NCBI RefSeq assembly: GCF_030285625.1
Contig: NZ_CP127294.1
Span: forward strand, 4,498,501 to 4,562,500
Source: Amycolatopsis sp. 2-15
GTDB taxonomy: Bacteria > Actinomycetota > Actinomycetes > Mycobacteriales > Pseudonocardiaceae
Length of the DNA stretch: 64,000 bases
Direction: 5' to 3'
In this document: one piece after another, positions 1 to 64,000 of the stretch
Layout: the number at the start of each line of letters is the position of its first letter
Numbering within the stretch: the stretch's first letter is position 1
Notes under the pieces: generated by a model
The model's input: only the letters and a program-made list of their open reading frames with translations
What the model was told of the DNA's origin: nothing
The model's database searches: none
Position numbers and translations under genes: made by a program

Positions 1-2
1 CG

Positions 3-2618
3 CAGCAGAAAACCGACCTTCCGGGTGCCTGGGACCCGGCCGCCGAAGAAGCACCCATGTACGACCGCTGGGTAGCGGCCGGGTACTTCACGGCCGACGC
101 TTCGTCGGAGAAGCCGCCGTTCTCGATCGTACTGCCGCCGCCGAACGTCACCGGCAGCCTGCACATGGGCCACGCGCTCAACCACACCCTGATGGACGCG
201 ATGAGCCGCCGCCGTCGCATGCAGGGCTACGAGGTGCTGTGGCTGCCGGGCATGGACCACGCGGGCATCGCGACGCAGAACGTGGTCGAGCGCCAGCTCG
301 CCGGCGAAGGCCTTTCGCGCCACGACCTGGGGCGCGAGAAGTTCGTGGACCGCGTCTGGGAGTGGAAGGCCGAGTACGGCGGCAAGATCCTGGGCCAGAT
401 GAAGCGTCTCGGCGACGGCGTCGACTGGTCGCGCGAGCGCTTCACGATGGACGAGAACCTGTCGAAGGCCGTGCAGACGGTGTTCAAGAACTTCTTCGAC
501 GCCGGGCTCATCTACCGCGCCGAGCGCATCATCAACTGGTGCCCGCGGTGTCAGACGGCGCTGTCGGACATCGAGGTGGACCACAGCGAGGACGACGGCG
601 AGCTCGTGTCGATCCGCTACGGCGAGGGCGACAACGCCATCGTCGTGGCCACGACCCGCGCCGAGACGATGCTGGGCGACACCGCCGTGGCCGTGCACCC
701 GGACGACGAGCGCTACGCCCACCTGGTGGGCACCGAGGTCGAGCTGCCGCTGACCGGCCGCAAGATCCCGATCGTCGCCGACAAGCACGTGGACCCGGAG
801 TTCGGGACCGGTGCCGTGAAGGTGACCCCGGCGCACGACCCGAACGACTTCGAGATCGGCCGCCGGCACGACCTGCCGATGCTCACGATCATGAACGAGC
901 GCGCCGAGATCATCGCGCGGGGCCCGTTCGAGGGGCTCGACCGGTTCGAGGCGCGGCCCGCGATCGTGGCGGCGCTGCGGGAGCAGGGCCGGATCGTGGC
1001 GGAGAAGCGGCCGTACGTGCACGCCGTCGGCCACTGCTCGCGCTGCGACACCGTGGTGGAGCCGCGGCTCTCGCTGCAGTGGTGGGTGAAGGTCGAGGAG
1101 CTGGCCCGCGCCGCGGGCGACGCGGTGCGCGACGGCCGCACGAAGATCCACCCGGCGGAGCTGGAGAAGCGGTACTTCGACTGGGTCGACAACATGCACG
1201 ACTGGACGATCTCGCGCCAGCTGTGGTGGGGCCACCGGATCCCGGTCTGGTACGGCCCCGACGACCAGGTCGTGTGCGTGGGCCCGGACGAGCAGCCGCC
1301 GTCGGGCGAGGGCTGGACGCAGGACCCGGACGTGCTGGACACGTGGTTCTCGTCGGGCCTGTGGCCGATGTCGACCATGGGCTGGCCGGATCAGACGGAC
1401 GATCTGGCGAAGTTCTATCCGACCAGCGTGCTGTCCACGGGCTACGACATCCTGTTCTTCTGGGTCGTGCGCATGATGATGTTCGGCGTGCACGAAATGG
1501 ATGGCGTTCAGCCGTTCGACCACGTCTACCTGCACGGGCTGATCCGCGACGCGCAGGGCAAGAAGATGTCGAAGTCGCGCGGCAACGTGCTCGACCCGCT
1601 CGAGTGGATGGACGCCTACGGCGCCGACGCCACGCGCTTCACCCTCGCGCGCGGCGCGAACCCGGGTGCGGACATGGCGCTGGCCGACGAGTGGGCCGCG
1701 GGCTCGCGCAACTTCTGCACGAAGCTGTGGAACGCCAGCAAGTTCGCGATGATGAACGGGGCGTCGGTCTCCTCGGCTCTGCCCGCCGCTTCCGAGCTGA
1801 CCGAGGCCGACCGCTGGATCCTCGGCCGCCTCGGCGCGCTGGTGTCCGAAGTGGACGGCCTGTTCGAGGACTTCCAGTTCGCGAAGGTCGCCGGCGCGCT
1901 GTACCAGTTCACCTGGAACGAGCTGTGCGACTGGTACCTGGAGCTCGCGAAGGTCCAGCTGTACCAAAGCGATGAGGCGCGGGTTTCGTCGACGCGTGCC
2001 GTGCTCGGCCACGTGCTGGACACGGTGCTGCGCCTGCTGCACCCGTTCATCCCGTTCATCACCGAGAAGCTGTGGACCGCCCTGACCGGCGGTGAGTCGC
2101 TCGTGATCGCCTCCTGGCCCACCGCGCCGGCCGGCTACGCCGACGCCGACGCGGACGCCCGGATCGCCGACGTGCAGAAGCTCGTCACCGAGATCCGCCG
2201 CTTCCGCGCCGACCAGGGCCTGAAGCCGGGCCAGAAGGTCGCCGCCCGCCTGTCCGGCGCGGGCTTCACCGAGGTCTCCGGCCACGACGACGCCATCCGG
2301 TCGCTCGTGCGCCTGACGCCGGCCGCCGCCGAGTTCTCGGCGAGCGCCTCCCTGGAGGTCGCCCTCGCCGGCGGCGTGGCCGTGGTGGAGCTGGACCTGT
2401 CCGGCACCATCGACGTCGCCGCCGAGCGCAAGCGCCTGCAGAAGGACCTGGGTGTGGCGCAGAAGGAGCTCGCGCAGACCGAGGGCAAGCTGGGCAACGA
2501 GTCCTTCATCGCCAAGGCGCCCGAACAGGTCATCGAGAAGATCAAGACCCGCCGCGCCACCGCCGCGGCGGACATCGAGCGCATCGAGTCGCGGCTGGCG
2601 GCGTTGCCGGCTTCGTGA
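3..2618 (+). CDS. valS: Valyl-tRNA synthetase (5' end outside window)
   Basis: This enzyme charges tRNA-Val with valine in the cytoplasm. The HIGH-type motif is seen as HMGHALNHT, followed by the CP1 editing insertion, the KMSKS loop as KKMSKSRGN, an anticodon-binding domain, and a C-terminal coiled coil ([11 protein letters not shown] onward) typical of ValRS. The reading frame is already open at the window edge ([12 protein letters not shown] before the first visible ATG at 57), so the true start lies upstream and the ATG at 57 is internal. A hairpin with a T-run follows the stop. Together with folC, the DUF4233 gene and ndk this matches the usual actinobacterial valS neighbourhood. Identification is firm. 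Confidence 0.97.
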
Positions 2619-2631
2619 GGTTTGCTCGACG

Positions 2632-2668
2632 GTGGCGTCCGGTGTTTCTTGCGCCGGGCGCCACTTTT
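2632..2668 (+). terminator. Intrinsic terminator after valS
   Basis: An 11-bp stem (GTGGCGTCCGG pairing with CCGGGCGCCAC, one mismatch) with an 11-nt loop is followed by TTTT. It lies 13 bases after the valS stop and just before the 3' end of the convergent LysR gene, so it probably separates the two transcripts. Confidence 0.7.
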
Positions 2669-2672
2669 CGTT

Positions 2673-3545
2673 TCAGCCGAGCTCGCGGCCGGCTTCGATC
2701 AGCGCCAGGACTTCCGGCCGCAGCCGCCGATCGGCGGAGGTGGCGAGGTACGTGGGCATGAGCGGCGTCGGGTTGCGGAGCGGGCGGAAGGTGACGCCCG
2801 GTACGGGCAGCAGGTTGGCGTGGGCGCGGTAGAACACCGTCCACTGGGGACGGCCCAGGCCGAGCGTGCCGAGGGTGTCCTGGGCGTTCGTGAACTCCTT
2901 GCCCAGCACGGGTTCGAAGCCGGCCTCGCGGCAGGACGCGAGCACCAGGCCGTGGAGCGGGCGGTTGCGTTCGGGGGAGCTCAGGCGCAGGGGCAACGGG
3001 GCCAAGTCGGCGAAGTCGACGGTGTCCAACGAAGCCAAGGGATGTGTCGCGGGGAGTGCGACGAGGACCTCGTCCGTCCACAAGGGAGCGAGGTCGAGGC
3101 CGTCGGCGGGCCAGTCGCCGCGGAGGAAGGCAGCGTCGAGGGCGCCGTCGCGGATCTGCTGGAGGCGGACCGGTGTGGGGGCGTGCACGAGTTCCAGCTG
3201 GGCGTCCGGGAGGAGGCGGGTGAACGCGGCGAGGAAGCCGTCGAGACGGTCGCCGAGGCCGTCGCTGGTGCCCAGCCGCACGAGCCGGGCGCGTTCGGCG
3301 CGGAAGTCGGCCACGGCGTCGGCCGCGCGGTCGGCGGCGGCGAGCACGGCGCGCGCGTGCGGCAGGAACCGCTCGCCCGCTTCGGTCAAGGACACGGTGC
3401 GAGTGGTCCGCTCGAACAGCTCCGTGCCGAGTGCGCGCTCCAGCCGGCGCACCGCCGGCTGCACGATGTGGAGGCGCTTGGCCGCGCGCCCGAAGTGCAG
3501 CTCCTCGGCGACGACCACGAAGTACCTCAGCTGACGCAGCTCCAT
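2673..3545 (-). CDS. LysR-family transcriptional regulator
   Basis: The N-terminus (MELRQLRYFVVVAEELHFGR) followed by a winged helix-turn-helix is the classical LysR DNA-binding domain, and the rest is a LysR substrate-binding domain; total about 290 residues, the usual length. A start four codons further upstream (MGPG) is open, but MELRQ matches the family start. The gene is divergent from the alpha/beta hydrolase gene at 3655 with about 110 bases between, so it most likely regulates that hydrolase pair and itself. The effector is unknown. Confidence 0.93.
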   Translation of the reverse strand: MELRQLRYFVVVAEELHFGRAAKRLHIVQPAVRRLERALGTELFERTTRTVSLTEAGERFLPHARAVLAAADRAADAVADFRAERARLVRLGTSDGLGDRLDGFLAAFTRLLPDAQLELVHAPTPVRLQQIRDGALDAAFLRGDWPADGLDLAPLWTDEVLVALPATHPLASLDTVDFADLAPLPLRLSSPERNRPLHGLVLASCREAGFEPVLGKEFTNAQDTLGTLGLGRPQWTVFYRAHANLLPVPGVTFRPLRNPTPLMPTYLATSADRRLRPEVLALIEAGRELG

Positions 3546-3654
3546 CCCCGGCCCCATTCATCAGCGTTCGTGATGAGTCTACGAGCGGTCCGGTCGTTGG
3601 TCGCCGCTCGCCGTCGCGGTTGGCTCGGAGGCGAACGGAAGAAAGGAAGATCCG

Positions 3655-4440
3655 ATGGCATTCGTCGAGGTCCGCGGCACGCGGCTCTACTACGAGGACG
3701 AGGGCGCCGGCCCGGCCGTGCTCCTGCTGCACGGCTGGGGCACGAGCGGGCGCGTCTGGCAGTCCCAGCTGCCCGACCTGATCCGCGACCACCGCGTGGT
3801 CACGCTCGACTGGCGCGGGTGCGGGCGCTCCGACCGCCCGGCGGCCGGCAACACCATCGCCGGCAACGTGGCCGACCTCGTCGAGGTGATCACCGCGCTC
3901 GGGCTGGAGAAGCCCGCCGTGGTGGGTTCGTCGATGGGCGCGGTGTTCGGCACCGAGCTGGCGCTGGTGCGGCCGGACCTCGTCGGCGGTGTCGTCGCCG
4001 TGGACGGGCCGGGGTACTGGCCGTCGAAGGGCATGCGCGACAAGGTCCACGAGGTCACCGCGGCGCTGCTGGCCGACCGGCCCGGCCTCGTCGCGAGCTG
4101 GGTGGCGAACTGGTACGCGCCCGCCGCGAGCGCGGCGCTCGTCGACTGGACGATCCGCCAGATCGTCGACTCCGCCGGCTACATCGACCCGCTCATCGGC
4201 GAGTCTGCGACCTGGGACCCGCGCCCGCGGCTGCCGGAGCTGAGCGTGCCGATCGCGTACGTCCACGGCGAGCTCGACGTCCAGATCCCGGTGGAAGTGG
4301 CGCGCACCTGTGCCGCCCTGACCCCCGGCGCGAGCGTGCACGTGGTCGCCGGCTGCGGGCACCTGCCGCACCAGGAGGACCCCGTCGCGTTCACCGCCGT
4401 GCTGCGCGACGTGCTCGCGAGCCTGCGCGTGGTGGCGTGA
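3655..4440 (+). CDS. Alpha/beta hydrolase
   Basis: The 261-residue protein has the alpha/beta hydrolase fold. It shows an HGWGTSGRVW oxyanion-loop region, the nucleophile elbow GSSMGA with a serine in Gly-x-Ser-x-Gly, a late aspartate in the ELDVQIP strand, and a C-terminal catalytic histidine in GCGHLPHQEDP. An AAGGAAG ribosome site precedes the ATG. There is no signal peptide, so it is probably cytoplasmic. Its stop overlaps the GTG start of the next hydrolase gene, indicating a two-gene operon controlled by the divergent LysR. The substrate cannot be told from sequence; chloroperoxidase-like or haloalkane-type esterases are the closest pattern. Confidence 0.9.
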   Translation: MAFVEVRGTRLYYEDEGAGPAVLLLHGWGTSGRVWQSQLPDLIRDHRVVTLDWRGCGRSDRPAAGNTIAGNVADLVEVITALGLEKPAVVGSSMGAVFGTELALVRPDLVGGVVAVDGPGYWPSKGMRDKVHEVTAALLADRPGLVASWVANWYAPAASAALVDWTIRQIVDSAGYIDPLIGESATWDPRPRLPELSVPIAYVHGELDVQIPVEVARTCAALTPGASVHVVAGCGHLPHQEDPVAFTAVLRDVLASLRVVA

Positions 4441-5262
4441 CCGTGGTCGGCGTGACCCTGACCGGCGGAACCGCCGAGGTCCACTACGCCGTGACCGGCT
4501 CCGGTCCCGGGCTCCTGCTGCAGCACGGCACGGCGGCGTCGCACGAACAGTGGGCGCCGGTAGTGGAGCTCGCGCGGGAGTCGTTCACGGTCGTCGCGCC
4601 CGATTTCTCCGGTTCCGGCAGCACCGTCGACCACGGTGGCCCGGTCTCGATCGCCGATCTCGCGGCCGAAGCACTGGCCGCGGCGGACGACGCCGGGCTC
4701 ACCACGTTCCACGTCGCCGGCCATTCGCTCGGCGCGGTGGTGGCGGCGCACCTGGCGGGCACACACCCGGCGCGCGTGCGCTCCGCCGTGCTCCACGCCG
4801 CCTGGCCGAAGACCGACCCGCGGCAGGACGCCGAGTTCCGCTACTGGCTCGCGCTCCTCGACCACGGCACCGACGTGTTCGCGCGGAATGCTGCCGCTGA
4901 TGGCGTTCGGGCCCGGCTACTGGGCCACGACCACCCCGGAGGCCAACGAGGACCTGGTGGCGCAGCTGGTGATCCAGCCCGGGACGGCGCGGCAGATCGA
5001 GGCCGACCGCGGCGTCGACCTCCGGCCGGTGCTGGGCTCGATCACGGCGCCGACGCTGGCGCTGTCCAGCGCGTACGACCGGTTGATCGAGGCGGCGCAG
5101 CAACAGGAACTGCTGGCCGCGATCCCGTACGCGAACCACATCGAGCTGCCGGCCGGGCACGGCGCGCCCGGTGAATTGCCGGGGGAGTTCGCGAAGGTGC
5201 TCCTGGACTTCGCGGTTCAAGCCGAAGAGATCCGGGCCGAGGCGGGCCGGGCCGGCACTTGA
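4437..5262 (+). pseudogene. Second alpha/beta hydrolase, frameshifted
   Basis: Translation from a GTG that overlaps the upstream stop (GTGA) gives an alpha/beta hydrolase with LLLQHGTAAS and the nucleophile elbow GHSLGA. The frame holds to about 4887 (DHGTDVFARN). The homologous continuation (MLPLMAFGPGYW onward, including the late aspartate in SSAYDRLIE and the histidine in AGHGAPGE) is then in a different frame until 5262. One extra base, or two missing, near 4887 explains this. Either the gene is broken or the assembly has an indel. Both halves keep normal codon use for this genome, so the lesion looks recent. Confidence 0.75.
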
Positions 5263-5435
5263 CTGGAGGTGGGTGCCTGCCCGGTCCTGGCTGCGCCGGT
5301 TGCCGGCGGCGCGGGTCTCGCCTGCTGATTTTCATCTCAGTTGGCGTGATTATGCAAGTTAGTAACCTGAGTTGACACTCCGGTGTGACGGTTGCGAGAC
5401 TCTGCGGTGCCGAGGGAGGGGTGTCCACGAGCGAC

Positions 5436-5462
5436 GGGGGCCGGCGGGTGACCGCCGCCCCC
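5436..5462 (-). terminator. GC-rich hairpin after the SGNH esterase gene
   Basis: GGGGGCCGGCGG and CCGCCGCCCCC form a stem with one bulged base around a GTGA loop. It lies just past the 3' end of the minus-strand esterase gene. There is no T-run on the minus strand, so its function as a terminator is inferred from position. Confidence 0.45.
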
Positions 5463-5482
5463 GCTCGTTCGCGGTCCGGGGG

Positions 5483-6367
5483 TCAGCCGGCGAGCTGCCG
5501 GTGGATGACCCCGGCGAGACCCGCCATGCCTTCGGGCAGCGGGTGGTAGGCAGCGGCGGTGAAGAGCAGGGTGTCCTGGCCGTTGATCCACGCGGCGCCG
5601 CCGGGCGCGCAGGCGTCGTGGCCGGCCGACGGGGTGAACGTGTCCACATAGGACGCGTTGCCGTCGGCCTCGACGGCGTTCTCGATGGCGGTGTTGAGGG
5701 CTTCTTCCACGCTGGACAGCCAGGCGTAGTCACCGTCGGCGAAGGGCAGCACGCTCGGGCAGTAACCCGACGCCGGCGCGATGCGCGGGTACCCGACGGC
5801 GAGCACCTTCGCCCGCGGGGAACGCGCGTGGATGCCGGTCAGCACCGTCCGGATGCTCTGCTGCGTGTTTTTCAAGGCGGCCTTGATGGAATCCACGCCG
5901 CCGGCCGTGAAGTGGCGCTCGCACGGGTTGCCGCTCGGGTCGGTCGGACGCAGCGCCGGGCAGGTGCCGATGAGGGTGCCGAAGACGCCGGAGTCGTTGC
6001 CGCCGATGGCGAGCGTCACGAGGTCGGTGTCCAGGCGCAGCGCGGAAAACTGCGGTGCGTTCACGCCCAGCGGCACGCTCTGGGCGGCTGTCATGTTCGA
6101 TGTGTCCGCGCCCGAGCAGCTGACGTCGGTGAAGCTTTCCACGCGCAGCGCGGACGCCAGGATCGACGGGTAGTTCGACGAACTTCTCGCGCACCCCAGC
6201 GGATCCAGCCGCTGGGCGGGGATCAGCGGCCCCGCGGTATACGAGTCGCCCAGCGCGACGTAATTCCGGTAGTACTCCTGCCGCGGCGCGGCGTCCGCGG
6301 TGGCGGTGGCTGTCGTGACGGCTGTTGCGGCCGCCAGCGCGGCGAACACGAGCCGGGTGGTACGCAT
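5483..6367 (-). CDS. Secreted SGNH/GDSL hydrolase (esterase or lipase)
   Basis: The 294-residue protein begins with a Sec signal peptide (MRTTRLVFAALAAATAV with an Ala-rich cleavage region), so it is exported. Block I is GDSYTAG with the nucleophile serine, block III is GGNDSG, and the catalytic histidine is in AAYHPLPEGM near the C-terminus. Several cysteines (CARS, CSGAD, CPALR, CERH, GYCPS, DACAPG) suggest disulfides as in Streptomyces scabies-type esterases. The chosen ATG fits the signal peptide; upstream in-frame codons read as non-signal sequence. Confidence 0.92.
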   Translation of the reverse strand: MRTTRLVFAALAAATAVTTATATADAAPRQEYYRNYVALGDSYTAGPLIPAQRLDPLGCARSSSNYPSILASALRVESFTDVSCSGADTSNMTAAQSVPLGVNAPQFSALRLDTDLVTLAIGGNDSGVFGTLIGTCPALRPTDPSGNPCERHFTAGGVDSIKAALKNTQQSIRTVLTGIHARSPRAKVLAVGYPRIAPASGYCPSVLPFADGDYAWLSSVEEALNTAIENAVEADGNASYVDTFTPSAGHDACAPGGAAWINGQDTLLFTAAAYHPLPEGMAGLAGVIHRQLAG

Positions 6368-6503
6368 GGGAAGGCCCCGTTTCTCCGAACCGAATTCACG
6401 GACTCTTCTCACGTGTAACCAGCTCTTCGCGGGTTGCCTGCCGCCGTTCGGGTGGCCGGCCCCGGGATTCACCCGCCAGTGGTGTGACGCGGCGGGAATC
6501 GGG

Positions 6504-7121
6504 TCAGGACAACGGTTTCCGGTAGGTCAGGAGGTGCCGCCAGAACGAGAGCCGCCGGATCGTGCTGCCGGGAAGGAGCTCTTGCGCGTCGTGCCTGAGC
6601 TCGTTCATCGTCGGGAACTTCAGGTCCACGGGTGGTTCCGGCGTCGGGTCCGGGCCGCCGTTGAGCCACTCGCCCGCCGCGACGACCAGCCGCGCGGCCA
6701 CGTTGGCCGGCGCGAAGGCGAGCTCGACGGCGTAGTCGCCGGGGGTGCTGGGTCGGGCCAGCCCGAGAACCGCGAGGACTCCGCCGGGGTGCAGCGCGTC
6801 GCGGAGCTTCGCCACGGTGTCGAACGGCATGTGGTGGAGGGAGGCGATGCAGGAGATGAAGCCGTAGGCGTTCTGCCCGAGGTCGTCGTTCGCGATGTCG
6901 CCCTTTCTCGCCTCGACCTTTCCCGGCCCCGGAGACCCCAGCGCGGTGGCGATCCGCACCATCTCCTCGGACACGTCCACGGCGTCCACGTCGAGCCCGC
7001 GGGCCGCCAACCGCCGCGCGAACCGCCCCTGTCCGCATCCGACGTCCAGTGCCCTTTTCGCCTCCGGCGGCACGAGGCTCAGCAGCAGCGGGTGGTAGCG
7101 GTGGTTGTGGTTGAACGGCAT
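6504..7121 (-). CDS. Class I SAM-dependent methyltransferase
   Basis: This 205-residue protein has the Rossmann-type motif I (ALDVGCGQGRFARRL), motif II acidic residue region (LDVDAVDVSEEMVRIA), and a motif around GFISCIASLHHMPFD, which together identify a UbiE/Methyltransf_11-type enzyme that transfers a methyl group from SAM to a small molecule. The substrate is unknown. It stands alone between a secreted esterase gene and the divergent folC. Confidence 0.88.
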   Translation of the reverse strand: MPFNHNHRYHPLLLSLVPPEAKRALDVGCGQGRFARRLAARGLDVDAVDVSEEMVRIATALGSPGPGKVEARKGDIANDDLGQNAYGFISCIASLHHMPFDTVAKLRDALHPGGVLAVLGLARPSTPGDYAVELAFAPANVAARLVVAAGEWLNGGPDPTPEPPVDLKFPTMNELRHDAQELLPGSTIRRLSFWRHLLTYRKPLS

Positions 7122-7259
7122 GCCCCCGACTTAACCAGCAACGCTGCGCCCACGGCCGAACCCGCAGGTCACCCCTACCGACACGGGCCCGACGCCCGGC
7201 AACTCACCGCACGTAGACTCGTCTGGTCAGGTGAAGCCCGTCGTCGAGGGAGCGTGTGC

Positions 7260-8954
7260 GTGCCGCGAGGTGATGCGGACGGCCAGGGGCCGTTCGAGGA
7301 GATCGACGAGGCCGGCCAGAGGCGGCCCGATCTCGCGGACCCGGACAGTTTCGCCGGGGTCGACGAGCTGGGGGCGCGGGCGCACGACGAATCGGACGAC
7401 ATCGACCCCGACCTGGACGCGCCGGACGCCGCGTACACCGTCGGCGGTGGGTCCCGCGGGGGTATCGGCGGGATCGGGCAGCTGGGGGACAACCTGGCGA
7501 CCGGCCCGGTGCCGGACCTGCTCGGAGCCGAAGAGGCGGAGCTGCACGAGCTCGACGACCAGGGTGTCGAAGAGCCGGCGCAGAACCCCAACGGGCCCCA
7601 GGCGCGCCGGGAGCTCATGGCCGTCGAGGCGGAGCTGAACCAGCGCTGGCCCGAGACGAAGATCGAGCCGAGCCTCGCGCGGATCCAGGCGCTGGTCACG
7701 CTGCTGGGCGAGCCGAACCGCGGCTACCCCGTGCTGCACGTCGCCGGAACCAACGGCAAGGGCTCGGTCAGCCGCATGATCGACGCGCTGCTCACCCGCA
7801 TGGGCCTGCGCGTCGGGCGGTACACGAGCCCGCACCTGCAGCTGGTCACCGAACGCATCGCGCTCGACGGGCACCCGATCTCGGCCGCGCGGTACGTGGA
7901 TCTGTTCCGCGACGTCGCGCCGTACGTGAACATGGTGGACGCCGCAAGCGAGGACGGCGTGGCGATGAGCAAGTTCGAGGTGCTCACCGGCATGGCGTTC
8001 GCCGCGTTCTCCGACGCGCCCGTGGAGGCCGCCGTGATCGAGGCGGGCATGGGCGGGGCGTGGGATGCCACGAACGTCGCCGACGCCGACGTCGCCGTGA
8101 TCACCCCCATCGGCCTCGACCACACCGAGTACCTCGGCCCGACGGCCGTCGACGCGGCGCGCGAGAAGGCCGGGATCATCAAGCCCGGCTCCGTCGCCGT
8201 GATCGCCGAGCAGGACCCCGACGTGCTCAACGTGCTGCTCAAGCGCGCGGTCGACGTCGACGCCGCGGTGGCGCGCGCCGGCAGCGAGTTCGGCGTGCTG
8301 GAGCGCGAGGTCGCGGTCGGCGGGCAGATGCTGAAGCTGCAGGGCCTCGGCGGCGTGTACGACCAGATCTTCCTGCCCCTGCACGGCGCCCACCAGGCGG
8401 CCAACGCGGCGCTCGCGCTCGCGTCCGTCGAGGCGTTCTTCGGTGCGGGCAAGGAGCGCCAGCTGGTGCTCGAAGCCGTGCGCGAGGCCTTCGCCGAGGT
8501 CGAGAACCCGGGCCGGCTGGAGCGCGTGCGCGCCGCCCCCACCGTGCTCCTCGACGCGGCGCACAACCCCATGGGCGCGCAGGCGCTGGCCACCACCGTC
8601 ACCGACGAGTTCGCCTTCCGCCGACTGGTCGCCGTCGTCGCGGTGATGGCGGACAAGGACGCGCGCGGCATCCTCGACGCGCTCGAGCCGGTGGTGTCGG
8701 ACGTCGTGGTCACCCGCAACTCGGCCCCGCGGTCGATGGAACTCGAGGACCTCAACGAACTGGCCATCTCCATCTTCGGCGAGGACCGCGTGCTCGCCGA
8801 GCCCGACCTGGAGACAGCCGTCGAGACGGCCATCGGCCTCGTCGAACAGTCCGACGACCCGGAGGAACCCCTCGCCGGCGGCGGCGTGCTGGTCACCGGC
8901 TCCGTGGTCACCGCGGGCGAGGCCCGCACCCTCTTCGGGAAGGAACCGGTATGA
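7260..8954 (+). CDS. folC: Dihydrofolate synthase / folylpolyglutamate synthase
   Basis: FolC adds glutamate to dihydropteroate and to folates using ATP. The P-loop HVAGTNGKGSVSRM, the mur ligase central-domain segments (TSPHLQLVTERIALDG, EAGMGGAWDATN) and the C-terminal ligase domain (LDAAHNPMGAQAL) are all present. The start is uncertain: GTG at 7260, nine bases after GAGGGAG, gives 564 residues with an acidic N-terminal extension of about 120 residues before the conserved domain, as in other actinobacterial FolC proteins. GTG at 7254 is an alternative. The stop overlaps the next ATG, so folC and the DUF4233 gene are translationally coupled. Confidence 0.93.
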   Translation: MPRGDADGQGPFEEIDEAGQRRPDLADPDSFAGVDELGARAHDESDDIDPDLDAPDAAYTVGGGSRGGIGGIGQLGDNLATGPVPDLLGAEEAELHELDDQGVEEPAQNPNGPQARRELMAVEAELNQRWPETKIEPSLARIQALVTLLGEPNRGYPVLHVAGTNGKGSVSRMIDALLTRMGLRVGRYTSPHLQLVTERIALDGHPISAARYVDLFRDVAPYVNMVDAASEDGVAMSKFEVLTGMAFAAFSDAPVEAAVIEAGMGGAWDATNVADADVAVITPIGLDHTEYLGPTAVDAAREKAGIIKPGSVAVIAEQDPDVLNVLLKRAVDVDAAVARAGSEFGVLEREVAVGGQMLKLQGLGGVYDQIFLPLHGAHQAANAALALASVEAFFGAGKERQLVLEAVREAFAEVENPGRLERVRAAPTVLLDAAHNPMGAQALATTVTDEFAFRRLVAVVAVMADKDARGILDALEPVVSDVVVTRNSAPRSMELEDLNELAISIFGEDRVLAEPDLETAVETAIGLVEQSDDPEEPLAGGGVLVTGSVVTAGEARTLFGKEPV

Positions 8955-9355
8955 GCGAGACGCCTCCGCCGCCTCCTAAGGACCCCATGAAGGGCTTCCG
9001 CGGCGTCCTCTCGGGCACGCTGATCATGGAAGCCATCACGGTCGCCCTCGCCCTGCCCGTCGTCAACAAACTCGGCGGCGGCATCACGTCCGCGACGGGC
9101 TGGGCGGTCATCGGCATCGCCGTGGCGCTGCTCGTGCTGTGCGGCCTGCTCAAGCACGCGTGGGCGGTGCCGGTGGTGCTGGTGCTGCAGGTCGCGCTGA
9201 TCGCCATGGCGTTCGTGTTGCCGGCGATCGCGATCATCGGGGTGCTGTTCCTGGCGGCGTTCGTGTGGTTCCTGTACCTGCGCCGCGAAGTGGCGCGGAG
9301 GATGGCGGCGGGGACGTTGCCGAGTCAGCAGCAGCAGCCTTCGCAGAACAGCTGA
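8951..9355 (+). CDS. DUF4233 four-helix membrane protein
   Basis: The 134-residue protein has a Pro-rich start (MSETPPPPPKDP) and four hydrophobic segments, around residues 22-40, 51-67, 70-88 and 89-107, so it is a small inner-membrane protein. DUF4233 proteins regularly sit between folC and ndk in actinobacteria, exactly as here apart from the inserted element; their function is unknown. The gene overlaps folC by four bases (ATGA). Confidence 0.9.
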   Translation: MSETPPPPPKDPMKGFRGVLSGTLIMEAITVALALPVVNKLGGGITSATGWAVIGIAVALLVLCGLLKHAWAVPVVLVLQVALIAMAFVLPAIAIIGVLFLAAFVWFLYLRREVARRMAAGTLPSQQQQPSQNS

Positions 9356-9371
9356 GGCTCGGGTCGGACGG

Positions 9372-9749
9372 CTAAAGCCCGCGCTGGGAGTCCAGCCGCT
9401 CCGCGTCGTTCCACGAAACCGGCGTCGCTCCGACCGCGGGAAAACTCAGGCGCGGATCATCGGATTGGACCAGGCACATCATCCGGTGCCCGACCAGCAG
9501 GGCACCGCGCGCCTGATCCGCGAAGATGTCCAGCACGGCACGGGCGACGCTGGCTTGCGCGCCGGCGAACTTGTCAACGACTGCCTGCGCGACGTCGCCG
9601 CGGGTGAATACGGCACCGACCTCGGGGCGACCGGGTTCGTGCTCGTCCTGCGGCACCACGGGACCCCGGAACATCGTGACAAAGGTGTTCCGGAGCAGCC
9701 TGAAATCCAGCTCCGCGGAGAGCTCCGCACTCGGATCGAAGGCAGCCAT
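9372..9749 (-). CDS. Hypothetical protein, 125 residues
   Basis: The frame starts MAAFDPSAELSAELDFRLLR and has no signal peptide or membrane segment. I do not recognise a family. It is convergent with the DUF4233 gene and divergent from phoD, about 105 bases apart, with coding-like third-position GC on the minus strand. The longer open frame reaching 10157 is only an extension over phoD and is not used. Confidence 0.6.
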   Translation of the reverse strand: MAAFDPSAELSAELDFRLLRNTFVTMFRGPVVPQDEHEPGRPEVGAVFTRGDVAQAVVDKFAGAQASVARAVLDIFADQARGALLVGHRMMCLVQSDDPRLSFPAVGATPVSWNDAERLDSQRGL

Positions 9750-9855
9750 CCGGGCCGAGCCTATTCCGTCGGGCCGGCAGCAGCGCCGACCCAGTTCACC
9801 GTCACGTCGCCAGGAGTTGTCCGACCAGCCGTCACAGCGGGATACAACGTCCGGC

Positions 9856-10617
9856 ATGACCGAATCGACCCACTCCCGCCGCTCCCTGTTCAAGGCCGGT
9901 TTCGCCGCGTCGGCCGTTGTCGGTGGGGCGTTGCTCCTGCCCGAGAGCGTTTCGGCCGCGCCGTTGGTGCGCCGGGCGCGGCCGGTGCTCACGCACGGCG
10001 TCGCGTCCGGTGATGTGACCACCGGGTCCGGCATCATCTGGTCGCGGGCCGACCGGCCGGCGCGGCTGGTCGCCGAGATCGCGCGCGACGAGTCCTTCCG
10101 CCACGCCCGCAGAGTCACCGGGGACGTCACCACGCCCGACACCGGCGGCACCGGCAAGGTGCGCGTCGCCGGCCTGCAGCCCGGGACCGAGTACCACTAC
10201 CGCGTCACGGCCGTGGACCTCGACGGCCGCACGTCCAGCGAGCCCGTCACCGGCCGGTTCGCCACCGCGCCCGTCGGCCGCCGCGACACGCGCATCCTGT
10301 GGAGCGGCGACGTCGCCGGCCAGAACTACGGCATCAACCCCGCGTTGGGCGGCATGACCATCTTCTCCGCCATGGCCGACCGCCGCCCCGACCTGTTCCT
10401 GCACAGCGGCGACACCGTCTACGCCGACGGGCCGCTCACCGAGACCGTCACGCTCCCCGGCGACGGCGGCACCTGGCCCAACATCGTCACGCCGGAGAAG
10501 GCGAAGGTCGCCGAAACCCTCGACGAGTTCCGCGGCCAGCACTCCTACAACCGCCTGGACAAGAACTTCCTGCGCTTCGCCGCGCAGGTCCCCAGTTACG
10601 TCCAGTGGGACGACCAC
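9856..10617 (+). pseudogene. phoD: PhoD-type alkaline phosphatase, 5' part (split by the element)
   Basis: The N-terminus carries a twin-arginine signal (SRRSLFKAGF), then the PhoD N-terminal domain and the start of the metallophosphatase domain (LWSGDVAGQNYG, LFLHSGDTVYADGP). The last chromosomal codons read YVQWDDH, the metal-binding motif, after which the frame continues into element DNA and stops at 10644. Residues 1-254 are encoded here; the matching remainder starts at 42131. Joining the two halves at the shared GACCAC gives an uninterrupted 518-residue PhoD. The truncated product lacks most ligands and should be inactive. Confidence 0.93.
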
Positions 10618-10634
10618 CAAGTACGTCAACTGAC
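10590..10634. other. attL junction of the integrated element
   Basis: Left of GACCAC (10612-10617) the sequence is phoD coding sequence. To its right begins the element: CAA, a three-base spacer, and the arm CGTCAACTGAC at 10624-10634. The arm is the exact inverse of the arm at the right junction, and CCACCAA (10614-10620) mirrors TTGGTGG at 42124-42130. These are half-sites of a serine-recombinase attP. Confidence 0.9.
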
Positions 10635-10697
10635 AACACGCTAGCACGCTCGACCAGCGAGAACCCGACTGTCATCGGTTCGCGGACTAGCTGATGG

Positions 10698-11294
10698 TTA
10701 TGCGGGCTCGGTCGACTGGTGTTGCCCGGCGGCTCCTCCGGTGCCGCGTGTGGCGACGTAGTAGAGCAACGGCACCAGCGCCCCCGCGCCAAGAAGTTCT
10801 TGCCGCTGCGCCAGTTCGGGTATCCGGCTGAGCGGAACCCATTCCAGCCTGCCGACTTCTTCGGTATCCGTGGGTTCGCCGACCTTCTCGGCAGCCCGCC
10901 AGAGATAAACCTCGGTGCCTGCGGTCACCTGTCCGGGCAACGGTTCAAAGCTGATCAGGTGTTCGGCCTCGCCGAGCGGCTGATAGCCACTCTCTTCGCG
11001 GATCTCGCGGGCCGCTGTGGCGGCCGGTTCCTCACCCTCTTCGACCAGACCCCCGAGCAGTTCGTAGCCCCATTGGTCAGTGGGGAAGCGGTAGCGCCAG
11101 AGCATGAGCACGCGATCCCGGTCGTCCACGATTAAACCGATGGCGATCTTCGCCAGATGCACCACGTGGTAGTCCCAGCGTTCGCCGTTCGGCGCTTGCA
11201 CGTCGGCCAGGCCGAGCCGGACCCACTTGTTGTCGTAGACAGTCCGCTCACCGAAGGTCTTCCATGCCCCAAGCTCGTCAGTCACGCCCAGCAC
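10698..11294 (-). CDS. NUDIX hydrolase
   Basis: The 198-residue protein contains the NUDIX box GGLVEEGEE then REIREESG, with the Glu residues that bind the metal, so it should hydrolyse a nucleoside diphosphate linked to another group. An ADP-ribose-pyrophosphatase-like layout (WRYRFPTDQWGYELLGG) is visible. It is the first gene inside attL, transcribed toward the junction, and is divergent from the ESX-type operon. Pif of the AICE pSAM2 is a known NUDIX-motif protein that blocks redundant transfer, so a role in transfer immunity is possible, but this is inference. Confidence 0.9.
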   Translation of the reverse strand: MLGVTDELGAWKTFGERTVYDNKWVRLGLADVQAPNGERWDYHVVHLAKIAIGLIVDDRDRVLMLWRYRFPTDQWGYELLGGLVEEGEEPAATAAREIREESGYQPLGEAEHLISFEPLPGQVTAGTEVYLWRAAEKVGEPTDTEEVGRLEWVPLSRIPELAQRQELLGAGALVPLLYYVATRGTGGAAGQHQSTEPA

Positions 11295-11337
11295 CCTACG
11301 GGGCTGGCGATGTCCATGGCACGCCCATCCGATGGAC

Positions 11338-11355
11338 GTTCAACGTACGTTGGAC
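11338..11355. promoter_or_regulatory. Palindromic operator candidate
   Basis: The sequence contains the perfect palindrome CAACGTACGTTG (11341-11352), extended by one or two matching bases on each side, in the gap between the divergent NUDIX and ESX-type genes. Its position suits a repressor controlling one or both directions. No binding protein is identified. Confidence 0.4.
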
Positions 11356-11511
11356 GCACCTCGCTGATGGCCGATCCAGCCCTGTACAGCCTGGTCAGAG
11401 CGGGTGCGGACGGTCACGGGAGTGATCTTCGGCGTTCTGGAGACGGTTTGTTGCCGATTGGCTACTATCGGTGTGAGGTACGAGCCCACGGTATGTCAGG
11501 GGAGGCTTGCA

Positions 11512-11919
11512 GTGGCCGGGCAGGAGCAGGCGTTGAACGCTGCCAGATTCGTGGTGGCCGGCGAAGGTGGCGGAGGTGCCCCCGGCGGCGGGTCGGCTGG
11601 TGGAGCGTTTGCCCTTGACCGAGACGCCATGACCACCGAACTCGGGAACCTCAAGAAGCTCCAGGACCGGATAGCTGATCAGCTGTACCAGGCTAGGCCG
11701 CTGTGGTCGATCCAGTCTCCAGGCAACGACCCGGCGTCGCTGCGCAACACGGCGGCGTGCAACAAATCAGGTGTCGCCTATCAGGAAGCGCTGAAGCGCC
11801 AACGTGATTTTGTGGGCGTCTTCATTGGGAAAATGGAAAAGGCGCTCGGGATTCATGAGGCCAGCGACGAGCAGGCCGCGCAGACCGTGAATTCCAAGGG
11901 CGACGGAGGTCACTTCTGA
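11512..11919 (+). CDS. Small ESX-type secreted protein candidate
   Basis: Start GTG at 11512 follows AGGGGAGG by about seven bases and gives a 135-residue protein: a Gly-rich stretch near residues 17-30, then a helical region (LDRDAMTTELGNLKKLQDRI and NKSGVAYQEALKRQRDFV). There is no signal peptide. The helical, Gly-linked design and its place upstream of the DUF3558, PPE-like and EspG genes suggest a WXG100/PE-like export partner, although a clear WxG motif is not seen. The stop overlaps the next ATG. A longer upstream frame is open but lacks a better start. Confidence 0.6.
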   Translation: MAGQEQALNAARFVVAGEGGGGAPGGGSAGGAFALDRDAMTTELGNLKKLQDRIADQLYQARPLWSIQSPGNDPASLRNTAACNKSGVAYQEALKRQRDFVGVFIGKMEKALGIHEASDEQAAQTVNSKGDGGHF

Positions 11920-12521
11920 TGGTTCGTGTGTCTCGACTCGGTGGCGTTGTGGGTGTCTTGGCGCTTACATCCCTAATTGCCGCGTGCTCTGGAGCCACAG
12001 GGGGCACGCCAGAGCCGAGCCCCTCTTCCCCGTCGAGCACCGGACCAGCGGTCCCAAAGATTGAAGCCCCTTTGCCTGCGTCGCTAATTCAGGGTGACCC
12101 GTGTGCCGCCCTCACCTCTGCGCAAGTCGACGGCCTGTTCACGAATACGCCGACGCGTGACCAGGCTGCGAAAGATACCGGTGCGGCCAAGTCGTGCGGC
12201 TGGCATGACATTGATCGCGGATCCCTCATCGGCATCCAATTCGTCTATGCCTGGAAACACGGGTTGGCCGACGTGTACGCGACGCAAGGCCGTGGCTTCT
12301 TCAAGGTTCTGGCTCCGGTACAGGGGTACCCGGTCGTCGCTTACGGCCCGACTGATGACCGCTCAAGTGGTGCGTGCGGTGTCGCGGTGGGGATCGCTGA
12401 CAATGCGGCGTTCGAGGCCGATGTCCAGTTCGCCAACTCTGCCGTGGGCAAGGGTGATCCCTGTGATGACGCACGGAAAGTTGCGGATCTAGCAATCACC
12501 ACGTTGAAGGCGAGTGCCTGA
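11919..12521 (+). CDS. DUF3558-type lipoprotein
   Basis: The 200-residue protein begins with a lipoprotein signal ending in LIAACSG, so it should be lipidated at Cys and held on the outer face of the membrane. The following Ser/Pro/Thr-rich linker and the DPCAALTSAQVDGL and SCGWHD segments match DUF3558 proteins, which are common in Pseudonocardiaceae beside ESX-type genes. Function is unknown. It overlaps both neighbours by one base (TGATG), showing a tightly coupled operon. Confidence 0.82.
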   Translation: MVRVSRLGGVVGVLALTSLIAACSGATGGTPEPSPSSPSSTGPAVPKIEAPLPASLIQGDPCAALTSAQVDGLFTNTPTRDQAAKDTGAAKSCGWHDIDRGSLIGIQFVYAWKHGLADVYATQGRGFFKVLAPVQGYPVVAYGPTDDRSSGACGVAVGIADNAAFEADVQFANSAVGKGDPCDDARKVADLAITTLKASA

Positions 12522-13792
12522 TGTCCGGTGGGCCCGCTGAGGTTTTCAAGTCGTGGATGGACCAGCAGCAGAAAGAGGGCAATCTGATCCTGCCCGGTGA
12601 ACTGGTGCGGCGGGTGAAGAACGGCCCGGGCCTGGGCAGCTTGGGGGAAGCTCAGCACGTGAGTATGTCGCAGGCTTCGCAGCAGCAGGGGATCGACTCG
12701 GATACGCGGGCGATCGTCGCCCGGTTGGAAGCCGCATGGTCCGGGCAGAGCGGCGACGCGGCCCGTGCTGGGTTGCAGCCTTTGGCGGAAGCGGCGACCT
12801 CGTCATCATCCGCCCTGTCCGGCAGCCAGAGCACCTTGACCGATCAGAGTCATGCGTTCCAGTCCACTCGCGACTCGTTACAGGAAGTGTCCGACTGGCC
12901 CCCGACGCGGGATTTCGTCGACGTGGCAACCCCGTGGGACACCGACGCCGAGGACCAAATCAACCAGCGCAACGCGGCGGTTCAGCGGAACAACGAGATC
13001 TATCAAAGCTTCACCTCGACCAGCGACGGACACGCACAGGCCATGCCGACCGAATACGGCCAGATGCCCGATGCGCAAGGTGACTTCACGGTCGGGAATC
13101 CTTCTGCCTCAACGAATCAGCAGGCAGCGAACATCGGGCATTCGACATTCCAGCCGCACTCGTCGGGTCTGGATGGCGGGTCGTCGCGATCAAAATACAA
13201 CAACCCGTTCGTGTCGCAGCCAGTGCAGGACAACACCGGCAATGGCCGGGGCCAAGTCGGCAACGAGCAGTTGCCCGCCGCGCAGGGGAGCGGTGGCGAC
13301 GGCACGCACTCGGCAGGCTTTGTCCCGCCAACTGACCCCGGTACGGGTGCCGGTGACGCGACCAGGTTCACGCCGAGCGGTCCGGGCGGAAGCGGGTCGT
13401 CCTCCTATGGCCCGGGGAACGGAATCGGCGGGGGCCCCGGCTTCAGCGGCGGCTTCGCCGGTGGCGCGGCTGGCCTGGGCGAGCCGGGTGCCGGTGGACG
13501 AGTGCCTGGAACACCTGGGGCGGATCCGCGCACCGGTGGCCCTGGCGGGCCGGGGCGCTCGACTGGGTCGGGCCGGCTTGGTGGTGCCGTGGAAGAACCG
13601 GTGACGCGAGGCGGAGCAGCCGCGAGCGGTGCTCGCGGCGCTAACGGCATGCCGATGGGCGCAGCTGGTGCCGGGAAGGGCAGCAAGGAGGAGGACAAGG
13701 AGAAGAAGTCCGCCTCGTACCTGCTGGAACCGGACCCGAACGCGTTGTTCGGATACGACGGTAAAGCCGTTCCTCCGGTGATCGGCAAATAA
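12521..13792 (+). CDS. PPE-like ESX secretion substrate with Gly-rich tail
   Basis: This 423-residue protein has a helical N-terminal half with LEAAWSGQSGDAARAGL, a WxG-like turn typical of PPE/WXG100-type proteins, followed by predicted long helices to about residue 170. The C-terminal half (about residues 185-390) is a low-complexity Gly/Pro/Ser region, and the final residues read YLLEPDPNALFGYDGKAVPPVIGK. PPE proteins leave the cell through type VII systems with EspG as chaperone, and espG is the next gene. No ESX core (EccB/C/D, mycosin) is in the window. Confidence 0.8.
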   Translation: MSGGPAEVFKSWMDQQQKEGNLILPGELVRRVKNGPGLGSLGEAQHVSMSQASQQQGIDSDTRAIVARLEAAWSGQSGDAARAGLQPLAEAATSSSSALSGSQSTLTDQSHAFQSTRDSLQEVSDWPPTRDFVDVATPWDTDAEDQINQRNAAVQRNNEIYQSFTSTSDGHAQAMPTEYGQMPDAQGDFTVGNPSASTNQQAANIGHSTFQPHSSGLDGGSSRSKYNNPFVSQPVQDNTGNGRGQVGNEQLPAAQGSGGDGTHSAGFVPPTDPGTGAGDATRFTPSGPGGSGSSSYGPGNGIGGGPGFSGGFAGGAAGLGEPGAGGRVPGTPGADPRTGGPGGPGRSTGSGRLGGAVEEPVTRGGAAASGARGANGMPMGAAGAGKGSKEEDKEKKSASYLLEPDPNALFGYDGKAVPPVIGK

Positions 13793-13803
13793 CGGCTACC
13801 CGC

Positions 13804-14577
13804 ATGCTCATCGACGAACCGGTGACGGTGCCCCGCGCGGCTCTGGCCAGGGCGTGGGAGTGGGAACGAATCGGTGCGGCGCACCCCGTGCTGGGTGTGG
13901 TCGAGTGGTGGCTGGAAGACGACGCATCAGCCACGTTCGACGATCTCACGCGGCAGATCCTTGCCGAGCCCGGGTTCTACGACCTGCGCCGGCAGCGGCT
14001 TACGGGGGATTTCCGAGACGTCTTGTGGGCAATTTCGACCGCGGACGCGGAGTGCTATCGCCTCTCCGGTGCTCGTGACGGGCAGACTTCCGGAGCGCTG
14101 GCGGTCGTCGCTGGACGCACGGGTTTGCTGATCACCGTTGAGGACGAGCAGGCGACGCTGGTGCGCATCCCGACCGGGCGCTTGTGCCGGGCGGTCGTCG
14201 ACACCCTGCCCAACGCCCGTCCCGCCGCGATCGGAGAGATCCGGGTACCTCGCGCGGAATACGGTGCGGGTTCAGTGTCCGAGTCGTTCGACTTGGACAC
14301 GACCAGCGACTACACCGCGCCTGATGCTGCCGGGCAGCTTCGCGAGCTGATGGCCGCGCCCCGCAGTGCAATGCACCAGTTCTACGTGGCCAGCCGCGTG
14401 AATGGCCAGCGTTCGTCGAGCTATCCGCTGACTGCGATCGACACGGTTGATCACGGACGGGTTCTGACGATGCTTCAAAACGGTGTCGACGGCGAGGACA
14501 TCATCTCGTGTGGCCCAGGCAGTGCCGACTACGTCACAGCAACCCTGGAAACCACCATGCGCGGACTGGACGACTGA
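13804..14577 (+). CDS. espG: EspG family chaperone
   Basis: The 257-residue protein fits EspG, the cytosolic chaperone that binds PE-PPE pairs before type VII export: an opening with VTVPRAALARAWEWERIG, a conserved helix-strand core with the ARDGQTSGALAVVAGRTGLLIT segment, and a C-terminal part with QFYVASRVNGQRSSSYPLTAIDT. It is the fourth gene of the operon, 11 bases after the PPE-like gene. Its presence supports the reading of the upstream genes as secretion substrates. The symbol is assigned by family only. Confidence 0.8.
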   Translation: MLIDEPVTVPRAALARAWEWERIGAAHPVLGVVEWWLEDDASATFDDLTRQILAEPGFYDLRRQRLTGDFRDVLWAISTADAECYRLSGARDGQTSGALAVVAGRTGLLITVEDEQATLVRIPTGRLCRAVVDTLPNARPAAIGEIRVPRAEYGAGSVSESFDLDTTSDYTAPDAAGQLRELMAAPRSAMHQFYVASRVNGQRSSSYPLTAIDTVDHGRVLTMLQNGVDGEDIISCGPGSADYVTATLETTMRGLDD

Positions 14578-14589
14578 TCCCGGCCGTTA

Positions 14590-15756
14590 CTAACACTTGC
14601 CAGGCAGACGTGCTAGCCGCCGCAGCTGGCGCGCTGAGCCAATTTCCGTTGCCAAGTCACGTGCTTTGGTGATGTGAAGGTTCGCTTCGTCGTGTTCTCC
14701 TGCGACGGCAAGAGCGGTGGCCAGATCAACGCGGAGCCCCGCTTCGGCGCGTGTAAAGGTCGGATCCAGACCTCGTAGAGCCTTGTCGAGAACGCTTACG
14801 GCGTCCGCCTCGCCGATGCGAGCGAGGGCGTTCCCACGCCAGCGAGCGAGGTGCACAGAGTCCAGAACAAGGTATGGACCGTCATCCGTCGACGGGCCGG
14901 CCGGAAGCAACGATTCCGCACGGTCGAACGCGCGGAGGCTTTCCAAAGGCCTATCGCTGGCTGCGAGTGCTTCGCCGTGGGCAGCGGCTAGCCACGCACG
15001 CAGCAGCGGACTGCCATCTCCCCGGGCGTCGCTCTCGGTCGCGGCCAGCAGGTCGACGGCGTCGATCGCGTGCCCGATGTCTAGCAGCACGAAAGCCTGT
15101 TCGGCTTCAACGTGCCTGGCGAAAGCAGCATCGTCGGATTCATGCGCCACCTGTTTTGCGCGTTCGTAGTGGTTCCACGCGGTTGAGACCCGGCCTTGGT
15201 CGAGTGCTTGCCACCCGGCGAGCGCACTCAATTCCGCGAGCAACGCGGCGAGCTGAGCGCGAGTTCCAGCGGACAGGCTGTACGAGTGCAGCTGCGTCAC
15301 CTGGTCAATCTTGACCGCAACTTCGTGATACGCAGCGGTAGCCCCCAATTTCCGGTCGAGCTGTCGCACCGCCGCCAATTGGTCACGCAGGATTGCCACC
15401 ACGCTCGTATCGATCCGCTTGGCAGTCGCGATAGCTGACCGCAGCTCCTGTCCGACGGTATCGGCGCTGGCGGTAGTCGGCTCGATCGGTACTAGAAGCT
15501 CGTCAATGCTGGTTCCGAAGATCCGTTCGAGCAGACGCGCCGTGGCGGGGCGAGGGCGGCCGACCAGGGTGCCGTCGGTTCGGCGTCCGGCAACCAGCCG
15601 CTTGAGGTTGCGTTCGCTGAGCGTCCCTGGCTCGCCGGACTGACGGGCGAACGATTCCGCGGATTCGGCGAACTCGGACAACGACTGGCTGCGCTCCCAG
15701 ATCTTCTGTTCGAGCAGCGTACGTGGTTGTCGTGCTCGCTCATCGGCTACTGCCAT
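14590..15756 (-). CDS. HTH transcriptional regulator with TPR-like C-terminal domain
   Basis: The 388-residue protein has a DNA-binding N-terminal region (about residues 1-95, with LSERNLKRLVAGRRTDG) and a long alpha-helical TPR-like body ending RDLATEIGSARQLRRLARL. It shares its plan and several segments (SALAGWQALD, LRAWLAAAHGEAL, HLARWRGNAL) with the regulator at 26105-27244, so the two are paralogues on one element. It is convergent with the ESX-type operon. Such regulators are often found on actinobacterial integrative elements; the effector is unknown. Confidence 0.82.
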   Translation of the reverse strand: MAVADERARQPRTLLEQKIWERSQSLSEFAESAESFARQSGEPGTLSERNLKRLVAGRRTDGTLVGRPRPATARLLERIFGTSIDELLVPIEPTTASADTVGQELRSAIATAKRIDTSVVAILRDQLAAVRQLDRKLGATAAYHEVAVKIDQVTQLHSYSLSAGTRAQLAALLAELSALAGWQALDQGRVSTAWNHYERAKQVAHESDDAAFARHVEAEQAFVLLDIGHAIDAVDLLAATESDARGDGSPLLRAWLAAAHGEALAASDRPLESLRAFDRAESLLPAGPSTDDGPYLVLDSVHLARWRGNALARIGEADAVSVLDKALRGLDPTFTRAEAGLRVDLATALAVAGEHDEANLHITKARDLATEIGSARQLRRLARLPGKC

Positions 15757-15901
15757 GTCTCCACCCCGTGGCCCCGGACTGGCCCGTCACTGGCCCACCG
15801 GCGTCCTTCCGCTGAAATAGCTTCACCATACACGCTTATATCAGCTTACTGAACACGTTGACTCCGGCTGTGAAGCGTGCCGGCGGGGAGGGACTTGGAC
15901 G

Positions 15902-16258
15902 ATGGCATCCGATCAGGCGCGGCTCTACATTGTGTGGCACCGCAGCACGAACGATGGACGCGACCACGCGATTACCGACGCGGAGTTCGTGCGAGCGCGC
16001 CGCATGAGGTCTTGCGGTCAGTATCGGGCCGTCTGCGGGCACGTCGTCACCGTGGGGTCCATGCTGGAGGCTCCTGGTGCGCCATGCGCGACGTGCCGGA
16101 CGTACGTCTTCGTACGAAGCCGGGTGCCGGCTTCGGATGGGCACGCTCGCCATGCCCAACGGTCCGCGCCTTCGCTGTGGTCCCGCGTCCGGCGCCGCAT
16201 GTGCAATGGCGCGCGCCTCTTTGGCGCGACGTCGGCTGCCGTTGGCGGCGCGCAGTGA
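15902..16258 (+). CDS. Hypothetical protein with paired cysteines
   Basis: A 118-residue product starts MASDQARLYIVWHRSTNDGR. The segment CGQYRAVCGHVVTVGSM followed by PCATCRTYV looks like a small zinc-binding fold, with CxxC after a CGH. After residue 90 the sequence becomes Arg/Ala-rich. No family is recognised. The stop overlaps the GTG start of the next small gene (GTGA), which supports real translation. Confidence 0.5.
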   Translation: MASDQARLYIVWHRSTNDGRDHAITDAEFVRARRMRSCGQYRAVCGHVVTVGSMLEAPGAPCATCRTYVFVRSRVPASDGHARHAQRSAPSLWSRVRRRMCNGARLFGATSAAVGGAQ

Positions 16259-16473
16259 CAGGACCTGTGTTTCTTGCGCGTCCCGTGCGCGGGTTGGTCG
16301 GAGAAACGCGAAGAGTCGTGCATACATTCGATGTCCCTCGTGGTGAAACGCCATCCCGGCTCGTCGCCTTCTGTGGTGCAGATTTCGGCCCCGGAGAGCT
16401 GGAAATCAAGAATGCGCCCGAGGGAATGCCCTGTATGGAATGTTTGCGCCATATTCCTGTCCCCGCGAGTTGA
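16255..16473 (+). CDS. Small hypothetical protein, 72 residues
   Basis: GTG at 16255 overlaps the previous stop. The product (VTGPVFLARPVRGLVGETRR, later AFCGADFGPGELEIKNAPEG, then CMECLRHIP) again has a CG pair and a CxxC near the end, so it and its upstream partner may both bind zinc. GC content falls toward the end of the gene, like the genes that follow. Function is unknown. Confidence 0.5.
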   Translation: MTGPVFLARPVRGLVGETRRVVHTFDVPRGETPSRLVAFCGADFGPGELEIKNAPEGMPCMECLRHIPVPAS

Positions 16474-16483
16474 CGGGAAGTGT

Positions 16484-16888
16484 ATGATGGCTCGTTTCGT
16501 GCACGTCGAAGGCTTCACTGAGGGGATTGATCCGATTCTGATCCCGCCTGTTCGGCTGCTAATTGTCGTCATTCTGGTCGACCGGAATTGGTGTGAATAC
16601 GCCACGTTGCGGGTGAAGCTTGGACTGGAACCGTCTGTACTTTCGAAGCAATTGTCCACCCTGCGTAAGGCAGGTTACGTGACTACCAGATCAGGGGTCG
16701 ACGGTCGACGATCAGAATGGCTGATATCGAAACGTGGAATTGATCGGCTGGACGCGCATCTATCTGGATGGCATCGCCTCGCTGCGACGGCCTCAGAGGT
16801 GCTATCTGCCACTCGCGCGTTAGCGCCGCGTTCACTGCCCGTTACAGAGGTGTCCAGCTCGAACGGCAATCGTCATGACCAGGCCTAA
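16484..16888 (+). CDS. Winged-helix DNA-binding protein
   Basis: Starting at ATG 16484 (or 16487) after GACGGGAAG, the 134-residue product has a MarR/ArsR-like winged helix: the recognition region LRVKLGLEPSVLSKQLSTLR followed by a wing (GYVTTRSGVDGRRSEWLISK). This pattern matches single-domain winged-helix regulators. Base composition is clearly lower in GC than the chromosomal genes, consistent with transfer. It overlaps the next gene by 14 bases. Confidence 0.75.
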   Translation: MMARFVHVEGFTEGIDPILIPPVRLLIVVILVDRNWCEYATLRVKLGLEPSVLSKQLSTLRKAGYVTTRSGVDGRRSEWLISKRGIDRLDAHLSGWHRLAATASEVLSATRALAPRSLPVTEVSSSNGNRHDQA

Positions 16889-17240
16889 TCTCCTTGTAAA
16901 GGTTCTGGACACCTTAATCGGCCGTGCGTCAGTTGGAAAGAGTGGGAAACGAAGGCGACGCAGCCGCCTTCTCTGTCATAATCAACGTTCGGTGCTCGAA
17001 ATTAGTCAACGCATTGAATGGGAGATTCTCACCGAAGATACCGGTGTCATGTATGGGGTTCGACGTACGCGGTTGGCACCCGATCCTCTGCAAGATGGAG
17101 TCATGTTCGGACTTCTTGCGCTGCCAAAGCGTTCCCCTGGTGGTGCCCTTAAGCGGAGACTGTATGTGCAGCGGCCAGTTGTGCAGCCGGATACCGACTT
17201 GATGAAACGAGTACTAGACGGACTTCGCCGGATTGATTGA
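16875..17240 (+). CDS. Hypothetical protein, 121 residues
   Basis: The ATG lies inside the 3' end of the winged-helix gene, suggesting translational coupling. The product is basic near residues 20-35 (GKSGKRRRRSR) and has no recognised domain. The C-terminal part (DGVMFGLLALPKRSPGGALK) may form a beta-rich fold. GC content is low for this genome. Function unknown. Confidence 0.45.
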   Translation: MTRPNLLVKVLDTLIGRASVGKSGKRRRRSRLLCHNQRSVLEISQRIEWEILTEDTGVMYGVRRTRLAPDPLQDGVMFGLLALPKRSPGGALKRRLYVQRPVVQPDTDLMKRVLDGLRRID

Positions 17241-17264
17241 GCCTTTGATCCGACGAGATTAGAG

Positions 17265-17616
17265 CGCATCGACGACGCGCATGTCCGCCTGGCGGTCGAC
17301 GGATTGGCTTACACCGGGTTGCCGCGAAGTATCTCGACCGCTCGTGGCTGAGGTTGCTGCGCGAGGCCACTCCCATGTACGCCGCCCAGCTGTACCAGCA
17401 GTCGGCCGCGGCGCAGCGAGCGGCGGGACACAACCGAGAAGCCCGGCGCTCGACCTTGGGACACCCTTGATCTCAACCGGAGCGCGCACACTATGACACC
17501 GCCAACAACGCCACCGGTCAGACCCTCACCGCGCTCGGCCGGGTACTACGACTGCTCGCTTGGGGCTTCGCGAACCTCTGCATCGCAGGATTCGCCGGTG
17601 CGGTCGGCAAAACCTA
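17265..17616 (+). pseudogene. Decayed 3' copy of the repeat-rich membrane protein
   Basis: Read across frames, this stretch gives VRLAVDGLAYTGLPR, WLRLLREATPMYAAQLYQQ, AAAQRAAGHNREARR, LGTPLISTGA and VLRLLAWGFANLCIAGFAGA, which track the C-terminus of the protein encoded at 22746-25061. About 100 residues between the helical part and the last membrane segment are missing and the frame shifts at least twice. It is a remnant of a second copy of that gene. Confidence 0.75.
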
Positions 17617-17871
17617 GCTCAGCTCCTGGCGCACGGTTTTTCCAGCGTCCACAGCGTGGCGCGGATCGAGCAGCCCGACGGCAAGGTTGACGCGACACGC
17701 TTTCGTATCGAGAACCTTCGCCTCGGTCGCGTCGGCCACCTTGGATCGGTCGAACGGGGCCGAGCTCCGCGGCGATCTGGTTGCGGTTGCGGCCGACGGC
17801 ATGCAGCGCCCGAACCTTGCGGCGTTCCTCGTTGGATGGGGCCGGGCAAGGCGGATCACCTCGACTCCGTA
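17614..17871 (-). pseudogene. Fragment of an AICE-type HTH protein
   Basis: On the minus strand, PFDRSKVADATEAKVLDTKA followed by CRVNLAVGLLD resembles the middle of helix-turn-helix proteins found on actinobacterial integrative elements, with a preceding piece in another frame. There is no intact frame across the region. I treat it as debris. Confidence 0.35.
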
Positions 17872-18463
17872 ACGAAACGACGCGGAATCACGCTGTAGCG
17901 ACCGTGCGCAAACTTCTCGTGATCTTCGGTGCTCTGGTCCTTGTCGCTGGCGGCGGCAGCCAGCCAGCCGTCCGCACCGGCGCCGGCGGCGCCCGCGGCT
18001 TCGCTTCGCCGCGGGCTTTGGCGGTGGGGCGGACCTACCTTGAGGCGCTCCGTTCGATCGACCCTGGCCTCGTCGAGAACCGGGTCCGCGCGATCCTGCG
18101 TGGGCGGGACGTGTGTGATGACCTCGCGCAGGGCAAGGACCGCGCGACCGTGGTCAGGAGCGAGGCTTTGCGCTTCGCCGGCGGCCGAGAAGATCGTCGC
18201 GGCGATCGGGTCGAGCGGGCTCTGCACGGAAGTAGGGCATGTGTGAGCCCGGGTGGCTTGGGGGTGCGGTCGGGGCGCTCGTCGGGTCTGTCCGCTAGGG
18301 GCGCCCCACCAACGTGACCGACCTTGCACTCGGCGAGGCGAGATCGGCTACTAACTCTTGGCGTCAGGCGACGTGCCCAGGTGCGCGACCCTCGGATGAG
18401 CGCTAGCCTCACGGCCGCGGCGGGTCTGCCGCGCACGCTGAGCGCCACTTCACGGAGAAGACC
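17872..18463. other. Gene-poor stretch of about 590 bases
   Basis: Only overlapping short frames in all phases are present, without ribosome sites or recognisable domains. Local GC is high and the stretch lies between decayed genes and the excisionase-type gene. It is most likely degraded element DNA. Nothing further can be supported. Confidence 0.5.
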
Positions 18464-18784
18464 GTGCATGGAGATCGAGACCAGCTGACGATCAGCGTCG
18501 GCAACCTAGACATTTCGGATGCTTCCGTCCGCCGATTCGCGGCATTGCTCGGCGAGGTAGTCGCGCAGAAGCTACGCGAGTTACCGACCGTCCAGGAGCG
18601 GGTCCTGCTAACGGTCGAAGAGGCAGCCAACCGGCTGGCGATTAGCCGCAGTGTGATCTACGAGCTACTGAGGTCAGGCCAGCTTGAATCGGTGACCATC
18701 GGTCGCAATCGACGCGTGCCGGTTCTCGCTGTCGACGACTTCGTAGCGCGACTTCGCAGGGAGCAGCATGAACCGCCCCAGTAG
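18464..18784 (+). CDS. Excisionase-type helix-turn-helix protein
   Basis: The 106-residue protein has a C-terminal HTH_17/MerR-like excisionase domain: LLTVEEAANRLAISRSVIYE, then LLRSGQLESVTIGRNRRVP and a closing helix VDDFVARLRREQ. Such proteins are the usual Xis upstream of a tyrosine integrase in pSAM2-like elements. The N-terminal 45 residues form an added helix-rich part. It overlaps the next, broken HTH gene. Because the matching integrase gene is gone, any present role is unclear; it could act as a regulator. Confidence 0.78.
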   Translation: MHGDRDQLTISVGNLDISDASVRRFAALLGEVVAQKLRELPTVQERVLLTVEEAANRLAISRSVIYELLRSGQLESVTIGRNRRVPVLAVDDFVARLRREQHEPPQ

Positions 18785-18962
18785 ATTGCTGACGGTCATG
18801 GAGGTGTGCGACGAGCTACGAGTGGCCCGGAGCACCTTCTACGAGTGGCGCATGAAGAGGCGTGAACCGAGGGGCATCAAGCTTCCGCACGGGGGGCTCC
18901 GGATCTGACGGGCCGACCTCGATCGCTGGATCGACGAGCGGGAGGAAGACGTGAAGTGGTGA
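18768..18962 (+). pseudogene. Second excisionase-type HTH gene with an in-frame stop
   Basis: From ATG 18768 the frame reads LLTVMEVCDELRVARSTFYE then WRMKRREP and GGLRI, a typical Xis/HTH_17 domain. TGA at 18906-18908 then stands where the family usually has arginine. The frame goes on as RADLDRWIDEREEDVKW to a second stop at 18960. One C-to-T change (CGA to TGA) explains the break. In pSAM2-type elements this gene directly precedes int. Confidence 0.75.
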
Positions 18963-19132
18963 GCACCGCCTTGGGAACATGCATACAGCGACGTCCTGAG
19001 CTGTGCCTCGGCGGATCGAGAGCCGTCGTGGGATTTCTTCGGCACGTCCTCGGCACAACGCCCTCCATCGAATCGAACGGGCGCCCCTTCTTGCGGCCTC
19101 GGGAGGAGCTTGCCGCGGCGCCGCAGGAAGCG
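18963..19132 (+). pseudogene. Remnant of a tyrosine integrase 3' end
   Basis: Directly after the broken HTH gene and in the same phase is a frame with WDFFGTSSAQ, the same string that ends the integrase scrap at 22139-22525, encoded by an identical 23-bp sequence. The rest of an integrase gene is missing, as if internally deleted. The call rests on gene order and this repeat; sequence beyond it is not conserved. Confidence 0.4.
19037..19059. repeat. 23-bp direct repeat, copy 1
   Basis: This stretch is identical to 22423-22445 and codes for FGTSSAQ in both places. It marks the ends of two integrase-gene remnants and suggests two related elements once stood in tandem, or that one was duplicated. 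Confidence 0.8.
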
Positions 19133-19316
19133 AACTTAACGGGCGTTTCGGACAGTCCTCGCGACACTGGCATCGTGCCCGGACCGGGGCTGGTGCGAAT
19201 GGAGCAAGTTGGCCGCCGGGGGAGGCAGAGGACGAACAACGGGAGGTCGGGACGACGCGACGAGCCAGCGACTCTGATGGCTCAGACTGCCGAAGATCGG
19301 CACCATGTTGCACCTA

Positions 19317-20202
19317 AGGGATGTCTCGTAACCCGGTGTGGGTCGGTTGTGGGTGTTGGTTGATCATGGTGTGGTGCAGGTGATCTCGGCGTCGCGGTCG
19401 GAGTGGATTGTTCCGTTCACGGGGTTGGAGCCGGGTCAGTTCCGGAAGTTGGTGCGGGTCGTGGCGAAGCGTGGTGGTGACGACATTGCTGATGGTCGTC
19501 CTGGTCGTCAGTGGCGTCTTGATCTGGCTGATCGTGTGTTGCTGGTGGCGACGTACTGGCGGACGAACCTGACGATGCGACAGATCGGACCATTGTTCGG
19601 GGTGTCGCATTCCGCGGCGCACCGGGTGATCGACACGATTGGCCCGCTGCTGGCGCTGGCTCCGGTCCGCAAGCGGCGGATCGACTCGGTGGCGATCGTT
19701 GATGGCACCTTGGTGCCGACGCGGGATCACCGGCTGGCGGCGCCCTCGAAGAACTACCGGTACTCGGCGAACGTGCAGGTCGCGATCGACGCGGACACCC
19801 GGTTGGTGATCGCCACCGGGGACGCGCATCCGGGTAACCGCAATGACTGCACCGTCTACCACGACTCCGGTATCGAGCAGGAGTTGGCGGGGCGCCCGGT
19901 GATGGCCGACGGCGGCTACCAAGGCAACCCGGCCGTGATCATGCCCTACCGCAAACCCCATGACGGCAGCGATCTCCCAGACTGGAAAGAAGACCTCAAC
20001 GCCGGCCACCGCAAAATCCGTGCCCGCGTCGAACACGCCCTGGCCCGGATGAAGTGCTGGAAAATCCTGCGCGACTACCGCCGCGCCGCCAGCACCCTCA
20101 ACGACACAGTCTCCGGCATCGCCCACCTCCACAACATCCACCTCGCAGACTGATCCACAACACCAGCCCCACCAACCACACGGTCAGTTACGAGACATCC
20201 CT
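19317..20202 (+). mobile_element. IS5-like insertion sequence, 886 bp
   Basis: The element is bounded by perfect 16-bp terminal inverted repeats, AGGGATGTCTCGTAAC at 19317-19332 and its complement at 20187-20202, and flanked by a TA duplication (19315-19316 and 20203-20204). One transposase gene fills it. Perfect ends and an intact gene indicate a recent insertion, probably into the older integrase locus. Confidence 0.93.
19338..20153 (+). CDS. IS5-family (DDE_Tnp_4-like) transposase
   Basis: The 271-residue protein has an N-terminal HTH region (RQIGPLFGVSHSAAHRVID) and a DDE catalytic core: Asp in IVDGTLVP, Asp in VMADGGYQG, and Glu in RARVEHALARMK. All three acidic residues are present, so it looks active. 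GTG at 19338 is used here; an ATG at 19365 is an alternative. It lies six bases inside the left inverted repeat. Confidence 0.92.
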   Translation: MGRLWVLVDHGVVQVISASRSEWIVPFTGLEPGQFRKLVRVVAKRGGDDIADGRPGRQWRLDLADRVLLVATYWRTNLTMRQIGPLFGVSHSAAHRVIDTIGPLLALAPVRKRRIDSVAIVDGTLVPTRDHRLAAPSKNYRYSANVQVAIDADTRLVIATGDAHPGNRNDCTVYHDSGIEQELAGRPVMADGGYQGNPAVIMPYRKPHDGSDLPDWKEDLNAGHRKIRARVEHALARMKCWKILRDYRRAASTLNDTVSGIAHLHNIHLAD

Positions 20203-20274
20203 TAGTCAGAGGTTACCTTAAGTCGGTCGCTCAATGTGCTCGAATCCGTTGACGATCTACACTAAGGTCTCTAT

Positions 20275-21957
20275 ATGACTGACAGTCAAGACAGGCCTGC
20301 CTTTAGAGACCCGAAGCCGTCGCCTGAACGTATCACGCAACTCGCACAGCGGGTTCTCGATGGAGATATCCTACTTCCGCGATTTCAACGAAACTTTGTG
20401 TGGAAGCGTGCGCAGATTCTGGAACTTCTTGACTCCATAAGGCGAAACTACCCAATTGGCAGCATGCTCCTCTGGCAGTCGCGTCAAGTCCTCACCAGCG
20501 AGAGATCAATAGCCGACCTGACAATATCCGAACGTAAGCCGGACTATCCAGTGAACTATCTCCTCGACGGGCAGCAGCGACTTTCAACGATCTGCGGAGC
20601 TCTATACTGGAACGGAAGCAAGGCGGATAGCGTATGGAATATCGCGTACGATCTAAAGAATAAAAATTTCCTACACCTCTCTTCACTCGACGAACCGCCT
20701 CTCCATATAATCCCGACGCGAAGGCTTTCGAAACCGTCCGATTACTTCAGTAGAACAGTCGGATTGCCTTCTGAGCTCCAGGACGAAGCGAAATCACTCT
20801 TCGACCGCTTCACCGACTACCAAACAGCAATCGTCACCCTCGGCGACATGTCACTCAAGGATGTCGGGCCCGTTTTTGAGCGGATCAACAGCACAGGAAC
20901 GCGACTAACGGTAGTAGACCTTATGCGGGCAGCTACCTGGTCGCCAGAGTTTGACTTGGTAGACCAGATTGATAATATCCTCCAGGGTCTCGATCCTAAG
21001 CATTTCGGCGGCCTAGATCATAAGACCATTCTGCGCGGTGTCGCCGCCTCTGCGGGCTTTGGCTTCTCGTCGGAGGACATGGACGCACTGCGCGACCTAT
21101 CGGTCGAGAAACTCAAAGCAGTCACTCAAGACACAAAGGAAGCCGCGCTGAAGGCTGCCGACTTCCTATCAACACAGATTGGCGTACCTGGCAACTCGGC
21201 ACTTCCGTACACCAACCAATTTGCTGTGCTAACCGAGATCTTCCGCCTCATAAAGTCTCCAACAACCTCACAGTACGCCGCAATACGCAGTTGGTTCTGG
21301 AAGACTACATTTTCCAGCTATTTCGGTGGTTGGAACACTGGAAACATGGCATCGGATTTAGCGGCAGTGCAGTTTTTTGCCAAGGGTGCCGCCGAAATTG
21401 CTAACTCCAGTGTGCCACCCCAAGAGTCCGTGTGGAGACTTCGAGACTTTAGATCAAACAGTGCTACGTCAAAGATGCTTGCGATTATGCTGGCGCACGA
21501 GAAGCCCGTCGACCTGCTGACGGGACAGCGGATTGATGTCGGCAAGTCACTTTCGTGGGCGAACGATAAGGAATTCCACCACTTCTTCCCCCGCAATTAT
21601 ATCGCGCAATCTAAAGCCGTGATGCCCCCGGCAAATAAGGTGGCCAATATCATTATGCTCACCTCGGATAGCAATATCAAGATTAGCGATAAAGCACCTT
21701 CCGAGTATCTGAATATGATTCAAAACGAGATGGGTAAAGAGGAGCTTCAGGCGCGGCTCGCGAAGTCGCTCGTGCCCCCCGCCGCCCTGGAAGCGGCGTT
21801 GCAGGATGACTATGATGAGTTTCTCCGCCTTCGATCGCATGAGCTTCAGCAGCGTGCGGTCCTCTTGACAGGCGAGACCGACGGCGTGCCAATTCCTCCC
21901 GCCGGTGAAGCTGATCAAGATAGACAAGACGACGAAGATGTCGATCCATCCGCCTAA
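20275..21957 (+). CDS. DUF262/GmrSD-like putative nuclease
   Basis: The 560-residue protein combines an N-terminal DUF262 (GmrS-like) domain, with RFQRNFVWKRAQILELLDSI and the ParB-type motif LLDGQQRLSTI, and a C-terminal DUF1524-like HNH region (EFHHFFPRNYI and NKVANIIMLTSDSNI). GmrSD-type enzymes are type IV systems that cut modified phage DNA using nucleotides, so a defence role is likely by family. It is one polypeptide, as in many fused GmrSD homologues. Base composition is about 50 percent GC, far below its neighbours. AAGG eight bases upstream may be the ribosome site. A strong hairpin follows. Confidence 0.82.
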   Translation: MTDSQDRPAFRDPKPSPERITQLAQRVLDGDILLPRFQRNFVWKRAQILELLDSIRRNYPIGSMLLWQSRQVLTSERSIADLTISERKPDYPVNYLLDGQQRLSTICGALYWNGSKADSVWNIAYDLKNKNFLHLSSLDEPPLHIIPTRRLSKPSDYFSRTVGLPSELQDEAKSLFDRFTDYQTAIVTLGDMSLKDVGPVFERINSTGTRLTVVDLMRAATWSPEFDLVDQIDNILQGLDPKHFGGLDHKTILRGVAASAGFGFSSEDMDALRDLSVEKLKAVTQDTKEAALKAADFLSTQIGVPGNSALPYTNQFAVLTEIFRLIKSPTTSQYAAIRSWFWKTTFSSYFGGWNTGNMASDLAAVQFFAKGAAEIANSSVPPQESVWRLRDFRSNSATSKMLAIMLAHEKPVDLLTGQRIDVGKSLSWANDKEFHHFFPRNYIAQSKAVMPPANKVANIIMLTSDSNIKISDKAPSEYLNMIQNEMGKEELQARLAKSLVPPAALEAALQDDYDEFLRLRSHELQQRAVLLTGETDGVPIPPAGEADQDRQDDEDVDPSA

Positions 21958-21988
21958 CGGCTTCTAAATCTATTCGTGTACTTTCAGT

Positions 21989-22028
21989 GCAGCTGCTGTC
22001 GCGACGGTGACGACGCGACAGCAGCTGC
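21989..22028 (+). terminator. Perfect 15-bp hairpin after the DUF262 gene
   Basis: GCAGCTGCTGTCGCG is followed after ten bases by its exact complement CGCGACAGCAGCTGC. The hairpin begins 31 bases past the stop of the DUF262 gene. A short AT-containing stretch but no T-run follows, so it may end transcription or protect the 3' end. Confidence 0.6.
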
Positions 22029-22138
22029 GTCAATATTCCGAGAAGCGATTAACCGAGGCTGAGGCGGCCGTTGCGGTTCTGATGGAGGCTGTTGGCAAGG
22101 GCATTCCTCGGCCGATAATTGCCGCGACGTGAGCGATA

Positions 22139-22525
22139 ATGCTCAGCCTTATAGGTCAGAAATCTGTTCGCAACCGGCGTGCTCGGGGGCGTAGCCGGTT
22201 GGTGACGGTCTCGACGGAGGCTTCGCTGCGACCTCGACGACTAGTTCGGGGCCGGCGGGTAGGTACTCGGTCTGCCCGCACCGACCCCGTCCAGGCGGCG
22301 ATCTGGGCTGGTAACTCTCTGGTGGTCATCCAGGAGGTCTACGCCAGCCTGCTCGATGGCCAGGCGGTCCGGGCGCGCGAGCAGGTGCAACGTGCGCTAG
22401 GCATACATCGAGGGGGAGCTTACTTCGGCACGTCCTCGGCACAACCGGCCGCTTTAAGCAAGCTCGGGTCTGGCACGCAGCTGCATATGGCAAGATCGCC
22501 CATCTACCAGCGTTTCTGCTGGTAA
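22139..22525 (+). pseudogene. Tyrosine integrase, C-terminal scrap
   Basis: Residues from about 22283 on (DPVQAAIWAGNSLVVIQEVY, then ASLLDGQAVRAREQVQRALG) match the tail of AICE tyrosine integrases, where the catalytic tyrosine region precedes a conserved LDGQ helix. The catalytic Arg-His-Arg core and the rest of the protein are absent. The first 45 residues do not match and are probably junk. A hairpin and a tRNA 3' fragment come next, the normal order at an AICE attachment site. Confidence 0.7.
22423..22445. repeat. 23-bp direct repeat, copy 2
   Basis: Identical to 19037-19059; codes for FGTSSAQ at the end of the integrase scrap. The two copies lie 3.4 kb apart and bracket the IS5-like element and the DUF262 gene. 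Confidence 0.8.
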
Positions 22526-22537
22526 ATGGGCGATCTT
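22492..22537. terminator. Bidirectional hairpin between integrase scrap and tRNA fragment
   Basis: AAGATCGCCCATCTACCAGC and its near-perfect complement GCTGGTAAATGGGCGATCTT (one mismatch) form a 20-bp stem with a six-base loop. AA/TT at the base makes it look like a terminator in both directions, which would isolate an integrase gene from a tRNA gene. Confidence 0.65.
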
Positions 22538-22550
22538 CGCTGGTCTCGTA

Positions 22551-22598
22551 GGGTCCCCCTGCAGGATTCGAACCTGCGACACCCGCCCTATAAGGGTG
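22551..22598 (-). tRNA. tRNA 3'-end fragment (old attachment site)
   Basis: On the minus strand the sequence contains the T-arm GCAGG-TTCGAAT-CCTGC, preceded by GGGCGGGTGTC as in a variable loop and followed by an acceptor-like AGGGGGACC. The matching 5' acceptor strand and D-arm are not found, and the anticodon arm does not pair. It is therefore a partial tRNA, the kind left when an element integrates into a tRNA 3' end. The amino acid cannot be assigned safely. Confidence 0.65.
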
Positions 22599-22745
22599 CT
22601 CGGGCCCCTTTCGGCGTGTCTGTCGCCGATCAGGCTGATCCGGCAGTTGGCTGGGCTGGCTCTGATGCACTTGGCCGACGGGCGTTCGCAGGCATCAAGA
22701 CCGTCATTGATCAACTTCAGGAGTGCGCGCTTGCTGTGCCGCAGG

Positions 22746-25061
22746 ATGCCGAGCCAGACCTACCGATCGACGTCGGTAACGTTTCAGGATGTGGCACTGG
22801 GAAATGGCGCGCGCGGCAGTCTGACGTCTGTCGAGCGTGACTTGGTTGATCATGTTGAGCGTGGCGAATATCTTGACCTGACCGACAGTGGTCGCGTGGA
22901 CGAGAGTGCCATACGGACTTGGGGAGAACAACAGACGATTCGGGCATGGGTGGTGCGCGACATCATGCTTGGCCGGCTGGCAGCCGATGCAGACCCACGC
23001 GGCCTGCGCCTGCGTGGCGCCCGCATCGCCGGCCGATTGGACCTCGACAACATCACCAGCACAGTCGCGCTTGCTATGATCGACTGCCTGTTGGAAGAGG
23101 GTTGCTCCGCGAACGACAGCCATCTAACGACTGTTGCCCTGTCGCATTGCCGGGTTGAGCACCCCACAAAAGTGCCCCTCTCATTGGAACGGGCGGTCGC
23201 AACCAAGCTCACCCTTAATAAGACAACAGTGACAGCCACTAGTGAACTGGCTGGTATCGCGCTAAACGGTGCTCAAATAGGTGAGGTAAGTTGCGCCGGA
23301 GTGACTCTGCGCAACGAATTCGGACCAGCCCTCAATGCCGACGGTTTGGTCGCCGACCGAGTGGTGCTTGCCGACGGATTCTCGGCGACCGGATTCGGAC
23401 AGTCTGGGGCGATACGGCTATCCGGCGCCCGAATCACCGGCCAGCTGGAGTGCGCCGGGGCGACGCTGCGGAACTACGTTGGCCCGGCACTTGCTGCCGA
23501 CAGGCTGCAGACTGGCGGGAGCGTGTTCCTATGTGACGGGTTCTCAGCGACCGGCGCTGGGAGTGGGGCGGTACGCCTGCTTGGCGCCCGAATCACCGGC
23601 CAACTGGAGTGCGCCGGGGCGATCCTGCACAACGACTTCGGACCAGCCCTCAACGCCGACAGGCTGCAGGCTGAGGGGAATGTGATCTTAAGTGACGGGT
23701 TCTCGGCGACCGGCGCCGGGGAGTACGGGGCTGTACGGCTGTCCGGCGCCCGAATCGCGGGCCAATTGAACTGCTGCGGGGCGACCCTGCACAACGACTC
23801 TGGACCCGCCCTTCACGCCGACATGATGCGGGCCGAAGGGAACGTGATCTTAAGTGACGGGTTCTCAGCGACCGGCGCCGGGAAGTACGGGGCCGTACGG
23901 CTGTCCGGCGCCCGAATTACCGGCCAACTGAACTGCGGCGAGGCAACCCTGCACAACGACTCCGGACCCGCTCTCTCCGCCGACGGGGTGCAGGCGGACA
24001 GGGGGGTGCTTCTATACCACGGGTTCTCGGCGGCCAGCGCCGGGGAGTCCGGCACCGTGCAACTGCTTGGCGCGAAAGTCGGTCAAATGCTTTGTTACAA
24101 GGCGACCCTTCTCAATGACTCCGGTCCAGCGCTCGATGCCGACGGGCTGCATGTCAACGGGAACGTGTTCCTACGTGACGAGTTCTCAGCGACCGGCGCC
24201 GGGAAGAACGGGGCAGTACGGCTGTCCGGCGCCCGAATTACCGGCCAACTGAACTGCGACGGGGCGACCCTGCACAACGATTCCGGACCAGCCCTCAACG
24301 CCCTCGGGCTACAGACTGGTTCGGACGTACGCCTAATCGGCGAGTTCTCAGCGACCGCTGGCGGGGAGGATGTGGTGCTGCTTCTAAACAATCTTCGAGT
24401 CGGCGGCGCCCTTTACTTCTGCCCGACGAGGCTGGAACATGACCGCCGCGCGCAGGCTCGACTGAGCCTTGACGGCTTGGTCTATACCGGACTGCCGCGA
24501 GGCATCTCGCCTCACTCCTGGCTGCGCCTGCTGAGCGAGGCCACCCCTTCCTATTCTGCCCAGCCGTATCAGCAGCTGGCGACGGCACAGCGGGCGGCGG
24601 GACATGACCGAGAAGCGCGACGGGTGTTGATCCAGCAACGGCGTGACCAAATTCAGCGAGGCGCGCTCACCGGACGAGTCGAACGCACGTGGGGCCGACT
24701 TACCGGAGTCCTCCTCGGCTACGGCTACCAACCTTGGCGAGCGCTCCTTGGTCTGCTCGCCACCTTCATACTCGCCGCCACGGTCGCCGCGATTCTGGGA
24801 GGGCATGGCGGGTTGGTACAGATCCGAACGCCACCCAGCTCAACTCCAGTTGGTTGCACTCTCGTCGAACGCGTGGGAGTTGGGCTAGACCTGGGCACAC
24901 CGCTGGTCTCGACCGGAGCCCGCGCACGCTGTGATACCACCAGCAGCGCGACCGGCGAGGGTCTCGCGGTGGCTGGGTGGGTCCTACGGCTGCTGGCCTG
25001 GGCTTTCGCGACCCTGTTCATCGCTGGTTTCACCGGTGCGGTGCGCAAGACCAATCAGTAG
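22746..25061 (+). CDS. Repeat-rich predicted beta-helix membrane protein
   Basis: From ATG 22746 the protein has 771 residues. The N-terminal part (about 1-200) is followed by seven near-identical units of about 54 residues (FSATGAG, GAVRLSGARITGQLNC, GATLHNDSGPAL), a short helical section (YQQLATAQRAAGHDREARR), and two C-terminal membrane segments (LLGLLATFILAATVAAILGG and LRLLAWAFATLFIAGFTGAV). The regular hydrophobic spacing suggests a right-handed beta-helix like pentapeptide-repeat proteins; similar actinobacterial proteins are often named membrane-associated oxidoreductase without proof. The start could be later. A decayed copy lies at 17265-17616. Confidence 0.75.
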   Translation: MPSQTYRSTSVTFQDVALGNGARGSLTSVERDLVDHVERGEYLDLTDSGRVDESAIRTWGEQQTIRAWVVRDIMLGRLAADADPRGLRLRGARIAGRLDLDNITSTVALAMIDCLLEEGCSANDSHLTTVALSHCRVEHPTKVPLSLERAVATKLTLNKTTVTATSELAGIALNGAQIGEVSCAGVTLRNEFGPALNADGLVADRVVLADGFSATGFGQSGAIRLSGARITGQLECAGATLRNYVGPALAADRLQTGGSVFLCDGFSATGAGSGAVRLLGARITGQLECAGAILHNDFGPALNADRLQAEGNVILSDGFSATGAGEYGAVRLSGARIAGQLNCCGATLHNDSGPALHADMMRAEGNVILSDGFSATGAGKYGAVRLSGARITGQLNCGEATLHNDSGPALSADGVQADRGVLLYHGFSAASAGESGTVQLLGAKVGQMLCYKATLLNDSGPALDADGLHVNGNVFLRDEFSATGAGKNGAVRLSGARITGQLNCDGATLHNDSGPALNALGLQTGSDVRLIGEFSATAGGEDVVLLLNNLRVGGALYFCPTRLEHDRRAQARLSLDGLVYTGLPRGISPHSWLRLLSEATPSYSAQPYQQLATAQRAAGHDREARRVLIQQRRDQIQRGALTGRVERTWGRLTGVLLGYGYQPWRALLGLLATFILAATVAAILGGHGGLVQIRTPPSSTPVGCTLVERVGVGLDLGTPLVSTGARARCDTTSSATGEGLAVAGWVLRLLAWAFATLFIAGFTGAVRKTNQ
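23376..24383 (+). repeat. Seven tandem units of about 162 bp
   Basis: Within the membrane-protein gene, units begin at GFSATGF (23376) and recur about every 162 bases up to EFSATAGG (24342). Several adjacent units are almost identical at DNA level, for example around 23700-23950, which indicates recent unit duplication or gene conversion. Confidence 0.9.
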
Positions 25062-25104
25062 CCGAATCACGCAGTGAGGTTCTCCCGTTCGGCCGGAGAG
25101 CGAG

Positions 25105-25866
25105 TTATCTGGTTCGGGCGGGGACCGGTTGATGGTAGCTGGCCTCGTACTCGGCGGGCGAGCGCCAGCCCAGCTGCTTCTGTATCCGCTGGGTGTTATA
25201 CCACCCATCAATATAGGCGAACAGGGTGTTCTCGGCTTCTTCTCTTGTCCGCCAACTGGTTCGATAGACCAACTCGGTCTTGAGCGTGGAGAAGAAGTTT
25301 TCCATCAACGCGTTGTCGTAACGGTCGCCGACCGTTCCCATCGACCGCGTGATCCCGTTGTCCGCCAACCGATTCGAGAACCGGAACGCCGTATAGGTCG
25401 ATCCTCTGTCCGAATGGTGGATCAACTGGCCTTCCCGGACCTGCCGTGACCACACCGCATACTCCAACGCGCCGAGCAACAGCTCGGTGTCGCAGCGATC
25501 TGAGCACTTCCAACCCACGATTCGGTTGGAGAACGCATCCCGGACAGCAGCGAGCCAAAACACCCCCTGACCAGTCACAATCCGGGTCGCGTTGGCCACC
25601 CACAACCGATTCGGCTCGACCGCGGTGAAGTCCCGGTTGACCAGATCCGGCGCCGGCGTGGCCCGCCGATCCTGCCGAGTGGACCCGACCTGCTTGTTCT
25701 CCTCGGCCATCTCGCTGGTCGGCTGACCGGCTCGTTCGCCGCGGTCGGCTTCGTCCTGGCGTATCCAGTTCCGCAGCGCCTCGTGGTGTACGCCGAGTTG
25801 CTCGGCCAGCTTGCGGATCACCGGTTTCGGATCAGACTCGCGGTAGAGCCGGACCGCGGGCCCACA
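25105..25866 (-). pseudogene. Inactivated IS3-family transposase
   Basis: The minus strand encodes part of OrfA (AVRLYRESDPKPVIRKLAEQ onward to EMAEENKQV) fused directly to the C-terminal integrase core of OrfB (TPAPDLVNRDF onward). The end of OrfA and start of OrfB are deleted. In the DDE core the first acidic position reads WVANATRI, with Asn where IS3 enzymes have Asp; DRGSTYTA and DNALMENFF supply the other two. The OrfA start is also lost. The element is immobile by two independent defects. Confidence 0.85.
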
Positions 25867-26104
25867 GCTCGTCGACCGTGGTCGATGCCCACGAACTCGA
25901 CGAGGCGGCGCGCGTGGCCCGCGCCCAGGCAGCCGCACCCATGGCATAGGGAACGCGCAGCAAGTAGGAACATGATCCGCCCGGCGCGGCCTCCTCCTAC
26001 AGGCCCGACCCACAAGACCGCCAGCGCGCCGGTACGCGGCCGGGTAGTGCAGCAGCGGGCGAGACGATGTCTGCGATTTTGCACGCCTTGAACGGCCAGT
26101 GCTG
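25867..26104. other. Junk between the IS3 remnant and the TPR regulator
   Basis: About 240 bases with no supported gene. A short plus-strand reading VVDAHELDEAARVARAQAAA then PMA ends in a stop and may be the tail of a lost gene. No terminal inverted repeat for the IS3 remnant was found here. Confidence 0.4.
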
Positions 26105-27244
26105 TCATGCGACACTGGAAGTGCTCCCCGGCAAGATCAGACCACTGAGACGGTGCAGCTGCCGATCGGACTTGATCTGCGCGGCAAGCCGCCGGGCCTG
26201 CCGCGCGTGGGCGAGCGTGGCGTCACGGTCACCAGCCGCCGCGTAGGCGAATGCCAGGTCAACCAGCATGCCTGTCCTGGCACGAACGAAGTCCGGCGGT
26301 ACGAGAGGCAAAGCCGTGGTGAGTTGCTGGATCGCATCCGGCTCGCCGAGCTTGCTCAACGCGTTGCCACGCCACCGATCGAGGTGCGCGCCGCCCAGAA
26401 ACAGGAACGGCAACGCCGGGTCCACGGGGTCGGTTGGCAGGTGCGCGCTCGCCGCGTCGAACGCTCGCAGCGCGTCGTCTCGCTGGCCCGCCGCCGAAAG
26501 GCCTTCCCCATGAGCTGCTGCCATCCACGCGCGCAGCACGGGCGGTGCCGAGCGGTCCGCAAGCGCACGTGCCTCCGCGAGCTGTCCGACGGCTGCTTGG
26601 ACCTCGCCAAGGTCAATGAGGATGAACGCCTGTTGCGCGGTCGAATGCGCTAGCAGGATGGGTGACCCTGCTTCACGCGCGGCAGCCTTGGCTGTCTCGT
26701 GATGCTCCCACGCTTGCCGGATGGCATTGCGGTCGAGCGCTTCCCAGCCAGCCAGCGCCGATGCCTCAGTCAGGACGCCGGCCAGTGCCTGGCGTTGCCC
26801 GTTCATCGTGCTGAAACCAAGCAAGCCTTGAAGCTGGTCGATGTTGCTGCGCAGTTGGTCGAGCTGTGACAGGCCGCCGAGACGTCGGTCGACGTGCCGC
26901 GCCTGATCTACCTGTCGCTTGAAGACCTCGACGATCTCTGAGTCAACTGAGCGGGCAAGCGCGAGCCGCGAGATCAGTTCGTCTGCTTCGTCGTTCGCTT
27001 CCTCCTCAGGGAAGCCGAGTTCTTCGCTGGTGCGGCCATAGATGTCACGGAAGAGCCGACGGTACGGCTGGCTGACCGCCTCTCGTCCGTTCTCCCAGCG
27101 CGAGAGCTTGGTCTTGAGGCTCGTTGCCGACATGACAGGCACCGCGAGCGTGTCGGCGCGGCGGAGCAGCATCCTGATGACCTCATCGGCCTTGTAGCCG
27201 AGATGCTTGCGGACTGCCTGAAGGTTGGTCTCAGCCATTGGCAA
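26105..27244 (-). CDS. XRE-type regulator with TPR-like domain
   Basis: The 379-residue protein has a Cro/C1-type HTH N-terminus (LQAVRKHLGYKADEVIRMLL, SATSLKTKLSRWENGREAVS) and an alpha-helical TPR-like body with SALAGWEALD, LRAWMAAAHGEGL and HLDRWRGNALSKLGE. It is a paralogue of the regulator at 14590-15756. It lies upstream of, and opposite to, the transfer operon, the normal place for a transfer regulator. GTTAA-rich repeats precede its start and may be its own operator. Confidence 0.85.
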   Translation of the reverse strand: MPMAETNLQAVRKHLGYKADEVIRMLLRRADTLAVPVMSATSLKTKLSRWENGREAVSQPYRRLFRDIYGRTSEELGFPEEEANDEADELISRLALARSVDSEIVEVFKRQVDQARHVDRRLGGLSQLDQLRSNIDQLQGLLGFSTMNGQRQALAGVLTEASALAGWEALDRNAIRQAWEHHETAKAAAREAGSPILLAHSTAQQAFILIDLGEVQAAVGQLAEARALADRSAPPVLRAWMAAAHGEGLSAAGQRDDALRAFDAASAHLPTDPVDPALPFLFLGGAHLDRWRGNALSKLGEPDAIQQLTTALPLVPPDFVRARTGMLVDLAFAYAAAGDRDATLAHARQARRLAAQIKSDRQLHRLSGLILPGSTSSVA

Positions 27245-27276
27245 CTTCTCGCGGATAACGGCTCTGACCTGCGTAG

Positions 27277-27307
27277 TTAATTGAAGTTAATGGGATTGTG
27301 GTTAACC
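27277..27307. promoter_or_regulatory. GTTAA-rich operator candidate
   Basis: TTAATTGAAGTTAA (27277-27290) and the palindrome GGTTAACC (27300-27307) sit 33-63 bases upstream of the XRE/TPR regulator start. AT-rich inverted motifs in this position suggest autoregulation; no direct evidence. Confidence 0.35.
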
Positions 27308-27420
27308 TCAGCCATCTGCGAAATGGTGCCGCGCTGCCGTTTCCTTGAGGCATGAACGCAAACGAAAACCACCTGGTGCTCCGGGCACGAGAGCATTCGA
27401 CGCCGCGGAACATAGGACCC

Positions 27421-27834
27421 CTAGCGCCCGTTCGGCCGGCTCAGTACGTCGGCGATGTCCGCTCGCAGCGCGGCGAGCTGTTCAGTGATGTCGGACAGTC
27501 GGCGCTCAATCACGGCAAGCCGCGCCGACACGGCGTCTTCCATGTCCTCACGGGGCTGGCCTGGAGCTGGCGGTATGCGGCCGTGCAGCAGGGCGAGCAG
27601 GTGTTGGGGGTGCAGGCCGAGCGCCAAGGCCAGCGCTTCAAGCGTCCGGTCACTGCGCTTGCGCTCCACGGTGTGGTTCTGGATTTCGCGGACGATCGCC
27701 TGAGAGACCTGCGAGCGTTCGGCGAGCTCGCGTTGCTTCCAGCCGAGCTCTTGGACGCGCTCGTTGATGGCCCTCGCGACCGCCGCCCAGTCTTCCGACA
27801 CCCATTCCTCCGTGGTCCGCCTCATCGCCGACAT
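27421..27834 (-). CDS. XRE-family repressor with C-terminal coiled coil
   Basis: The 137-residue protein has a Cro/C1-type HTH at about residues 25-75 (RELAERSQVSQAIVREIQNH) followed by a coiled-coil tail (ARLAVIERRLSDITEQLAAL). It is divergent from the transfer operon, with repeated motifs in the 137-base gap. By analogy with KorSA-like repressors of AICEs it probably keeps the transfer genes off; that is inference. Confidence 0.83.
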   Translation of the reverse strand: MSAMRRTTEEWVSEDWAAVARAINERVQELGWKQRELAERSQVSQAIVREIQNHTVERKRSDRTLEALALALGLHPQHLLALLHGRIPPAPGQPREDMEDAVSARLAVIERRLSDITEQLAALRADIADVLSRPNGR

Positions 27835-27908
27835 TAGTGCTTGACGGAGCCGACCGGCTCGGAGATCAACACTCCGTCGCGCGTTCGGACCATTCTCACG
27901 CCTTTGTG

Positions 27909-27967
27909 CGACTAAATCAGCTCTGATTTTTCGACTAAATCATCGTTCTTGACTCAAAGGGACTCAA
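27909..27967. promoter_or_regulatory. Operator repeats upstream of the transfer operon
   Basis: CGACTAAATCA occurs twice (27909-27919, 27932-27942), 23 bases apart, and AAATCAG/CTGATTT forms an inverted repeat between them (27914-27929). GACTCAA is also duplicated (27951-27957, 27961-27967) right before the first ATG. The spacing of about two helical turns suits a dimeric repressor such as the divergent XRE protein. Confidence 0.55.
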
Positions 27968-27971
27968 TTCA

Positions 27972-28166
27972 ATGACTAAGAAGACTCCTGACGCCGGTCG
28001 ACCGGCGTTCTACACCCCGGCCGAAGCCGCGTGGATTCTCGGCGTCGACCGCAACGAAGTGCACCGCGCCATCCGAGTCGGCACGCTCCGCGCGGAGCGT
28101 CGCCGCTCCCGGCTTGTCGTCGCCGCCGCCGAGTTGCGGCGTGTGCTGGACGGCGGTGCGCGATGA
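27972..28166 (+). CDS. Small HTH DNA-binding protein
   Basis: The 64-residue protein FYTPAEAAWILGVDRNEVHR, then AIRVGTLRAERRRSRLVV, is an HTH_17/MerR-like domain similar to excisionases. It opens the transfer operon and overlaps the next gene by four bases (ATGA). With no adjacent integrase, it may act as a transcription factor or as a directionality factor for the serine integrase; neither is shown. Confidence 0.75.
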   Translation: MTKKTPDAGRPAFYTPAEAAWILGVDRNEVHRAIRVGTLRAERRRSRLVVAAAELRRVLDGGAR

Positions 28167-28498
28167 CCGAATACGACTACAAGGAGATGGCGGCCCGACT
28201 CGATCGGTATGCCGACGTGCCACACGACGTGCTGATCGCGGTAGTGACCAGGGACGGTCTGTGTTTCTGGGCATTCGACCGCACCGACCTGCCCCGGTTG
28301 TGCGGCGACTGCGCACCGGACAGGGAATTGGCCGCCGGCATGTGCGCAGGGTGTCCGGTGATCGATGAGTGCCGAGAACTCGACTTGCGCACGGCCGGGC
28401 CGGACACGGTCGGAGTGTGGGGCGCGCTGCCGGACACCGATCGGCGTGCCCTGTACCCGGTGTGGCTTCACCGCCGCGAAGGTGGTGAGGCGCGATGA
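28163..28498 (+). CDS. WhiB-like iron-sulfur protein
   Basis: The 111-residue product has the cysteine pattern C47 (or C34), C61-xx-C64 and C70 in LCGDCAPDRELAAGMCAGC, then PVIDEC, and a GVWGA turn followed by a basic tail. This is the WhiB plan, which binds a 4Fe-4S cluster and acts with sigma factor as a transcription regulator in actinobacteria. It sits inside the coupled transfer operon, overlapping both neighbours by four bases, so it may link transfer to redox or developmental state. Confidence 0.82.
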   Translation: MTEYDYKEMAARLDRYADVPHDVLIAVVTRDGLCFWAFDRTDLPRLCGDCAPDRELAAGMCAGCPVIDECRELDLRTAGPDTVGVWGALPDTDRRALYPVWLHRREGGEAR

Positions 28499-28830
28499 CC
28501 GTCAACTTCACCCCCACGCAGATTCTGGCGGGCGCCGGGGCACTGCTCGTTCTGTTCATGGTGTGGCGCTACAGCGCCCGCAAGGCGCGCCGGGCAGCGG
28601 AGGCCGCCTGCGCGAGTTCCCCTGTGGTGTCACTGGCCGGGCGAGTGCTGTTCACGGGCGCTGCGTTCACGGGCGTTCAGTGGCTGGTGATCACGCACGT
28701 GCACAACCCGGCCTTGGTGCTGGTCGTTCTCGGCGTGCCGGACCTGATCACGGCATACGTCCTGACGCGTGCCCTGACAGTCACGTCGCTGGACACCACC
28801 ACCCGTCGCCGGGGTGGTGATCGCCGATGA
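28495..28830 (+). CDS. Small membrane protein of the transfer operon
   Basis: The 111-residue product has an N-terminal membrane segment (ILAGAGALLVLFMVW), a basic loop (RYSARKARRAAE), and two further hydrophobic stretches (VLFTGAAFTGVQWLVI and ALVLVVLGVPDLITAYVL). By position it resembles Spd-type spread proteins of Streptomyces elements, which help move DNA through mycelium. The sequence alone does not prove this. Confidence 0.65.
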   Translation: MTVNFTPTQILAGAGALLVLFMVWRYSARKARRAAEAACASSPVVSLAGRVLFTGAAFTGVQWLVITHVHNPALVLVVLGVPDLITAYVLTRALTVTSLDTTTRRRGGDRR

Positions 28831-29612
28831 ACGAGAACCAGAAGGCAATTGCGGCGGCGCCGGGGCGGGCGCAGCGGCTGGCCGAGGACGCCGCCGAGGC
28901 AGCCGACGTCCGCCGCTGGCAGATCCATCCCGACGTGGTGGCGCTGCGAGTGGAGCGCGTTCGGGCACAGGTGGATCGGCTGTGCTGGGCCGGGATTGTG
29001 CTCGGCTTGGCGTTCACCACAGCCAACGTGCAGTGGTTCGCCGCCGCAGGGGCCGCGTTCGGATCGCTGCCCTGGCTGACGGCGTGGCTGCTGGACCCGA
29101 CTGTGTGCCTGGTCCTTCTGGCGATCCTGCGAGCAGAGCAGGTGACCGCGCGGTACCAGGTCCGCACCGGACCGTGGGTGCGGGCGGCGAAGTGGCTCAC
29201 GCTGGCAGCGACGTACGTGATGAACACCTGGTCTTCGTGGGCGGCTGGTTCGCCGGAGGGGGTGGTGCTGCACTCGGTGCCGCCACTGGTCGTGTTCGTC
29301 GCGGCTGAGGCAGTAACGGATCTGCGGGACAAGCTCACGGACGCCGTGGCGGTGGCGTTCATGAACGCCACCGACGAAGCCAGCGTTCATGAACCGGCCG
29401 ATCCGGAACCAGCGGTAACGCGTAGCGAACCACCGGCTCGGCGAAAGCTGTTCGCCGAGTACCTCACCGACGTCCGAGACGCCTGGACACCCGGCGTGGA
29501 GATCACCCCGGCGTGGGTGCGGGGGGTCACGGGGTGTTCCCGTGGTCTGTCCCCGCGGCTCGCGGCCGCCTTGTCCGCCGAGGTCGGCGAGGGGGTGCGG
29601 GGCCATGACTGA
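28827..29612 (+). CDS. DUF2637/SpdB-like membrane protein
   Basis: The 261-residue protein has about four membrane segments between residues 50 and 165 (WAGIVLGLAFTTANVQWF, WLLDPTVCLVLLAILRAEQV, WLTLAATYVMNTW, LVVFVAAEAVTDL) and a soluble C-terminal part. This matches DUF2637 and SpdB-like spread proteins that accompany TraB in AICEs. It overlaps traB by eight bases. The likely role is a membrane partner for intramycelial spreading. Confidence 0.72.
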   Translation: MNENQKAIAAAPGRAQRLAEDAAEAADVRRWQIHPDVVALRVERVRAQVDRLCWAGIVLGLAFTTANVQWFAAAGAAFGSLPWLTAWLLDPTVCLVLLAILRAEQVTARYQVRTGPWVRAAKWLTLAATYVMNTWSSWAAGSPEGVVLHSVPPLVVFVAAEAVTDLRDKLTDAVAVAFMNATDEASVHEPADPEPAVTRSEPPARRKLFAEYLTDVRDAWTPGVEITPAWVRGVTGCSRGLSPRLAAALSAEVGEGVRGHD

Positions 29613-31974
29613 GCCGAATCGGGAAGGGCACGACGGCGCTGCGCTGGCCCACTGTGGCGGGCGAGACGTCGAACACGTCGGGCCGGTACTCGACGGTGAG
29701 CTGATCGACGACACGTTGCCCCAGCCTCGCCCCCGGGCGACGCCGACCCGGTTCGGCCGGTCGCTGCTGTCCCTGCGCCAGGCGGCGGGTCGGCTGTGGC
29801 GGTCCGCGCCGGTGGTCCGGGCGCGGTCGGTGGCGGCATACCGACTGCGGAAGGCACCGCAGGACGTTGTCCGATTGGTGTGGTTCGTGCTGCGCGGGAA
29901 CTGGCGGTGGCTGGTCAAGTTCTGGACCTGGGCTACCTATGCAGATCTGCGCGCGGACGCTCGACGCGCTCGGCTGGCCGGGGATGCCGAAGCACGTCGG
30001 GCCGCGCAGGAGCTGATCCGCTCCGATGCCACGGCGCGGTGGGCGAAACTCGGGATCTTCCTCCGGCGGTGCGTGATCATGCTGCGCTTTGCTGCTCCCG
30101 TCGCAGCAGTGCTGTGGCTCGTGAACTCGGTGATGGATCGCGCGGAAATGTGGCCCTGGCTGGCGAGTGTTTACACGGGGTTGGAAGCCATGCGGTCGGT
30201 GCTCGTGACCGTGGTGCCGTTGCTGCTGATCGTACTGCCGGTGGCTTGGGCCGTGGCAGCAGCGTTCGAAGGCCGTGACCGGACCCCCGGCGTGGGCTGG
30301 CTGGTGCGGCCGGACCGCGACGATGCCGACTCTTGGATTGACGAACGGATGATCTCCAAGGCCCTGGCACATCTCGGCATCAGCCCGTTGGACCGGTTCT
30401 ACCGCGACGGCGGCGAGCTGGTCTACACCGTGGCTGCCCGTAAGGACGGTGACGGCACATTCGCTCAGCTCCGGTTGCCGTTGGGGGTGACCGCGGACAT
30501 GGTGGCCGCTCGTCGCTCGAAGCTGGCCGCAAACCTCGGGCGGGCGTCGCTGGAAACCTGGCCTACCAAGGGAGACGAGGACGGAATCCTTGACCTGTGG
30601 ATCGCCGACAAGGGCGTTTTGCGGGGCGGGGCCGGCGCGTGGCCGCTGATTCACGATGGGCAGGTCGACGTCTTCGACGGGGTCCCGTTCGGACTGTCGC
30701 AGCGAGGCGTGGTCATCAACGCGCCACTACTCGGAGTCAACTGGCTGGTCGGTGGCCGTCCCGGACAAGGGAAGTCGGCCGCGCTGCGAACACTGCTTCT
30801 CGGCGCGGCACTCGACCCGACGGCCGAGTTGTGGGCCTTCGTGATGGGCGAGTCGCCCGACTTCGAGCCGTTCCGTCCCCGGCTGTCCCGCTACCGGATG
30901 GGCATGGACGACAGCGTGGCCGAAGCGGCGACGCAGGCGCTGGCGGACCTGCTGACCGAAATGGAGCGGCGCGGCAAAATCCTTGGCAAGCAGCCGGGCC
31001 GGCCGCCGAAGGTGTCGCGCAAGCTTGCTGACAAGCGCGGGCTCGAGCTGCATCCACTCGTGTGCGGGATCGATGAGTGTCACGAACTGTTTCAGCACCC
31101 TAAGTTCGGCAAGAAGGCCGCAGAGCTGGCCGTCCGGCTGATCAAGCGAGGACGCAAGTACGGCATCGTGCTGCTGCTGGCCACCCAGTCACCCACCAAG
31201 GACAGCATCCCTAGGGAGATCACCCGTAACGTCTCGTGCGGCGTCGCGTTCTCCGTGGCCGACCAGGTCGCCAACGACGGCTTGCTGGGCTCCGGAAAAT
31301 ACGCGGCCGGCATCCGGGCAACCGAGTTACGGATCAACACCGACCGGGGAACCTGCGTCGCGGTCGGCATCACCGATGAGACGTTCGAGCTGGTCCGCAC
31401 GTTCTACGTCCCGTTCGAGGACGGGGCCGACGATGTGACTCCGGTCGTTGCGCGAGCTGTGGCATTGATCGAGGAGATGGGCCGCGCGGTCGAGTCCACC
31501 GCGCTGCCGGAGATTGAAGCGGCACCGGTGGTCGACCACCTGGCCGACATCGATGCCGTGTTGCACGGGGAGCGCCGCGTCCGGACACAGGTGATCCTAA
31601 CCCGGTTAGCCCGGCACAACCTCGGAGAGTATGAGGGGTGGACCTTCCGGGACCTCACGGCCGCACTCGCCGTGTACGGGATCGCGCCCGTCAAGTCGGA
31701 CGGCAACAAGGTGGTCCGCGCCGAGGACGTCGCTGCCGCGCTCGCCGACCGGGACCGGCACGGCAGGGAGCCGGACGGGGACCCGGCAGGGACGCAGGGA
31801 GTTCTCCCTGACGGGTCCCTGCGCCAAAGTAGCGGCGCTGACCAGCGTAAATCTGGCTCAGGGAGTACAGGGAGCCGCGACCGACAAGCTCGCGAATCGG
31901 GCCAAAAATCCGGTAGCTCCGACGCGCACCGAGGTCCCTCCCCGGCTCCGCCTGAGCCGGATGAGGGGAGGTGA
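29605..31974 (+). CDS. traB: TraB/FtsK-type conjugative DNA translocase
   Basis: This 789-residue protein has N-terminal membrane segments (about residues 155-220) and a FtsK/SpoIIIE ATPase domain: Walker A VGGRPGQGKSAAL near residue 385 and Walker B VCGIDECHEL near residue 490, followed by LLLATQSPTKDSIPREIT. Actinobacterial TraB moves double-stranded DNA between mycelia as a single hexameric pump. The start at ATG 29605 overlaps the upstream gene; longer frames are not supported. The C-terminal 100 residues include a helical part that may recognise clt repeats. It is the best evidence that the element is, or was, conjugative. Confidence 0.9.
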   Translation: MTEPNREGHDGAALAHCGGRDVEHVGPVLDGELIDDTLPQPRPRATPTRFGRSLLSLRQAAGRLWRSAPVVRARSVAAYRLRKAPQDVVRLVWFVLRGNWRWLVKFWTWATYADLRADARRARLAGDAEARRAAQELIRSDATARWAKLGIFLRRCVIMLRFAAPVAAVLWLVNSVMDRAEMWPWLASVYTGLEAMRSVLVTVVPLLLIVLPVAWAVAAAFEGRDRTPGVGWLVRPDRDDADSWIDERMISKALAHLGISPLDRFYRDGGELVYTVAARKDGDGTFAQLRLPLGVTADMVAARRSKLAANLGRASLETWPTKGDEDGILDLWIADKGVLRGGAGAWPLIHDGQVDVFDGVPFGLSQRGVVINAPLLGVNWLVGGRPGQGKSAALRTLLLGAALDPTAELWAFVMGESPDFEPFRPRLSRYRMGMDDSVAEAATQALADLLTEMERRGKILGKQPGRPPKVSRKLADKRGLELHPLVCGIDECHELFQHPKFGKKAAELAVRLIKRGRKYGIVLLLATQSPTKDSIPREITRNVSCGVAFSVADQVANDGLLGSGKYAAGIRATELRINTDRGTCVAVGITDETFELVRTFYVPFEDGADDVTPVVARAVALIEEMGRAVESTALPEIEAAPVVDHLADIDAVLHGERRVRTQVILTRLARHNLGEYEGWTFRDLTAALAVYGIAPVKSDGNKVVRAEDVAAALADRDRHGREPDGDPAGTQGVLPDGSLRQSSGADQRKSGSGSTGSRDRQARESGQKSGSSDAHRGPSPAPPEPDEGR

Positions 31975-32045
31975 CAGCCCTTTGACCGATCACGCGACCC
32001 ACGCACTGCAGAGCCCTGCGCACCACCACCCGAAAGGCAGCGACC

Positions 32046-32228
32046 ATGTCCACACTCACCACCACGAGCCGGAGGGCAACCGACGTACCGGTGATGGCCG
32101 AGCGTACGGGGACGGTACAGCGGTCGGTGATCGTCCCGATAACCCGGACGGCGGGGACCGGTCAGCCACCGATCAGCCCCGGCGCACTCGGCAGAGCGCC
32201 GCCGCCCGACACCCCGATCGGGGCGTAG
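32046..32228 (+). CDS. Possible small protein downstream of traB
   Basis: ATG 32046 preceded by AAAGG gives a 60-residue product (MSTLTTTSRRATDVPVMAER) with no recognised domain. A competing frame through 32434 would end in MFVVGPDGELWVAVDGADFA, possibly starting at ATG 32319, and could be a second tiny gene. Both frames overlap and only one may be real. Treat as tentative. Confidence 0.35.
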   Translation: MSTLTTTSRRATDVPVMAERTGTVQRSVIVPITRTAGTGQPPISPGALGRAPPPDTPIGA

Positions 32229-32434
32229 ACCGCTCGGGACCGCTTGTGCCGAACCATCCGGGCGATGTGGCACCCCGACGAGTTAACGGCCGTGCTGAAC
32301 CACGCCAAGGTGCGGCGATGTTCGTGGTGGGGCCGGACGGCGAGCTATGGGTCGCTGTCGATGGTGCGGACTTTGCGCAGCTGACTGCCAGGGTATGTGC
32401 GATCTGCGACGAACTGACGCCGCCGCCCGTGTAA

Positions 32435-32762
32435 CACGCTCTTCGCTGCGCTGGCTCGGAGACGATGACGGTGGGAACGGCCGCGAAGAAACGCCGCACT
32501 TGCTCGGCGAGGGTGGCTCGCAGCGCGAAGGCCTGGTCGCCCCTGGTTCGCGACTGCGCCTGGGTCTCTGAAGGGCTGGAGATCGCCGTTTCCACCGCTC
32601 ATCGTCTCTGCCGGCCTCGTGGCACGCAGGATACCGTGATGCGCATGGGTGTTCTTGCGACGCACCGGCTGCCGCGGACTGTAAGTTGTCCGTTCGGACG
32701 GCGCGCACGGGCTCGCGCTGGCGTCCGACACCCATCGTCGAGCGAGCCTCGTAAGGAGCCTT
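32435..32762. other. Intergenic stretch upstream of hsdM
   Basis: About 330 bases without a supported gene. A minus-strand frame with FALRATLAEQVRRFFAAVPT is open here but lacks a clear start and may be decayed. The promoter of the hsd operon should lie near 32680-32740; no strong consensus is seen. AAGGAG four bases before the GTG is the hsdM ribosome site. Confidence 0.4.
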
Positions 32763-34508
32763 GTGAGCACCCTTGGAAGCTTCATCTGGTCGATCGCCGA
32801 CCAGCTTCGGGGCCCCTACCGTCCCAACCAATACGGCAACGTGATCCTCCCGCTCACGATCCTGCGCCGCCTCGACTGCATCCTTGAGCCCGACCGTGAG
32901 ACGGTGCGCGCGCTGGCGGCTGAGTACGACAACCCCAACCGGCTCAAGATCGAAATCAAGAAAGCCACCGGCCGGCCGTTCTACAACACCTCGAACTACT
33001 CGTTCGCCAACCTGCTGGCTGACGCCGACGGGCTGGCGGACAACCTGGCCGACTACATCGACCGATTCTCGCCCGATGTCGACGTGTTCGAGTACTTCGA
33101 CTTCAAGAAGGAGATCCTCGCGTTAGAGAAGGCGGAGCTGCTGCGCGAGGTCATCACGTCCTTCAAGGCCATCGACCTGCATCCGGGCAAGGTATCGAAC
33201 GCCGACATGGGCGATGCGTTCGAGTACATCATCCGCAAGTTCAACGAGGCCGCAAACGAGACCTCCGGTGATCACTACACCCCGCGGGACGCGATCCGGC
33301 TGCTGGTCGACCTGCTCTTCGCCGAGAAGGATGTCGACCTGACCGAGGCGGGCATCGTCCGCACGCTGTACGACCCCACCGCGGGCACCGGCGGCATGCT
33401 CGCTTTGGCCGAGGAGCACCTGCTCGCGCAGAACCCCGATGCGAAGCTGAGCCTGTACGGTCAGGAGTACAACCCGCAGTCGTACGCAATCTGCAAGTCC
33501 GATCTGCTGGCCAAGGGCCATGACGCGACCAACATCGCCTTCGGCAACACCCTGACCGATGATGCGTTCAAGGGCCGCCAGTTCGACTTCTGCATGTCCA
33601 ACCCGCCATACGGCGTCGACTGGAAGCAGTACGCCAAGACAGTCACGAACGAGCGCGACTCCGCGGGCCCCTATGGCCGGTTCGCCCCCGGCCTCCCTGC
33701 TACCTCGGACGGGCAGATGCTCTTCCTGCTCCACCTGGCCCACAAGATGCGCGCCCCCGAGGACGGCGGCGGCCGGGTCGGCATCGTCATGAACGGCTCG
33801 CCGCTCTTCAACGGCGCCGCCGAATCAGGCCCCTCCAACATCCGCAAGTGGCTGCTGGAGAACGACCTGGTCGATACGATCGTCGCGCTGCCGACGAACA
33901 TGTTCTTCAATACCGGCATCGCCACCTACATCTGGATCCTCGACAACACCAAGCACCCCGACCGGAAGGGCCTGGTCCAGCTCATCGACGGTTCGTCGTT
34001 CTGGACCAAGATGCGCAAGAATCTCGGCTCCAAGGGCCGCGAGATCAGCGACGCCGACCGCGCCGAGGTCGTGAAGTTGTACGCGGACTTCACCGCCGCT
34101 GACCCTGACTACTCCAAGGCACTGCGCAACGACGAGTTCGGCTACTGGACCATCACCGTCGAGCGCCCGTTGCTGGACCACGACGGGAAGCCAATCGTGG
34201 ACCGCAAGGGCAAGCCCAAGCCGGACCCGAAGAAGCGCGACACTGAGAACGTCCCGTTCACCCACGGCGGCTCGACCGCCGGCGCGGCCGGCAAGGTCGA
34301 GGTCATCCAGGCCTACTTCGACGCCGAGGTGAAGCCGCACGTCCCCGACGCCTGGATCGACTGGGCCAAGGTCAAGACCGGCTACGAGATCCCTTTTACC
34401 CGCCACTTTTACAAGTACGTCCTACCTCGCCCCCTCGCCGAGATCGACGCCGACCTGGAGAAGCAGGTCGCCAAGATCCTCGACCTCCTGCGTGAGGTAG
34501 AGCAGTGA
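32763..34508 (+). CDS. hsdM: Type I restriction-modification system, methyltransferase subunit
   Basis: The 581-residue protein has an HsdM N-terminal helical domain and an N6-adenine methyltransferase domain: SAM motif DPTAGTGGMLA near residue 203 and catalytic motif IV NPPYGVDW near residue 279. With HsdS it methylates a two-part DNA target. GTG at 32763 follows a good ribosome site. The stop overlaps the hsdS start (GTGA), so the three hsd genes form one operon. Nothing suggests damage. Confidence 0.95.
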   Translation: MSTLGSFIWSIADQLRGPYRPNQYGNVILPLTILRRLDCILEPDRETVRALAAEYDNPNRLKIEIKKATGRPFYNTSNYSFANLLADADGLADNLADYIDRFSPDVDVFEYFDFKKEILALEKAELLREVITSFKAIDLHPGKVSNADMGDAFEYIIRKFNEAANETSGDHYTPRDAIRLLVDLLFAEKDVDLTEAGIVRTLYDPTAGTGGMLALAEEHLLAQNPDAKLSLYGQEYNPQSYAICKSDLLAKGHDATNIAFGNTLTDDAFKGRQFDFCMSNPPYGVDWKQYAKTVTNERDSAGPYGRFAPGLPATSDGQMLFLLHLAHKMRAPEDGGGRVGIVMNGSPLFNGAAESGPSNIRKWLLENDLVDTIVALPTNMFFNTGIATYIWILDNTKHPDRKGLVQLIDGSSFWTKMRKNLGSKGREISDADRAEVVKLYADFTAADPDYSKALRNDEFGYWTITVERPLLDHDGKPIVDRKGKPKPDPKKRDTENVPFTHGGSTAGAAGKVEVIQAYFDAEVKPHVPDAWIDWAKVKTGYEIPFTRHFYKYVLPRPLAEIDADLEKQVAKILDLLREVEQ

Positions 34509-35686
34509 CGCGCTTCGGACACGGGATGGAGAAGATCGACGAGCGCATCCCCGGCATTGACCTTCCGCTCATGTCTGTATCCCAGACGCGGGGCGTCATC
34601 CGGCGAAGTGAGTTGACGGACGCCCCCCCACGGGCTGAGTCCCTCGACAACTACAAGGTGTGCCGGGCCAACGACATCGTCTTCAACAAGATGAGCATCC
34701 GCGCCGGCGCCATGGGCGTCGCGGCCGAGGACGGTCTGGTGACCTACCACTACGAGGTCATGCGACCGCGCGAAGGAACGGACCCGCACTTCATCGCCTA
34801 CCTAATGAAGTCATCGTGGTTCACCGAGGAGCTCATCAAGCGCGAGCGGGGGATCGGCGCAGGCGACCAGGCCAACGTTCGGACCACGGAGGTGCCGTTC
34901 TCGGTCCTGAAGACGATCGATGCCTACATTCCCGGCTACGACGAGCAGCGCGCCATCGCCGACTACCTCGACCGCGAGACCGCCCGCATCGACACGCTCA
35001 TCGAGGAGCAGCAGCGCCTGATCGAGATGCTCCGCGAGCGGCGTGCTGCAGTCCTCTCCGCAGCGTTCGATGCCGGCCCCTCAACCGAGGTAACCAAGGT
35101 CGGACGGTTGCTGGCGGCCCGCCCGTCGTACGGCGTGCTGGTGCCGAGGTACGTAGACGAGGCGGAGGGTGTTCCGTTTGTTCGGGTCGGCGACCTTCTG
35201 AACCTCACCCCGGAGCGGCCGATGCTGGCGATCGTGCCGGAGCAGTCGGACGAGTATTCCCGTACGAAGATCGTCGGCGGCGAAGTGCTTCTCGGCGTTG
35301 TCGGCAAGATGGGACAGGCTGCGCTCGCACCTCACTGGCTCGCGGGCGCGAACGTGGCGCGGGCGGTGGCAGTACTACGTTGCAAAGACCCGGCTGTGGC
35401 TCCCCTCCTGTGCGCCTGGCTCGGATCGAACAACTTCCTGTATCAGGCTGAGTTGGCGACGAGCGGAGACAGCATTCAGCCCACACTCGGTATGAAGGAC
35501 CTCGCGCGGTTCGACATCAACCTGCCTACTGATCCCAACGCGGCCGCTGACCTCGCTAGCCGGTTGGCGAAGATCGACACGCTCATCACCGAGACTAAGC
35601 GGTTCATCGAGCTCTCGAAGGAACGACGGGCGGCGCTAATTACGGCGGCGGTGACAGGGCAGATTGACGTACGGGAGATGGCGTGA
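34505..35686 (+). CDS. hsdS: Type I restriction-modification system, specificity subunit
   Basis: HsdS reads the DNA target. The 393-residue protein has two target-recognition domains, each followed by a conserved helix: first IADYLDRETARIDTLIEEQQ, second LASRLAKIDTLITETKRFIE. The two halves share the ending E(R/K)RAA(V/L)(L/I)(S/T)AA, as expected for the internal repeat. The first domain starts directly after the initiation codon with little N-terminal extension. The target sequence cannot be read from the protein. Confidence 0.93.
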   Translation: MTRFGHGMEKIDERIPGIDLPLMSVSQTRGVIRRSELTDAPPRAESLDNYKVCRANDIVFNKMSIRAGAMGVAAEDGLVTYHYEVMRPREGTDPHFIAYLMKSSWFTEELIKRERGIGAGDQANVRTTEVPFSVLKTIDAYIPGYDEQRAIADYLDRETARIDTLIEEQQRLIEMLRERRAAVLSAAFDAGPSTEVTKVGRLLAARPSYGVLVPRYVDEAEGVPFVRVGDLLNLTPERPMLAIVPEQSDEYSRTKIVGGEVLLGVVGKMGQAALAPHWLAGANVARAVAVLRCKDPAVAPLLCAWLGSNNFLYQAELATSGDSIQPTLGMKDLARFDINLPTDPNAAADLASRLAKIDTLITETKRFIELSKERRAALITAAVTGQIDVREMA

Positions 35687-38600
35687 TGGCCGATCACAAC
35701 GAGGTCGTCTTCGAGTCCGAGATCTGCGAGTACCTGGCCGGCCACGGGTGGCTGTACTCGGCGAATGATACCGGCTATGACCGCGAGCGAGCGCTCTTTC
35801 CTGAGGACCTGCTCGCCTGGCTGGAGGAGACCCAGCAGGCGGCCTACAAGAAGGCCTTGAAAGCGGCGGGGTCGCAGGCGAAGTTCGTCGACGTGCTGAC
35901 CACGGCGCTCGACAAGCCTCTCGAACATGGTGGCGGGACGCTCAATATCCTGCGCAACGGGGTGCAGTACATCGGCGGTGGCCGGTTGAAGATGGCGCAG
36001 TTCCGTCCCGAGACGAGCCTGAACGCGACCACCAATGAGCAGTACGCGGCGATGCGGGTGCGGGTGATGCGGCAGGTGCATTTCTCCACCGCCGATCAGC
36101 GCAGCATCGACCTGGTCTTCTTCGTCAACGGGCTCCCGGTCGCCAGTGTGGAGCTGAAGACCGACTTCACCCAGTCGCTGGATGAGGCGATCAACCAGTA
36201 CCGCAAGGACCGTCACCCGCTGACCAACGGACGCCCCGAGCCGCTGTTGTCGTTCGGGCATCGGGCGCTGGTGCATTTCGCGGTCTCCAACGACCTAGCA
36301 GCAATGACGACTCGGCTCGAGGGCGAGAAGACCCACTTCCTGCCGTTCAACATGGGTCACGACAGTGGCGCGGGGAACCCGCCGGGCCAGCGCGGGCGGT
36401 CGGCGACGGCGTACCTGTGGGAGCGGGTCTGGGAGAAGGACGCTTGGCTCACCATCATCGGTCGTCTGATGATCGTGGAGACCAAGGAGGAGTGGGATGT
36501 CGCGACCGGGACGTCGGTGCGGCGTACGAGCATGCTCTTCCCTCGGTTCCACCAGTGGGAAGCCGTAACGAACATCGTGGCCGCGGTGCGCGAGGAGGGG
36601 GTGGGCCAACGCTACCTGATCGAGCACTCGGCAGGTTCGGGGAAGACCAACACCATCGCCTGGACCGCGCATCGGCTGGCACGGCTGCACGTGAACGACG
36701 AGAAGGTCTTCGACTCGGTGATCGTGGTCGTGGACCGCACAGTGCTCGACGGGCAGCTCCAGGAGGCGATCCGCCAGATCGACGGGTCAGGGAAGATCGT
36801 CGCGACGATCAGCCCTGAAGACGTCCGCAAGGCGGGGGCGAAGTCGAAATCCGGGCTGCTGGCGTCCGCGTTGAAGAACGGTGAGCTGATCATCGCGGTG
36901 ACGGTGCAGACCTTCCCGTTCGCGCTGGATGAGATCCGGGCCGACTCGTCGCTGAAGGGGCGGCGGTTCGCGGTGATCGCGGACGAGGCGCATTCATCGC
37001 AGTCCGGTCAGACCTCCTCCAAACTCAAGGCCGTGCTGACCGCGGAGGAAGTCAAGGAGATCGAAGACGGCGGCGAGGTCGACGTCGAGACAGTCCTGGC
37101 GTCAGAGATGACTGAGCGGGCCGAGTCGGAAAACATCTCCTACTTCGCGTTCACCGCGACGCCGAAGAACAAGACCCTGGAACTCTTCGGCCGTAAGGGC
37201 CCCGACGGGAAGCCAGTCGAGTTCCACCTCTACTCGATGCGGCAAGCGATCGAGGAGGGCTACATCCTCGACGTGCTCAGGGGTTACCAGTCCTACGACA
37301 CCGCACTGCAGATCGCCGGCCAGGCCGAAAGCGGCGACGGTGACGTGGTGGTGGAGGAAGCCGCAGCGCGCAAGGGGCTGATGCGGTGGGTCAAGCTGCA
37401 CCCGACCAATATCAGCCAGAAGGTGCAGATCATCGTCGAGCACTTCCACGCCAACGTCGCCCACCTGCTGGAGGGCAAAGCGAAGGCGATGGTCGTGACC
37501 GACTCCCGCAAGGCCGCAGTGAAGTACAAGAAGGCAATCGACGCCTACATCACCAAACGAGCCGCTCTGGACTCCTCATACAACTACCGCACCCTGGTCG
37601 CCTTCTCCGGTTCGGTGACGATGGCCGACGACGAGGAATGGGCCTCGGACTGGGGGCCGCAGCCGAGCAAGGACGACGAGTTCACCGAGGCCAACCTGAA
37701 CCCCGGAGCCGGCTCGGACCTGGCCGCCGCATTCAAGGGCGAGACTTACAAGATCATGCTGGTCGCCAACAAGTTCCAGACCGGATTCGACCAGCCGCTG
37801 CTCTCGGCGATGTATGTCGACAAGAGACTCCCCGGGCTCACTGCCGTGCAGACGCTCTCCCGCCTCAACCGCACCCATCGCACGGCCGGCGGGGAACAGA
37901 AACGCAAAACGTTCGTGATCGACTTCGTGAACAAGCCCGAGGACATCCGAACCGCGTTCGAGCCGTATTTCACCAACGCCACCCTGGAGAACGAGACCGA
38001 CCCCTACATCGTCATTCACCTCGCCAACAAGCTCGCCCAGGCCGGGATATACACGCCGGAGCAGGTGCGCGAGGTCGCCGGACTGTGGGTCGCCCGAAAA
38101 GGCAACAACGCACTCTCGGCTGCGATCAGCCCGGCCAAGAACGACTTCGCGCGCCGCTACGCTGCCGCGATCGAGGCTGATGACAAGGTCACCCTCAACG
38201 CCCTCGACCTGTTCCGCAAGGACGTCTCGACCTACGTCCGGCTCTACGACTTCATGAGCCAGATCATCGACTACGGCGACACGCACCTGGAGATGCTGTC
38301 GATCTTCCTGAGGCTCCTGGAGAAGGTCATCGCAGACTCGTCCTGGACCGCAGAAGTCGATCTCTCCGACGTGGTCCTGGTCCGGGTCAAACACAACAAG
38401 GGCACCGCGGTCGACATCTCGCTGACCGGAGACGGCGAGCTGAAGGGGATCAGCGCTGCGGGCACTGGGGCACGAAAAGAACCGAAATACGTCGCGCTCC
38501 AGGTCGTCATCGATAAGATGAACGACCTCTTCGGCGCCGAGTCGTTCTCCGAGTCCCAGGTCCGCGAGTTCGTGCAAGGACTGGTGCAGCGGCTGCTCGC

Positions 38601-38823
38601 CTACCCGAACCTGGTCAACCAGACCAAAGTGAACTCGAAGAAGCAGTTCATGGAGTCACAGGACTTCCAAGCAGCGGTCACCGAGGCGGTCGTCGACAAC
38701 CAGGAGGCCCACAACACCATGGCCGACTACTTCTTCAGCGACGGGCCTGGCATTAGCGCCGTCATCGTGGCACTCGCAGACGCGTTCTACGAGGCCGCGA
38801 TCGATCAGCGGACGGATGTGTGA
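35686..38823 (+). CDS. hsdR: Type I restriction-modification system, endonuclease/translocase subunit
   Basis: HsdR cleaves and translocates unmodified DNA. The 1045-residue protein has an N-terminal PD-(D/E)xK nuclease domain (IDLVFFVNGLPVASVELKTDF, with the E-x-K pair), then a superfamily 2 helicase: Walker A SAGSGKTN near residue 315, DEAHSSQ near 432, the FTATPKN motif, and QTLSRLNRTH as motif VI. The C-terminal region is helical and should bind HsdM/S. GTG at 35683 gives one extra residue; ATG 35686 is chosen. All motifs are intact, so the system is probably active. Confidence 0.95.
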   Translation: MADHNEVVFESEICEYLAGHGWLYSANDTGYDRERALFPEDLLAWLEETQQAAYKKALKAAGSQAKFVDVLTTALDKPLEHGGGTLNILRNGVQYIGGGRLKMAQFRPETSLNATTNEQYAAMRVRVMRQVHFSTADQRSIDLVFFVNGLPVASVELKTDFTQSLDEAINQYRKDRHPLTNGRPEPLLSFGHRALVHFAVSNDLAAMTTRLEGEKTHFLPFNMGHDSGAGNPPGQRGRSATAYLWERVWEKDAWLTIIGRLMIVETKEEWDVATGTSVRRTSMLFPRFHQWEAVTNIVAAVREEGVGQRYLIEHSAGSGKTNTIAWTAHRLARLHVNDEKVFDSVIVVVDRTVLDGQLQEAIRQIDGSGKIVATISPEDVRKAGAKSKSGLLASALKNGELIIAVTVQTFPFALDEIRADSSLKGRRFAVIADEAHSSQSGQTSSKLKAVLTAEEVKEIEDGGEVDVETVLASEMTERAESENISYFAFTATPKNKTLELFGRKGPDGKPVEFHLYSMRQAIEEGYILDVLRGYQSYDTALQIAGQAESGDGDVVVEEAAARKGLMRWVKLHPTNISQKVQIIVEHFHANVAHLLEGKAKAMVVTDSRKAAVKYKKAIDAYITKRAALDSSYNYRTLVAFSGSVTMADDEEWASDWGPQPSKDDEFTEANLNPGAGSDLAAAFKGETYKIMLVANKFQTGFDQPLLSAMYVDKRLPGLTAVQTLSRLNRTHRTAGGEQKRKTFVIDFVNKPEDIRTAFEPYFTNATLENETDPYIVIHLANKLAQAGIYTPEQVREVAGLWVARKGNNALSAAISPAKNDFARRYAAAIEADDKVTLNALDLFRKDVSTYVRLYDFMSQIIDYGDTHLEMLSIFLRLLEKVIADSSWTAEVDLSDVVLVRVKHNKGTAVDISLTGDGELKGISAAGTGARKEPKYVALQVVIDKMNDLFGAESFSESQVREFVQGLVQRLLAYPNLVNQTKVNSKKQFMESQDFQAAVTEAVVDNQEAHNTMADYFFSDGPGISAVIVALADAFYEAAIDQRTDV

Positions 38824-39016
38824 GCAGCCTGGCCCGGCAGGGGACCGCACGGTATCAGTTGAACAGCTACAGCGACCGCAACACCACCGTCACCGGGGAA
38901 CGAGGTTCGATGGCTCCTCGCCATGGGGGAATATTGCCGTGTGGGCAACGCCAGTGCGCAGAGTGACTCTTCTCCCTGCGCCGTTCGCCTGGCGGTATAC
39001 GACCCAGGCGGTGCTA

Positions 39017-40201
39017 GTGCCGTATCAAGCAACGTTGGGTAGGTAATCGGGGCGGCGGATTTTGGAGTTGATGGCGAAGTGGCGTTTGGGGTGGCTGTGG
39101 CGGTTGCGCCAGCGGAGGTAGCCGGTGATGGCGGCTTCCTGGGCGGCGTGGCTGGGGTAGTCGCTGCCGTCGAGGGTGAAGTAGCGGACCGCGGTGAACT
39201 CGCACTCGATCCAGTTCAGCCAGGACGCGTTGGTGGGTGTGTAGATCAGTTCGATGTCGTTGGCCGCGCACCAGTCCCGGACCTCGGCCTTGCCGTGTGG
39301 TCCGTAGTTGTCGCTGACCAGGTAGAGCTTCCCGGTCGGGAAGCGGCGGCGCAGTTGCTTGCAGAAGTCGAGGAACTGCGGCCAGCGTTTGCGGTCGCGG
39401 AACCGGTAGAACATCTGCCCGGAGGCCAGATCGAGCGCAGCGAACATCTGCCGGACACCCTTGGTGCGGGTGTAGGTCGCGCGCTGCCGGGCCGGGCGGC
39501 TGCGGGGAAACCAGCCGCGGCCGGGGCGGGGTTGCAGGTTCAGCGGCCCGAACTCATCGACACAGATCACTCGCCCGTCGGCGGGTGGGTGATCGTAGAG
39601 GTCGAGGATGCGGTTCTTCTTGGCCACGAAATCGGGATCCTTGCTGGCTTTCCACGTCTTCGTCGCCTGCCATGACACGCCTGCCTTGCGCAGGATCTGC
39701 CGGACGGTCTCGGTGCTCGCCCTGATCCATGCGTGTTCGGCGAGGTAGGCGACCAGCTTGGTCAGGCTCCAGGTCGTGAACGGCAATCCCAGCTCGGCGG
39801 GCTTGCAGGCGGCGATGCGGCTGATTTGATCACGGGCGGCCGGCCCGAACTTAGCCGGTCGACCGCCCCTCCATTTTGGGGACAACGCCGCGAACCCGGA
39901 CTCGTTGAACGCGTGGATCACCTCCCGCACATAGCCTTCGGTCGCGGCGAACATCGCCGCGATCTCCTTCGCGGACCGGCCTTGCGACGAGGCCAGCACA
40001 ATCCCGGATCGTCGCAGCCGCACCCGATCCCGGGCCGACCTCGTGATCTTGACCAGCCGCTGGGCCTCCTCCGGCTCCAGCGACCGCGCGAACACCTCCG
40101 GCTGACGCGCCACCAGCCTCACCTCCACAGCCAGCCTCGCGATCACCGGCCCGGATGTCCACACGACACGATGACAACGTCAACGTTTCTTGATGAGGCA
40201 C
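39017..40201 (-). mobile_element. IS630-family insertion sequence, 1185 bp
   Basis: The ends are 21-bp inverted repeats with 18 matches (GTGCCGTATCAAGC at 39017 and its partner at 40181-40201). TA dinucleotides flank both ends (39015-39016 and 40202-40203), the signature target of IS630/Tc1-type elements. It lies between hsdR and the integrase gene. Confidence 0.92.
39025..40164 (-). CDS. IS630-family transposase
   Basis: The 379-residue protein has an N-terminal helix-turn-helix (GRSAKEIAAMFAATEGYVRE) and a DDE domain with Asp in VICVDEFGPLN, Asp in YLVSDNYGPHG and Glu in LNWIECEFTAVR. All three residues are present. The true start may be a few codons downstream of the first methionine (VRLVARQPEVFA region). 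It nearly fills the element. Confidence 0.92.
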   Translation of the reverse strand: MWTSGPVIARLAVEVRLVARQPEVFARSLEPEEAQRLVKITRSARDRVRLRRSGIVLASSQGRSAKEIAAMFAATEGYVREVIHAFNESGFAALSPKWRGGRPAKFGPAARDQISRIAACKPAELGLPFTTWSLTKLVAYLAEHAWIRASTETVRQILRKAGVSWQATKTWKASKDPDFVAKKNRILDLYDHPPADGRVICVDEFGPLNLQPRPGRGWFPRSRPARQRATYTRTKGVRQMFAALDLASGQMFYRFRDRKRWPQFLDFCKQLRRRFPTGKLYLVSDNYGPHGKAEVRDWCAANDIELIYTPTNASWLNWIECEFTAVRYFTLDGSDYPSHAAQEAAITGYLRWRNRHSHPKRHFAINSKIRRPDYLPNVA

Positions 40202-40472
40202 TAGACCGTCTCTGTGATCGTCTGGCGGCCGGATTTGACGGTCTGAGGGGCTCCTGGCGACGTGTTGCGCGTGCCGGTTGCGCCTTGCTCGAGCACGGCC
40301 GATGCAAGCAAGTATGAGACCCAGCATGGCCGGGCGCGAACAGATCGGTGCGCAGCAGTGCGATGATGATCTCGCCATCGTCCGGCCGGCCACCTGGCGG
40401 GGTCGAGGTGACGGCCGTCGGCAAGCAGTGGCCTGATCCGTGGTTACACACGTGCGAATGAGCCGTTTTCCC

Positions 40473-42071
40473 CTATTGTTTCCGGTCGAGTAAGTCTGTG
40501 ATCTCTATCGTCTCGCCAGCGTTGGCGGTCCGGTCGTACCATTCGGCTACTTCCGGCATGGCTTCCCGCCAGCCTTCCGGCAGGCGCCAACTGGCCGACC
40601 ACGTGCCGTCCGACCTCTTCTGCACTGCGAACGCGAACCCCACTTCGAGCCACCTGAGGCGACGGTCTTCCGGTGACAGTTCTGCCAGCTCTTGCTGCCA
40701 GGTGCGGTCGGTCGGAACCCATTGCACGCCGCCTGGGTCGGCTGGAAGGGCCCTCAGTGTGTCGATATCAGATAGAATCTTGTCCCCGTCATCCATGATT
40801 CGGCGTCGGTCTTCTGGCGACTTGGCGCGGGCGACTCCGGACATCAGCTTGCCGTATTCTCGTTCTAGTTTCGCAATCTCGTTTGCATGGCTGGTCGGCG
40901 GCAATACGACACGCTCTCGAACGGGGACCTTTGCAAAGATCTTGTAGAAGGCCTGCGTGGCAAATTCTTCTATTGCTTCCGCCTGCATCGCTGGGCCATG
41001 TTTGCGTGTTGGGCATTGCCAGTATCGGTACTCATACTCGATCGTGGTACCGTCGTTGCGCTTTCGCTTGCGAACTGCGATGCGGTGCCAAAGAGACTCA
41101 AGACACTCCGCGCACACGAGGATTCCGGAGAATTCGTACGGCTGATTGCTACCGCGTGTCTTCCGCTTCGACTTTTCTGCTAGTCGGGCGACTATCTCTG
41201 CCTGGTCGGCGGGTTCAAAGATACCGAATTCCACAAGGTTTGGGTCGGTCAACAGGCGGCCGAGCGTGTTGCCCTTCCATTCGTACCCCTTCAGCTCGAC
41301 TGTGGCGGGATCGTCCCCTCGCCGTTCCGCTGCCAGCTGCAGTTGCCTGTCCCGTGGGGTCACGACCTGCTTTTCGTTGAGCCAGCGGGCCATAGCCGCA
41401 AGACTGCTTCCCGTTCGAGCCATCTTCGAGAGGCTCTGGAGAATCTTGACCGCGAACGGGTCGAGCCCCAGGATCCAGCCCCCGCCTGGCAGCTGCACTG
41501 GCATCGTGCCGTAGACGTGACCTTCGCCCGCCCAGCGGCCGGCTTCCTTGAGTGCTGCCTTCGACGCGCGGAACCGCTCCTGCATACGTTCTCGCTCCAT
41601 GCGAGCGAACGCGGCAATGAGGGTGATCATGAACTCTGACATCGAGTTACTGGAGTCGATGCCCTCTGCGATGCAGATCAGCCGCTTCCCGCGTGCCCTC
41701 AGCCACTCCAGCAAGCTGAGTGCGTCCATGACGTTCCGTACGAGTCGGTCCAGCTTGGAGACGACCAGCGTCTTCCACGGCTTCGGTGGGGCGTCCGACA
41801 GCCAGAGCTTCAACCCGTCACGCAGGTACGGTTCGAGGTCACCCGAGACGTGCAAGTCCTCCACGGTTGCGACGACCGGGATGTCGTAGGCCTTCGTCCA
41901 TCGGTGCGTGTCCCGCGTCTGGACCTCGCTGGACGTACTCTCGTCCGTGTAGTGCGACTGGCGGGCGTAACACACCGCCGCGTCGCCGTCCGGCGTGAAC
42001 GGGACGGCCGGCATTCGCGCGCTGACCTGCTTCTTGAACCTGCGCCGCTTCCGGGGTGTCGGTGCGCTCAT
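40473..42071 (-). CDS. int: Large serine recombinase (integrase of the element)
   Basis: The 532-residue protein has the serine-recombinase catalytic domain with nucleophile in CYARQSHYTDES (Ser39) and the KLDRLVRNVMDAL and FARMERERMQERFRASK segments, a recombinase domain (VYGTMPVQLPGGGWILGLDP onward), a zinc ribbon beginning LVCAECLES, and a C-terminal coiled coil (EIAKLEREYGKLMSGVARAK). This is the phiC31/Bxb1-type plan. It starts 39 bases inside the right junction and reads away from it, the usual arrangement beside attP. It is expected to join attP to attB in phoD; excision would need a directionality factor not identified here. Confidence 0.95.
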   Translation of the reverse strand: MSAPTPRKRRRFKKQVSARMPAVPFTPDGDAAVCYARQSHYTDESTSSEVQTRDTHRWTKAYDIPVVATVEDLHVSGDLEPYLRDGLKLWLSDAPPKPWKTLVVSKLDRLVRNVMDALSLLEWLRARGKRLICIAEGIDSSNSMSEFMITLIAAFARMERERMQERFRASKAALKEAGRWAGEGHVYGTMPVQLPGGGWILGLDPFAVKILQSLSKMARTGSSLAAMARWLNEKQVVTPRDRQLQLAAERRGDDPATVELKGYEWKGNTLGRLLTDPNLVEFGIFEPADQAEIVARLAEKSKRKTRGSNQPYEFSGILVCAECLESLWHRIAVRKRKRNDGTTIEYEYRYWQCPTRKHGPAMQAEAIEEFATQAFYKIFAKVPVRERVVLPPTSHANEIAKLEREYGKLMSGVARAKSPEDRRRIMDDGDKILSDIDTLRALPADPGGVQWVPTDRTWQQELAELSPEDRRLRWLEVGFAFAVQKRSDGTWSASWRLPEGWREAMPEVAEWYDRTANAGETIEITDLLDRKQ

Positions 42072-42109
42072 GGTCGGTATCCTCGCTGGTAGACGACGTG
42101 CCCAGTGTA

Positions 42110-42150
42110 GTCAGTTGACGCCCTTGGTGGGACCACGAGGTCCTCAACAA
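42110..42150. other. attR junction of the integrated element
   Basis: The element ends with the arm GTCAGTTGACG (42110-42120), CCC, TTGGTGG (42124-42130), then the shared GACCAC (42131-42136), after which phoD coding sequence resumes (GAGGTCCTCAAC). The arm is the inverse of that in attL. Joining 42110-42136 to 10618-10634 gives the predicted 44-bp attP, symmetric around GA. Confidence 0.9.
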
Positions 42151-42931
42151 CTGGTACCCCGGCGAGATCCTCAACGACCGTCCCGAATACACCGAGAAGC
42201 GCCTCGACGTGCTGGCCCCGCGTGCGTACCAGGCGTTCCACGAGTGGCACCCCATCGACAGCCGCAGGGCGGTCGACGGGCGGGTGTACCGCAGCTTCCG
42301 CTACGGCAGCCGCGTCGAGGTGTTCGTGCTCGACATGCGCACCTATCGCAACGCCAACACCGCGGACCAGACCAAGCCCGGCTACATCCTCGGCGACAAG
42401 CAGGCGCGCTGGCTCGCCGACGCGCTGGACCGCAGCACTGCGACGTGGAAGATCGTGCAGGCGGACATGCCGATCGGGCTCGTGGTCCCGGACGGCACGG
42501 CCATCGAGGCCGTCGCCAACAACCTGCCGGGCGCGCCCGGCGGTCGCGAGACGGAGCTGGCGTGGGTGCTGCGCGAGATCTCGCGCCGGCGCGTGCGCAA
42601 CGTCGTGTGGCTGACCGCCGACGTCCACTACACCGCCGCGCACCACTACTCGCCCGACCGCGCGGCCTTCAAGGACTTCGACCCGTTCTGGGAGTTCGTG
42701 TCCGGCCCGCTCAACGCCGGTGCGTTCGGCCCCAGCGCGATCGACCCGACCTTCGGGCCCGAAGCGGTGTTCGTGCACGCCCCGGTGACGCAGAACTCCT
42801 CGCCCGCGCAAGGGTTCCAGCACTTCGGGGAGCTGAACGTCGACGGCGGCAGCGGCGACCTGCGGGTGGACCTGCGCGACGCCACCGGCAAGTCCCTGTG
42901 GTCCAAGACCCTGCACCCGCAGGGCCGCTGA
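42131..42931 (+). pseudogene. phoD: PhoD-type alkaline phosphatase, 3' part (split by the element)
   Basis: The frame resumes as DHEVLNNWYPGEI, the continuation of the metal-binding motif broken at 10617, and carries the rest of the catalytic domain, including VWLTADVHYTAAHHYSP, which supplies histidine ligands, and FWEFVSGPLNAG. It has no start codon or ribosome site of its own at the correct place. The frame joins exactly to the 5' part. Confidence 0.93.
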
Positions 42932-43010
42932 CCCCGCCGAAACCGGCCGCACGCGCGGGTCGGCTAGGCTCGCGCCCGATAACACGAATCGCACAAGGAG
43001 AAACACCGTC

Positions 43011-43421
43011 GTGACTGAACGCACGCTGGTCCTCGTCAAGCCCGATGGCGTCGCGCGCGGCCTCGTCGGCGAGGTCGTCTCGCGCATCGAGCGCAAGGGC
43101 CTGAAGCTGGCCGCCCTCGAGCTGCGCACCGTCGAGCGCTCGCTGGCCGAGGAGCACTACGCGGAGCACAAGGAACGCTCGTTCTTCGGCGACCTGCTGG
43201 AGTTCATCACGTCGGGTCCGCTCGTCGCGATCGCCGTGGAGGGGCCGCGCGCCATCGCCGCGTTCCGCCAGCTGGCCGGCGGCACCGACCCGGTCGAGAA
43301 GGCCACGCCGGGCACCCTGCGCGGCGACTTCGCGCTGGAGACCCAGTTCAACCTGGTGCACGGCTCCGATTCCACGGAGTCGGCCGAGCGTGAACTGAAG
43401 CTGTGGTTCCCGGACCTGTGA
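43011..43421 (+). CDS. ndk: Nucleoside diphosphate kinase
   Basis: The 136-residue enzyme moves the terminal phosphate between nucleoside triphosphates and diphosphates. The active-site histidine is in NLVHGSDS, with the N-terminal [16 protein letters not shown] and the ETQFN segment typical of the family. A GTG start follows AAGGAGAA. A terminator with a T-run lies after the stop. In related genomes ndk follows the DUF4233 gene closely; here phoD and the inserted element lie between. Confidence 0.97.
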
Positions 43422-43434
43422 GCCGGGCTTGAAA

Positions 43435-43470
43435 GCCGGGGCGGAGCCGAGTGGCTGCGCTCCGGCTTTT
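43435..43470 (+). terminator. Intrinsic terminator after ndk
   Basis: GCCGGGGCGGAGCC and GGCTGCGCTCCGGC form a 14-bp stem with two mismatches around a GAGT loop and are followed by TTTT. It starts 14 bases after the ndk stop. Confidence 0.8.
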
Positions 43471-43499
43471 CCCTTTTCCGCCAACACTTTCGAGGTGTC

Positions 43500-44216
43500 A
43501 TGACCCTGTCCGCCGAGGACTGCCTGGCGCACCTGCGCACGCTCACGACCGAGTTCGCACAGGCCGCGAACGACGGTGCGGCGAACGCGCCGGTGCCGGA
43601 CTGCGCCGACTGGACGCGCGCCGACCTCGTGACCCACCTCGGCGAGATCCACCGCTGGTCGGCGGAGATCGTGCGCACCGGCGAGCCGCAGCAGCGCGCC
43701 GCCTCGGAGGTGCCCGGCGACCTGGCCGCGTGGTACGCCGAGAGCGCCGCGGTGCTGCTCGCCGAGTTCGAGGCAGCCGACCCCGCCGACAAGTGCTGGC
43801 ACTTCGGCGGAACGCCCAAGACCAAGGCCTTCTGGTTCCACCGCCAGCTGCACGAGACGGCCGTGCACCTCATCGACCTCCACGGCTGCGCGGGCACGAC
43901 ACCGGTCCTCGACCCGATCGTGGCCGCCGACGGCGTCGACGAGGTCCTCGGCGCGCTGCTGCCGCGCGTCACCCGTTGGCACGCCGTGCCCCCGCTGGCC
44001 GCGCCGCTCCGGCTGCGCGCCACCGACACCGGGCACGAGTGGACGGTCGTGCCGGGGGAGCCGCCCGTGCTGGGTGAAGGCGCGCCCGCCGCCACCGTCG
44101 AGGCCACCGCGCAGGATCTGCTGACGCTGCTGTGGAAGCGCGGCGACGTCACGCCGGGCCTCTCCGGTGACGAGGAATTGGCCCGCGCCTTCCTGAAATC
44201 CCCGCTCACCCCCTGA
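43500..44216 (+). CDS. DinB-fold maleylpyruvate isomerase family protein
   Basis: The 238-residue protein matches the mycothiol-dependent DinB-type family: an N-terminal four-helix region with DWTRADLVTHLGEIHRWSAE and the metal-binding motif FWFHRQLHETAVHLIDLHG, and a C-terminal all-alpha/beta domain (LRLRATDTGHEWTVVPGEPP). Such enzymes use mycothiol in S-transfer or isomerisation; the specific substrate is unknown. The first His in THLGEIHR and the HxxxH pair are present. Confidence 0.85.
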   Translation: MTLSAEDCLAHLRTLTTEFAQAANDGAANAPVPDCADWTRADLVTHLGEIHRWSAEIVRTGEPQQRAASEVPGDLAAWYAESAAVLLAEFEAADPADKCWHFGGTPKTKAFWFHRQLHETAVHLIDLHGCAGTTPVLDPIVAADGVDEVLGALLPRVTRWHAVPPLAAPLRLRATDTGHEWTVVPGEPPVLGEGAPAATVEATAQDLLTLLWKRGDVTPGLSGDEELARAFLKSPLTP

Positions 44217-44312
44217 CCGGAACCGCCCGTTCTGAGCCATTCAGGCGGCGTTCATCCCGAATCCTTCCGCCGGCCGGGCTGCTCCACTTTGCTGGGCGAA
44301 GTCACTCACTCG

Positions 44313-47300
44313 ATGCTGGGGTACCTGGTGAAGAAGTCACGCTCCGTGCTGCTCTGCGCCCTTTGCGCACTGTTTGCCACCGCCGTCTCCGCGCCGGCGT
44401 ACGGCGATCCGCTCGCCGCGCCACTCGGCCCCCGGCCGGTGGAGGGCGCGCCCGCGGCGTCGTCGGCCCGCGAAGCCCCGGTCACGGCCGCCGCGACGAC
44501 CGACGACGGCCTCGAGACCGGCAGCGCCACCTCGGCCATCGCGCCCGGGCTGCAGCTCACGCAGTTCGATCGCTTCGACCCGGCCGGCTGGATCCGCGGC
44601 GACACCCTCAGCGTCGACCTCACCAGCAAAGTGCTGAAGCCGACGTACCTGAGCCCTGGCACGGTTTCCGCACGCACGCCGCTTTCGCAGCAGGTGGCCC
44701 GCACCGGCGCGGTGGCCGGGGTGAACGGCGACTTCTTCGACATCAACGCCACCGGCGCGCCCGAGGGCGTCGGCATCTCCGACGGGCAGCTGCAGACCGC
44801 GCCGGCCACCGGGCACAACACCACCGCGGCGATCACCGGCGAGGGCCGCGCGAAGCTGGCCGACATCTTCCTCGAAGCCTCGGTGCGGCTGCCGGACGGA
44901 CGCAGCGTGCCGGCCACGAACTTCAACAGCCCCGTGCTGGGCAAGGACGCGCTCGGTGTCTACACCCCGCTGTGGGGTGCCTCCGCGCGCGCCACTTCGG
45001 TGGCCGGCGCCGCCCGCGTGGCCGAGGTCGAGGTGCGCGACGGCGTGGTCACGCAGGTGCGCACGCAGCCGGCCGACGGGCCGATCCCCGCGGGCAGCAC
45101 GCTCCTGCTGGGCCGGGAAGCGGGCGCGGACACGCTGGCGACGCTGAAGATCGGCGACCACGTCGGCGTCTCGTACGCGCCGCGTTCGGACGCCGGCAAG
45201 ATCGCCGTGGCCGTCGGCGGCAACGAGGCGCTGCTGAAGGACGGCCAGCTGCAACCGGTGGACGACACCACGCTCGCCCCGCGCACCGGCGTCGGCTTTT
45301 CCGCCGACGGCAAGCACCTGTGGCTCATGACCGTCGACGGCCGGCAGGCCGACAGCCGCGGCATGACCGAGGCCGAGCTGGGCCGCCGCCTGAAGGGCCT
45401 GGGTGCCGACGACGCCATCAACCTCGACGGCGGCGGCTCCTCCACGCTGCTCGCGCGCGGCGAGGGTGAGGCTGCGCCGAGCGTTCGCAACGCCCCGTCC
45501 GACGGCGGGGAACGGCTGGTGCCCAACGGGATCGGCATCAAGACCGTCCCCGGCAGCGGCCGGCTGACCGGCTTCGCGCCGGCTCCCGCGCAGAACACCG
45601 AGAACGCCACGCGAGTCCTTTCCGGACTGTCGCGGGTGCTCGTCGCCGACGGCCACGACGAGACCGGCGCGGCCGTCGCGGCGCACCCGCGGTGGAGCAC
45701 GTCGGACCCGGGCCGCGCCACCGTGACGGACAACGTGCTCACCGCCCACGCGGACCGCAAGCACCCGGAAGCGCGCGAAGACGTCTCCGTGATGGCCCGC
45801 GACGGCAAGGCCTCGGGCAAGACGACCGTGTCGGTGCTGGGCGCGCCGGTACGGCTGGGCACGAGCACCGCGCAGGTCGCGCTGTCCGGCGCGGGCGCGC
45901 ACAGCACGTTCCAGGTCTTCGGCTACGATGCCGACGGCTACGGCACCTGGGTGGAGCCGCGGGACGTGAAGCTCGAGTTCGACCCCGCCGTGGTGGACGT
46001 GAAGCCCGCCGCCGACGGGTTCGAGGTCACGGCCAAGGCCGCTTCGGGCGCTTCGGTGATCACTGTCCACGCGGGCGGGCTGACCGAGCACCTCGCCGCT
46101 TCCGTCGGCACGGAACCGCAGGTGGCGTCTCCTCTGGACGGTCCGGCCGGCTGGAGCGCCAGCGTGTACCCGGCGGTGGTCGGAGCCGCGTTGTCCCCGG
46201 CCGAAGGGCGGGACGGCGGCCAAGGCGTCGCGCTCGACTACCGCTTCACCGGCACCACGGCCACGCGCGCCGCGTACGTGACCGCCGCGACGCCGCTGCC
46301 CGTGCCGGCCGGCACGCAAAAGATCGGCCTGTGGGTCAACGGCGATGGCAAGGGCGCCTGGTTGCGCGCGGAGCTGCACGATCAAGCCAACGTGGCGTCC
46401 ATTGTGGACCTTTCGCTCAGCGTCGACTGGACGGGCTGGAAGTACGTGACCGCCGCCGTGCCGGCCGGGCTGCCGGACGGTCAGCGCCTCACCCGCTTCT
46501 ATGCCGTGGAGAACGTGCCGGACCAGCAGTACGAAGGTCACGTCGGGTTCGACGACCTCACCTTCGAGGTCGCGCCGTCCACGTCCGTGCCCGCCGACCC
46601 GGCCGCGCACGACCCGGCGCTGGTCACCGACGGTACGCTCGGCACCGGCAGCCTGCGGATCGCGGTGATCAGCGACGCGCAGTTCACCGCCGACGCGCCC
46701 GGCGGCCCGCTGGTGGCGCAGGCGCGCCGCGCGATGCGGGAGGCCGTGGCCGCGAAACCGGACCTCGTGCTGATCAACGGCGACCTCGTCGACCGCGGCA
46801 CGGCGCCCGATTTCGTGCTGGCGCGCAAGGTGATCACCGAGGAGCTCGACGGGAAGGTGCCGTGGTACTACGTGCCCGGCAACCACGAAGCCGAGGGCGG
46901 CGACGCGCTCGCCAACTTCCAGGCCGAGTTCGGCATGACGCACCAGGTGGTCGACGTGCACGGCATCCGGCTCGTGCTCATGGACTCCTCGCGCGGCTCG
47001 CTGCGCGCCGGCGGGTTCGACCAGGTGCGGATGCTGCGCGACGCGCTCGACGGGGCGGCGCGGGACCGGTCGATCCGCGGCGTCGTCGTCGCGATGCACC
47101 ACCCCGTGAAGGACCCGAGCCCCACGGGCAACTCGCAGCTGGGCGACCGCAAGGAAGCCGACTTGCTGCAGACGTGGCTCACGGGTTTCGAGCAGTCCTC
47201 GGGCAAGCAGGCCGCGGCGATCGCGTCGCACGCCGGCGTGTTCAGCCTGTCGCGCACCGACGGCGTGCCGTACCTGGTCAACGGCAACTCGGGCAAGACG

Positions 47301-47687
47301 CCCGCGGCCGCGCCGGGTGATGGCGGGTTCGTCGGCTGGACGCTGGTGCGCGTCGACCCGTCGGCCAAGGATCAGCCGGTGCGCTTCGAGACGCGGCCGA
47401 ACGTCGACACGCTGTCGCTGTCCGGTCCCGCTTCACTGCGGCGTGGCGCGAAGGCGCAGCTGACCGCGACGCTCATGCAGGCGGGCCGCGCCGTGCCGGT
47501 CGCCTACCCGATGAGCGCGGACTGGAGCGGCTTCTTGGCCCACATCGGCGCGGGCCGTCCGGCACCGTGGGACGTGGTGTCCTACGACCCGGCGAGCGGC
47601 GTGCTCACCGCGTTGCACCCGGGTGTCGCGCGGATTTCCGTGACGGTGAACGGCGTTTCGAGGGACCTGACGGTCACCGTCCGCTGA
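44313..47687 (+). CDS. Secreted phosphodiester glycosidase with metallophosphoesterase domain
   Basis: A large exported protein of 1124 residues: Sec signal (KKSRSVLLCALCALFATAVS); a NAGPA-like phosphodiester glycosidase domain up to about residue 410, with GVNGDFFD and AINLDGGGSSTLL; two middle beta-sandwich regions including a carbohydrate-binding-like part; and a calcineurin-like metallophosphoesterase at about 780-1010, with AVISDAQF, LINGDLVDRG, VPGNHEAEGG and VAMHHPVKD. The C-terminal 100 residues look like a further Ig-type domain. It should hydrolyse sugar-phosphodiester links outside the cell, perhaps in wall polymers. GTG 44328 is an alternative start. Confidence 0.88.
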   Translation: MLGYLVKKSRSVLLCALCALFATAVSAPAYGDPLAAPLGPRPVEGAPAASSAREAPVTAAATTDDGLETGSATSAIAPGLQLTQFDRFDPAGWIRGDTLSVDLTSKVLKPTYLSPGTVSARTPLSQQVARTGAVAGVNGDFFDINATGAPEGVGISDGQLQTAPATGHNTTAAITGEGRAKLADIFLEASVRLPDGRSVPATNFNSPVLGKDALGVYTPLWGASARATSVAGAARVAEVEVRDGVVTQVRTQPADGPIPAGSTLLLGREAGADTLATLKIGDHVGVSYAPRSDAGKIAVAVGGNEALLKDGQLQPVDDTTLAPRTGVGFSADGKHLWLMTVDGRQADSRGMTEAELGRRLKGLGADDAINLDGGGSSTLLARGEGEAAPSVRNAPSDGGERLVPNGIGIKTVPGSGRLTGFAPAPAQNTENATRVLSGLSRVLVADGHDETGAAVAAHPRWSTSDPGRATVTDNVLTAHADRKHPEAREDVSVMARDGKASGKTTVSVLGAPVRLGTSTAQVALSGAGAHSTFQVFGYDADGYGTWVEPRDVKLEFDPAVVDVKPAADGFEVTAKAASGASVITVHAGGLTEHLAASVGTEPQVASPLDGPAGWSASVYPAVVGAALSPAEGRDGGQGVALDYRFTGTTATRAAYVTAATPLPVPAGTQKIGLWVNGDGKGAWLRAELHDQANVASIVDLSLSVDWTGWKYVTAAVPAGLPDGQRLTRFYAVENVPDQQYEGHVGFDDLTFEVAPSTSVPADPAAHDPALVTDGTLGTGSLRIAVISDAQFTADAPGGPLVAQARRAMREAVAAKPDLVLINGDLVDRGTAPDFVLARKVITEELDGKVPWYYVPGNHEAEGGDALANFQAEFGMTHQVVDVHGIRLVLMDSSRGSLRAGGFDQVRMLRDALDGAARDRSIRGVVVAMHHPVKDPSPTGNSQLGDRKEADLLQTWLTGFEQSSGKQAAAIASHAGVFSLSRTDGVPYLVNGNSGKTPAAAPGDGGFVGWTLVRVDPSAKDQPVRFETRPNVDTLSLSGPASLRRGAKAQLTATLMQAGRAVPVAYPMSADWSGFLAHIGAGRPAPWDVVSYDPASGVLTALHPGVARISVTVNGVSRDLTVTVR

Positions 47688-47740
47688 CCGATCGGGAAAC
47701 CGGTCGAAAACTGTCGGTGCCTGCGCCTAGTGTCGTGCGG

Positions 47741-48139
47741 GTGGCAGAGGTAACGGCGGAACCGACACTGGTGCAGGCGAAGGCACTGGTGAAGCGGTTC
47801 GGTGAGTTCGAAGCGGTGCGCGGCATCGACGTCGAGGTGCGGCCGGGGGAGGCGTTCGGCTTCCTCGGGCCCAACGGCGCCGGGAAGTCGTCGACGATGC
47901 GGATGATCGCGTGCGTGTCGCCGCGCACCGACGGCGAGCTGCGCGTGCTGGGCATGGACCCGGACGTCGACGGGCCGCGCATCCGCGCACGCCTGGGCGT
48001 GGTGCCGCAGGAGGACAACCTCGACGTCGAGCTCACCGTGCGGCAGAACCTGCACCTCTACGGGCGGTACTTCGGGCTGTCGCGGGCACACGGCACCACG
48101 CTGATCGTCACCACGCACTACATGGATGAGTCCGAGTAA
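47741..48139 (+). pseudogene. Drug-exporter ABC ATPase with internal deletion
   Basis: The GTG-started frame begins as a DrrA/NodI-type ATPase: Walker A GPNGAGKSSTMRM, and Q-loop region VVPQEDNLDVELT. After GRYFGLSRA it jumps straight to HGTTLIVTTHYMDESE and stops. The Walker B, signature and D-loop (about 100 residues) are missing, as is everything after the H-loop. Flanking bases show no IS ends, so a simple deletion is likely. Confidence 0.85.
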
Positions 48140-48314
48140 CAACGACCGTTGGTCACTTTGGCCAGGTCAGAGGTAGTGTAAGGGCTGTGTTGCGAGTCTT
48201 GAGCGGTATCCGGCAGTCGAAGAAGAAGGAGCTCTCTGAGAGCCCCGGTAACGCAGCGCAAGGACATCAACTTCTGGTGTGATGCTCAGCAGGCAGTGGT
48301 CGTCGGTGAGGCTG

Positions 48315-48879
48315 TTGACCTTGGCGTCAGCGCGTCGATCTCGCGACGGGGCTACTCAACCGGCGCGGCTTCGACCAAACTGCGACCCTGCGTCTCCTCG
48401 CCGACCGCATCGCCGAGCGTGAGACGACTCTGCTCCTCCTCGATGTCGATTTCTTCAAGCAGGCGAACACCAATCTCGAACACGTTGGCGGAGACCAAGT
48501 TCTCGCGCAACTCGCCGACGTGGTGCAGTCAATCTCCCGCGAGCACGACATGACCTGCCGGTGGGGTGGTGAGGAGTTCGTCATCCTTATGCCTGCGACG
48601 GGCCAAGACGAGGGGGTAGTCATCGCCGAGCGGATTCGCGAGGCCTTCGGCACCTCGAGCGTCGAGATCGAGGACCCTGCCGGTGGCAGGCCACGCGTGA
48701 TCAACAAGCAACGGCAGATGGGCGCAGGGTTCACCGTGTCGATCGGCGTCGCAGTGTCGCCGAAACACGGTGTCGAGCTGAGTGAGCTTAAGCAACGTGC
48801 AGACCTCGCACTGGAATGGGCGAAGCGCAACGGCCGGAATCGGGTCGGCGTCGCATCTGATGGGGGGAGGCGTCGATGA
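48315..48879 (+). pseudogene. GGDEF domain protein, 5' truncated
   Basis: The frame opens after a TGA and reads DLATGLLNRRGFDQTA, LLLLDVDFFKQANT, HVGGDQVLAQLADV, CRWGGEEFVILMP and FTVSIGVAVSPKHG, a full diguanylate cyclase core with the GGEEF active site. No suitable start codon precedes the DLATGLLNRRGF segment; the first in-frame GTG is at 48520, inside the domain. The sensory N-terminus is lost. It lies in a decayed stretch between the broken ABC gene and an IS element. Confidence 0.8.
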
Positions 48880-49180
48880 GTGTCTACCTGCGCAAGCCGT
48901 CGCTGAGAACGAGTCGAGGTGGGCCTGACGCTCCTCTTCGGCCAACCGCGCTGACCTCGCGCGCCAATTAGGTTCGCGGATCCACGCCCACGTCCGGTTC
49001 TAAGCAAGCGCTTCGGGAAGAGATCTGGTGATACAGCCCCGATTCGGGGATGCCATATTGGCTGCAGCCGCGAACATTGCCCTGATGTCCCCGCTATTTC
49101 GCATACGCCAAACATCCGGTACGGCGGATCGTCGTGCGCCTTCGGTCCGGTCTTTGACCGCCGTCGCCGTTCATGGCTTA
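48880..49180. other. Degraded stretch before the IS5-family element
   Basis: A 30-codon frame (MSVYLRKPSLRTSRGG) overlaps the GGDEF stop and ends at 48971, then a GTG-started frame at 49028 (IQPRFGDAILAAAANIALMS) runs into the IS left end at 49181. Both look like gene fragments. Nothing else is supported. Confidence 0.45.
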
Positions 49181-50046
49181 GAGCGTTTCTCGTTTGGGTT
49201 TTCCCGGTGATCCTGTGATGATCTTGAGCTGTGATCGACTCGCTGTCGCAACGGCTGGTGCCTGACCGATTGTGGGCACTGGTGGAACCGCTGATCCCAC
49301 CAGCAAAAGAGCGTCCGCAGGGTGGTGGGCGTGCACGAACGGATCCACGGGCGGTGTTCACGGCGATCGTGTTCGTGCTGACCAGCGGTTGTGCGTGGCG
49401 ACACCTGCCGCCCTCGTTCGGCGTGTCGGTGCCCACGGCGCATCGGACGTTCACCGAGTGGACCGAGGCCGGGTTGTGGCGGCAGTTGCACCAGGCGGTG
49501 TTGGGCGAACTGGGTGGCCAGGGATTGATCGACTGGTCTCGCGCGGTCCTCGACGGAGCGTCCCTCAGGGCCAAAGGGGGCGGATTGACCGGCCCGAGCC
49601 CGGTTGATCGCGGCAAACCGGGTTCGAAGATCCACGTGTTGTCCGACCGGGCAGGCCTGGCCCTGACCGTCGGAATCTCTGCGGCCAACACCCACGACAG
49701 CCACGCACTCAAGCCCCTGGTCAACGCGCTCCCAGCGATCCGCTCCCGCCGGGGACCCCGGCGCCGGAAACCAGCCAAGCTCCACGCGGACAAGGCCTAC
49801 GACATTCCAGCCCTGCGCGACTGGCTCCGCCAACGCCGAATCCTCCCGCGCATCGCCCGCAAGGGCATCGAATCCAGGGACAAGCTCGGCAAACACCGGT
49901 GGGTCATCGAACGGGCCATCGCCTGGCTGTTCGGCTACCGTCGACTCACCATCCGCTACGAGCGCGATGCCGGCCATTTCCTCGCCTTCCTCACCCTCGC
50001 CGCCACCATCACCTGCTACAAGAAACTCGCCAAATGAGACGCGCTC
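49181..50046 (+). mobile_element. IS5-family insertion sequence, 866 bp
   Basis: Ends GAGCGTTTCTCGTTTGG (49181) and the complement of GAGCGCGTCTCATTTGG (to 50046) match at 14 of 17 positions, flanked by a TTA duplication (49178-49180 and 50047-50049). One complete transposase gene is inside. The short target duplication and end design fit the IS5 group. Confidence 0.9.
49231..50037 (+). CDS. IS5-family transposase
   Basis: The 268-residue protein begins with a helix-turn-helix type domain (DRLWALVEPLIPPAKERPQG, HRTFTEWTEAGLWRQLHQAV) and has the DDE residues in VLDGASLRAK, LHADKAYD and RWVIERAIAWLFGYR. The gene is intact. A second in-phase shadow frame is ignored. Confidence 0.93.
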   Translation: MIDSLSQRLVPDRLWALVEPLIPPAKERPQGGGRARTDPRAVFTAIVFVLTSGCAWRHLPPSFGVSVPTAHRTFTEWTEAGLWRQLHQAVLGELGGQGLIDWSRAVLDGASLRAKGGGLTGPSPVDRGKPGSKIHVLSDRAGLALTVGISAANTHDSHALKPLVNALPAIRSRRGPRRRKPAKLHADKAYDIPALRDWLRQRRILPRIARKGIESRDKLGKHRWVIERAIAWLFGYRRLTIRYERDAGHFLAFLTLAATITCYKKLAK

Positions 50047-50283
50047 TTACTGCCAGGGTCGGCAGAATTGCTGTCGATGGCGGCAAAACGCGTTGCACCG
50101 TAGCGCTGGGTGTCCGCAGCTACGGTGGGTTCCCTCCGTTCTGCTCTGTCCCGGATGCTCGATCGTCATCGCCGAGCGGTGCAGGCTTGACCGCGCGTGA
50201 AGGGGTACGGGCGGAGGGCGGGCTGGAATCCCGCGCGGTCGTGGGTGGTGACTGGTGTGAGGTGGCCCGAAAGCCGGTCCGGG
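50047..50283. other. Intergenic, no gene seen
   Basis: About 240 bases between the IS right end and the 3' end of fumC. Short frames only. It may include the end of the fumC transcript, but no hairpin with a T-run is evident. Confidence 0.4.
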
Positions 50284-51695
<1,412 letters not shown>

Positions 51696-51699
<4 letters not shown>

Positions 51700-53000
51700 G
51701 CCGCCACTTCCGGCCGGCCGGCCGGCTCTCCGGCCGGCGTGTACTCCTTGGTGATCTTGGCGACCACGACGGTGGCGACGGCGTTGCCGATGACGTTCGA
51801 GGTCGCCACGGCGATCGAGATGAACCGGTAGACGCCAAAGATCAGTGCCAGCCCGGCTACCGGAAGGACACCGGTCGTCGTCACCGTCGCCGCGAACACG
51901 ACGAACGATCCACCCGAGACGGTCGCCGCGCCCTTGGAGGTCAGGAACATCACCGCGAGGATGGAAAGCTGCTGGCCCAGGCTCAGTGGCACGCCGTACG
52001 CGTTGGCGAGGAAAAGGACCCCGACCGACATGAAGATGGACGTCCCGTCGAGATTGAACGCGTAGCCGGTGGGCAGGACCAGCCCCGCCACCTGTTTGGA
52101 CACGCCGTAGCGGGGCATCTTTTCCAGCAGGCGTGGCAGCACGCTCTCCGACGAAGCAGTGCCCAGGGTGATCAGGATTTCGTCCTTGAGAAAGCGCAGC
52201 AGCCCGAACAGGTTGATCCGGAAGATCGCGCACACCGCGCCGAGCACGATCCCGATGAACAGGATGATGCCAACCCACACGCAGACCACGAAATAGGCGA
52301 GCGACACGAGGACTGCGGTCCCGTTCGAACCCACCGCGTACGCGGTGGCGCCGAAGGTGCCGATGGGCGCCAGCCGCATGATAACCGAGATGAATCGGAA
52401 GAACGCGGTGGAGATCGTGTTCAGCCCGGTCTCGACGGGCTCCCGCTTGGCGGGCGCGAGGGTCAGCAGACCGAAGCCGAAGATCAAGGCGATCACCAGT
52501 ACCTGCAACAGGTTTCCGCCGGTGAAGGCGCCGAGGAAGTTGTCCGGGAACAGCTTGGTCACGAAGTCGATGAACGTGGTGTGCGACTGCGCGGCCTGGC
52601 TCGTGGCCTTCGCCGCGCCCTGAGCCGCGCTGGCGTTGGTGCTGAGCTGGCCGGTGCCTTCGCCGACTCGGGAGAGATTGCCGAACAACAGGCCGAGGCC
52701 GAGGGCGATCGTGGAGACGATTTCGAAGTAGATGATGGCCGTGAGGCCGACCTTGCCGATTCGCTTGACGTCGCCCGCGGCCAGGATGCCGAGCGTGACG
52801 GTCAGGAACACCAGCGGCGCGACCGCCGTCTTGATGAGGTTGAGAAAGATCGTGCCGAGGAAGTTCAGGGAGGCGGCGAAACCGGGCCAGATGATTCCGA
52901 CGACGATGCCGAGTACCAGGGACAGCACGACCTGGAAGCCCAGGCTCTTCCACAGTGGACCTTTGGTTCTGGTCTGCTCCACTGGGGTTCCGGCGCTCAT
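51696..53000 (-). CDS. C4-dicarboxylate/cation symporter (DctA/GltP family)
   Basis: The 434-residue membrane protein has about eight hydrophobic helices and the DAACS signatures ITLGTASSESVLPRLLEKM and LPTGYAFNLDGTSIFMSVGV, which form the re-entrant loops and substrate site. It should import C4-dicarboxylates or acidic amino acids with cations. It is the middle gene of the operon, 44 bases after the lyase gene, and overlaps fumC. Confidence 0.93.
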
Positions 53001-53044
53001 GTTCACGTCCTCCTCGCTGAGTTCGGGGGTTGGGGGAGTGGGCG

Positions 53045-54400
53045 CTAAGCCCGGGTGGCGCGCCATTCGTCGCGGGCGGCCCTGCAGATGAGCTCGGGGT
53101 CGCCCACGTAGCCGCCCGGGCTCATCGGCGTGGAGACGACCTCGGGGTCGAGGCCGCGTTCGGCCAGCTGGTCGCGCAGGGCCTCGGGCAGTGCGCCGCC
53201 TTGCCGGCGCACCTGCCGGGCGGCGGCGTAGACGACGTCGTGGGCGACTTCGCGGCCGAGCTGCGGTGCGAGACCGAACATGTAGGCCTCGGACATGATG
53301 AGACCGCCGTCCGCGTCGAGGTTGGCGCGCATCGCCGCCTCGTCGACCCGGAGTCCGGTCACCAGCTCGAGAGACGCGCTCAGGCAGCTCGCGGCCAGCC
53401 AGGCCAGCTGCGGCACGACATGCCACTCGATCTGCCACTCGCCCGCCGCGCGTTCCTGCGGCACTTCCATCGCCCGGTACAGCGCCGACGCGGCGGGGCC
53501 GCTCGAAGCGCTCATGCCGATGACCGCCTCGGCCAGGATCGGGTTCGCCTTCTGCGGCATGGTCGAGGAGGCTCCCCGGTGGTCTCCGGCCGCCTCCGCC
53601 AGCTCGCCGATCTCCGTCCGCCCGAGGTCGATGACGTTGCGGGCGAGCCGGGCGCAGGTCGCCGACAGCGCCGCGCACAGCGTGCCGAACTCGGCGACCG
53701 AATCCCGCGCCGCGTGCCAGGGCACGTCGCTGCCGCGCAGGCCGAGGCGCCGGGCCAGGTCGTGGCGCACCTGCGGGGCCGTCGGCCCGGCCGCCGCGCT
53801 GGTGCCGCCGGCCCCGAACAGCGAGATCACGCCGACCGCGGCCCGGGCCGAGCGCACGCGGCGGGTGTGCCGGGCGAGCTCGGCGAGCAAAGAGGCCAGC
53901 GTCGCCCCGAAGGTCGTGGGGACCGCTTGCTGGCCGTGCGTCCGGCCCGGCATCACGGTGTGCACGTGGGCGGTCATGACCGCCTCGACGGCGTCGCCGA
54001 GGTCGCCCAGCAGTCCATCGAGCCGGTCGGCGGCCCGCACGCTTTGCAGCGCGAAACCGCTGTCCATGATGTCCTGCGTGGTCGCGCCGTAGTGCACCCG
54101 GCCGTTCGGGCCGTCCGGCAGCCTGGCCGCGATGGCACGCACCAGCGACAGGATCGGATAGCCGACGTTGCGTGCCCCCGCCCACAGGGCTTCGGTGTCG
54201 AGCCCGGTGATGGTGGCCGCTTCGGCGATCAGCTCGGCGTCGGCCTGGGGAAGTACCCCGGCCGCCGCTTGCGCGCGAGCCAGCTCGGCTTCGACAGTCA
54301 ACCAGGCTTCGACGGTCGCTCGCTCCGACCAGACCGCAGCCATGGTGTCGTCACCCCAGAGCCGGCCGAGCAGGTCGAAGGGCGTGGTTCCCGTGTGCAC
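53045..54400 (-). CDS. Aspartase/argininosuccinate-lyase superfamily enzyme
   Basis: The 451-residue protein shows the superfamily signature GASSTMPQKANPILAEA, plus VHYGATTQDIMDSG and MPGRTHGQQAVPTTFG, which line the active site. Members release fumarate (or lactone) from a succinyl-type substrate. It resembles PcaB-like cycloisomerases and adenylosuccinate lyases, so the exact substrate is open. An ATG at 54439 is in frame, but it would place the operator inside the gene; the GTG at 54400 with GGAG upstream is a better start. Confidence 0.82.
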   Translation of the reverse strand: MHTGTTPFDLLGRLWGDDTMAAVWSERATVEAWLTVEAELARAQAAAGVLPQADAELIAEAATITGLDTEALWAGARNVGYPILSLVRAIAARLPDGPNGRVHYGATTQDIMDSGFALQSVRAADRLDGLLGDLGDAVEAVMTAHVHTVMPGRTHGQQAVPTTFGATLASLLAELARHTRRVRSARAAVGVISLFGAGGTSAAAGPTAPQVRHDLARRLGLRGSDVPWHAARDSVAEFGTLCAALSATCARLARNVIDLGRTEIGELAEAAGDHRGASSTMPQKANPILAEAVIGMSASSGPAASALYRAMEVPQERAAGEWQIEWHVVPQLAWLAASCLSASLELVTGLRVDEAAMRANLDADGGLIMSEAYMFGLAPQLGREVAHDVVYAAARQVRRQGGALPEALRDQLAERGLDPEVVSTPMSPGGYVGDPELICRAARDEWRATRA

Positions 54401-54412
54401 GTAAGCTCCATC

Positions 54413-54449
54413 GTTCAATCGATTGACTGCTGAAGTCACACGATTGAAC
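54413..54449. promoter_or_regulatory. LacI-type operator between lyase and regulator genes
   Basis: The perfect palindrome TCAATCGATTGA (54415-54426) is followed by CGATTGAAC (54441-54449), the inverse of GTTCAATCG (54413-54421). Palindromes with central CG are typical LacI-family operators. The position between the divergent genes, just upstream of the lyase start, fits repression of the operon. Confidence 0.65.
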
Positions 54450-54514
54450 TTGCCTGGCGACGAGGTGTCAAGACATCAGTACGATGACGGCATCGGAGTA
54501 CTGGACAGGAGCGG

Positions 54515-55525
54515 ATGATCAGGAACAGCAAACGGCCCACCATGGCGGACGTCGCCGCCAAGGCCGGAGTGGACCGGGCCGTGGTGTCGCGGGTACTGAA
54601 CGAGGACGCCACCCTCAAGATCCGGGAGGCGACACGGGCCAGGGTGATGGCCGCGGTCGCGGAGCTGGGCTATCAGCCCAACGCCATCGCCCGCAGCCTG
54701 CGGACCGCCCGGACCTCGACCTTCGGCCTGGTCATCCCCGATTTCGCGAATCCGATCTGGGCGAAAATCGTGACGGCCATCGAGGAAGAGGCCGATCACC
54801 ACGACCTGCTGCTGGTGACCGGTAGCGCCCGGCCGGGGTCCGGTCGGGCCGAGCACTTCCTCGGACTGCTGCAGGCAGGCCGGATCGACGGGCTGCTCGT
54901 GGCGGCACCTGTCGCCGCGACGCTCCTGCCTCCGTCGGCCGAACGGCTGCCCTGGCTCTCCCTCAACCAGCGGATCCCGGGGCACGACCGGTACGTTCTC
55001 CTCGATGACCCGGCCGCGGTCGCCTTGGCCGTGGATCATCTCGTGGCACTGGGCCACCGGGACATCGCGCACATCGCCGGCCCGGACACACTGGACAGCG
55101 CCCGCCGTCGGCTCGCGGGGTTCAAGGACGCGATGAGCTCGCGCAGGCTGACGCCCTGCGCCATCGTTTCCGGTTCCTACACCACCGACGGTGGCGAGCA
55201 GGCGATGCGTGAACTGCTGGCCCAGCCGAACCGGCCGTCCGCCGTGGTCGTCGCCAACGTCGCCTCCGCGGCCGGCGCGCTCAACGGCGCCCGGGCAGCC
55301 GGTGTGCGGGTGCCGCGCGAGATCTCGGTCATCGCGATCCACGACCTGCCGCTCGCGCACTGCTTCGAGCCGCCGCTGACCACAGTCCGCATGCCCTTGG
55401 CCGAGCTGGGGCGAGAAGCCTTGCGGGCGTTGATGAACACCACGCCGGAGCAGGACGTGACCGCGGTGATCTCCGAGCCCATCGAGATCATCACGCGCGC
55501 CTCGACAGCCCCCCCGAGAACCTGA
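54515..55525 (+). CDS. LacI-family transcriptional regulator
   Basis: The 336-residue protein begins with a LacI headpiece (RPTMADVAAKAGVDRAVVSR, then VLNEDATLKIREATRARV and the hinge-helix region NAIARSLRTAR) followed by a periplasmic-binding-type effector domain (FGLVIPDFANPIWAKIV, VHISV-like core FGISVIAIHD as ISVIAIHDLPLA). It is divergent from the lyase-symporter-fumarase operon, with operator-like palindromes in between, so it is the likely repressor. The inducer is unknown; a dicarboxylate-related compound is a guess. Confidence 0.92.
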   Translation: MIRNSKRPTMADVAAKAGVDRAVVSRVLNEDATLKIREATRARVMAAVAELGYQPNAIARSLRTARTSTFGLVIPDFANPIWAKIVTAIEEEADHHDLLLVTGSARPGSGRAEHFLGLLQAGRIDGLLVAAPVAATLLPPSAERLPWLSLNQRIPGHDRYVLLDDPAAVALAVDHLVALGHRDIAHIAGPDTLDSARRRLAGFKDAMSSRRLTPCAIVSGSYTTDGGEQAMRELLAQPNRPSAVVVANVASAAGALNGARAAGVRVPREISVIAIHDLPLAHCFEPPLTTVRMPLAELGREALRALMNTTPEQDVTAVISEPIEIITRASTAPPRT

Positions 55526-56452
55526 GCTGGACGGTTCCGTCTTGCGGCGGGTCGGCCGTGATGCCTACTTCCCCGCTGCGAGCTGGTCGAGTTCACCGCG
55601 CGGCGCGCTCTCGTTCAAGCTCGCCGGCAAGGCGAAGACCACGGTGCTGTCCGGCGTGGTCCGGGGCGTCGGCAAGGCACCGGAGCGGAGCGGGAATCCT
55701 CGCCGCCACTGTCCGTCCTGTGAGCAGCTGCCGGCTGCGCAAGGGAACAGTCGCGGACTGTTGATGCCCATCGAATCGAGCAGCGCCTTCGCGGCCGGTG
55801 TCACTGTCTACATGCGATGCAGAGGGGATGAGAGGGGCGGTTCGAGGCTCAATCATCCGACCACCGCCTGGAGCGCGTAGTGGTCCGGACACTCTGGCAA
55901 CGCGGTCGGGTGCACCGCTGTGAACGGCGGTAATCCACCCGGCGCGCCGCGTGGGCGGTTGGGCTCGGTACTGCGGGATGCGAGGTCGAGCTCGGCGTTG
56001 ATGACTGAGAGTGTTCGCGGACATCGTGGCGATCGCAGCCATGGTGGTTGCGGGCAGTACCGATGACGATGCACGGGCCGTGGGCCCCGCGCAGTCTGCA
56101 GGTCAGGTGCGCGGGGCTGACGTCGTTCAGGTCGTGCATCGCGATGCCCTGGAACGTGGCAGGAAAATGCCATTCCGGCTCAGGATGGTCCGGCCGGTCG
56201 TGCTCGTCTCACTCGACGTGCTCGGACAGGTCCCATCCGCGCTTGGTGAGGAAGTCGTGCAGCTGCTGGATGTGGGCATCGTCGATGTAATCGTGGATTG
56301 TCGTCACGTTGGCGTTTCCCAGGGTTGGTCGAGTGCCGGTGTGCTCAGTCGTCGATGAGGGCGCCACCGGGCACGAGGTCCAGTTTCCGAACTGCGACAT
56401 CTTCCCGGCCGAGCACCATGCCGCTCACACCAACCTCACCGACTGATCCGAG
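55526..56452. other. Gene-poor stretch of about 0.9 kb
   Basis: No intact gene is supported. A minus-strand frame at 55565-55804 ends in FALPASLNESAPRGELDQLA and could be a fragment; the minus strand at 56000-56307 holds a probable broken gene listed separately. Other open frames overlap in all phases and look random. Confidence 0.45.
56000..56307 (-). pseudogene. Possible broken hypothetical gene
   Basis: From GTG 56307 the minus strand reads TTIHDYIDDAHIQQLHDFLT then KRGWDLSEHVE and a TGA at 56209-56211. The same frame continues with plausible coding sequence (PEPEWHFPATFQGIAMHDLN, CRLRGAHGPCIVIGTARN), and after about 56020 the better coding signal moves to another frame. A stop and a frameshift in one gene would explain this. 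No family is recognised. Confidence 0.3.
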
Positions 56453-57106
56453 GTGGCGGACTTCGACAGCCCGGACGTGCTCGCCGCGATCAAGACCGGC
56501 GTACGAGAGATGAGTGAACTGGAACGTGCCGTCGAGCTGACCACCCCGCTCCCCACATCGACGCTGCAACCCTTCCTGCGACTTGCCGGCGGGGGGTACG
56601 AGCGCGCCCACGAGTTTTTCGCCCAGACGATCAGACCGGCGCGCGAGATGTCCTACGAGATTTGGCAGGGCGCCGACTGGTCGAAGTACCGAGCCCGGGC
56701 GAAACGGCTGCCGCCGATGATGCACCCGTCCGTATGGGAGAAGGCGTTCTATGCAGTCGTCGATGCGCGCGCTGCCGAGCGGAGGCGACAGATCGAGGCT
56801 GAGGAGGAGGCGGCCCGCAGCCGCGGAAGCGCAGCCGAAAAATGGTTCTATCTGTCGAAGATCTTCGCGCCGATCGACACGGTTAGTCGCACCCTGCTGT
56901 CAAACCGGGAAGTGCAGCGCGTCGAGCGCGAACGCGCTCGGCTCACCAACGCGAAGGAGAGAGCTGAGCAGCAGCTCCAGTCGAGAACCGTGACCGAAGC
57001 AGTGCGATTCTGTCGGGGTATCGCACCATTGCGGGCGAACTGGAGGGTCAAGTTCCCCGTGGTTACTGCACGGACGAACGTCGAACCTGGAGCAGTGAAA
57101 CGTTGA
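56453..57106 (+). CDS. Hypothetical protein, 217 residues
   Basis: The GTG-started product is rich in charged helices: RAAERRRQIEAEEEAARSRG near residue 105 and QRVERERARLTNAKERAEQQ near residue 165 look like coiled coils. No signal peptide, membrane segment or known domain is seen. GAGG just upstream may be the ribosome site. It lies just before the resolvase remnant and may be part of an accessory segment. Confidence 0.5.
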   Translation: MADFDSPDVLAAIKTGVREMSELERAVELTTPLPTSTLQPFLRLAGGGYERAHEFFAQTIRPAREMSYEIWQGADWSKYRARAKRLPPMMHPSVWEKAFYAVVDARAAERRRQIEAEEEAARSRGSAAEKWFYLSKIFAPIDTVSRTLLSNREVQRVERERARLTNAKERAEQQLQSRTVTEAVRFCRGIAPLRANWRVKFPVVTARTNVEPGAVKR

Positions 57107-57172
57107 ATCGTTCTCCGTTCGGGTTTGTGGGTTCCTACTACCGATAACCTGTGATATCCGTTCTGCGAGCGC

Positions 57173-57649
57173 GTGTTCGAGGAGAAGATCAGTCGCAAGC
57201 TCGCCGTCGACGCCCGTCCAGCGCTGACCGCGACGATCGACTACATGCGGACCGGGGACATGCTCACTGTCCAGGAGGTCGACCGGCTCGGCCGCAAACT
57301 CCTCGAGGGCCTGCTCGTGCTCAACGACCTGTGCTCCCGCGGCATCGCCGTCAAGGTCCTCGAGGGCATCGCCGTCGACGAGCACACCGAGCGCAATCTC
57401 ATCCTCGACCTGGCGCTCGCGCTGGCCGAAGACCGCCGCCGCGACAACGTCGGCAAAACCCACAACGGCCTCGACTCCGCCCGCGGCCGCACCGGCGGCC
57501 GGCCCCGCGTCGTTGACGCCGATAAGCGCCGCACCATCCTCGCCCGGCACGCCGACGGCGAGTCCATCCGCACCATCGCCCACGCCACCAAGGTGTCCAT
57601 CGGCACCGTCCACACCGTCATCGCCGAGCAGCGCACCATCAACGTTTGA
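57173..57649 (+). pseudogene. Resolvase/invertase, N-terminally truncated
   Basis: The product matches the C-terminal two thirds of a small serine resolvase or invertase: MLTVQEVDRLGRKLLEGLLV, the helix ERNLILDLALALAEDRRRDN, a linker RGRTGGRPRV, and a Hin-like HTH (HADGESIRTIAHATKVSIGT). The first 50 or so residues with the catalytic serine are missing. A related C-terminal copy is at 61972-62163. Confidence 0.75.
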
Positions 57650-57695
57650 TCACCGCTGGTCAGCCATATACGCCCGATTTTCGGCGAGCTAGTCG
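57503..57695 (+). repeat. Direct repeat of about 193 bp, copy 1
   Basis: The 3' end of the resolvase remnant and about 45 bases past its stop (GCTGGTCAGCCATATACGCC) match 62017-62209 with roughly four in five bases identical, same orientation. The match includes non-coding sequence beyond the stop codons. Confidence 0.8.
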
Positions 57696-57814
57696 GCAAC
57701 CCGGCGGTCGGGTCGGGGCAGCGCCGTCGGTTGGCCGCTGCGGGCCGCGATGCTGATCAGCACCCCTGCCCGTATCTTCGGTGAATCGGTCTCCGGGGCG
57801 CGTAGTGTCCGAGC

Positions 57815-58318
57815 ATGGATCCCGACAGCCAGTACGGCCTGCGCGGACAGTCTGTTCCGGAATTGCTGGGACACTACGCGGCGATCCTGCAGGAGTTGCG
57901 CCGGCGTGGCGTGGTGAGGACTCAGAAGGCGCCGCTGGGTGACTATGCCGAGTGCCTCGCCGCGCGGGTCTACGACGGGGAGCTGGCCCCGAACTCGGTC
58001 ACGTCCTACGACCTGCGGGCTGCGGACGGGCGGCGGGTCCGGGTGAAGGCCAGAACCATCCACCAGGAGACCCGAGGCGCGTCCTTCGCGCCCTTCCGTT
58101 CTTTCGATTTCGACGTCGCCGTCTTGATCGCCGTCGACAGCTCCACCTACAACGTGCTTTGGGCCCGCGAGGTGCCGGCCGCCGACATCGAGGCCGCCAG
58201 CCAGTACTCGGCGCACATCAACGGGCACCGGGTCTCGATCACCGCTGGTGCGCGGCTCGGCACAGACGTCACGACACAATTTAGCGCCGTCCTGTCGGCG
58301 CGACCTCCCAGAACGTGA
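57815..58318 (+). CDS. Putative restriction-endonuclease-fold protein
   Basis: The 167-residue protein has LGDYAECLAARVYDGELAPN, SYDLRAADGRRVRVKARTIH and FDFDVAVLIAVDSSTYNVLW. The order Glu, Asp, then a basic strand with VKAR is like PD-(D/E)xK-fold proteins of the DUF6998 type, whose functions are unknown. There is no partner methyltransferase beside it. The ATG start lies after a clear gap. Confidence 0.55.
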   Translation: MDPDSQYGLRGQSVPELLGHYAAILQELRRRGVVRTQKAPLGDYAECLAARVYDGELAPNSVTSYDLRAADGRRVRVKARTIHQETRGASFAPFRSFDFDVAVLIAVDSSTYNVLWAREVPAADIEAASQYSAHINGHRVSITAGARLGTDVTTQFSAVLSARPPRT

Positions 58319-58517
58319 CATTGGCGTGGACACGGCCAGCTTTACAGCCTCGTCCTGCGGAAACACCGATCAGCGGTGCCTGGGCCGCGGCGACACGATG
58401 AAGCGGGACAGAGCTCGCTACCCGCGTTGCCCGGCGACAGCCACCATCCATCGCGCCCACTCGGAGGTCAGTGCCGGATGAGGTGCGGGTGACGAGTGAG
58501 GGTTGGAGTGCGTCGTT

Positions 58518-59420
58518 TCAGAGTTCCGTTGCGGCTTCCCGCAGGTACGTCTCGAGCTGTCTGATCGGCGCGGTCACGCCTCTGGTATCGAGTCGGCAGG
58601 TGTAGAGACGACGGACGATGGTGGGCTGCCGCATCGGGAGAACCACCACGCTCGGGGGAACGTCCAGCACCAACAATCGCGGCAGCAGTGCGACGCCGAG
58701 GCCTGCCGCGACGAGGTTGAGTGCGGTGCGGAAGTCCATGCCGTCGAAGTCCAGACGATGTCCGCTTCCCCGGTCGGCGCCGATGGGTGAGGCTGCCAAG
58801 TCGCGGACGTCGACCGCGGTGTTGATCCATGCGTCCGACGGCAGGTCGGCGGGGGTGACACTGTCGGCTGCGGCCAGGGGATGACCGGCGGGCAGGACGA
58901 CCATGATCGGATCGTCGATGAGGTGCTCTTGCCTGAGCCCGGCGGGCGCTGGCTCGGGAGCGTGTTCGTAGTCGAAGGTGATGGCCAGGTCGATCTCGCT
59001 CCGGAACAGCAGCGCGTGCGTTTCGCGCTGCTCGAGTTCGCGGAGGGTGATGTGAACTGCCGGACGGGTCGCGCGCAGGCGGGCGAGCGCGGGAGGGACG
59101 ATCGAGGCTGCCGCGGAGATGAACGCGCCGAGCCGCACTTCGCCGACGGTTCCGTCCGCGAGCGCCGCGAGTTCGGTGGCAGCGCGGCTCATCGAGGTGG
59201 TGATCGCGGCCTCAGTGTCGAGAAGGACTTTTCCGGCCTCGGTCGCACGGACGGGACGCCGGACCACGACTCGCGTACCGATCCGTCGTTCCAGTTCCGC
59301 GACCTGCTGTGAGACCGCGGACTGGGTGTAGCCCAGCTCCTGCGCGGCCGCGGCGAACGAGCCGAGCCGCACGACGGCCGCAAGGGTCACCAGATGCCGC
59401 GGATCGAACAGCCAAGGCAT
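58518..59420 (-). CDS. LysR-family regulator
   Basis: The 300-residue protein has the LysR winged helix (HLVTLAAVVRLGSFAAAAQE, then LGYTQSAVSQQVAELERRIG) and an effector domain (GEVRLGAFISAAASIVP, PIMVVLPAGHPLAAAD). It is divergent from the PLP enzyme gene at 59496, with 75 bases between starts, and probably controls it. Confidence 0.93.
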   Translation of the reverse strand: MPWLFDPRHLVTLAAVVRLGSFAAAAQELGYTQSAVSQQVAELERRIGTRVVVRRPVRATEAGKVLLDTEAAITTSMSRAATELAALADGTVGEVRLGAFISAAASIVPPALARLRATRPAVHITLRELEQRETHALLFRSEIDLAITFDYEHAPEPAPAGLRQEHLIDDPIMVVLPAGHPLAAADSVTPADLPSDAWINTAVDVRDLAASPIGADRGSGHRLDFDGMDFRTALNLVAAGLGVALLPRLLVLDVPPSVVVLPMRQPTIVRRLYTCRLDTRGVTAPIRQLETYLREAATEL

Positions 59421-59495
59421 GACGATAAGAGTAGCTTATCGGCCGAGAAGAGATCATTGTTTGTGCTAATCCGGAGTGTGGCCGACGCTGGAGGC

Positions 59496-60572
59496 ATGGA
59501 CTTCACGCACTTCGACACCGCCATCGACAAGCTCCCCCGGCGTCGGGTCGGGTTCTACCCGACTCCGTTCCACGCCGTGCCCAACCTGTCGGCGGCGTAC
59601 GGGATCAACCTCTTCCTGAAACGCGAGGACCTGGCCGGCCCCAGTGCGATCAGCGGAAGCAAAATGCGTCTGGCCGAGTTCATCCTGGGGCGAGCCATCG
59701 AGGACGGGGTGACGCACGTGATCACCCAGGGCGCGTATCTGACCAACTCGGGGCTGCAGTTCGCCGCCGCCTGCCTGAGCGCACGGATCACGCCGATCCT
59801 GGTTCTGACGCGGAACGTGTCCCGACAGGGTGAACTCCGCGAGTTCCGCGGCAACTACCTGCTCAACAAGACGATGGGGGTCGAAACCCACGTCATCAAC
59901 GTCACCGGCAACGAATGGCACTCTCCGAAGGAGGCCGCGCGGATCACCGACGCCATCGCGGTGCGCAAGGCCGAACTCGAGGCGCAGGGGCACAAGGTCC
60001 TCGTCGTCGGAACCGGCGGTGCACACCCCGACGGCTTCATCGCGCACGCCCTCACGTTCCGGGAGATGCTGGAGCAGTCCGATGCCGCGGGGGTCGAGCT
60101 CGACTACGTCTACCACACGATCGGTACCGGGACCGCGCTGCCGGGAATGCTGGCAGCCAAGCTGAGCCTGGGCCACCCGGTGAAGTTCCGGTCGATCTCC
60201 ATCCAGAGGGTCAACGACGAAGACCGGATGAACGCCGGTGTGATCGTCGAACGGACCAAGGCGGTTCTGGCCACCTTGGGTGCGCCCGTGCCCGACGACG
60301 CGACGATCCGCGCCGAGATCGACATCGATCAGCGCTTCATCGGCGAGGACTACGCCGTCGCGTCCCCCGAAAGCACGGCGGCCATCCGCGAGCTGGCCCG
60401 AGCAGAGGGCGTCTTCGTTGGCCCTGTCTACACCGGCAAGGGACTCGCAGGATTGCTCGACCACGCCCGCAGCCGGCGGATCCCCGCCGGCAGCAACGTC
60501 GCGTTCCTGCACACCGGAGACACCGGCAACCTGTTCGAAATCCCGCAAGTCGTCGGCCACATCGCCGACTGA
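59496..60572 (+). CDS. PLP-dependent ACC deaminase / D-cysteine desulfhydrase family enzyme
   Basis: The 358-residue fold-type II PLP enzyme begins RRRVGFYPTPFHAVPNLSAA and has the PLP lysine in AISGSKMRLAEF (family GNKxRKLE). TQGAYLTNSGLQFAAACLSA and the Gly-rich phosphate loop GTGTALPGM follow. Members open the ring of 1-aminocyclopropane-1-carboxylate or release sulfide from D-cysteine; the residues that separate these roles cannot be judged safely here. GGAGG precedes the ATG. The divergent LysR is the likely activator. Confidence 0.85.
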   Translation: MDFTHFDTAIDKLPRRRVGFYPTPFHAVPNLSAAYGINLFLKREDLAGPSAISGSKMRLAEFILGRAIEDGVTHVITQGAYLTNSGLQFAAACLSARITPILVLTRNVSRQGELREFRGNYLLNKTMGVETHVINVTGNEWHSPKEAARITDAIAVRKAELEAQGHKVLVVGTGGAHPDGFIAHALTFREMLEQSDAAGVELDYVYHTIGTGTALPGMLAAKLSLGHPVKFRSISIQRVNDEDRMNAGVIVERTKAVLATLGAPVPDDATIRAEIDIDQRFIGEDYAVASPESTAAIRELARAEGVFVGPVYTGKGLAGLLDHARSRRIPAGSNVAFLHTGDTGNLFEIPQVVGHIAD

Positions 60573-60704
60573 GCCCGCTGCCCGTCAGCCACGATCACCC
60601 TGGACGGCGGAACGGGCCCGGGCAGTTGCCCGGTGCGCATGGAGTGGAATCTCAGCGGCGACGCGCCGCCCGAAGGCCTCTGCTCTCAGTTCCTCTCAGT
60701 GAGG

Positions 60705-60878
60705 TCAGGAGGCCGTCCTGACTTCAATTCCCGTCAGGGTGTGGCCGCGGGGCGAAGAAGTGGACGCGGCGCTGATGAACTCGGTCCCGACGGCAATCGC
60801 GCCGGCCAAGCACGCCAGTTCTCTCGCGGTCGCGGTGACATCCACTTCTCCGTAAATGGGATCCGGCCTGAGTTCCAT
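60705..60878 (-). CDS. Small protein, 57 residues
   Basis: ATG at 60878 follows AAGGAG by eight bases, a strong ribosome site. The product (MELRPDPIYGEVDVTATARE, later LTGIEVRTAS) has a beta-alpha-beta appearance reminiscent of small immunity-type proteins such as Imm32, but this is a weak resemblance. It is just downstream of, and in the same direction as, nothing obvious; the prolyl iminopeptidase gene on the same strand ends 20 bases upstream of it, so the two may be co-transcribed. Confidence 0.6.
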   Translation of the reverse strand: MELRPDPIYGEVDVTATARELACLAGAIAVGTEFISAASTSSPRGHTLTGIEVRTAS

Positions 60879-60897
60879 CGCCGTCGCTCCTTACTCG

Positions 60898-61878
60898 TCA
60901 ACGTGACTCGATACGATCGGCGTGGCGGTCATTGGCCGAGCGCCATGCCTTCACCATGAGCTCGCCGCCGTGGCCTTCGCTCTCTTCGATGATCAGCTCG
61001 CTGCCGGGCCAGGCACGGTGCAGCAACCAGGGGATGACCGCCGGGCCGCTGACGTCGCGCCGACCGTGGATGAGGGTGGCTGGGATGCCACGCAGGCGAT
61101 CCATTCGCTGCAGAATCGGCGGATTCAGGAACGCGTCGTTGGCCCAGTAGTGCGTGACGAGCGTGGCGAAAACACGGAGATCATCGCTCCAGCCGGTGCG
61201 TGGCTGGACATGGCCAGAGCCGATCGAGATGTGGTGATCTTCCCAGTCCATCCACGCTCGGGACGTCGCGTCACGAACCTCAGGGTCGGCGTCGGTCATC
61301 AAACGGGCGTATGCCTCGACGAGACGGCCCTCGTGTCGGCGATAACCGATGCCCGCCTGCTCGGCATGCGTCGCCAGCCGGTCCCACGCTTCGGGGTAAA
61401 CAGCCCCGACTGTCTCGGTGATCCAGTCCACCTGAAACCGGTCGGTCGTGGTGACTGCAATGAGAACAAGGCCCAGCACCCTTTCCGGATGATCCTGGGC
61501 GTAGGCAAGGGTGAGCGTAGAACCCCACGACACACCGTTGAGCAGCCACTCGCCGACGTGAAGATGCTCCCTGACCCGTTCGATGTCAGCAACAAGATCG
61601 GACGTGGTGTTGTCTTCCAGCCGGTAGCCGGCCGTCGTCACAAGCGGCCTTGAACGTCCGCAGCCTCGCTGGTCCAGACCGATGATGCGGAACCGCTCCG
61701 GATCGAGTTTGTTCCGGTATTTGCCGGTGCCGAGCCCCCCACCCGGGCCTCCGTGCAAGTACAGAGCAGGGATCCCGTCAGGGTTCCCCGACTCCTCCCA
61801 GTAGATCTCATGCCCGTCACCAACCGGAAGAAGTCCGGAGGACCGCACCTTCACGTCATCGATCACGAGCGACGACAC
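60898..61878 (-). CDS. pip: Proline iminopeptidase-like alpha/beta hydrolase
   Basis: The enzyme removes N-terminal proline from peptides. The 326-residue protein has the S33-type features: YLHGGPGGGLG oxyanion loop, LDQRGCGRSRP, nucleophile elbow NGVSWGST, and the late histidine in ESEGHGGELM. The start is uncertain between GTG at 61878 and GTG at 61866; longer frames read into the resolvase remnant. Confidence 0.9.
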   Translation of the reverse strand: MSSLVIDDVKVRSSGLLPVGDGHEIYWEESGNPDGIPALYLHGGPGGGLGTGKYRNKLDPERFRIIGLDQRGCGRSRPLVTTAGYRLEDNTTSDLVADIERVREHLHVGEWLLNGVSWGSTLTLAYAQDHPERVLGLVLIAVTTTDRFQVDWITETVGAVYPEAWDRLATHAEQAGIGYRRHEGRLVEAYARLMTDADPEVRDATSRAWMDWEDHHISIGSGHVQPRTGWSDDLRVFATLVTHYWANDAFLNPPILQRMDRLRGIPATLIHGRRDVSGPAVIPWLLHRAWPGSELIIEESEGHGGELMVKAWRSANDRHADRIESR

Positions 61879-61971
61879 TAGCCGGGACGACCGGCCCGCG
61901 AAGCCAGACCGTCCACGCCGATCGCACACTCCCCAACACGACGAGGAGACAGCCGAACGTTCAACAAACGG

Positions 61972-62163
61972 TTGGTTGCGGGACGCCGCGCGGGCACGCG
62001 GCCGGATCGGCGTCGACCCCGCGTCGTCGACGCCGACAAACGCCGCATCATCCTCGCCCGCCACGCCGACGGTGAGTCCATTCGCACCATCGCCCGCGCC
62101 ACCAAGCTGTCCGTCGGTACTGTCCACAACGTCCTCGCCGACCACCGCGCCGCCAGCAACTGA
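61972..62163 (+). pseudogene. Resolvase HTH fragment
   Basis: Only the C-terminal HTH of a serine resolvase remains: RPRVVDADKRRIILARHADG then ESIRTIARATKLSVGTVHNV. It matches the end of the remnant at 57173-57649 at protein and DNA level. The catalytic and dimerisation parts are absent. Confidence 0.75.
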
Positions 62164-62209
62164 TCACTGCTGGTCAGACATATTCACCCGGTTTTCAGCA
62201 GGTACTACG
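62017..62209 (+). repeat. Direct repeat of about 193 bp, copy 2
   Basis: Partner of 57503-57695, covering the resolvase HTH end and about 45 bases beyond its stop. The two copies enclose about 4.3 kb with the nuclease-like gene, the LysR/PLP-enzyme pair, the small ORF and pip. Confidence 0.8.
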
Positions 62210-62360
62210 GGGACCCCGGTGCCCCGGCCATGCCGGCCGGGGCAGACGCGAAGCCTTCGCGTGCGAGAAACCCAGAGTGCGCGGATGACACCCAGGTTCC
62301 TCATTGCGGTGGCCACCGGTCAGAGTCGAAGCGCAACCGCTTAGCGGTAAGTTGCTGCTC

Positions 62361-63179
62361 ATGAGCGAGCTCGACGACGACTTTGCGATGGTCATCGATC
62401 CGACCGTGCCGAGTACCGCCCGGGTCTACGACGCGGGCTTGGGCGGCAAAGACAACTACGAGGTCGACCGGGAAATGCTGCGCAAGGTCCAAGCCGTAGC
62501 ACCCGAGGTGACCGAACTCGCCATCGTCGCTCGAGAATTTCTGATCCGTGCCGTACGCTTCCTGGCTCGCGACATCGGCATCGACCAGTTCCTCGACTGC
62601 GGTTCCGGGCTACCCACCGCCGAGAACGTCCACGAGGTCGCACAACGGTCCAACCCCGACGCGCGCGTGGTCTACGTCGACAACGATCCGGTGGTGCTCG
62701 CCCACGGCCGGGCGCTGCTGGCCGACAACGAGCAAACCCACATCGTCCGCGGCGATATCTTCCAGCCCACGACGCTGCTGGCCGATCAGACCGTGCGCGG
62801 CGAGCTCGACTGGGACAAACCCCTCGCACTGATCCACTCGATGAGCCTGCACTTCTGCGCCGACGACCCGGCCGCCGTGCTGCGTGACTACCTCGACGCC
62901 CTGCCGTCAGGATCGTATGTGGTGCTCAGCCACGCCCTCGACCCCGAAGACGACGAGTACAGCGTCGTCGCCCGCAACATCGAACGCGTATATCAAGGCG
63001 CCTCCTCAGGGCAGATCCACTTCCGTACCCGCGCCGAGATCAACACCATGCTCGCCGGACTCGAGCTGCTCAAGCCCGGCCTGGTCCAGCCGGCCGACTG
63101 GTGGCCCGCGGGCCCCCGCATGCAGCCACTCAAACTCTCCGATCACTGCCTGCTCGCAGCCGTGGGCCGCAAACCCTGA
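62361..63179 (+). CDS. DUF574-type SAM-dependent methyltransferase
   Basis: The 272-residue protein begins with the family hallmark STARVYDAGLGGKDNYEVDR, followed by QFLDCGSGLPTAENVHEVAQ (SAM motif I), VVYVDNDPVVLAHGRALL and LIHSMSLHFCADDPAAVL. Proteins of this type (DUF574, S-adenosyl methyltransferase) are abundant in actinobacteria and of unknown substrate. It stands alone after the resolvase repeat. Confidence 0.9.
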   Translation: MSELDDDFAMVIDPTVPSTARVYDAGLGGKDNYEVDREMLRKVQAVAPEVTELAIVAREFLIRAVRFLARDIGIDQFLDCGSGLPTAENVHEVAQRSNPDARVVYVDNDPVVLAHGRALLADNEQTHIVRGDIFQPTTLLADQTVRGELDWDKPLALIHSMSLHFCADDPAAVLRDYLDALPSGSYVVLSHALDPEDDEYSVVARNIERVYQGASSGQIHFRTRAEINTMLAGLELLKPGLVQPADWWPAGPRMQPLKLSDHCLLAAVGRKP

Positions 63180-63268
63180 CCGAGCCGCTGACGCGGCCGC
63201 AGATACGTGACCGCGCTGCCCCTTTTGGGTTTCGCCGACCGGCCGCAGCCCTGCCGGTCAGCCGATGA

Positions 63269-63970
63269 TCAGTACGACCACTCCCACCCGATGTTGCCGT
63301 TCGGGAAGTAACCGGAGCTCTGGGTCACTTGGACTTTGCCGGTGTTGTATGGCGTGGCGAACGCGATCTGCCCCGTGTAGGCGTGGCCGGGCATGTACGT
63401 CGACGGCAGCTTTTTCAGCGGCGTCACGCACATGTCCGTCTCGATCACTCTCGTGCCGATCGTGCCAGTGGTCGATAGCGAGAATGGATTGATCCTGCCG
63501 GGTAGGACCGTGAACGGGCTTAAGCGTCGCCCCGCGACCTTGTCGGTGTAGGTCTTCACGGTGACGTCCAGGACGACCGTGGCCATGCCCACCGCGCGAT
63601 GGCTGTAGGGGTCACACTTCGGGTCCACGCTGATCTTCGTGATCCAGAAGTCGACCGCATTGCTGCCGTCCCTGTTGGTGATTCCGACTCGTTCCCCGAC
63701 CTTCTTCGCCAGGTAGGTGGCCGCCGCCCCAGGCGCCGGTGCGGCCTCCGGCGGTGTGATGGGCACGATCTCGGGGCGGAAGTGGGGCGTGGTGGCGGGC
63801 GGCGCGTGGGTGGCGGGCGTCGCGTGGGTGCCGCATGCGGTCAGGCCGAACGCGGCGACCGCCGTGGCATGAGCAGGACAAAGCGCCTGGGCAAGTCGTA
63901 ATCCCTTGGTCAAGTGTGCTGGTGGTAGCCGGGACTGCGGGCCAGACGACGGCCTGTAGCCGATCCGCAT
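63269..63970 (-). CDS. Putative lipoprotein with DUF4352-like domain
   Basis: A lipobox-like LTACG follows a hydrophobic stretch (AVAAFGLTAC), so the mature protein would be lipid-anchored outside the membrane, with a Thr/Pro/Ala linker (ATPATHAPPATTP) and then a beta-sandwich region (AVDFWITKISVDPKCD, GMATVVLDVTVKTYTDK) typical of DUF4352. The true start is unclear: the visible ATG gives a 45-residue leader, and a TTG nearer the lipobox (LTKGLRLAQAL) is possible. The gene ends 30 bases before the window edge on its 5' side. Confidence 0.65.
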   Translation of the reverse strand: MRIGYRPSSGPQSRLPPAHLTKGLRLAQALCPAHATAVAAFGLTACGTHATPATHAPPATTPHFRPEIVPITPPEAAPAPGAAATYLAKKVGERVGITNRDGSNAVDFWITKISVDPKCDPYSHRAVGMATVVLDVTVKTYTDKVAGRRLSPFTVLPGRINPFSLSTTGTIGTRVIETDMCVTPLKKLPSTYMPGHAYTGQIAFATPYNTGKVQVTQSSGYFPNGNIGWEWSY

Positions 63971-64000
63971 CGTCCAAGCCGTGAACCCCCGAGAACGTGA

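Follow-up and report, generated by a model that had tools for sequence, protein, structure and literature searches.

A probable serine-recombinase integrative element in the metal-ligand codons of an Amycolatopsis phoD gene

The skin and gin elements are gene-intervening elements of sporulation genes. As described, gin is a serine recombinase element that lies in gerE and carries restriction-modification genes, and its excision in sporulation rebuilds the gene (PMC5595907). Among large serine recombinases more generally, distant relatives are reported to converge on one conserved coding site, and most recombinase clusters are predicted to use 1–3 target gene clusters (Durrant 2022, PMC10083194). 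A further group, the AICEs, is described by integrase, Rep and Tra modules (Ghinet 2011, PMC3218068). Serine recombinases are carried by 19 of the 144 AICEs in that paper; one AICE with a serine recombinase lies in a putative endonuclease gene, which it disrupts, and was observed excising, and for Frankia AICEs the paper reports regulators of the NsdA-like and WhiB-like kinds. Neither PMC3218068 nor PMC10083194 has the word "phosphatase" in its main text, and no report of a serine integrase or AICE using phoD was found among open-licence PMC papers.

The locus of interest lies in the 10.05-Mb, single-contig chromosome of Amycolatopsis sp. 2-15 (G000), where phoD is interrupted by a 31,519-bp element; the window, i.e., the whole stretch of DNA analysed, is 64 kb long (G000:C1:4498501-4562500). 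Very probably, the insert belongs to a family of site-specific integrative elements in the Pseudonocardiaceae whose attachment site is the catalytic codons of PhoD. As with gin, a coding gene is split by a serine-recombinase element with restriction-modification genes. Unlike with gin, excision is here a prediction from sequence, and most relatives of G000 are without the element; furthermore, a stable association with one host gene would be expected of a switch element of the skin and gin kind, whereas here 33 of 35 same-genus sites are uninterrupted and four paralogue classes are used. The likeness to AICEs consists of a site-specific integrase with att sites, plus a single FtsK/SpoIIIE-type Tra protein. 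The elements differ from AICEs in their target, phoD, and in that RepSA, RepAM (DUF3631) and Prim-Pol gave no match inside the six elements searched (those of G000, G317, G021, G502, G468 and G445); a replication initiator of known type is a defining AICE feature, although the elements may encode a Rep of another type. In contrast to the pattern in Durrant 2022, one clade here uses homologous codons in several paralogues of one family.

Serine integrases of Mycobacterium and Rhodococcus phages belong to the same recombinase family as the G000 enzyme. At least 80% of the query is covered by 204 of the 207 matching phage records, all 207 are less than 60% identical to it, and ten among the matches listed show 28–29% identity. 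The element differs from these phages in that no phage structural gene was recognised among the ORFs scanned; on this ground, and given the low identity of the phage integrases, a prophage was rejected. A plasmid origin was also rejected (no plasmid record carries the recombinase at E 1e-20; FtsK relatives occur on 7 plasmid records, but are partial and less than 60% identical), as was a tRNA target, the window being without a tRNA gene.

The interrupted phoD gene and its attachment sites

The left half of phoD (positions 9856–10617, + strand) encodes residues 1–254, with the N-terminal signal region, and the right half (42131–42931, +) runs from D253. When 9856–10617 is fused to 42137–42931, translation gives an open frame of 518 amino acids plus stop. 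The fused protein contains PhoD_N (PF16655, 80.3 bits) and PhoD (PF09423, 300.8 bits) domains, resembles the solved PhoD structure 2yeq by alignment, and carries the WDDHExxNN metal-ligand motif. The first-pass annotation had placed the split precisely inside the metal-binding codons and had proposed that the joined halves form a complete 518-residue PhoD; its coordinates, frame and lengths were all correct, and the translation and both domains bear out the joined protein. Unfused, the left half ends in QWDDHQVRQLTTR, where H254 is followed by eight element-coded residues and a stop. In B. subtilis PhoD, the substitutions D265A, N271A and N272A are reported to abolish activity, while D266A reduces it drastically (PMC4223295); by the 2yeq alignment, D265, N271, N272 and D266 correspond to D252, N258, N259 and D253 in our numbering. 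Since the left fragment is without essential metal ligands, it can safely be inferred that insertion of the element inactivates phoD, with loss of PhoD function.

A search of related genomes for uninterrupted phoD, suggested by the first-pass annotation, found the intact gene in 33 of the 35 other same-genus genomes sampled (69–87% identity); of the remaining two, G001 gave no match, and G008 gave overlapping pieces in two frames. Because so many genomes of the genus carry the uninterrupted gene, the split in G000 is not a matter of chance. The flanking host gene ndk (43011–43421, +; PF00334, 172 bits) is a conserved neighbour of phoD, following it directly in all 30 intact loci fetched, as in G000. 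An assembly or sequencing artefact has next to no probability as an account of the split: the genome is a single contig, and the artefact is refuted by other genomes that show the same junctions (identical anatomy in seven, plus the right junction of G017).

Comparison of attL and attR across eight elements places the crossover dinucleotide GA at 10612–10613 (attL, +; bases 1–2 of the D253 codon) and 42131–42132 (attR, +). Left halves were located for eight of the nine phoD-inserted elements, G017 being represented by its right junction only; in G161 and G566, the phoD halves are on separate contigs. Eight attL and nine attR sequences align on GA, which is present in 8/8 attL/attR pairs, and in both G161 and G566 the identity between attL and attR is limited to these two bases. 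Provided that all members use the same place, this predicts a crossover at GA, with which the codon of a metal-ligand Asp begins (D253 in G000, D266 in B. subtilis PhoD). The earlier observation that the junctions share only GACCAC is exact for G000, with the crossover itself now narrowed to GA; the additional CCAC is best read from the alignments as attP/attB identity beside the core, outside the crossover.

The left end of the element (10614–10638, +; attP right arm) is an inverted repeat of its right end (42106–42130, +; attP left arm). In G000 the two arms pair at 21 of 25 positions, while the best of 2000 shuffles reached 17. In seven of eight elements, the rebuilt attP pairs at 18–24 of the 28 positions that flank GA; that of G445 is out of register (7/28 paired, one arm shorter by one base). 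The general serine integrase model likewise has attP as an inverted repeat with a dinucleotide at its centre (PMC3783163). Motifs of the att ends occur at the two element ends only, and a nested second copy was rejected on this basis.

All eight rebuilt attB sequences (G000 included) read W-D-D-H-E in frame, as PhoD-type empty sites, and the joined ORF is open in seven of the eight rebuilt targets, the exception being G317, whose left half carries a frameshift. The notion that no DNA of phoD is better conserved than attB was rejected. Within the orthologue (31 sequences), the GA-centred 40-bp attB window is mid-ranked for conservation, at 695 of 1517 windows; across seven joined targets from three paralogue classes (leaving out G317, for its frameshift, and G017, with a right junction only) it ranks high yet not first, at 58/1818 for 40 bp and 20/1840 for 18 bp. 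No second, unoccupied attB was found in G000 for the strict pattern CAGTGGGAYGAYCAYGARG. One of three distant PhoD paralogues that were fetched, L072, has a WDDHE site, with a score of 37.6 vs 38.1 for the lowest real target.

The recombinase and the targets of its relatives

The first-pass annotation had noted a large serine recombinase adjoining the right junction. This is confirmed: a 532-aa protein encoded at 40473–42071 (−) has a resolvase domain well above cut-off (PF00239, 109.8 bits; cut-off 23.3), and its start is 60 bp from the core at 42131. The Recombinase domain (PF07508, 21.0 bits, cut-off 21.1) and the zinc-ribbon DNA-binding domain (PF13408, 22.3 bits, cut-off 25.3) fall marginally below the Pfam cut-offs. 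At E 1e-100, recombinase relatives are present in 10 of 80 genus genomes and 17 of 390 family genomes, with G000 counted in both. The order sample (397 genomes) contains only weak relatives (E 1e-31 to 1e-37), and the class sample (394 genomes) yielded none at E 1e-60 except G000 itself.

The search of the 390 family genomes gave 19 recombinase loci, including self, and the flank past the recombinase start was read for all 19 (that of L048 stops at a contig end). Ten of these recombinases are 74–100% identical to the query, and nine of the ten, G000 included, sit in WDDHE codons of PhoD-family genes. These nine phoD-inserted elements come from four genera and occupy four phoD paralogue classes: (i) the orthologue entered in G000, G445, G317 and G161, (ii) that of G021 and G566, (iii) that of G502 and G468, and (iv) that of G017. 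The tenth recombinase (G024, 79%) is in a different gene, by eye a HerA-like ATPase. The eight recombinases at 69–73% identity and the single one at 42% all lie outside phoD. Since G024 and all eight recombinases at 69–73% are found elsewhere, the recombinase family as a whole cannot be called phoD-specific. The first-pass annotation had held that another target for close homologues would count against its reading; the same site is used in nine cases of ten, in its favour, while G024 goes against it.

On a tree of 18 recombinase sequences, built without three distant rows (the version including them is poorly resolved), the phoD label needs 3 changes, a value as low as which was reached in 4 of 500 shuffles. 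The paralogue classes are unclustered on the same tree (orthologue A: 3 changes, 151 of 500 shuffles as low). Support is weak, with 4 of 15 inner branches starred and 7 open. Most simply, these comparisons can be read to mean that the clade prefers WDDHE codons, has often changed from one paralogue to another and has sometimes turned to unrelated genes.

Gene content of the element

ORF comparison and pairwise searches reveal a core order across relatives: HTH_17, WhiB-like, 111-aa, 261-aa, FtsK-type translocase, recombinase. In G000, the core begins with a 64-aa HTH_17 protein (27972–28166, +; PF12728, 29.7 bits, cut-off 27; homologues in six relatives), a candidate excision (directionality) factor, although this role is a guess. 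It is followed by a WhiB-like protein (28163–28498, +; PF02467, 34.9 bits, cut-off 23.6; homologues in six relatives), and by two proteins that are hydrophobic by eye: one of 111 aa (28495–28830, +; homologues in six relatives, no NCBIfam match), and one of 261 aa (28827–29612, +; homologues in five relatives but not found in G317 or G502, Pfam match sub-threshold only). The FtsK/SpoIIIE-type, Tra-like translocase (29605–31974, +; 789–810 aa by start choice; PF01580, 38.8 bits, cut-off 24) is 59–81% identical in eight relatives, and partial in G017.

The five complete relative elements measure 8,494 to 15,321 bp, and nucleotide matches between G000 and any of them are limited to 28.0–32.1 and 40.5–42.1 kb. 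What is specific to G000 is some 17 kb of left cargo, together with type I restriction genes and a transposase between the translocase and the recombinase. Domain scans of the left cargo (10698–27837, without nucleotide match in the five complete relatives) recognised NUDIX, DUF3558, PE/WXG100-like and EspG proteins, regulators, two transposases, a GmrSD_N protein and an 821-aa repeat protein. The type I restriction-modification genes (32763–38823, +; Pfam, PADLOC) consist of HsdM (32763–34508), HsdS (34505–35686) and HsdR (35683–38823), and are followed by a transposase (39025–40164, −; DDE_3 with helix-turn-helix; PF13358, 66.4 bits) that we take to be IS630-like. The G000 element owes its 31.5 kb to the cargo surrounding a core from which, in relatives, elements of 8.5–15.3 kb are built. 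An NsdA-like regulator has homologues in seven relatives (the G021 copy scores 93.9 bits to the NsdA family, cut-off 75) and an Imm1-like gene in six (the G021 copy matches Imm1); neither was found in the 64-kb window (tblastn, E 0.01).

Mobility of the element and the fate of phoD

We propose that the large serine recombinase joins its inverted-repeat attP to an attB made up of the W-D-D-H-E catalytic-loop codons of PhoD-family genes. Recombination would cross at GA, with which the second Asp codon begins, and integration would inactivate phoD. The recombinase, acting with a directionality factor that may be the HTH_17 protein, would excise the element as a circle and leave a scarless phoD, and transfer would rely on the FtsK-type translocase in the manner of actinomycete ICEs. 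The entry of related elements into different phoD paralogues would follow from the recombinase reading codons that are common to the protein family. Together, the recombinase, the matched att sites and the translocase suggest an element that integrates and can probably be transferred. The recombinase clade, for which eight attP/attB pairs are matched and the crossover dinucleotide is resolved from sequence, should be useful for genome engineering in Amycolatopsis and its kin. It also shows clearly how an integrase can read the catalytic codons of a protein family, with close relatives entering different paralogues, and makes the host cost of insertion and the phosphate response of excision directly testable.

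A decayed, immobile island, entered by way of the recombinase and no longer able to exit, is a tentative alternative that we hold unlikely, albeit worth serious consideration. In its favour are the absence from G000 of the NsdA-like regulator and the Imm1-like gene of the relatives, the three transposase genes, the large amount of cargo and the lack of a known Rep. Against it, both att sites are complete, and so are the open frames of the recombinase, HTH_17, WhiB-like and FtsK-type genes.

As to phoD itself, the first-pass annotation had proposed that excision could restore the gene, making the element a switch for phosphate scavenging. The former proposal is consistent with the joined-ORF translation, in which precise removal would rebuild an open phoD frame. 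The switch is a different matter. Under this reading, excision under phosphate limitation or in development would restore PhoD, much as in skin and gin; removal would leave an open gene in seven of eight cases, the element encodes WhiB-like and HTH_17 regulators, and a GTTCAYY motif, similar to the pho box, precedes phoD at 30 of 31 loci. Yet the site is empty in most of the same-genus genomes sampled, members of one recombinase clade are found in different phoD paralogues, the G317 copy of phoD is frameshifted, and G000 has three further, distant PhoD-family loci. These four observations favour disruption of phoD as a by-product of site choice, and we regard a regulated switch as highly improbable. 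The same low standing is given to the broader proposition that PhoD-family phosphatases of the Pseudonocardiaceae are reversibly switched by serine-recombinase elements, with excision triggered by phosphate starvation or confined to some of the mycelium, and controlled by the WhiB-like and HTH_17 proteins; if true, phosphate scavenging would be a phase-variable or division-of-labour trait. The split phoD of G000 bears no mark of relaxed selection, its median pN/pS being 0.295 vs 30 intact loci and the value among 435 intact pairs 0.287. This agrees with a switch, but a recent insertion accounts for it equally well, and the ratio fits recent insertion and occasional rebuilding alike.

Possible targets of related recombinases outside phoD

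In six relatives of the large serine recombinase (L036, L037, L038, L048, L049 and L050; 69–73% identity), it is a CACTCACGA-type sequence common to all six, not phoD, that adjoins the element. The flank inspected in each of these six relatives was that lying past the recombinase start. The CACTCACGA-type sequence is perhaps a dispersed repeat that serves as a target. A further relative, L069 (G536:C39), seems to be inserted in an endonuclease/exonuclease/phosphatase-like gene, as judged from reading the flank past the recombinase start by eye.

The leader of the recombinase gene (window 42072–42102; CGTATCCTCGCTGGTAG type, read on the + strand) is strongly similar in most relatives, irrespective of target. 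In one relative, the G445 element (L063), the translocase gene is in two ORFs (644 and 171 aa).

A motif upstream of phoD

A GTTCACC motif lies ~60 bp upstream of phoD (window 9794–9800). Near the equivalent upstream position, GTTCAYY is found in 30 of 31 loci; locus L012 lacks the motif. GTTCAYY resembles the pho box.

Genes in the left cargo

A gene encoding a GmrSD_N-domain protein (window 20275–21957) is located in the lowest-GC stretch of the element. PADLOC matches almost the full length of the protein to PDC-M55C (278 bits). The gene is likely to be an anti-phage gene.

The element also carries a cluster of DUF3558, PE/WXG100-like and EspG-family genes (window 11404–14577), which resembles ESX (type VII) secretion loci in gene types; the PE/WXG100-like match scores below the cut-off. 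A second HTH_17 protein (window 18464–18784; 44 bits) is encoded inside the left cargo, distant from the core module, and is possibly an excision factor of a different element within that cargo. Finally, an 821-aa ORF (window 22596–25061) contains seven 51-nt repeats at a spacing of 159–162 nt; its sole match, to a pentapeptide repeat, is weak.
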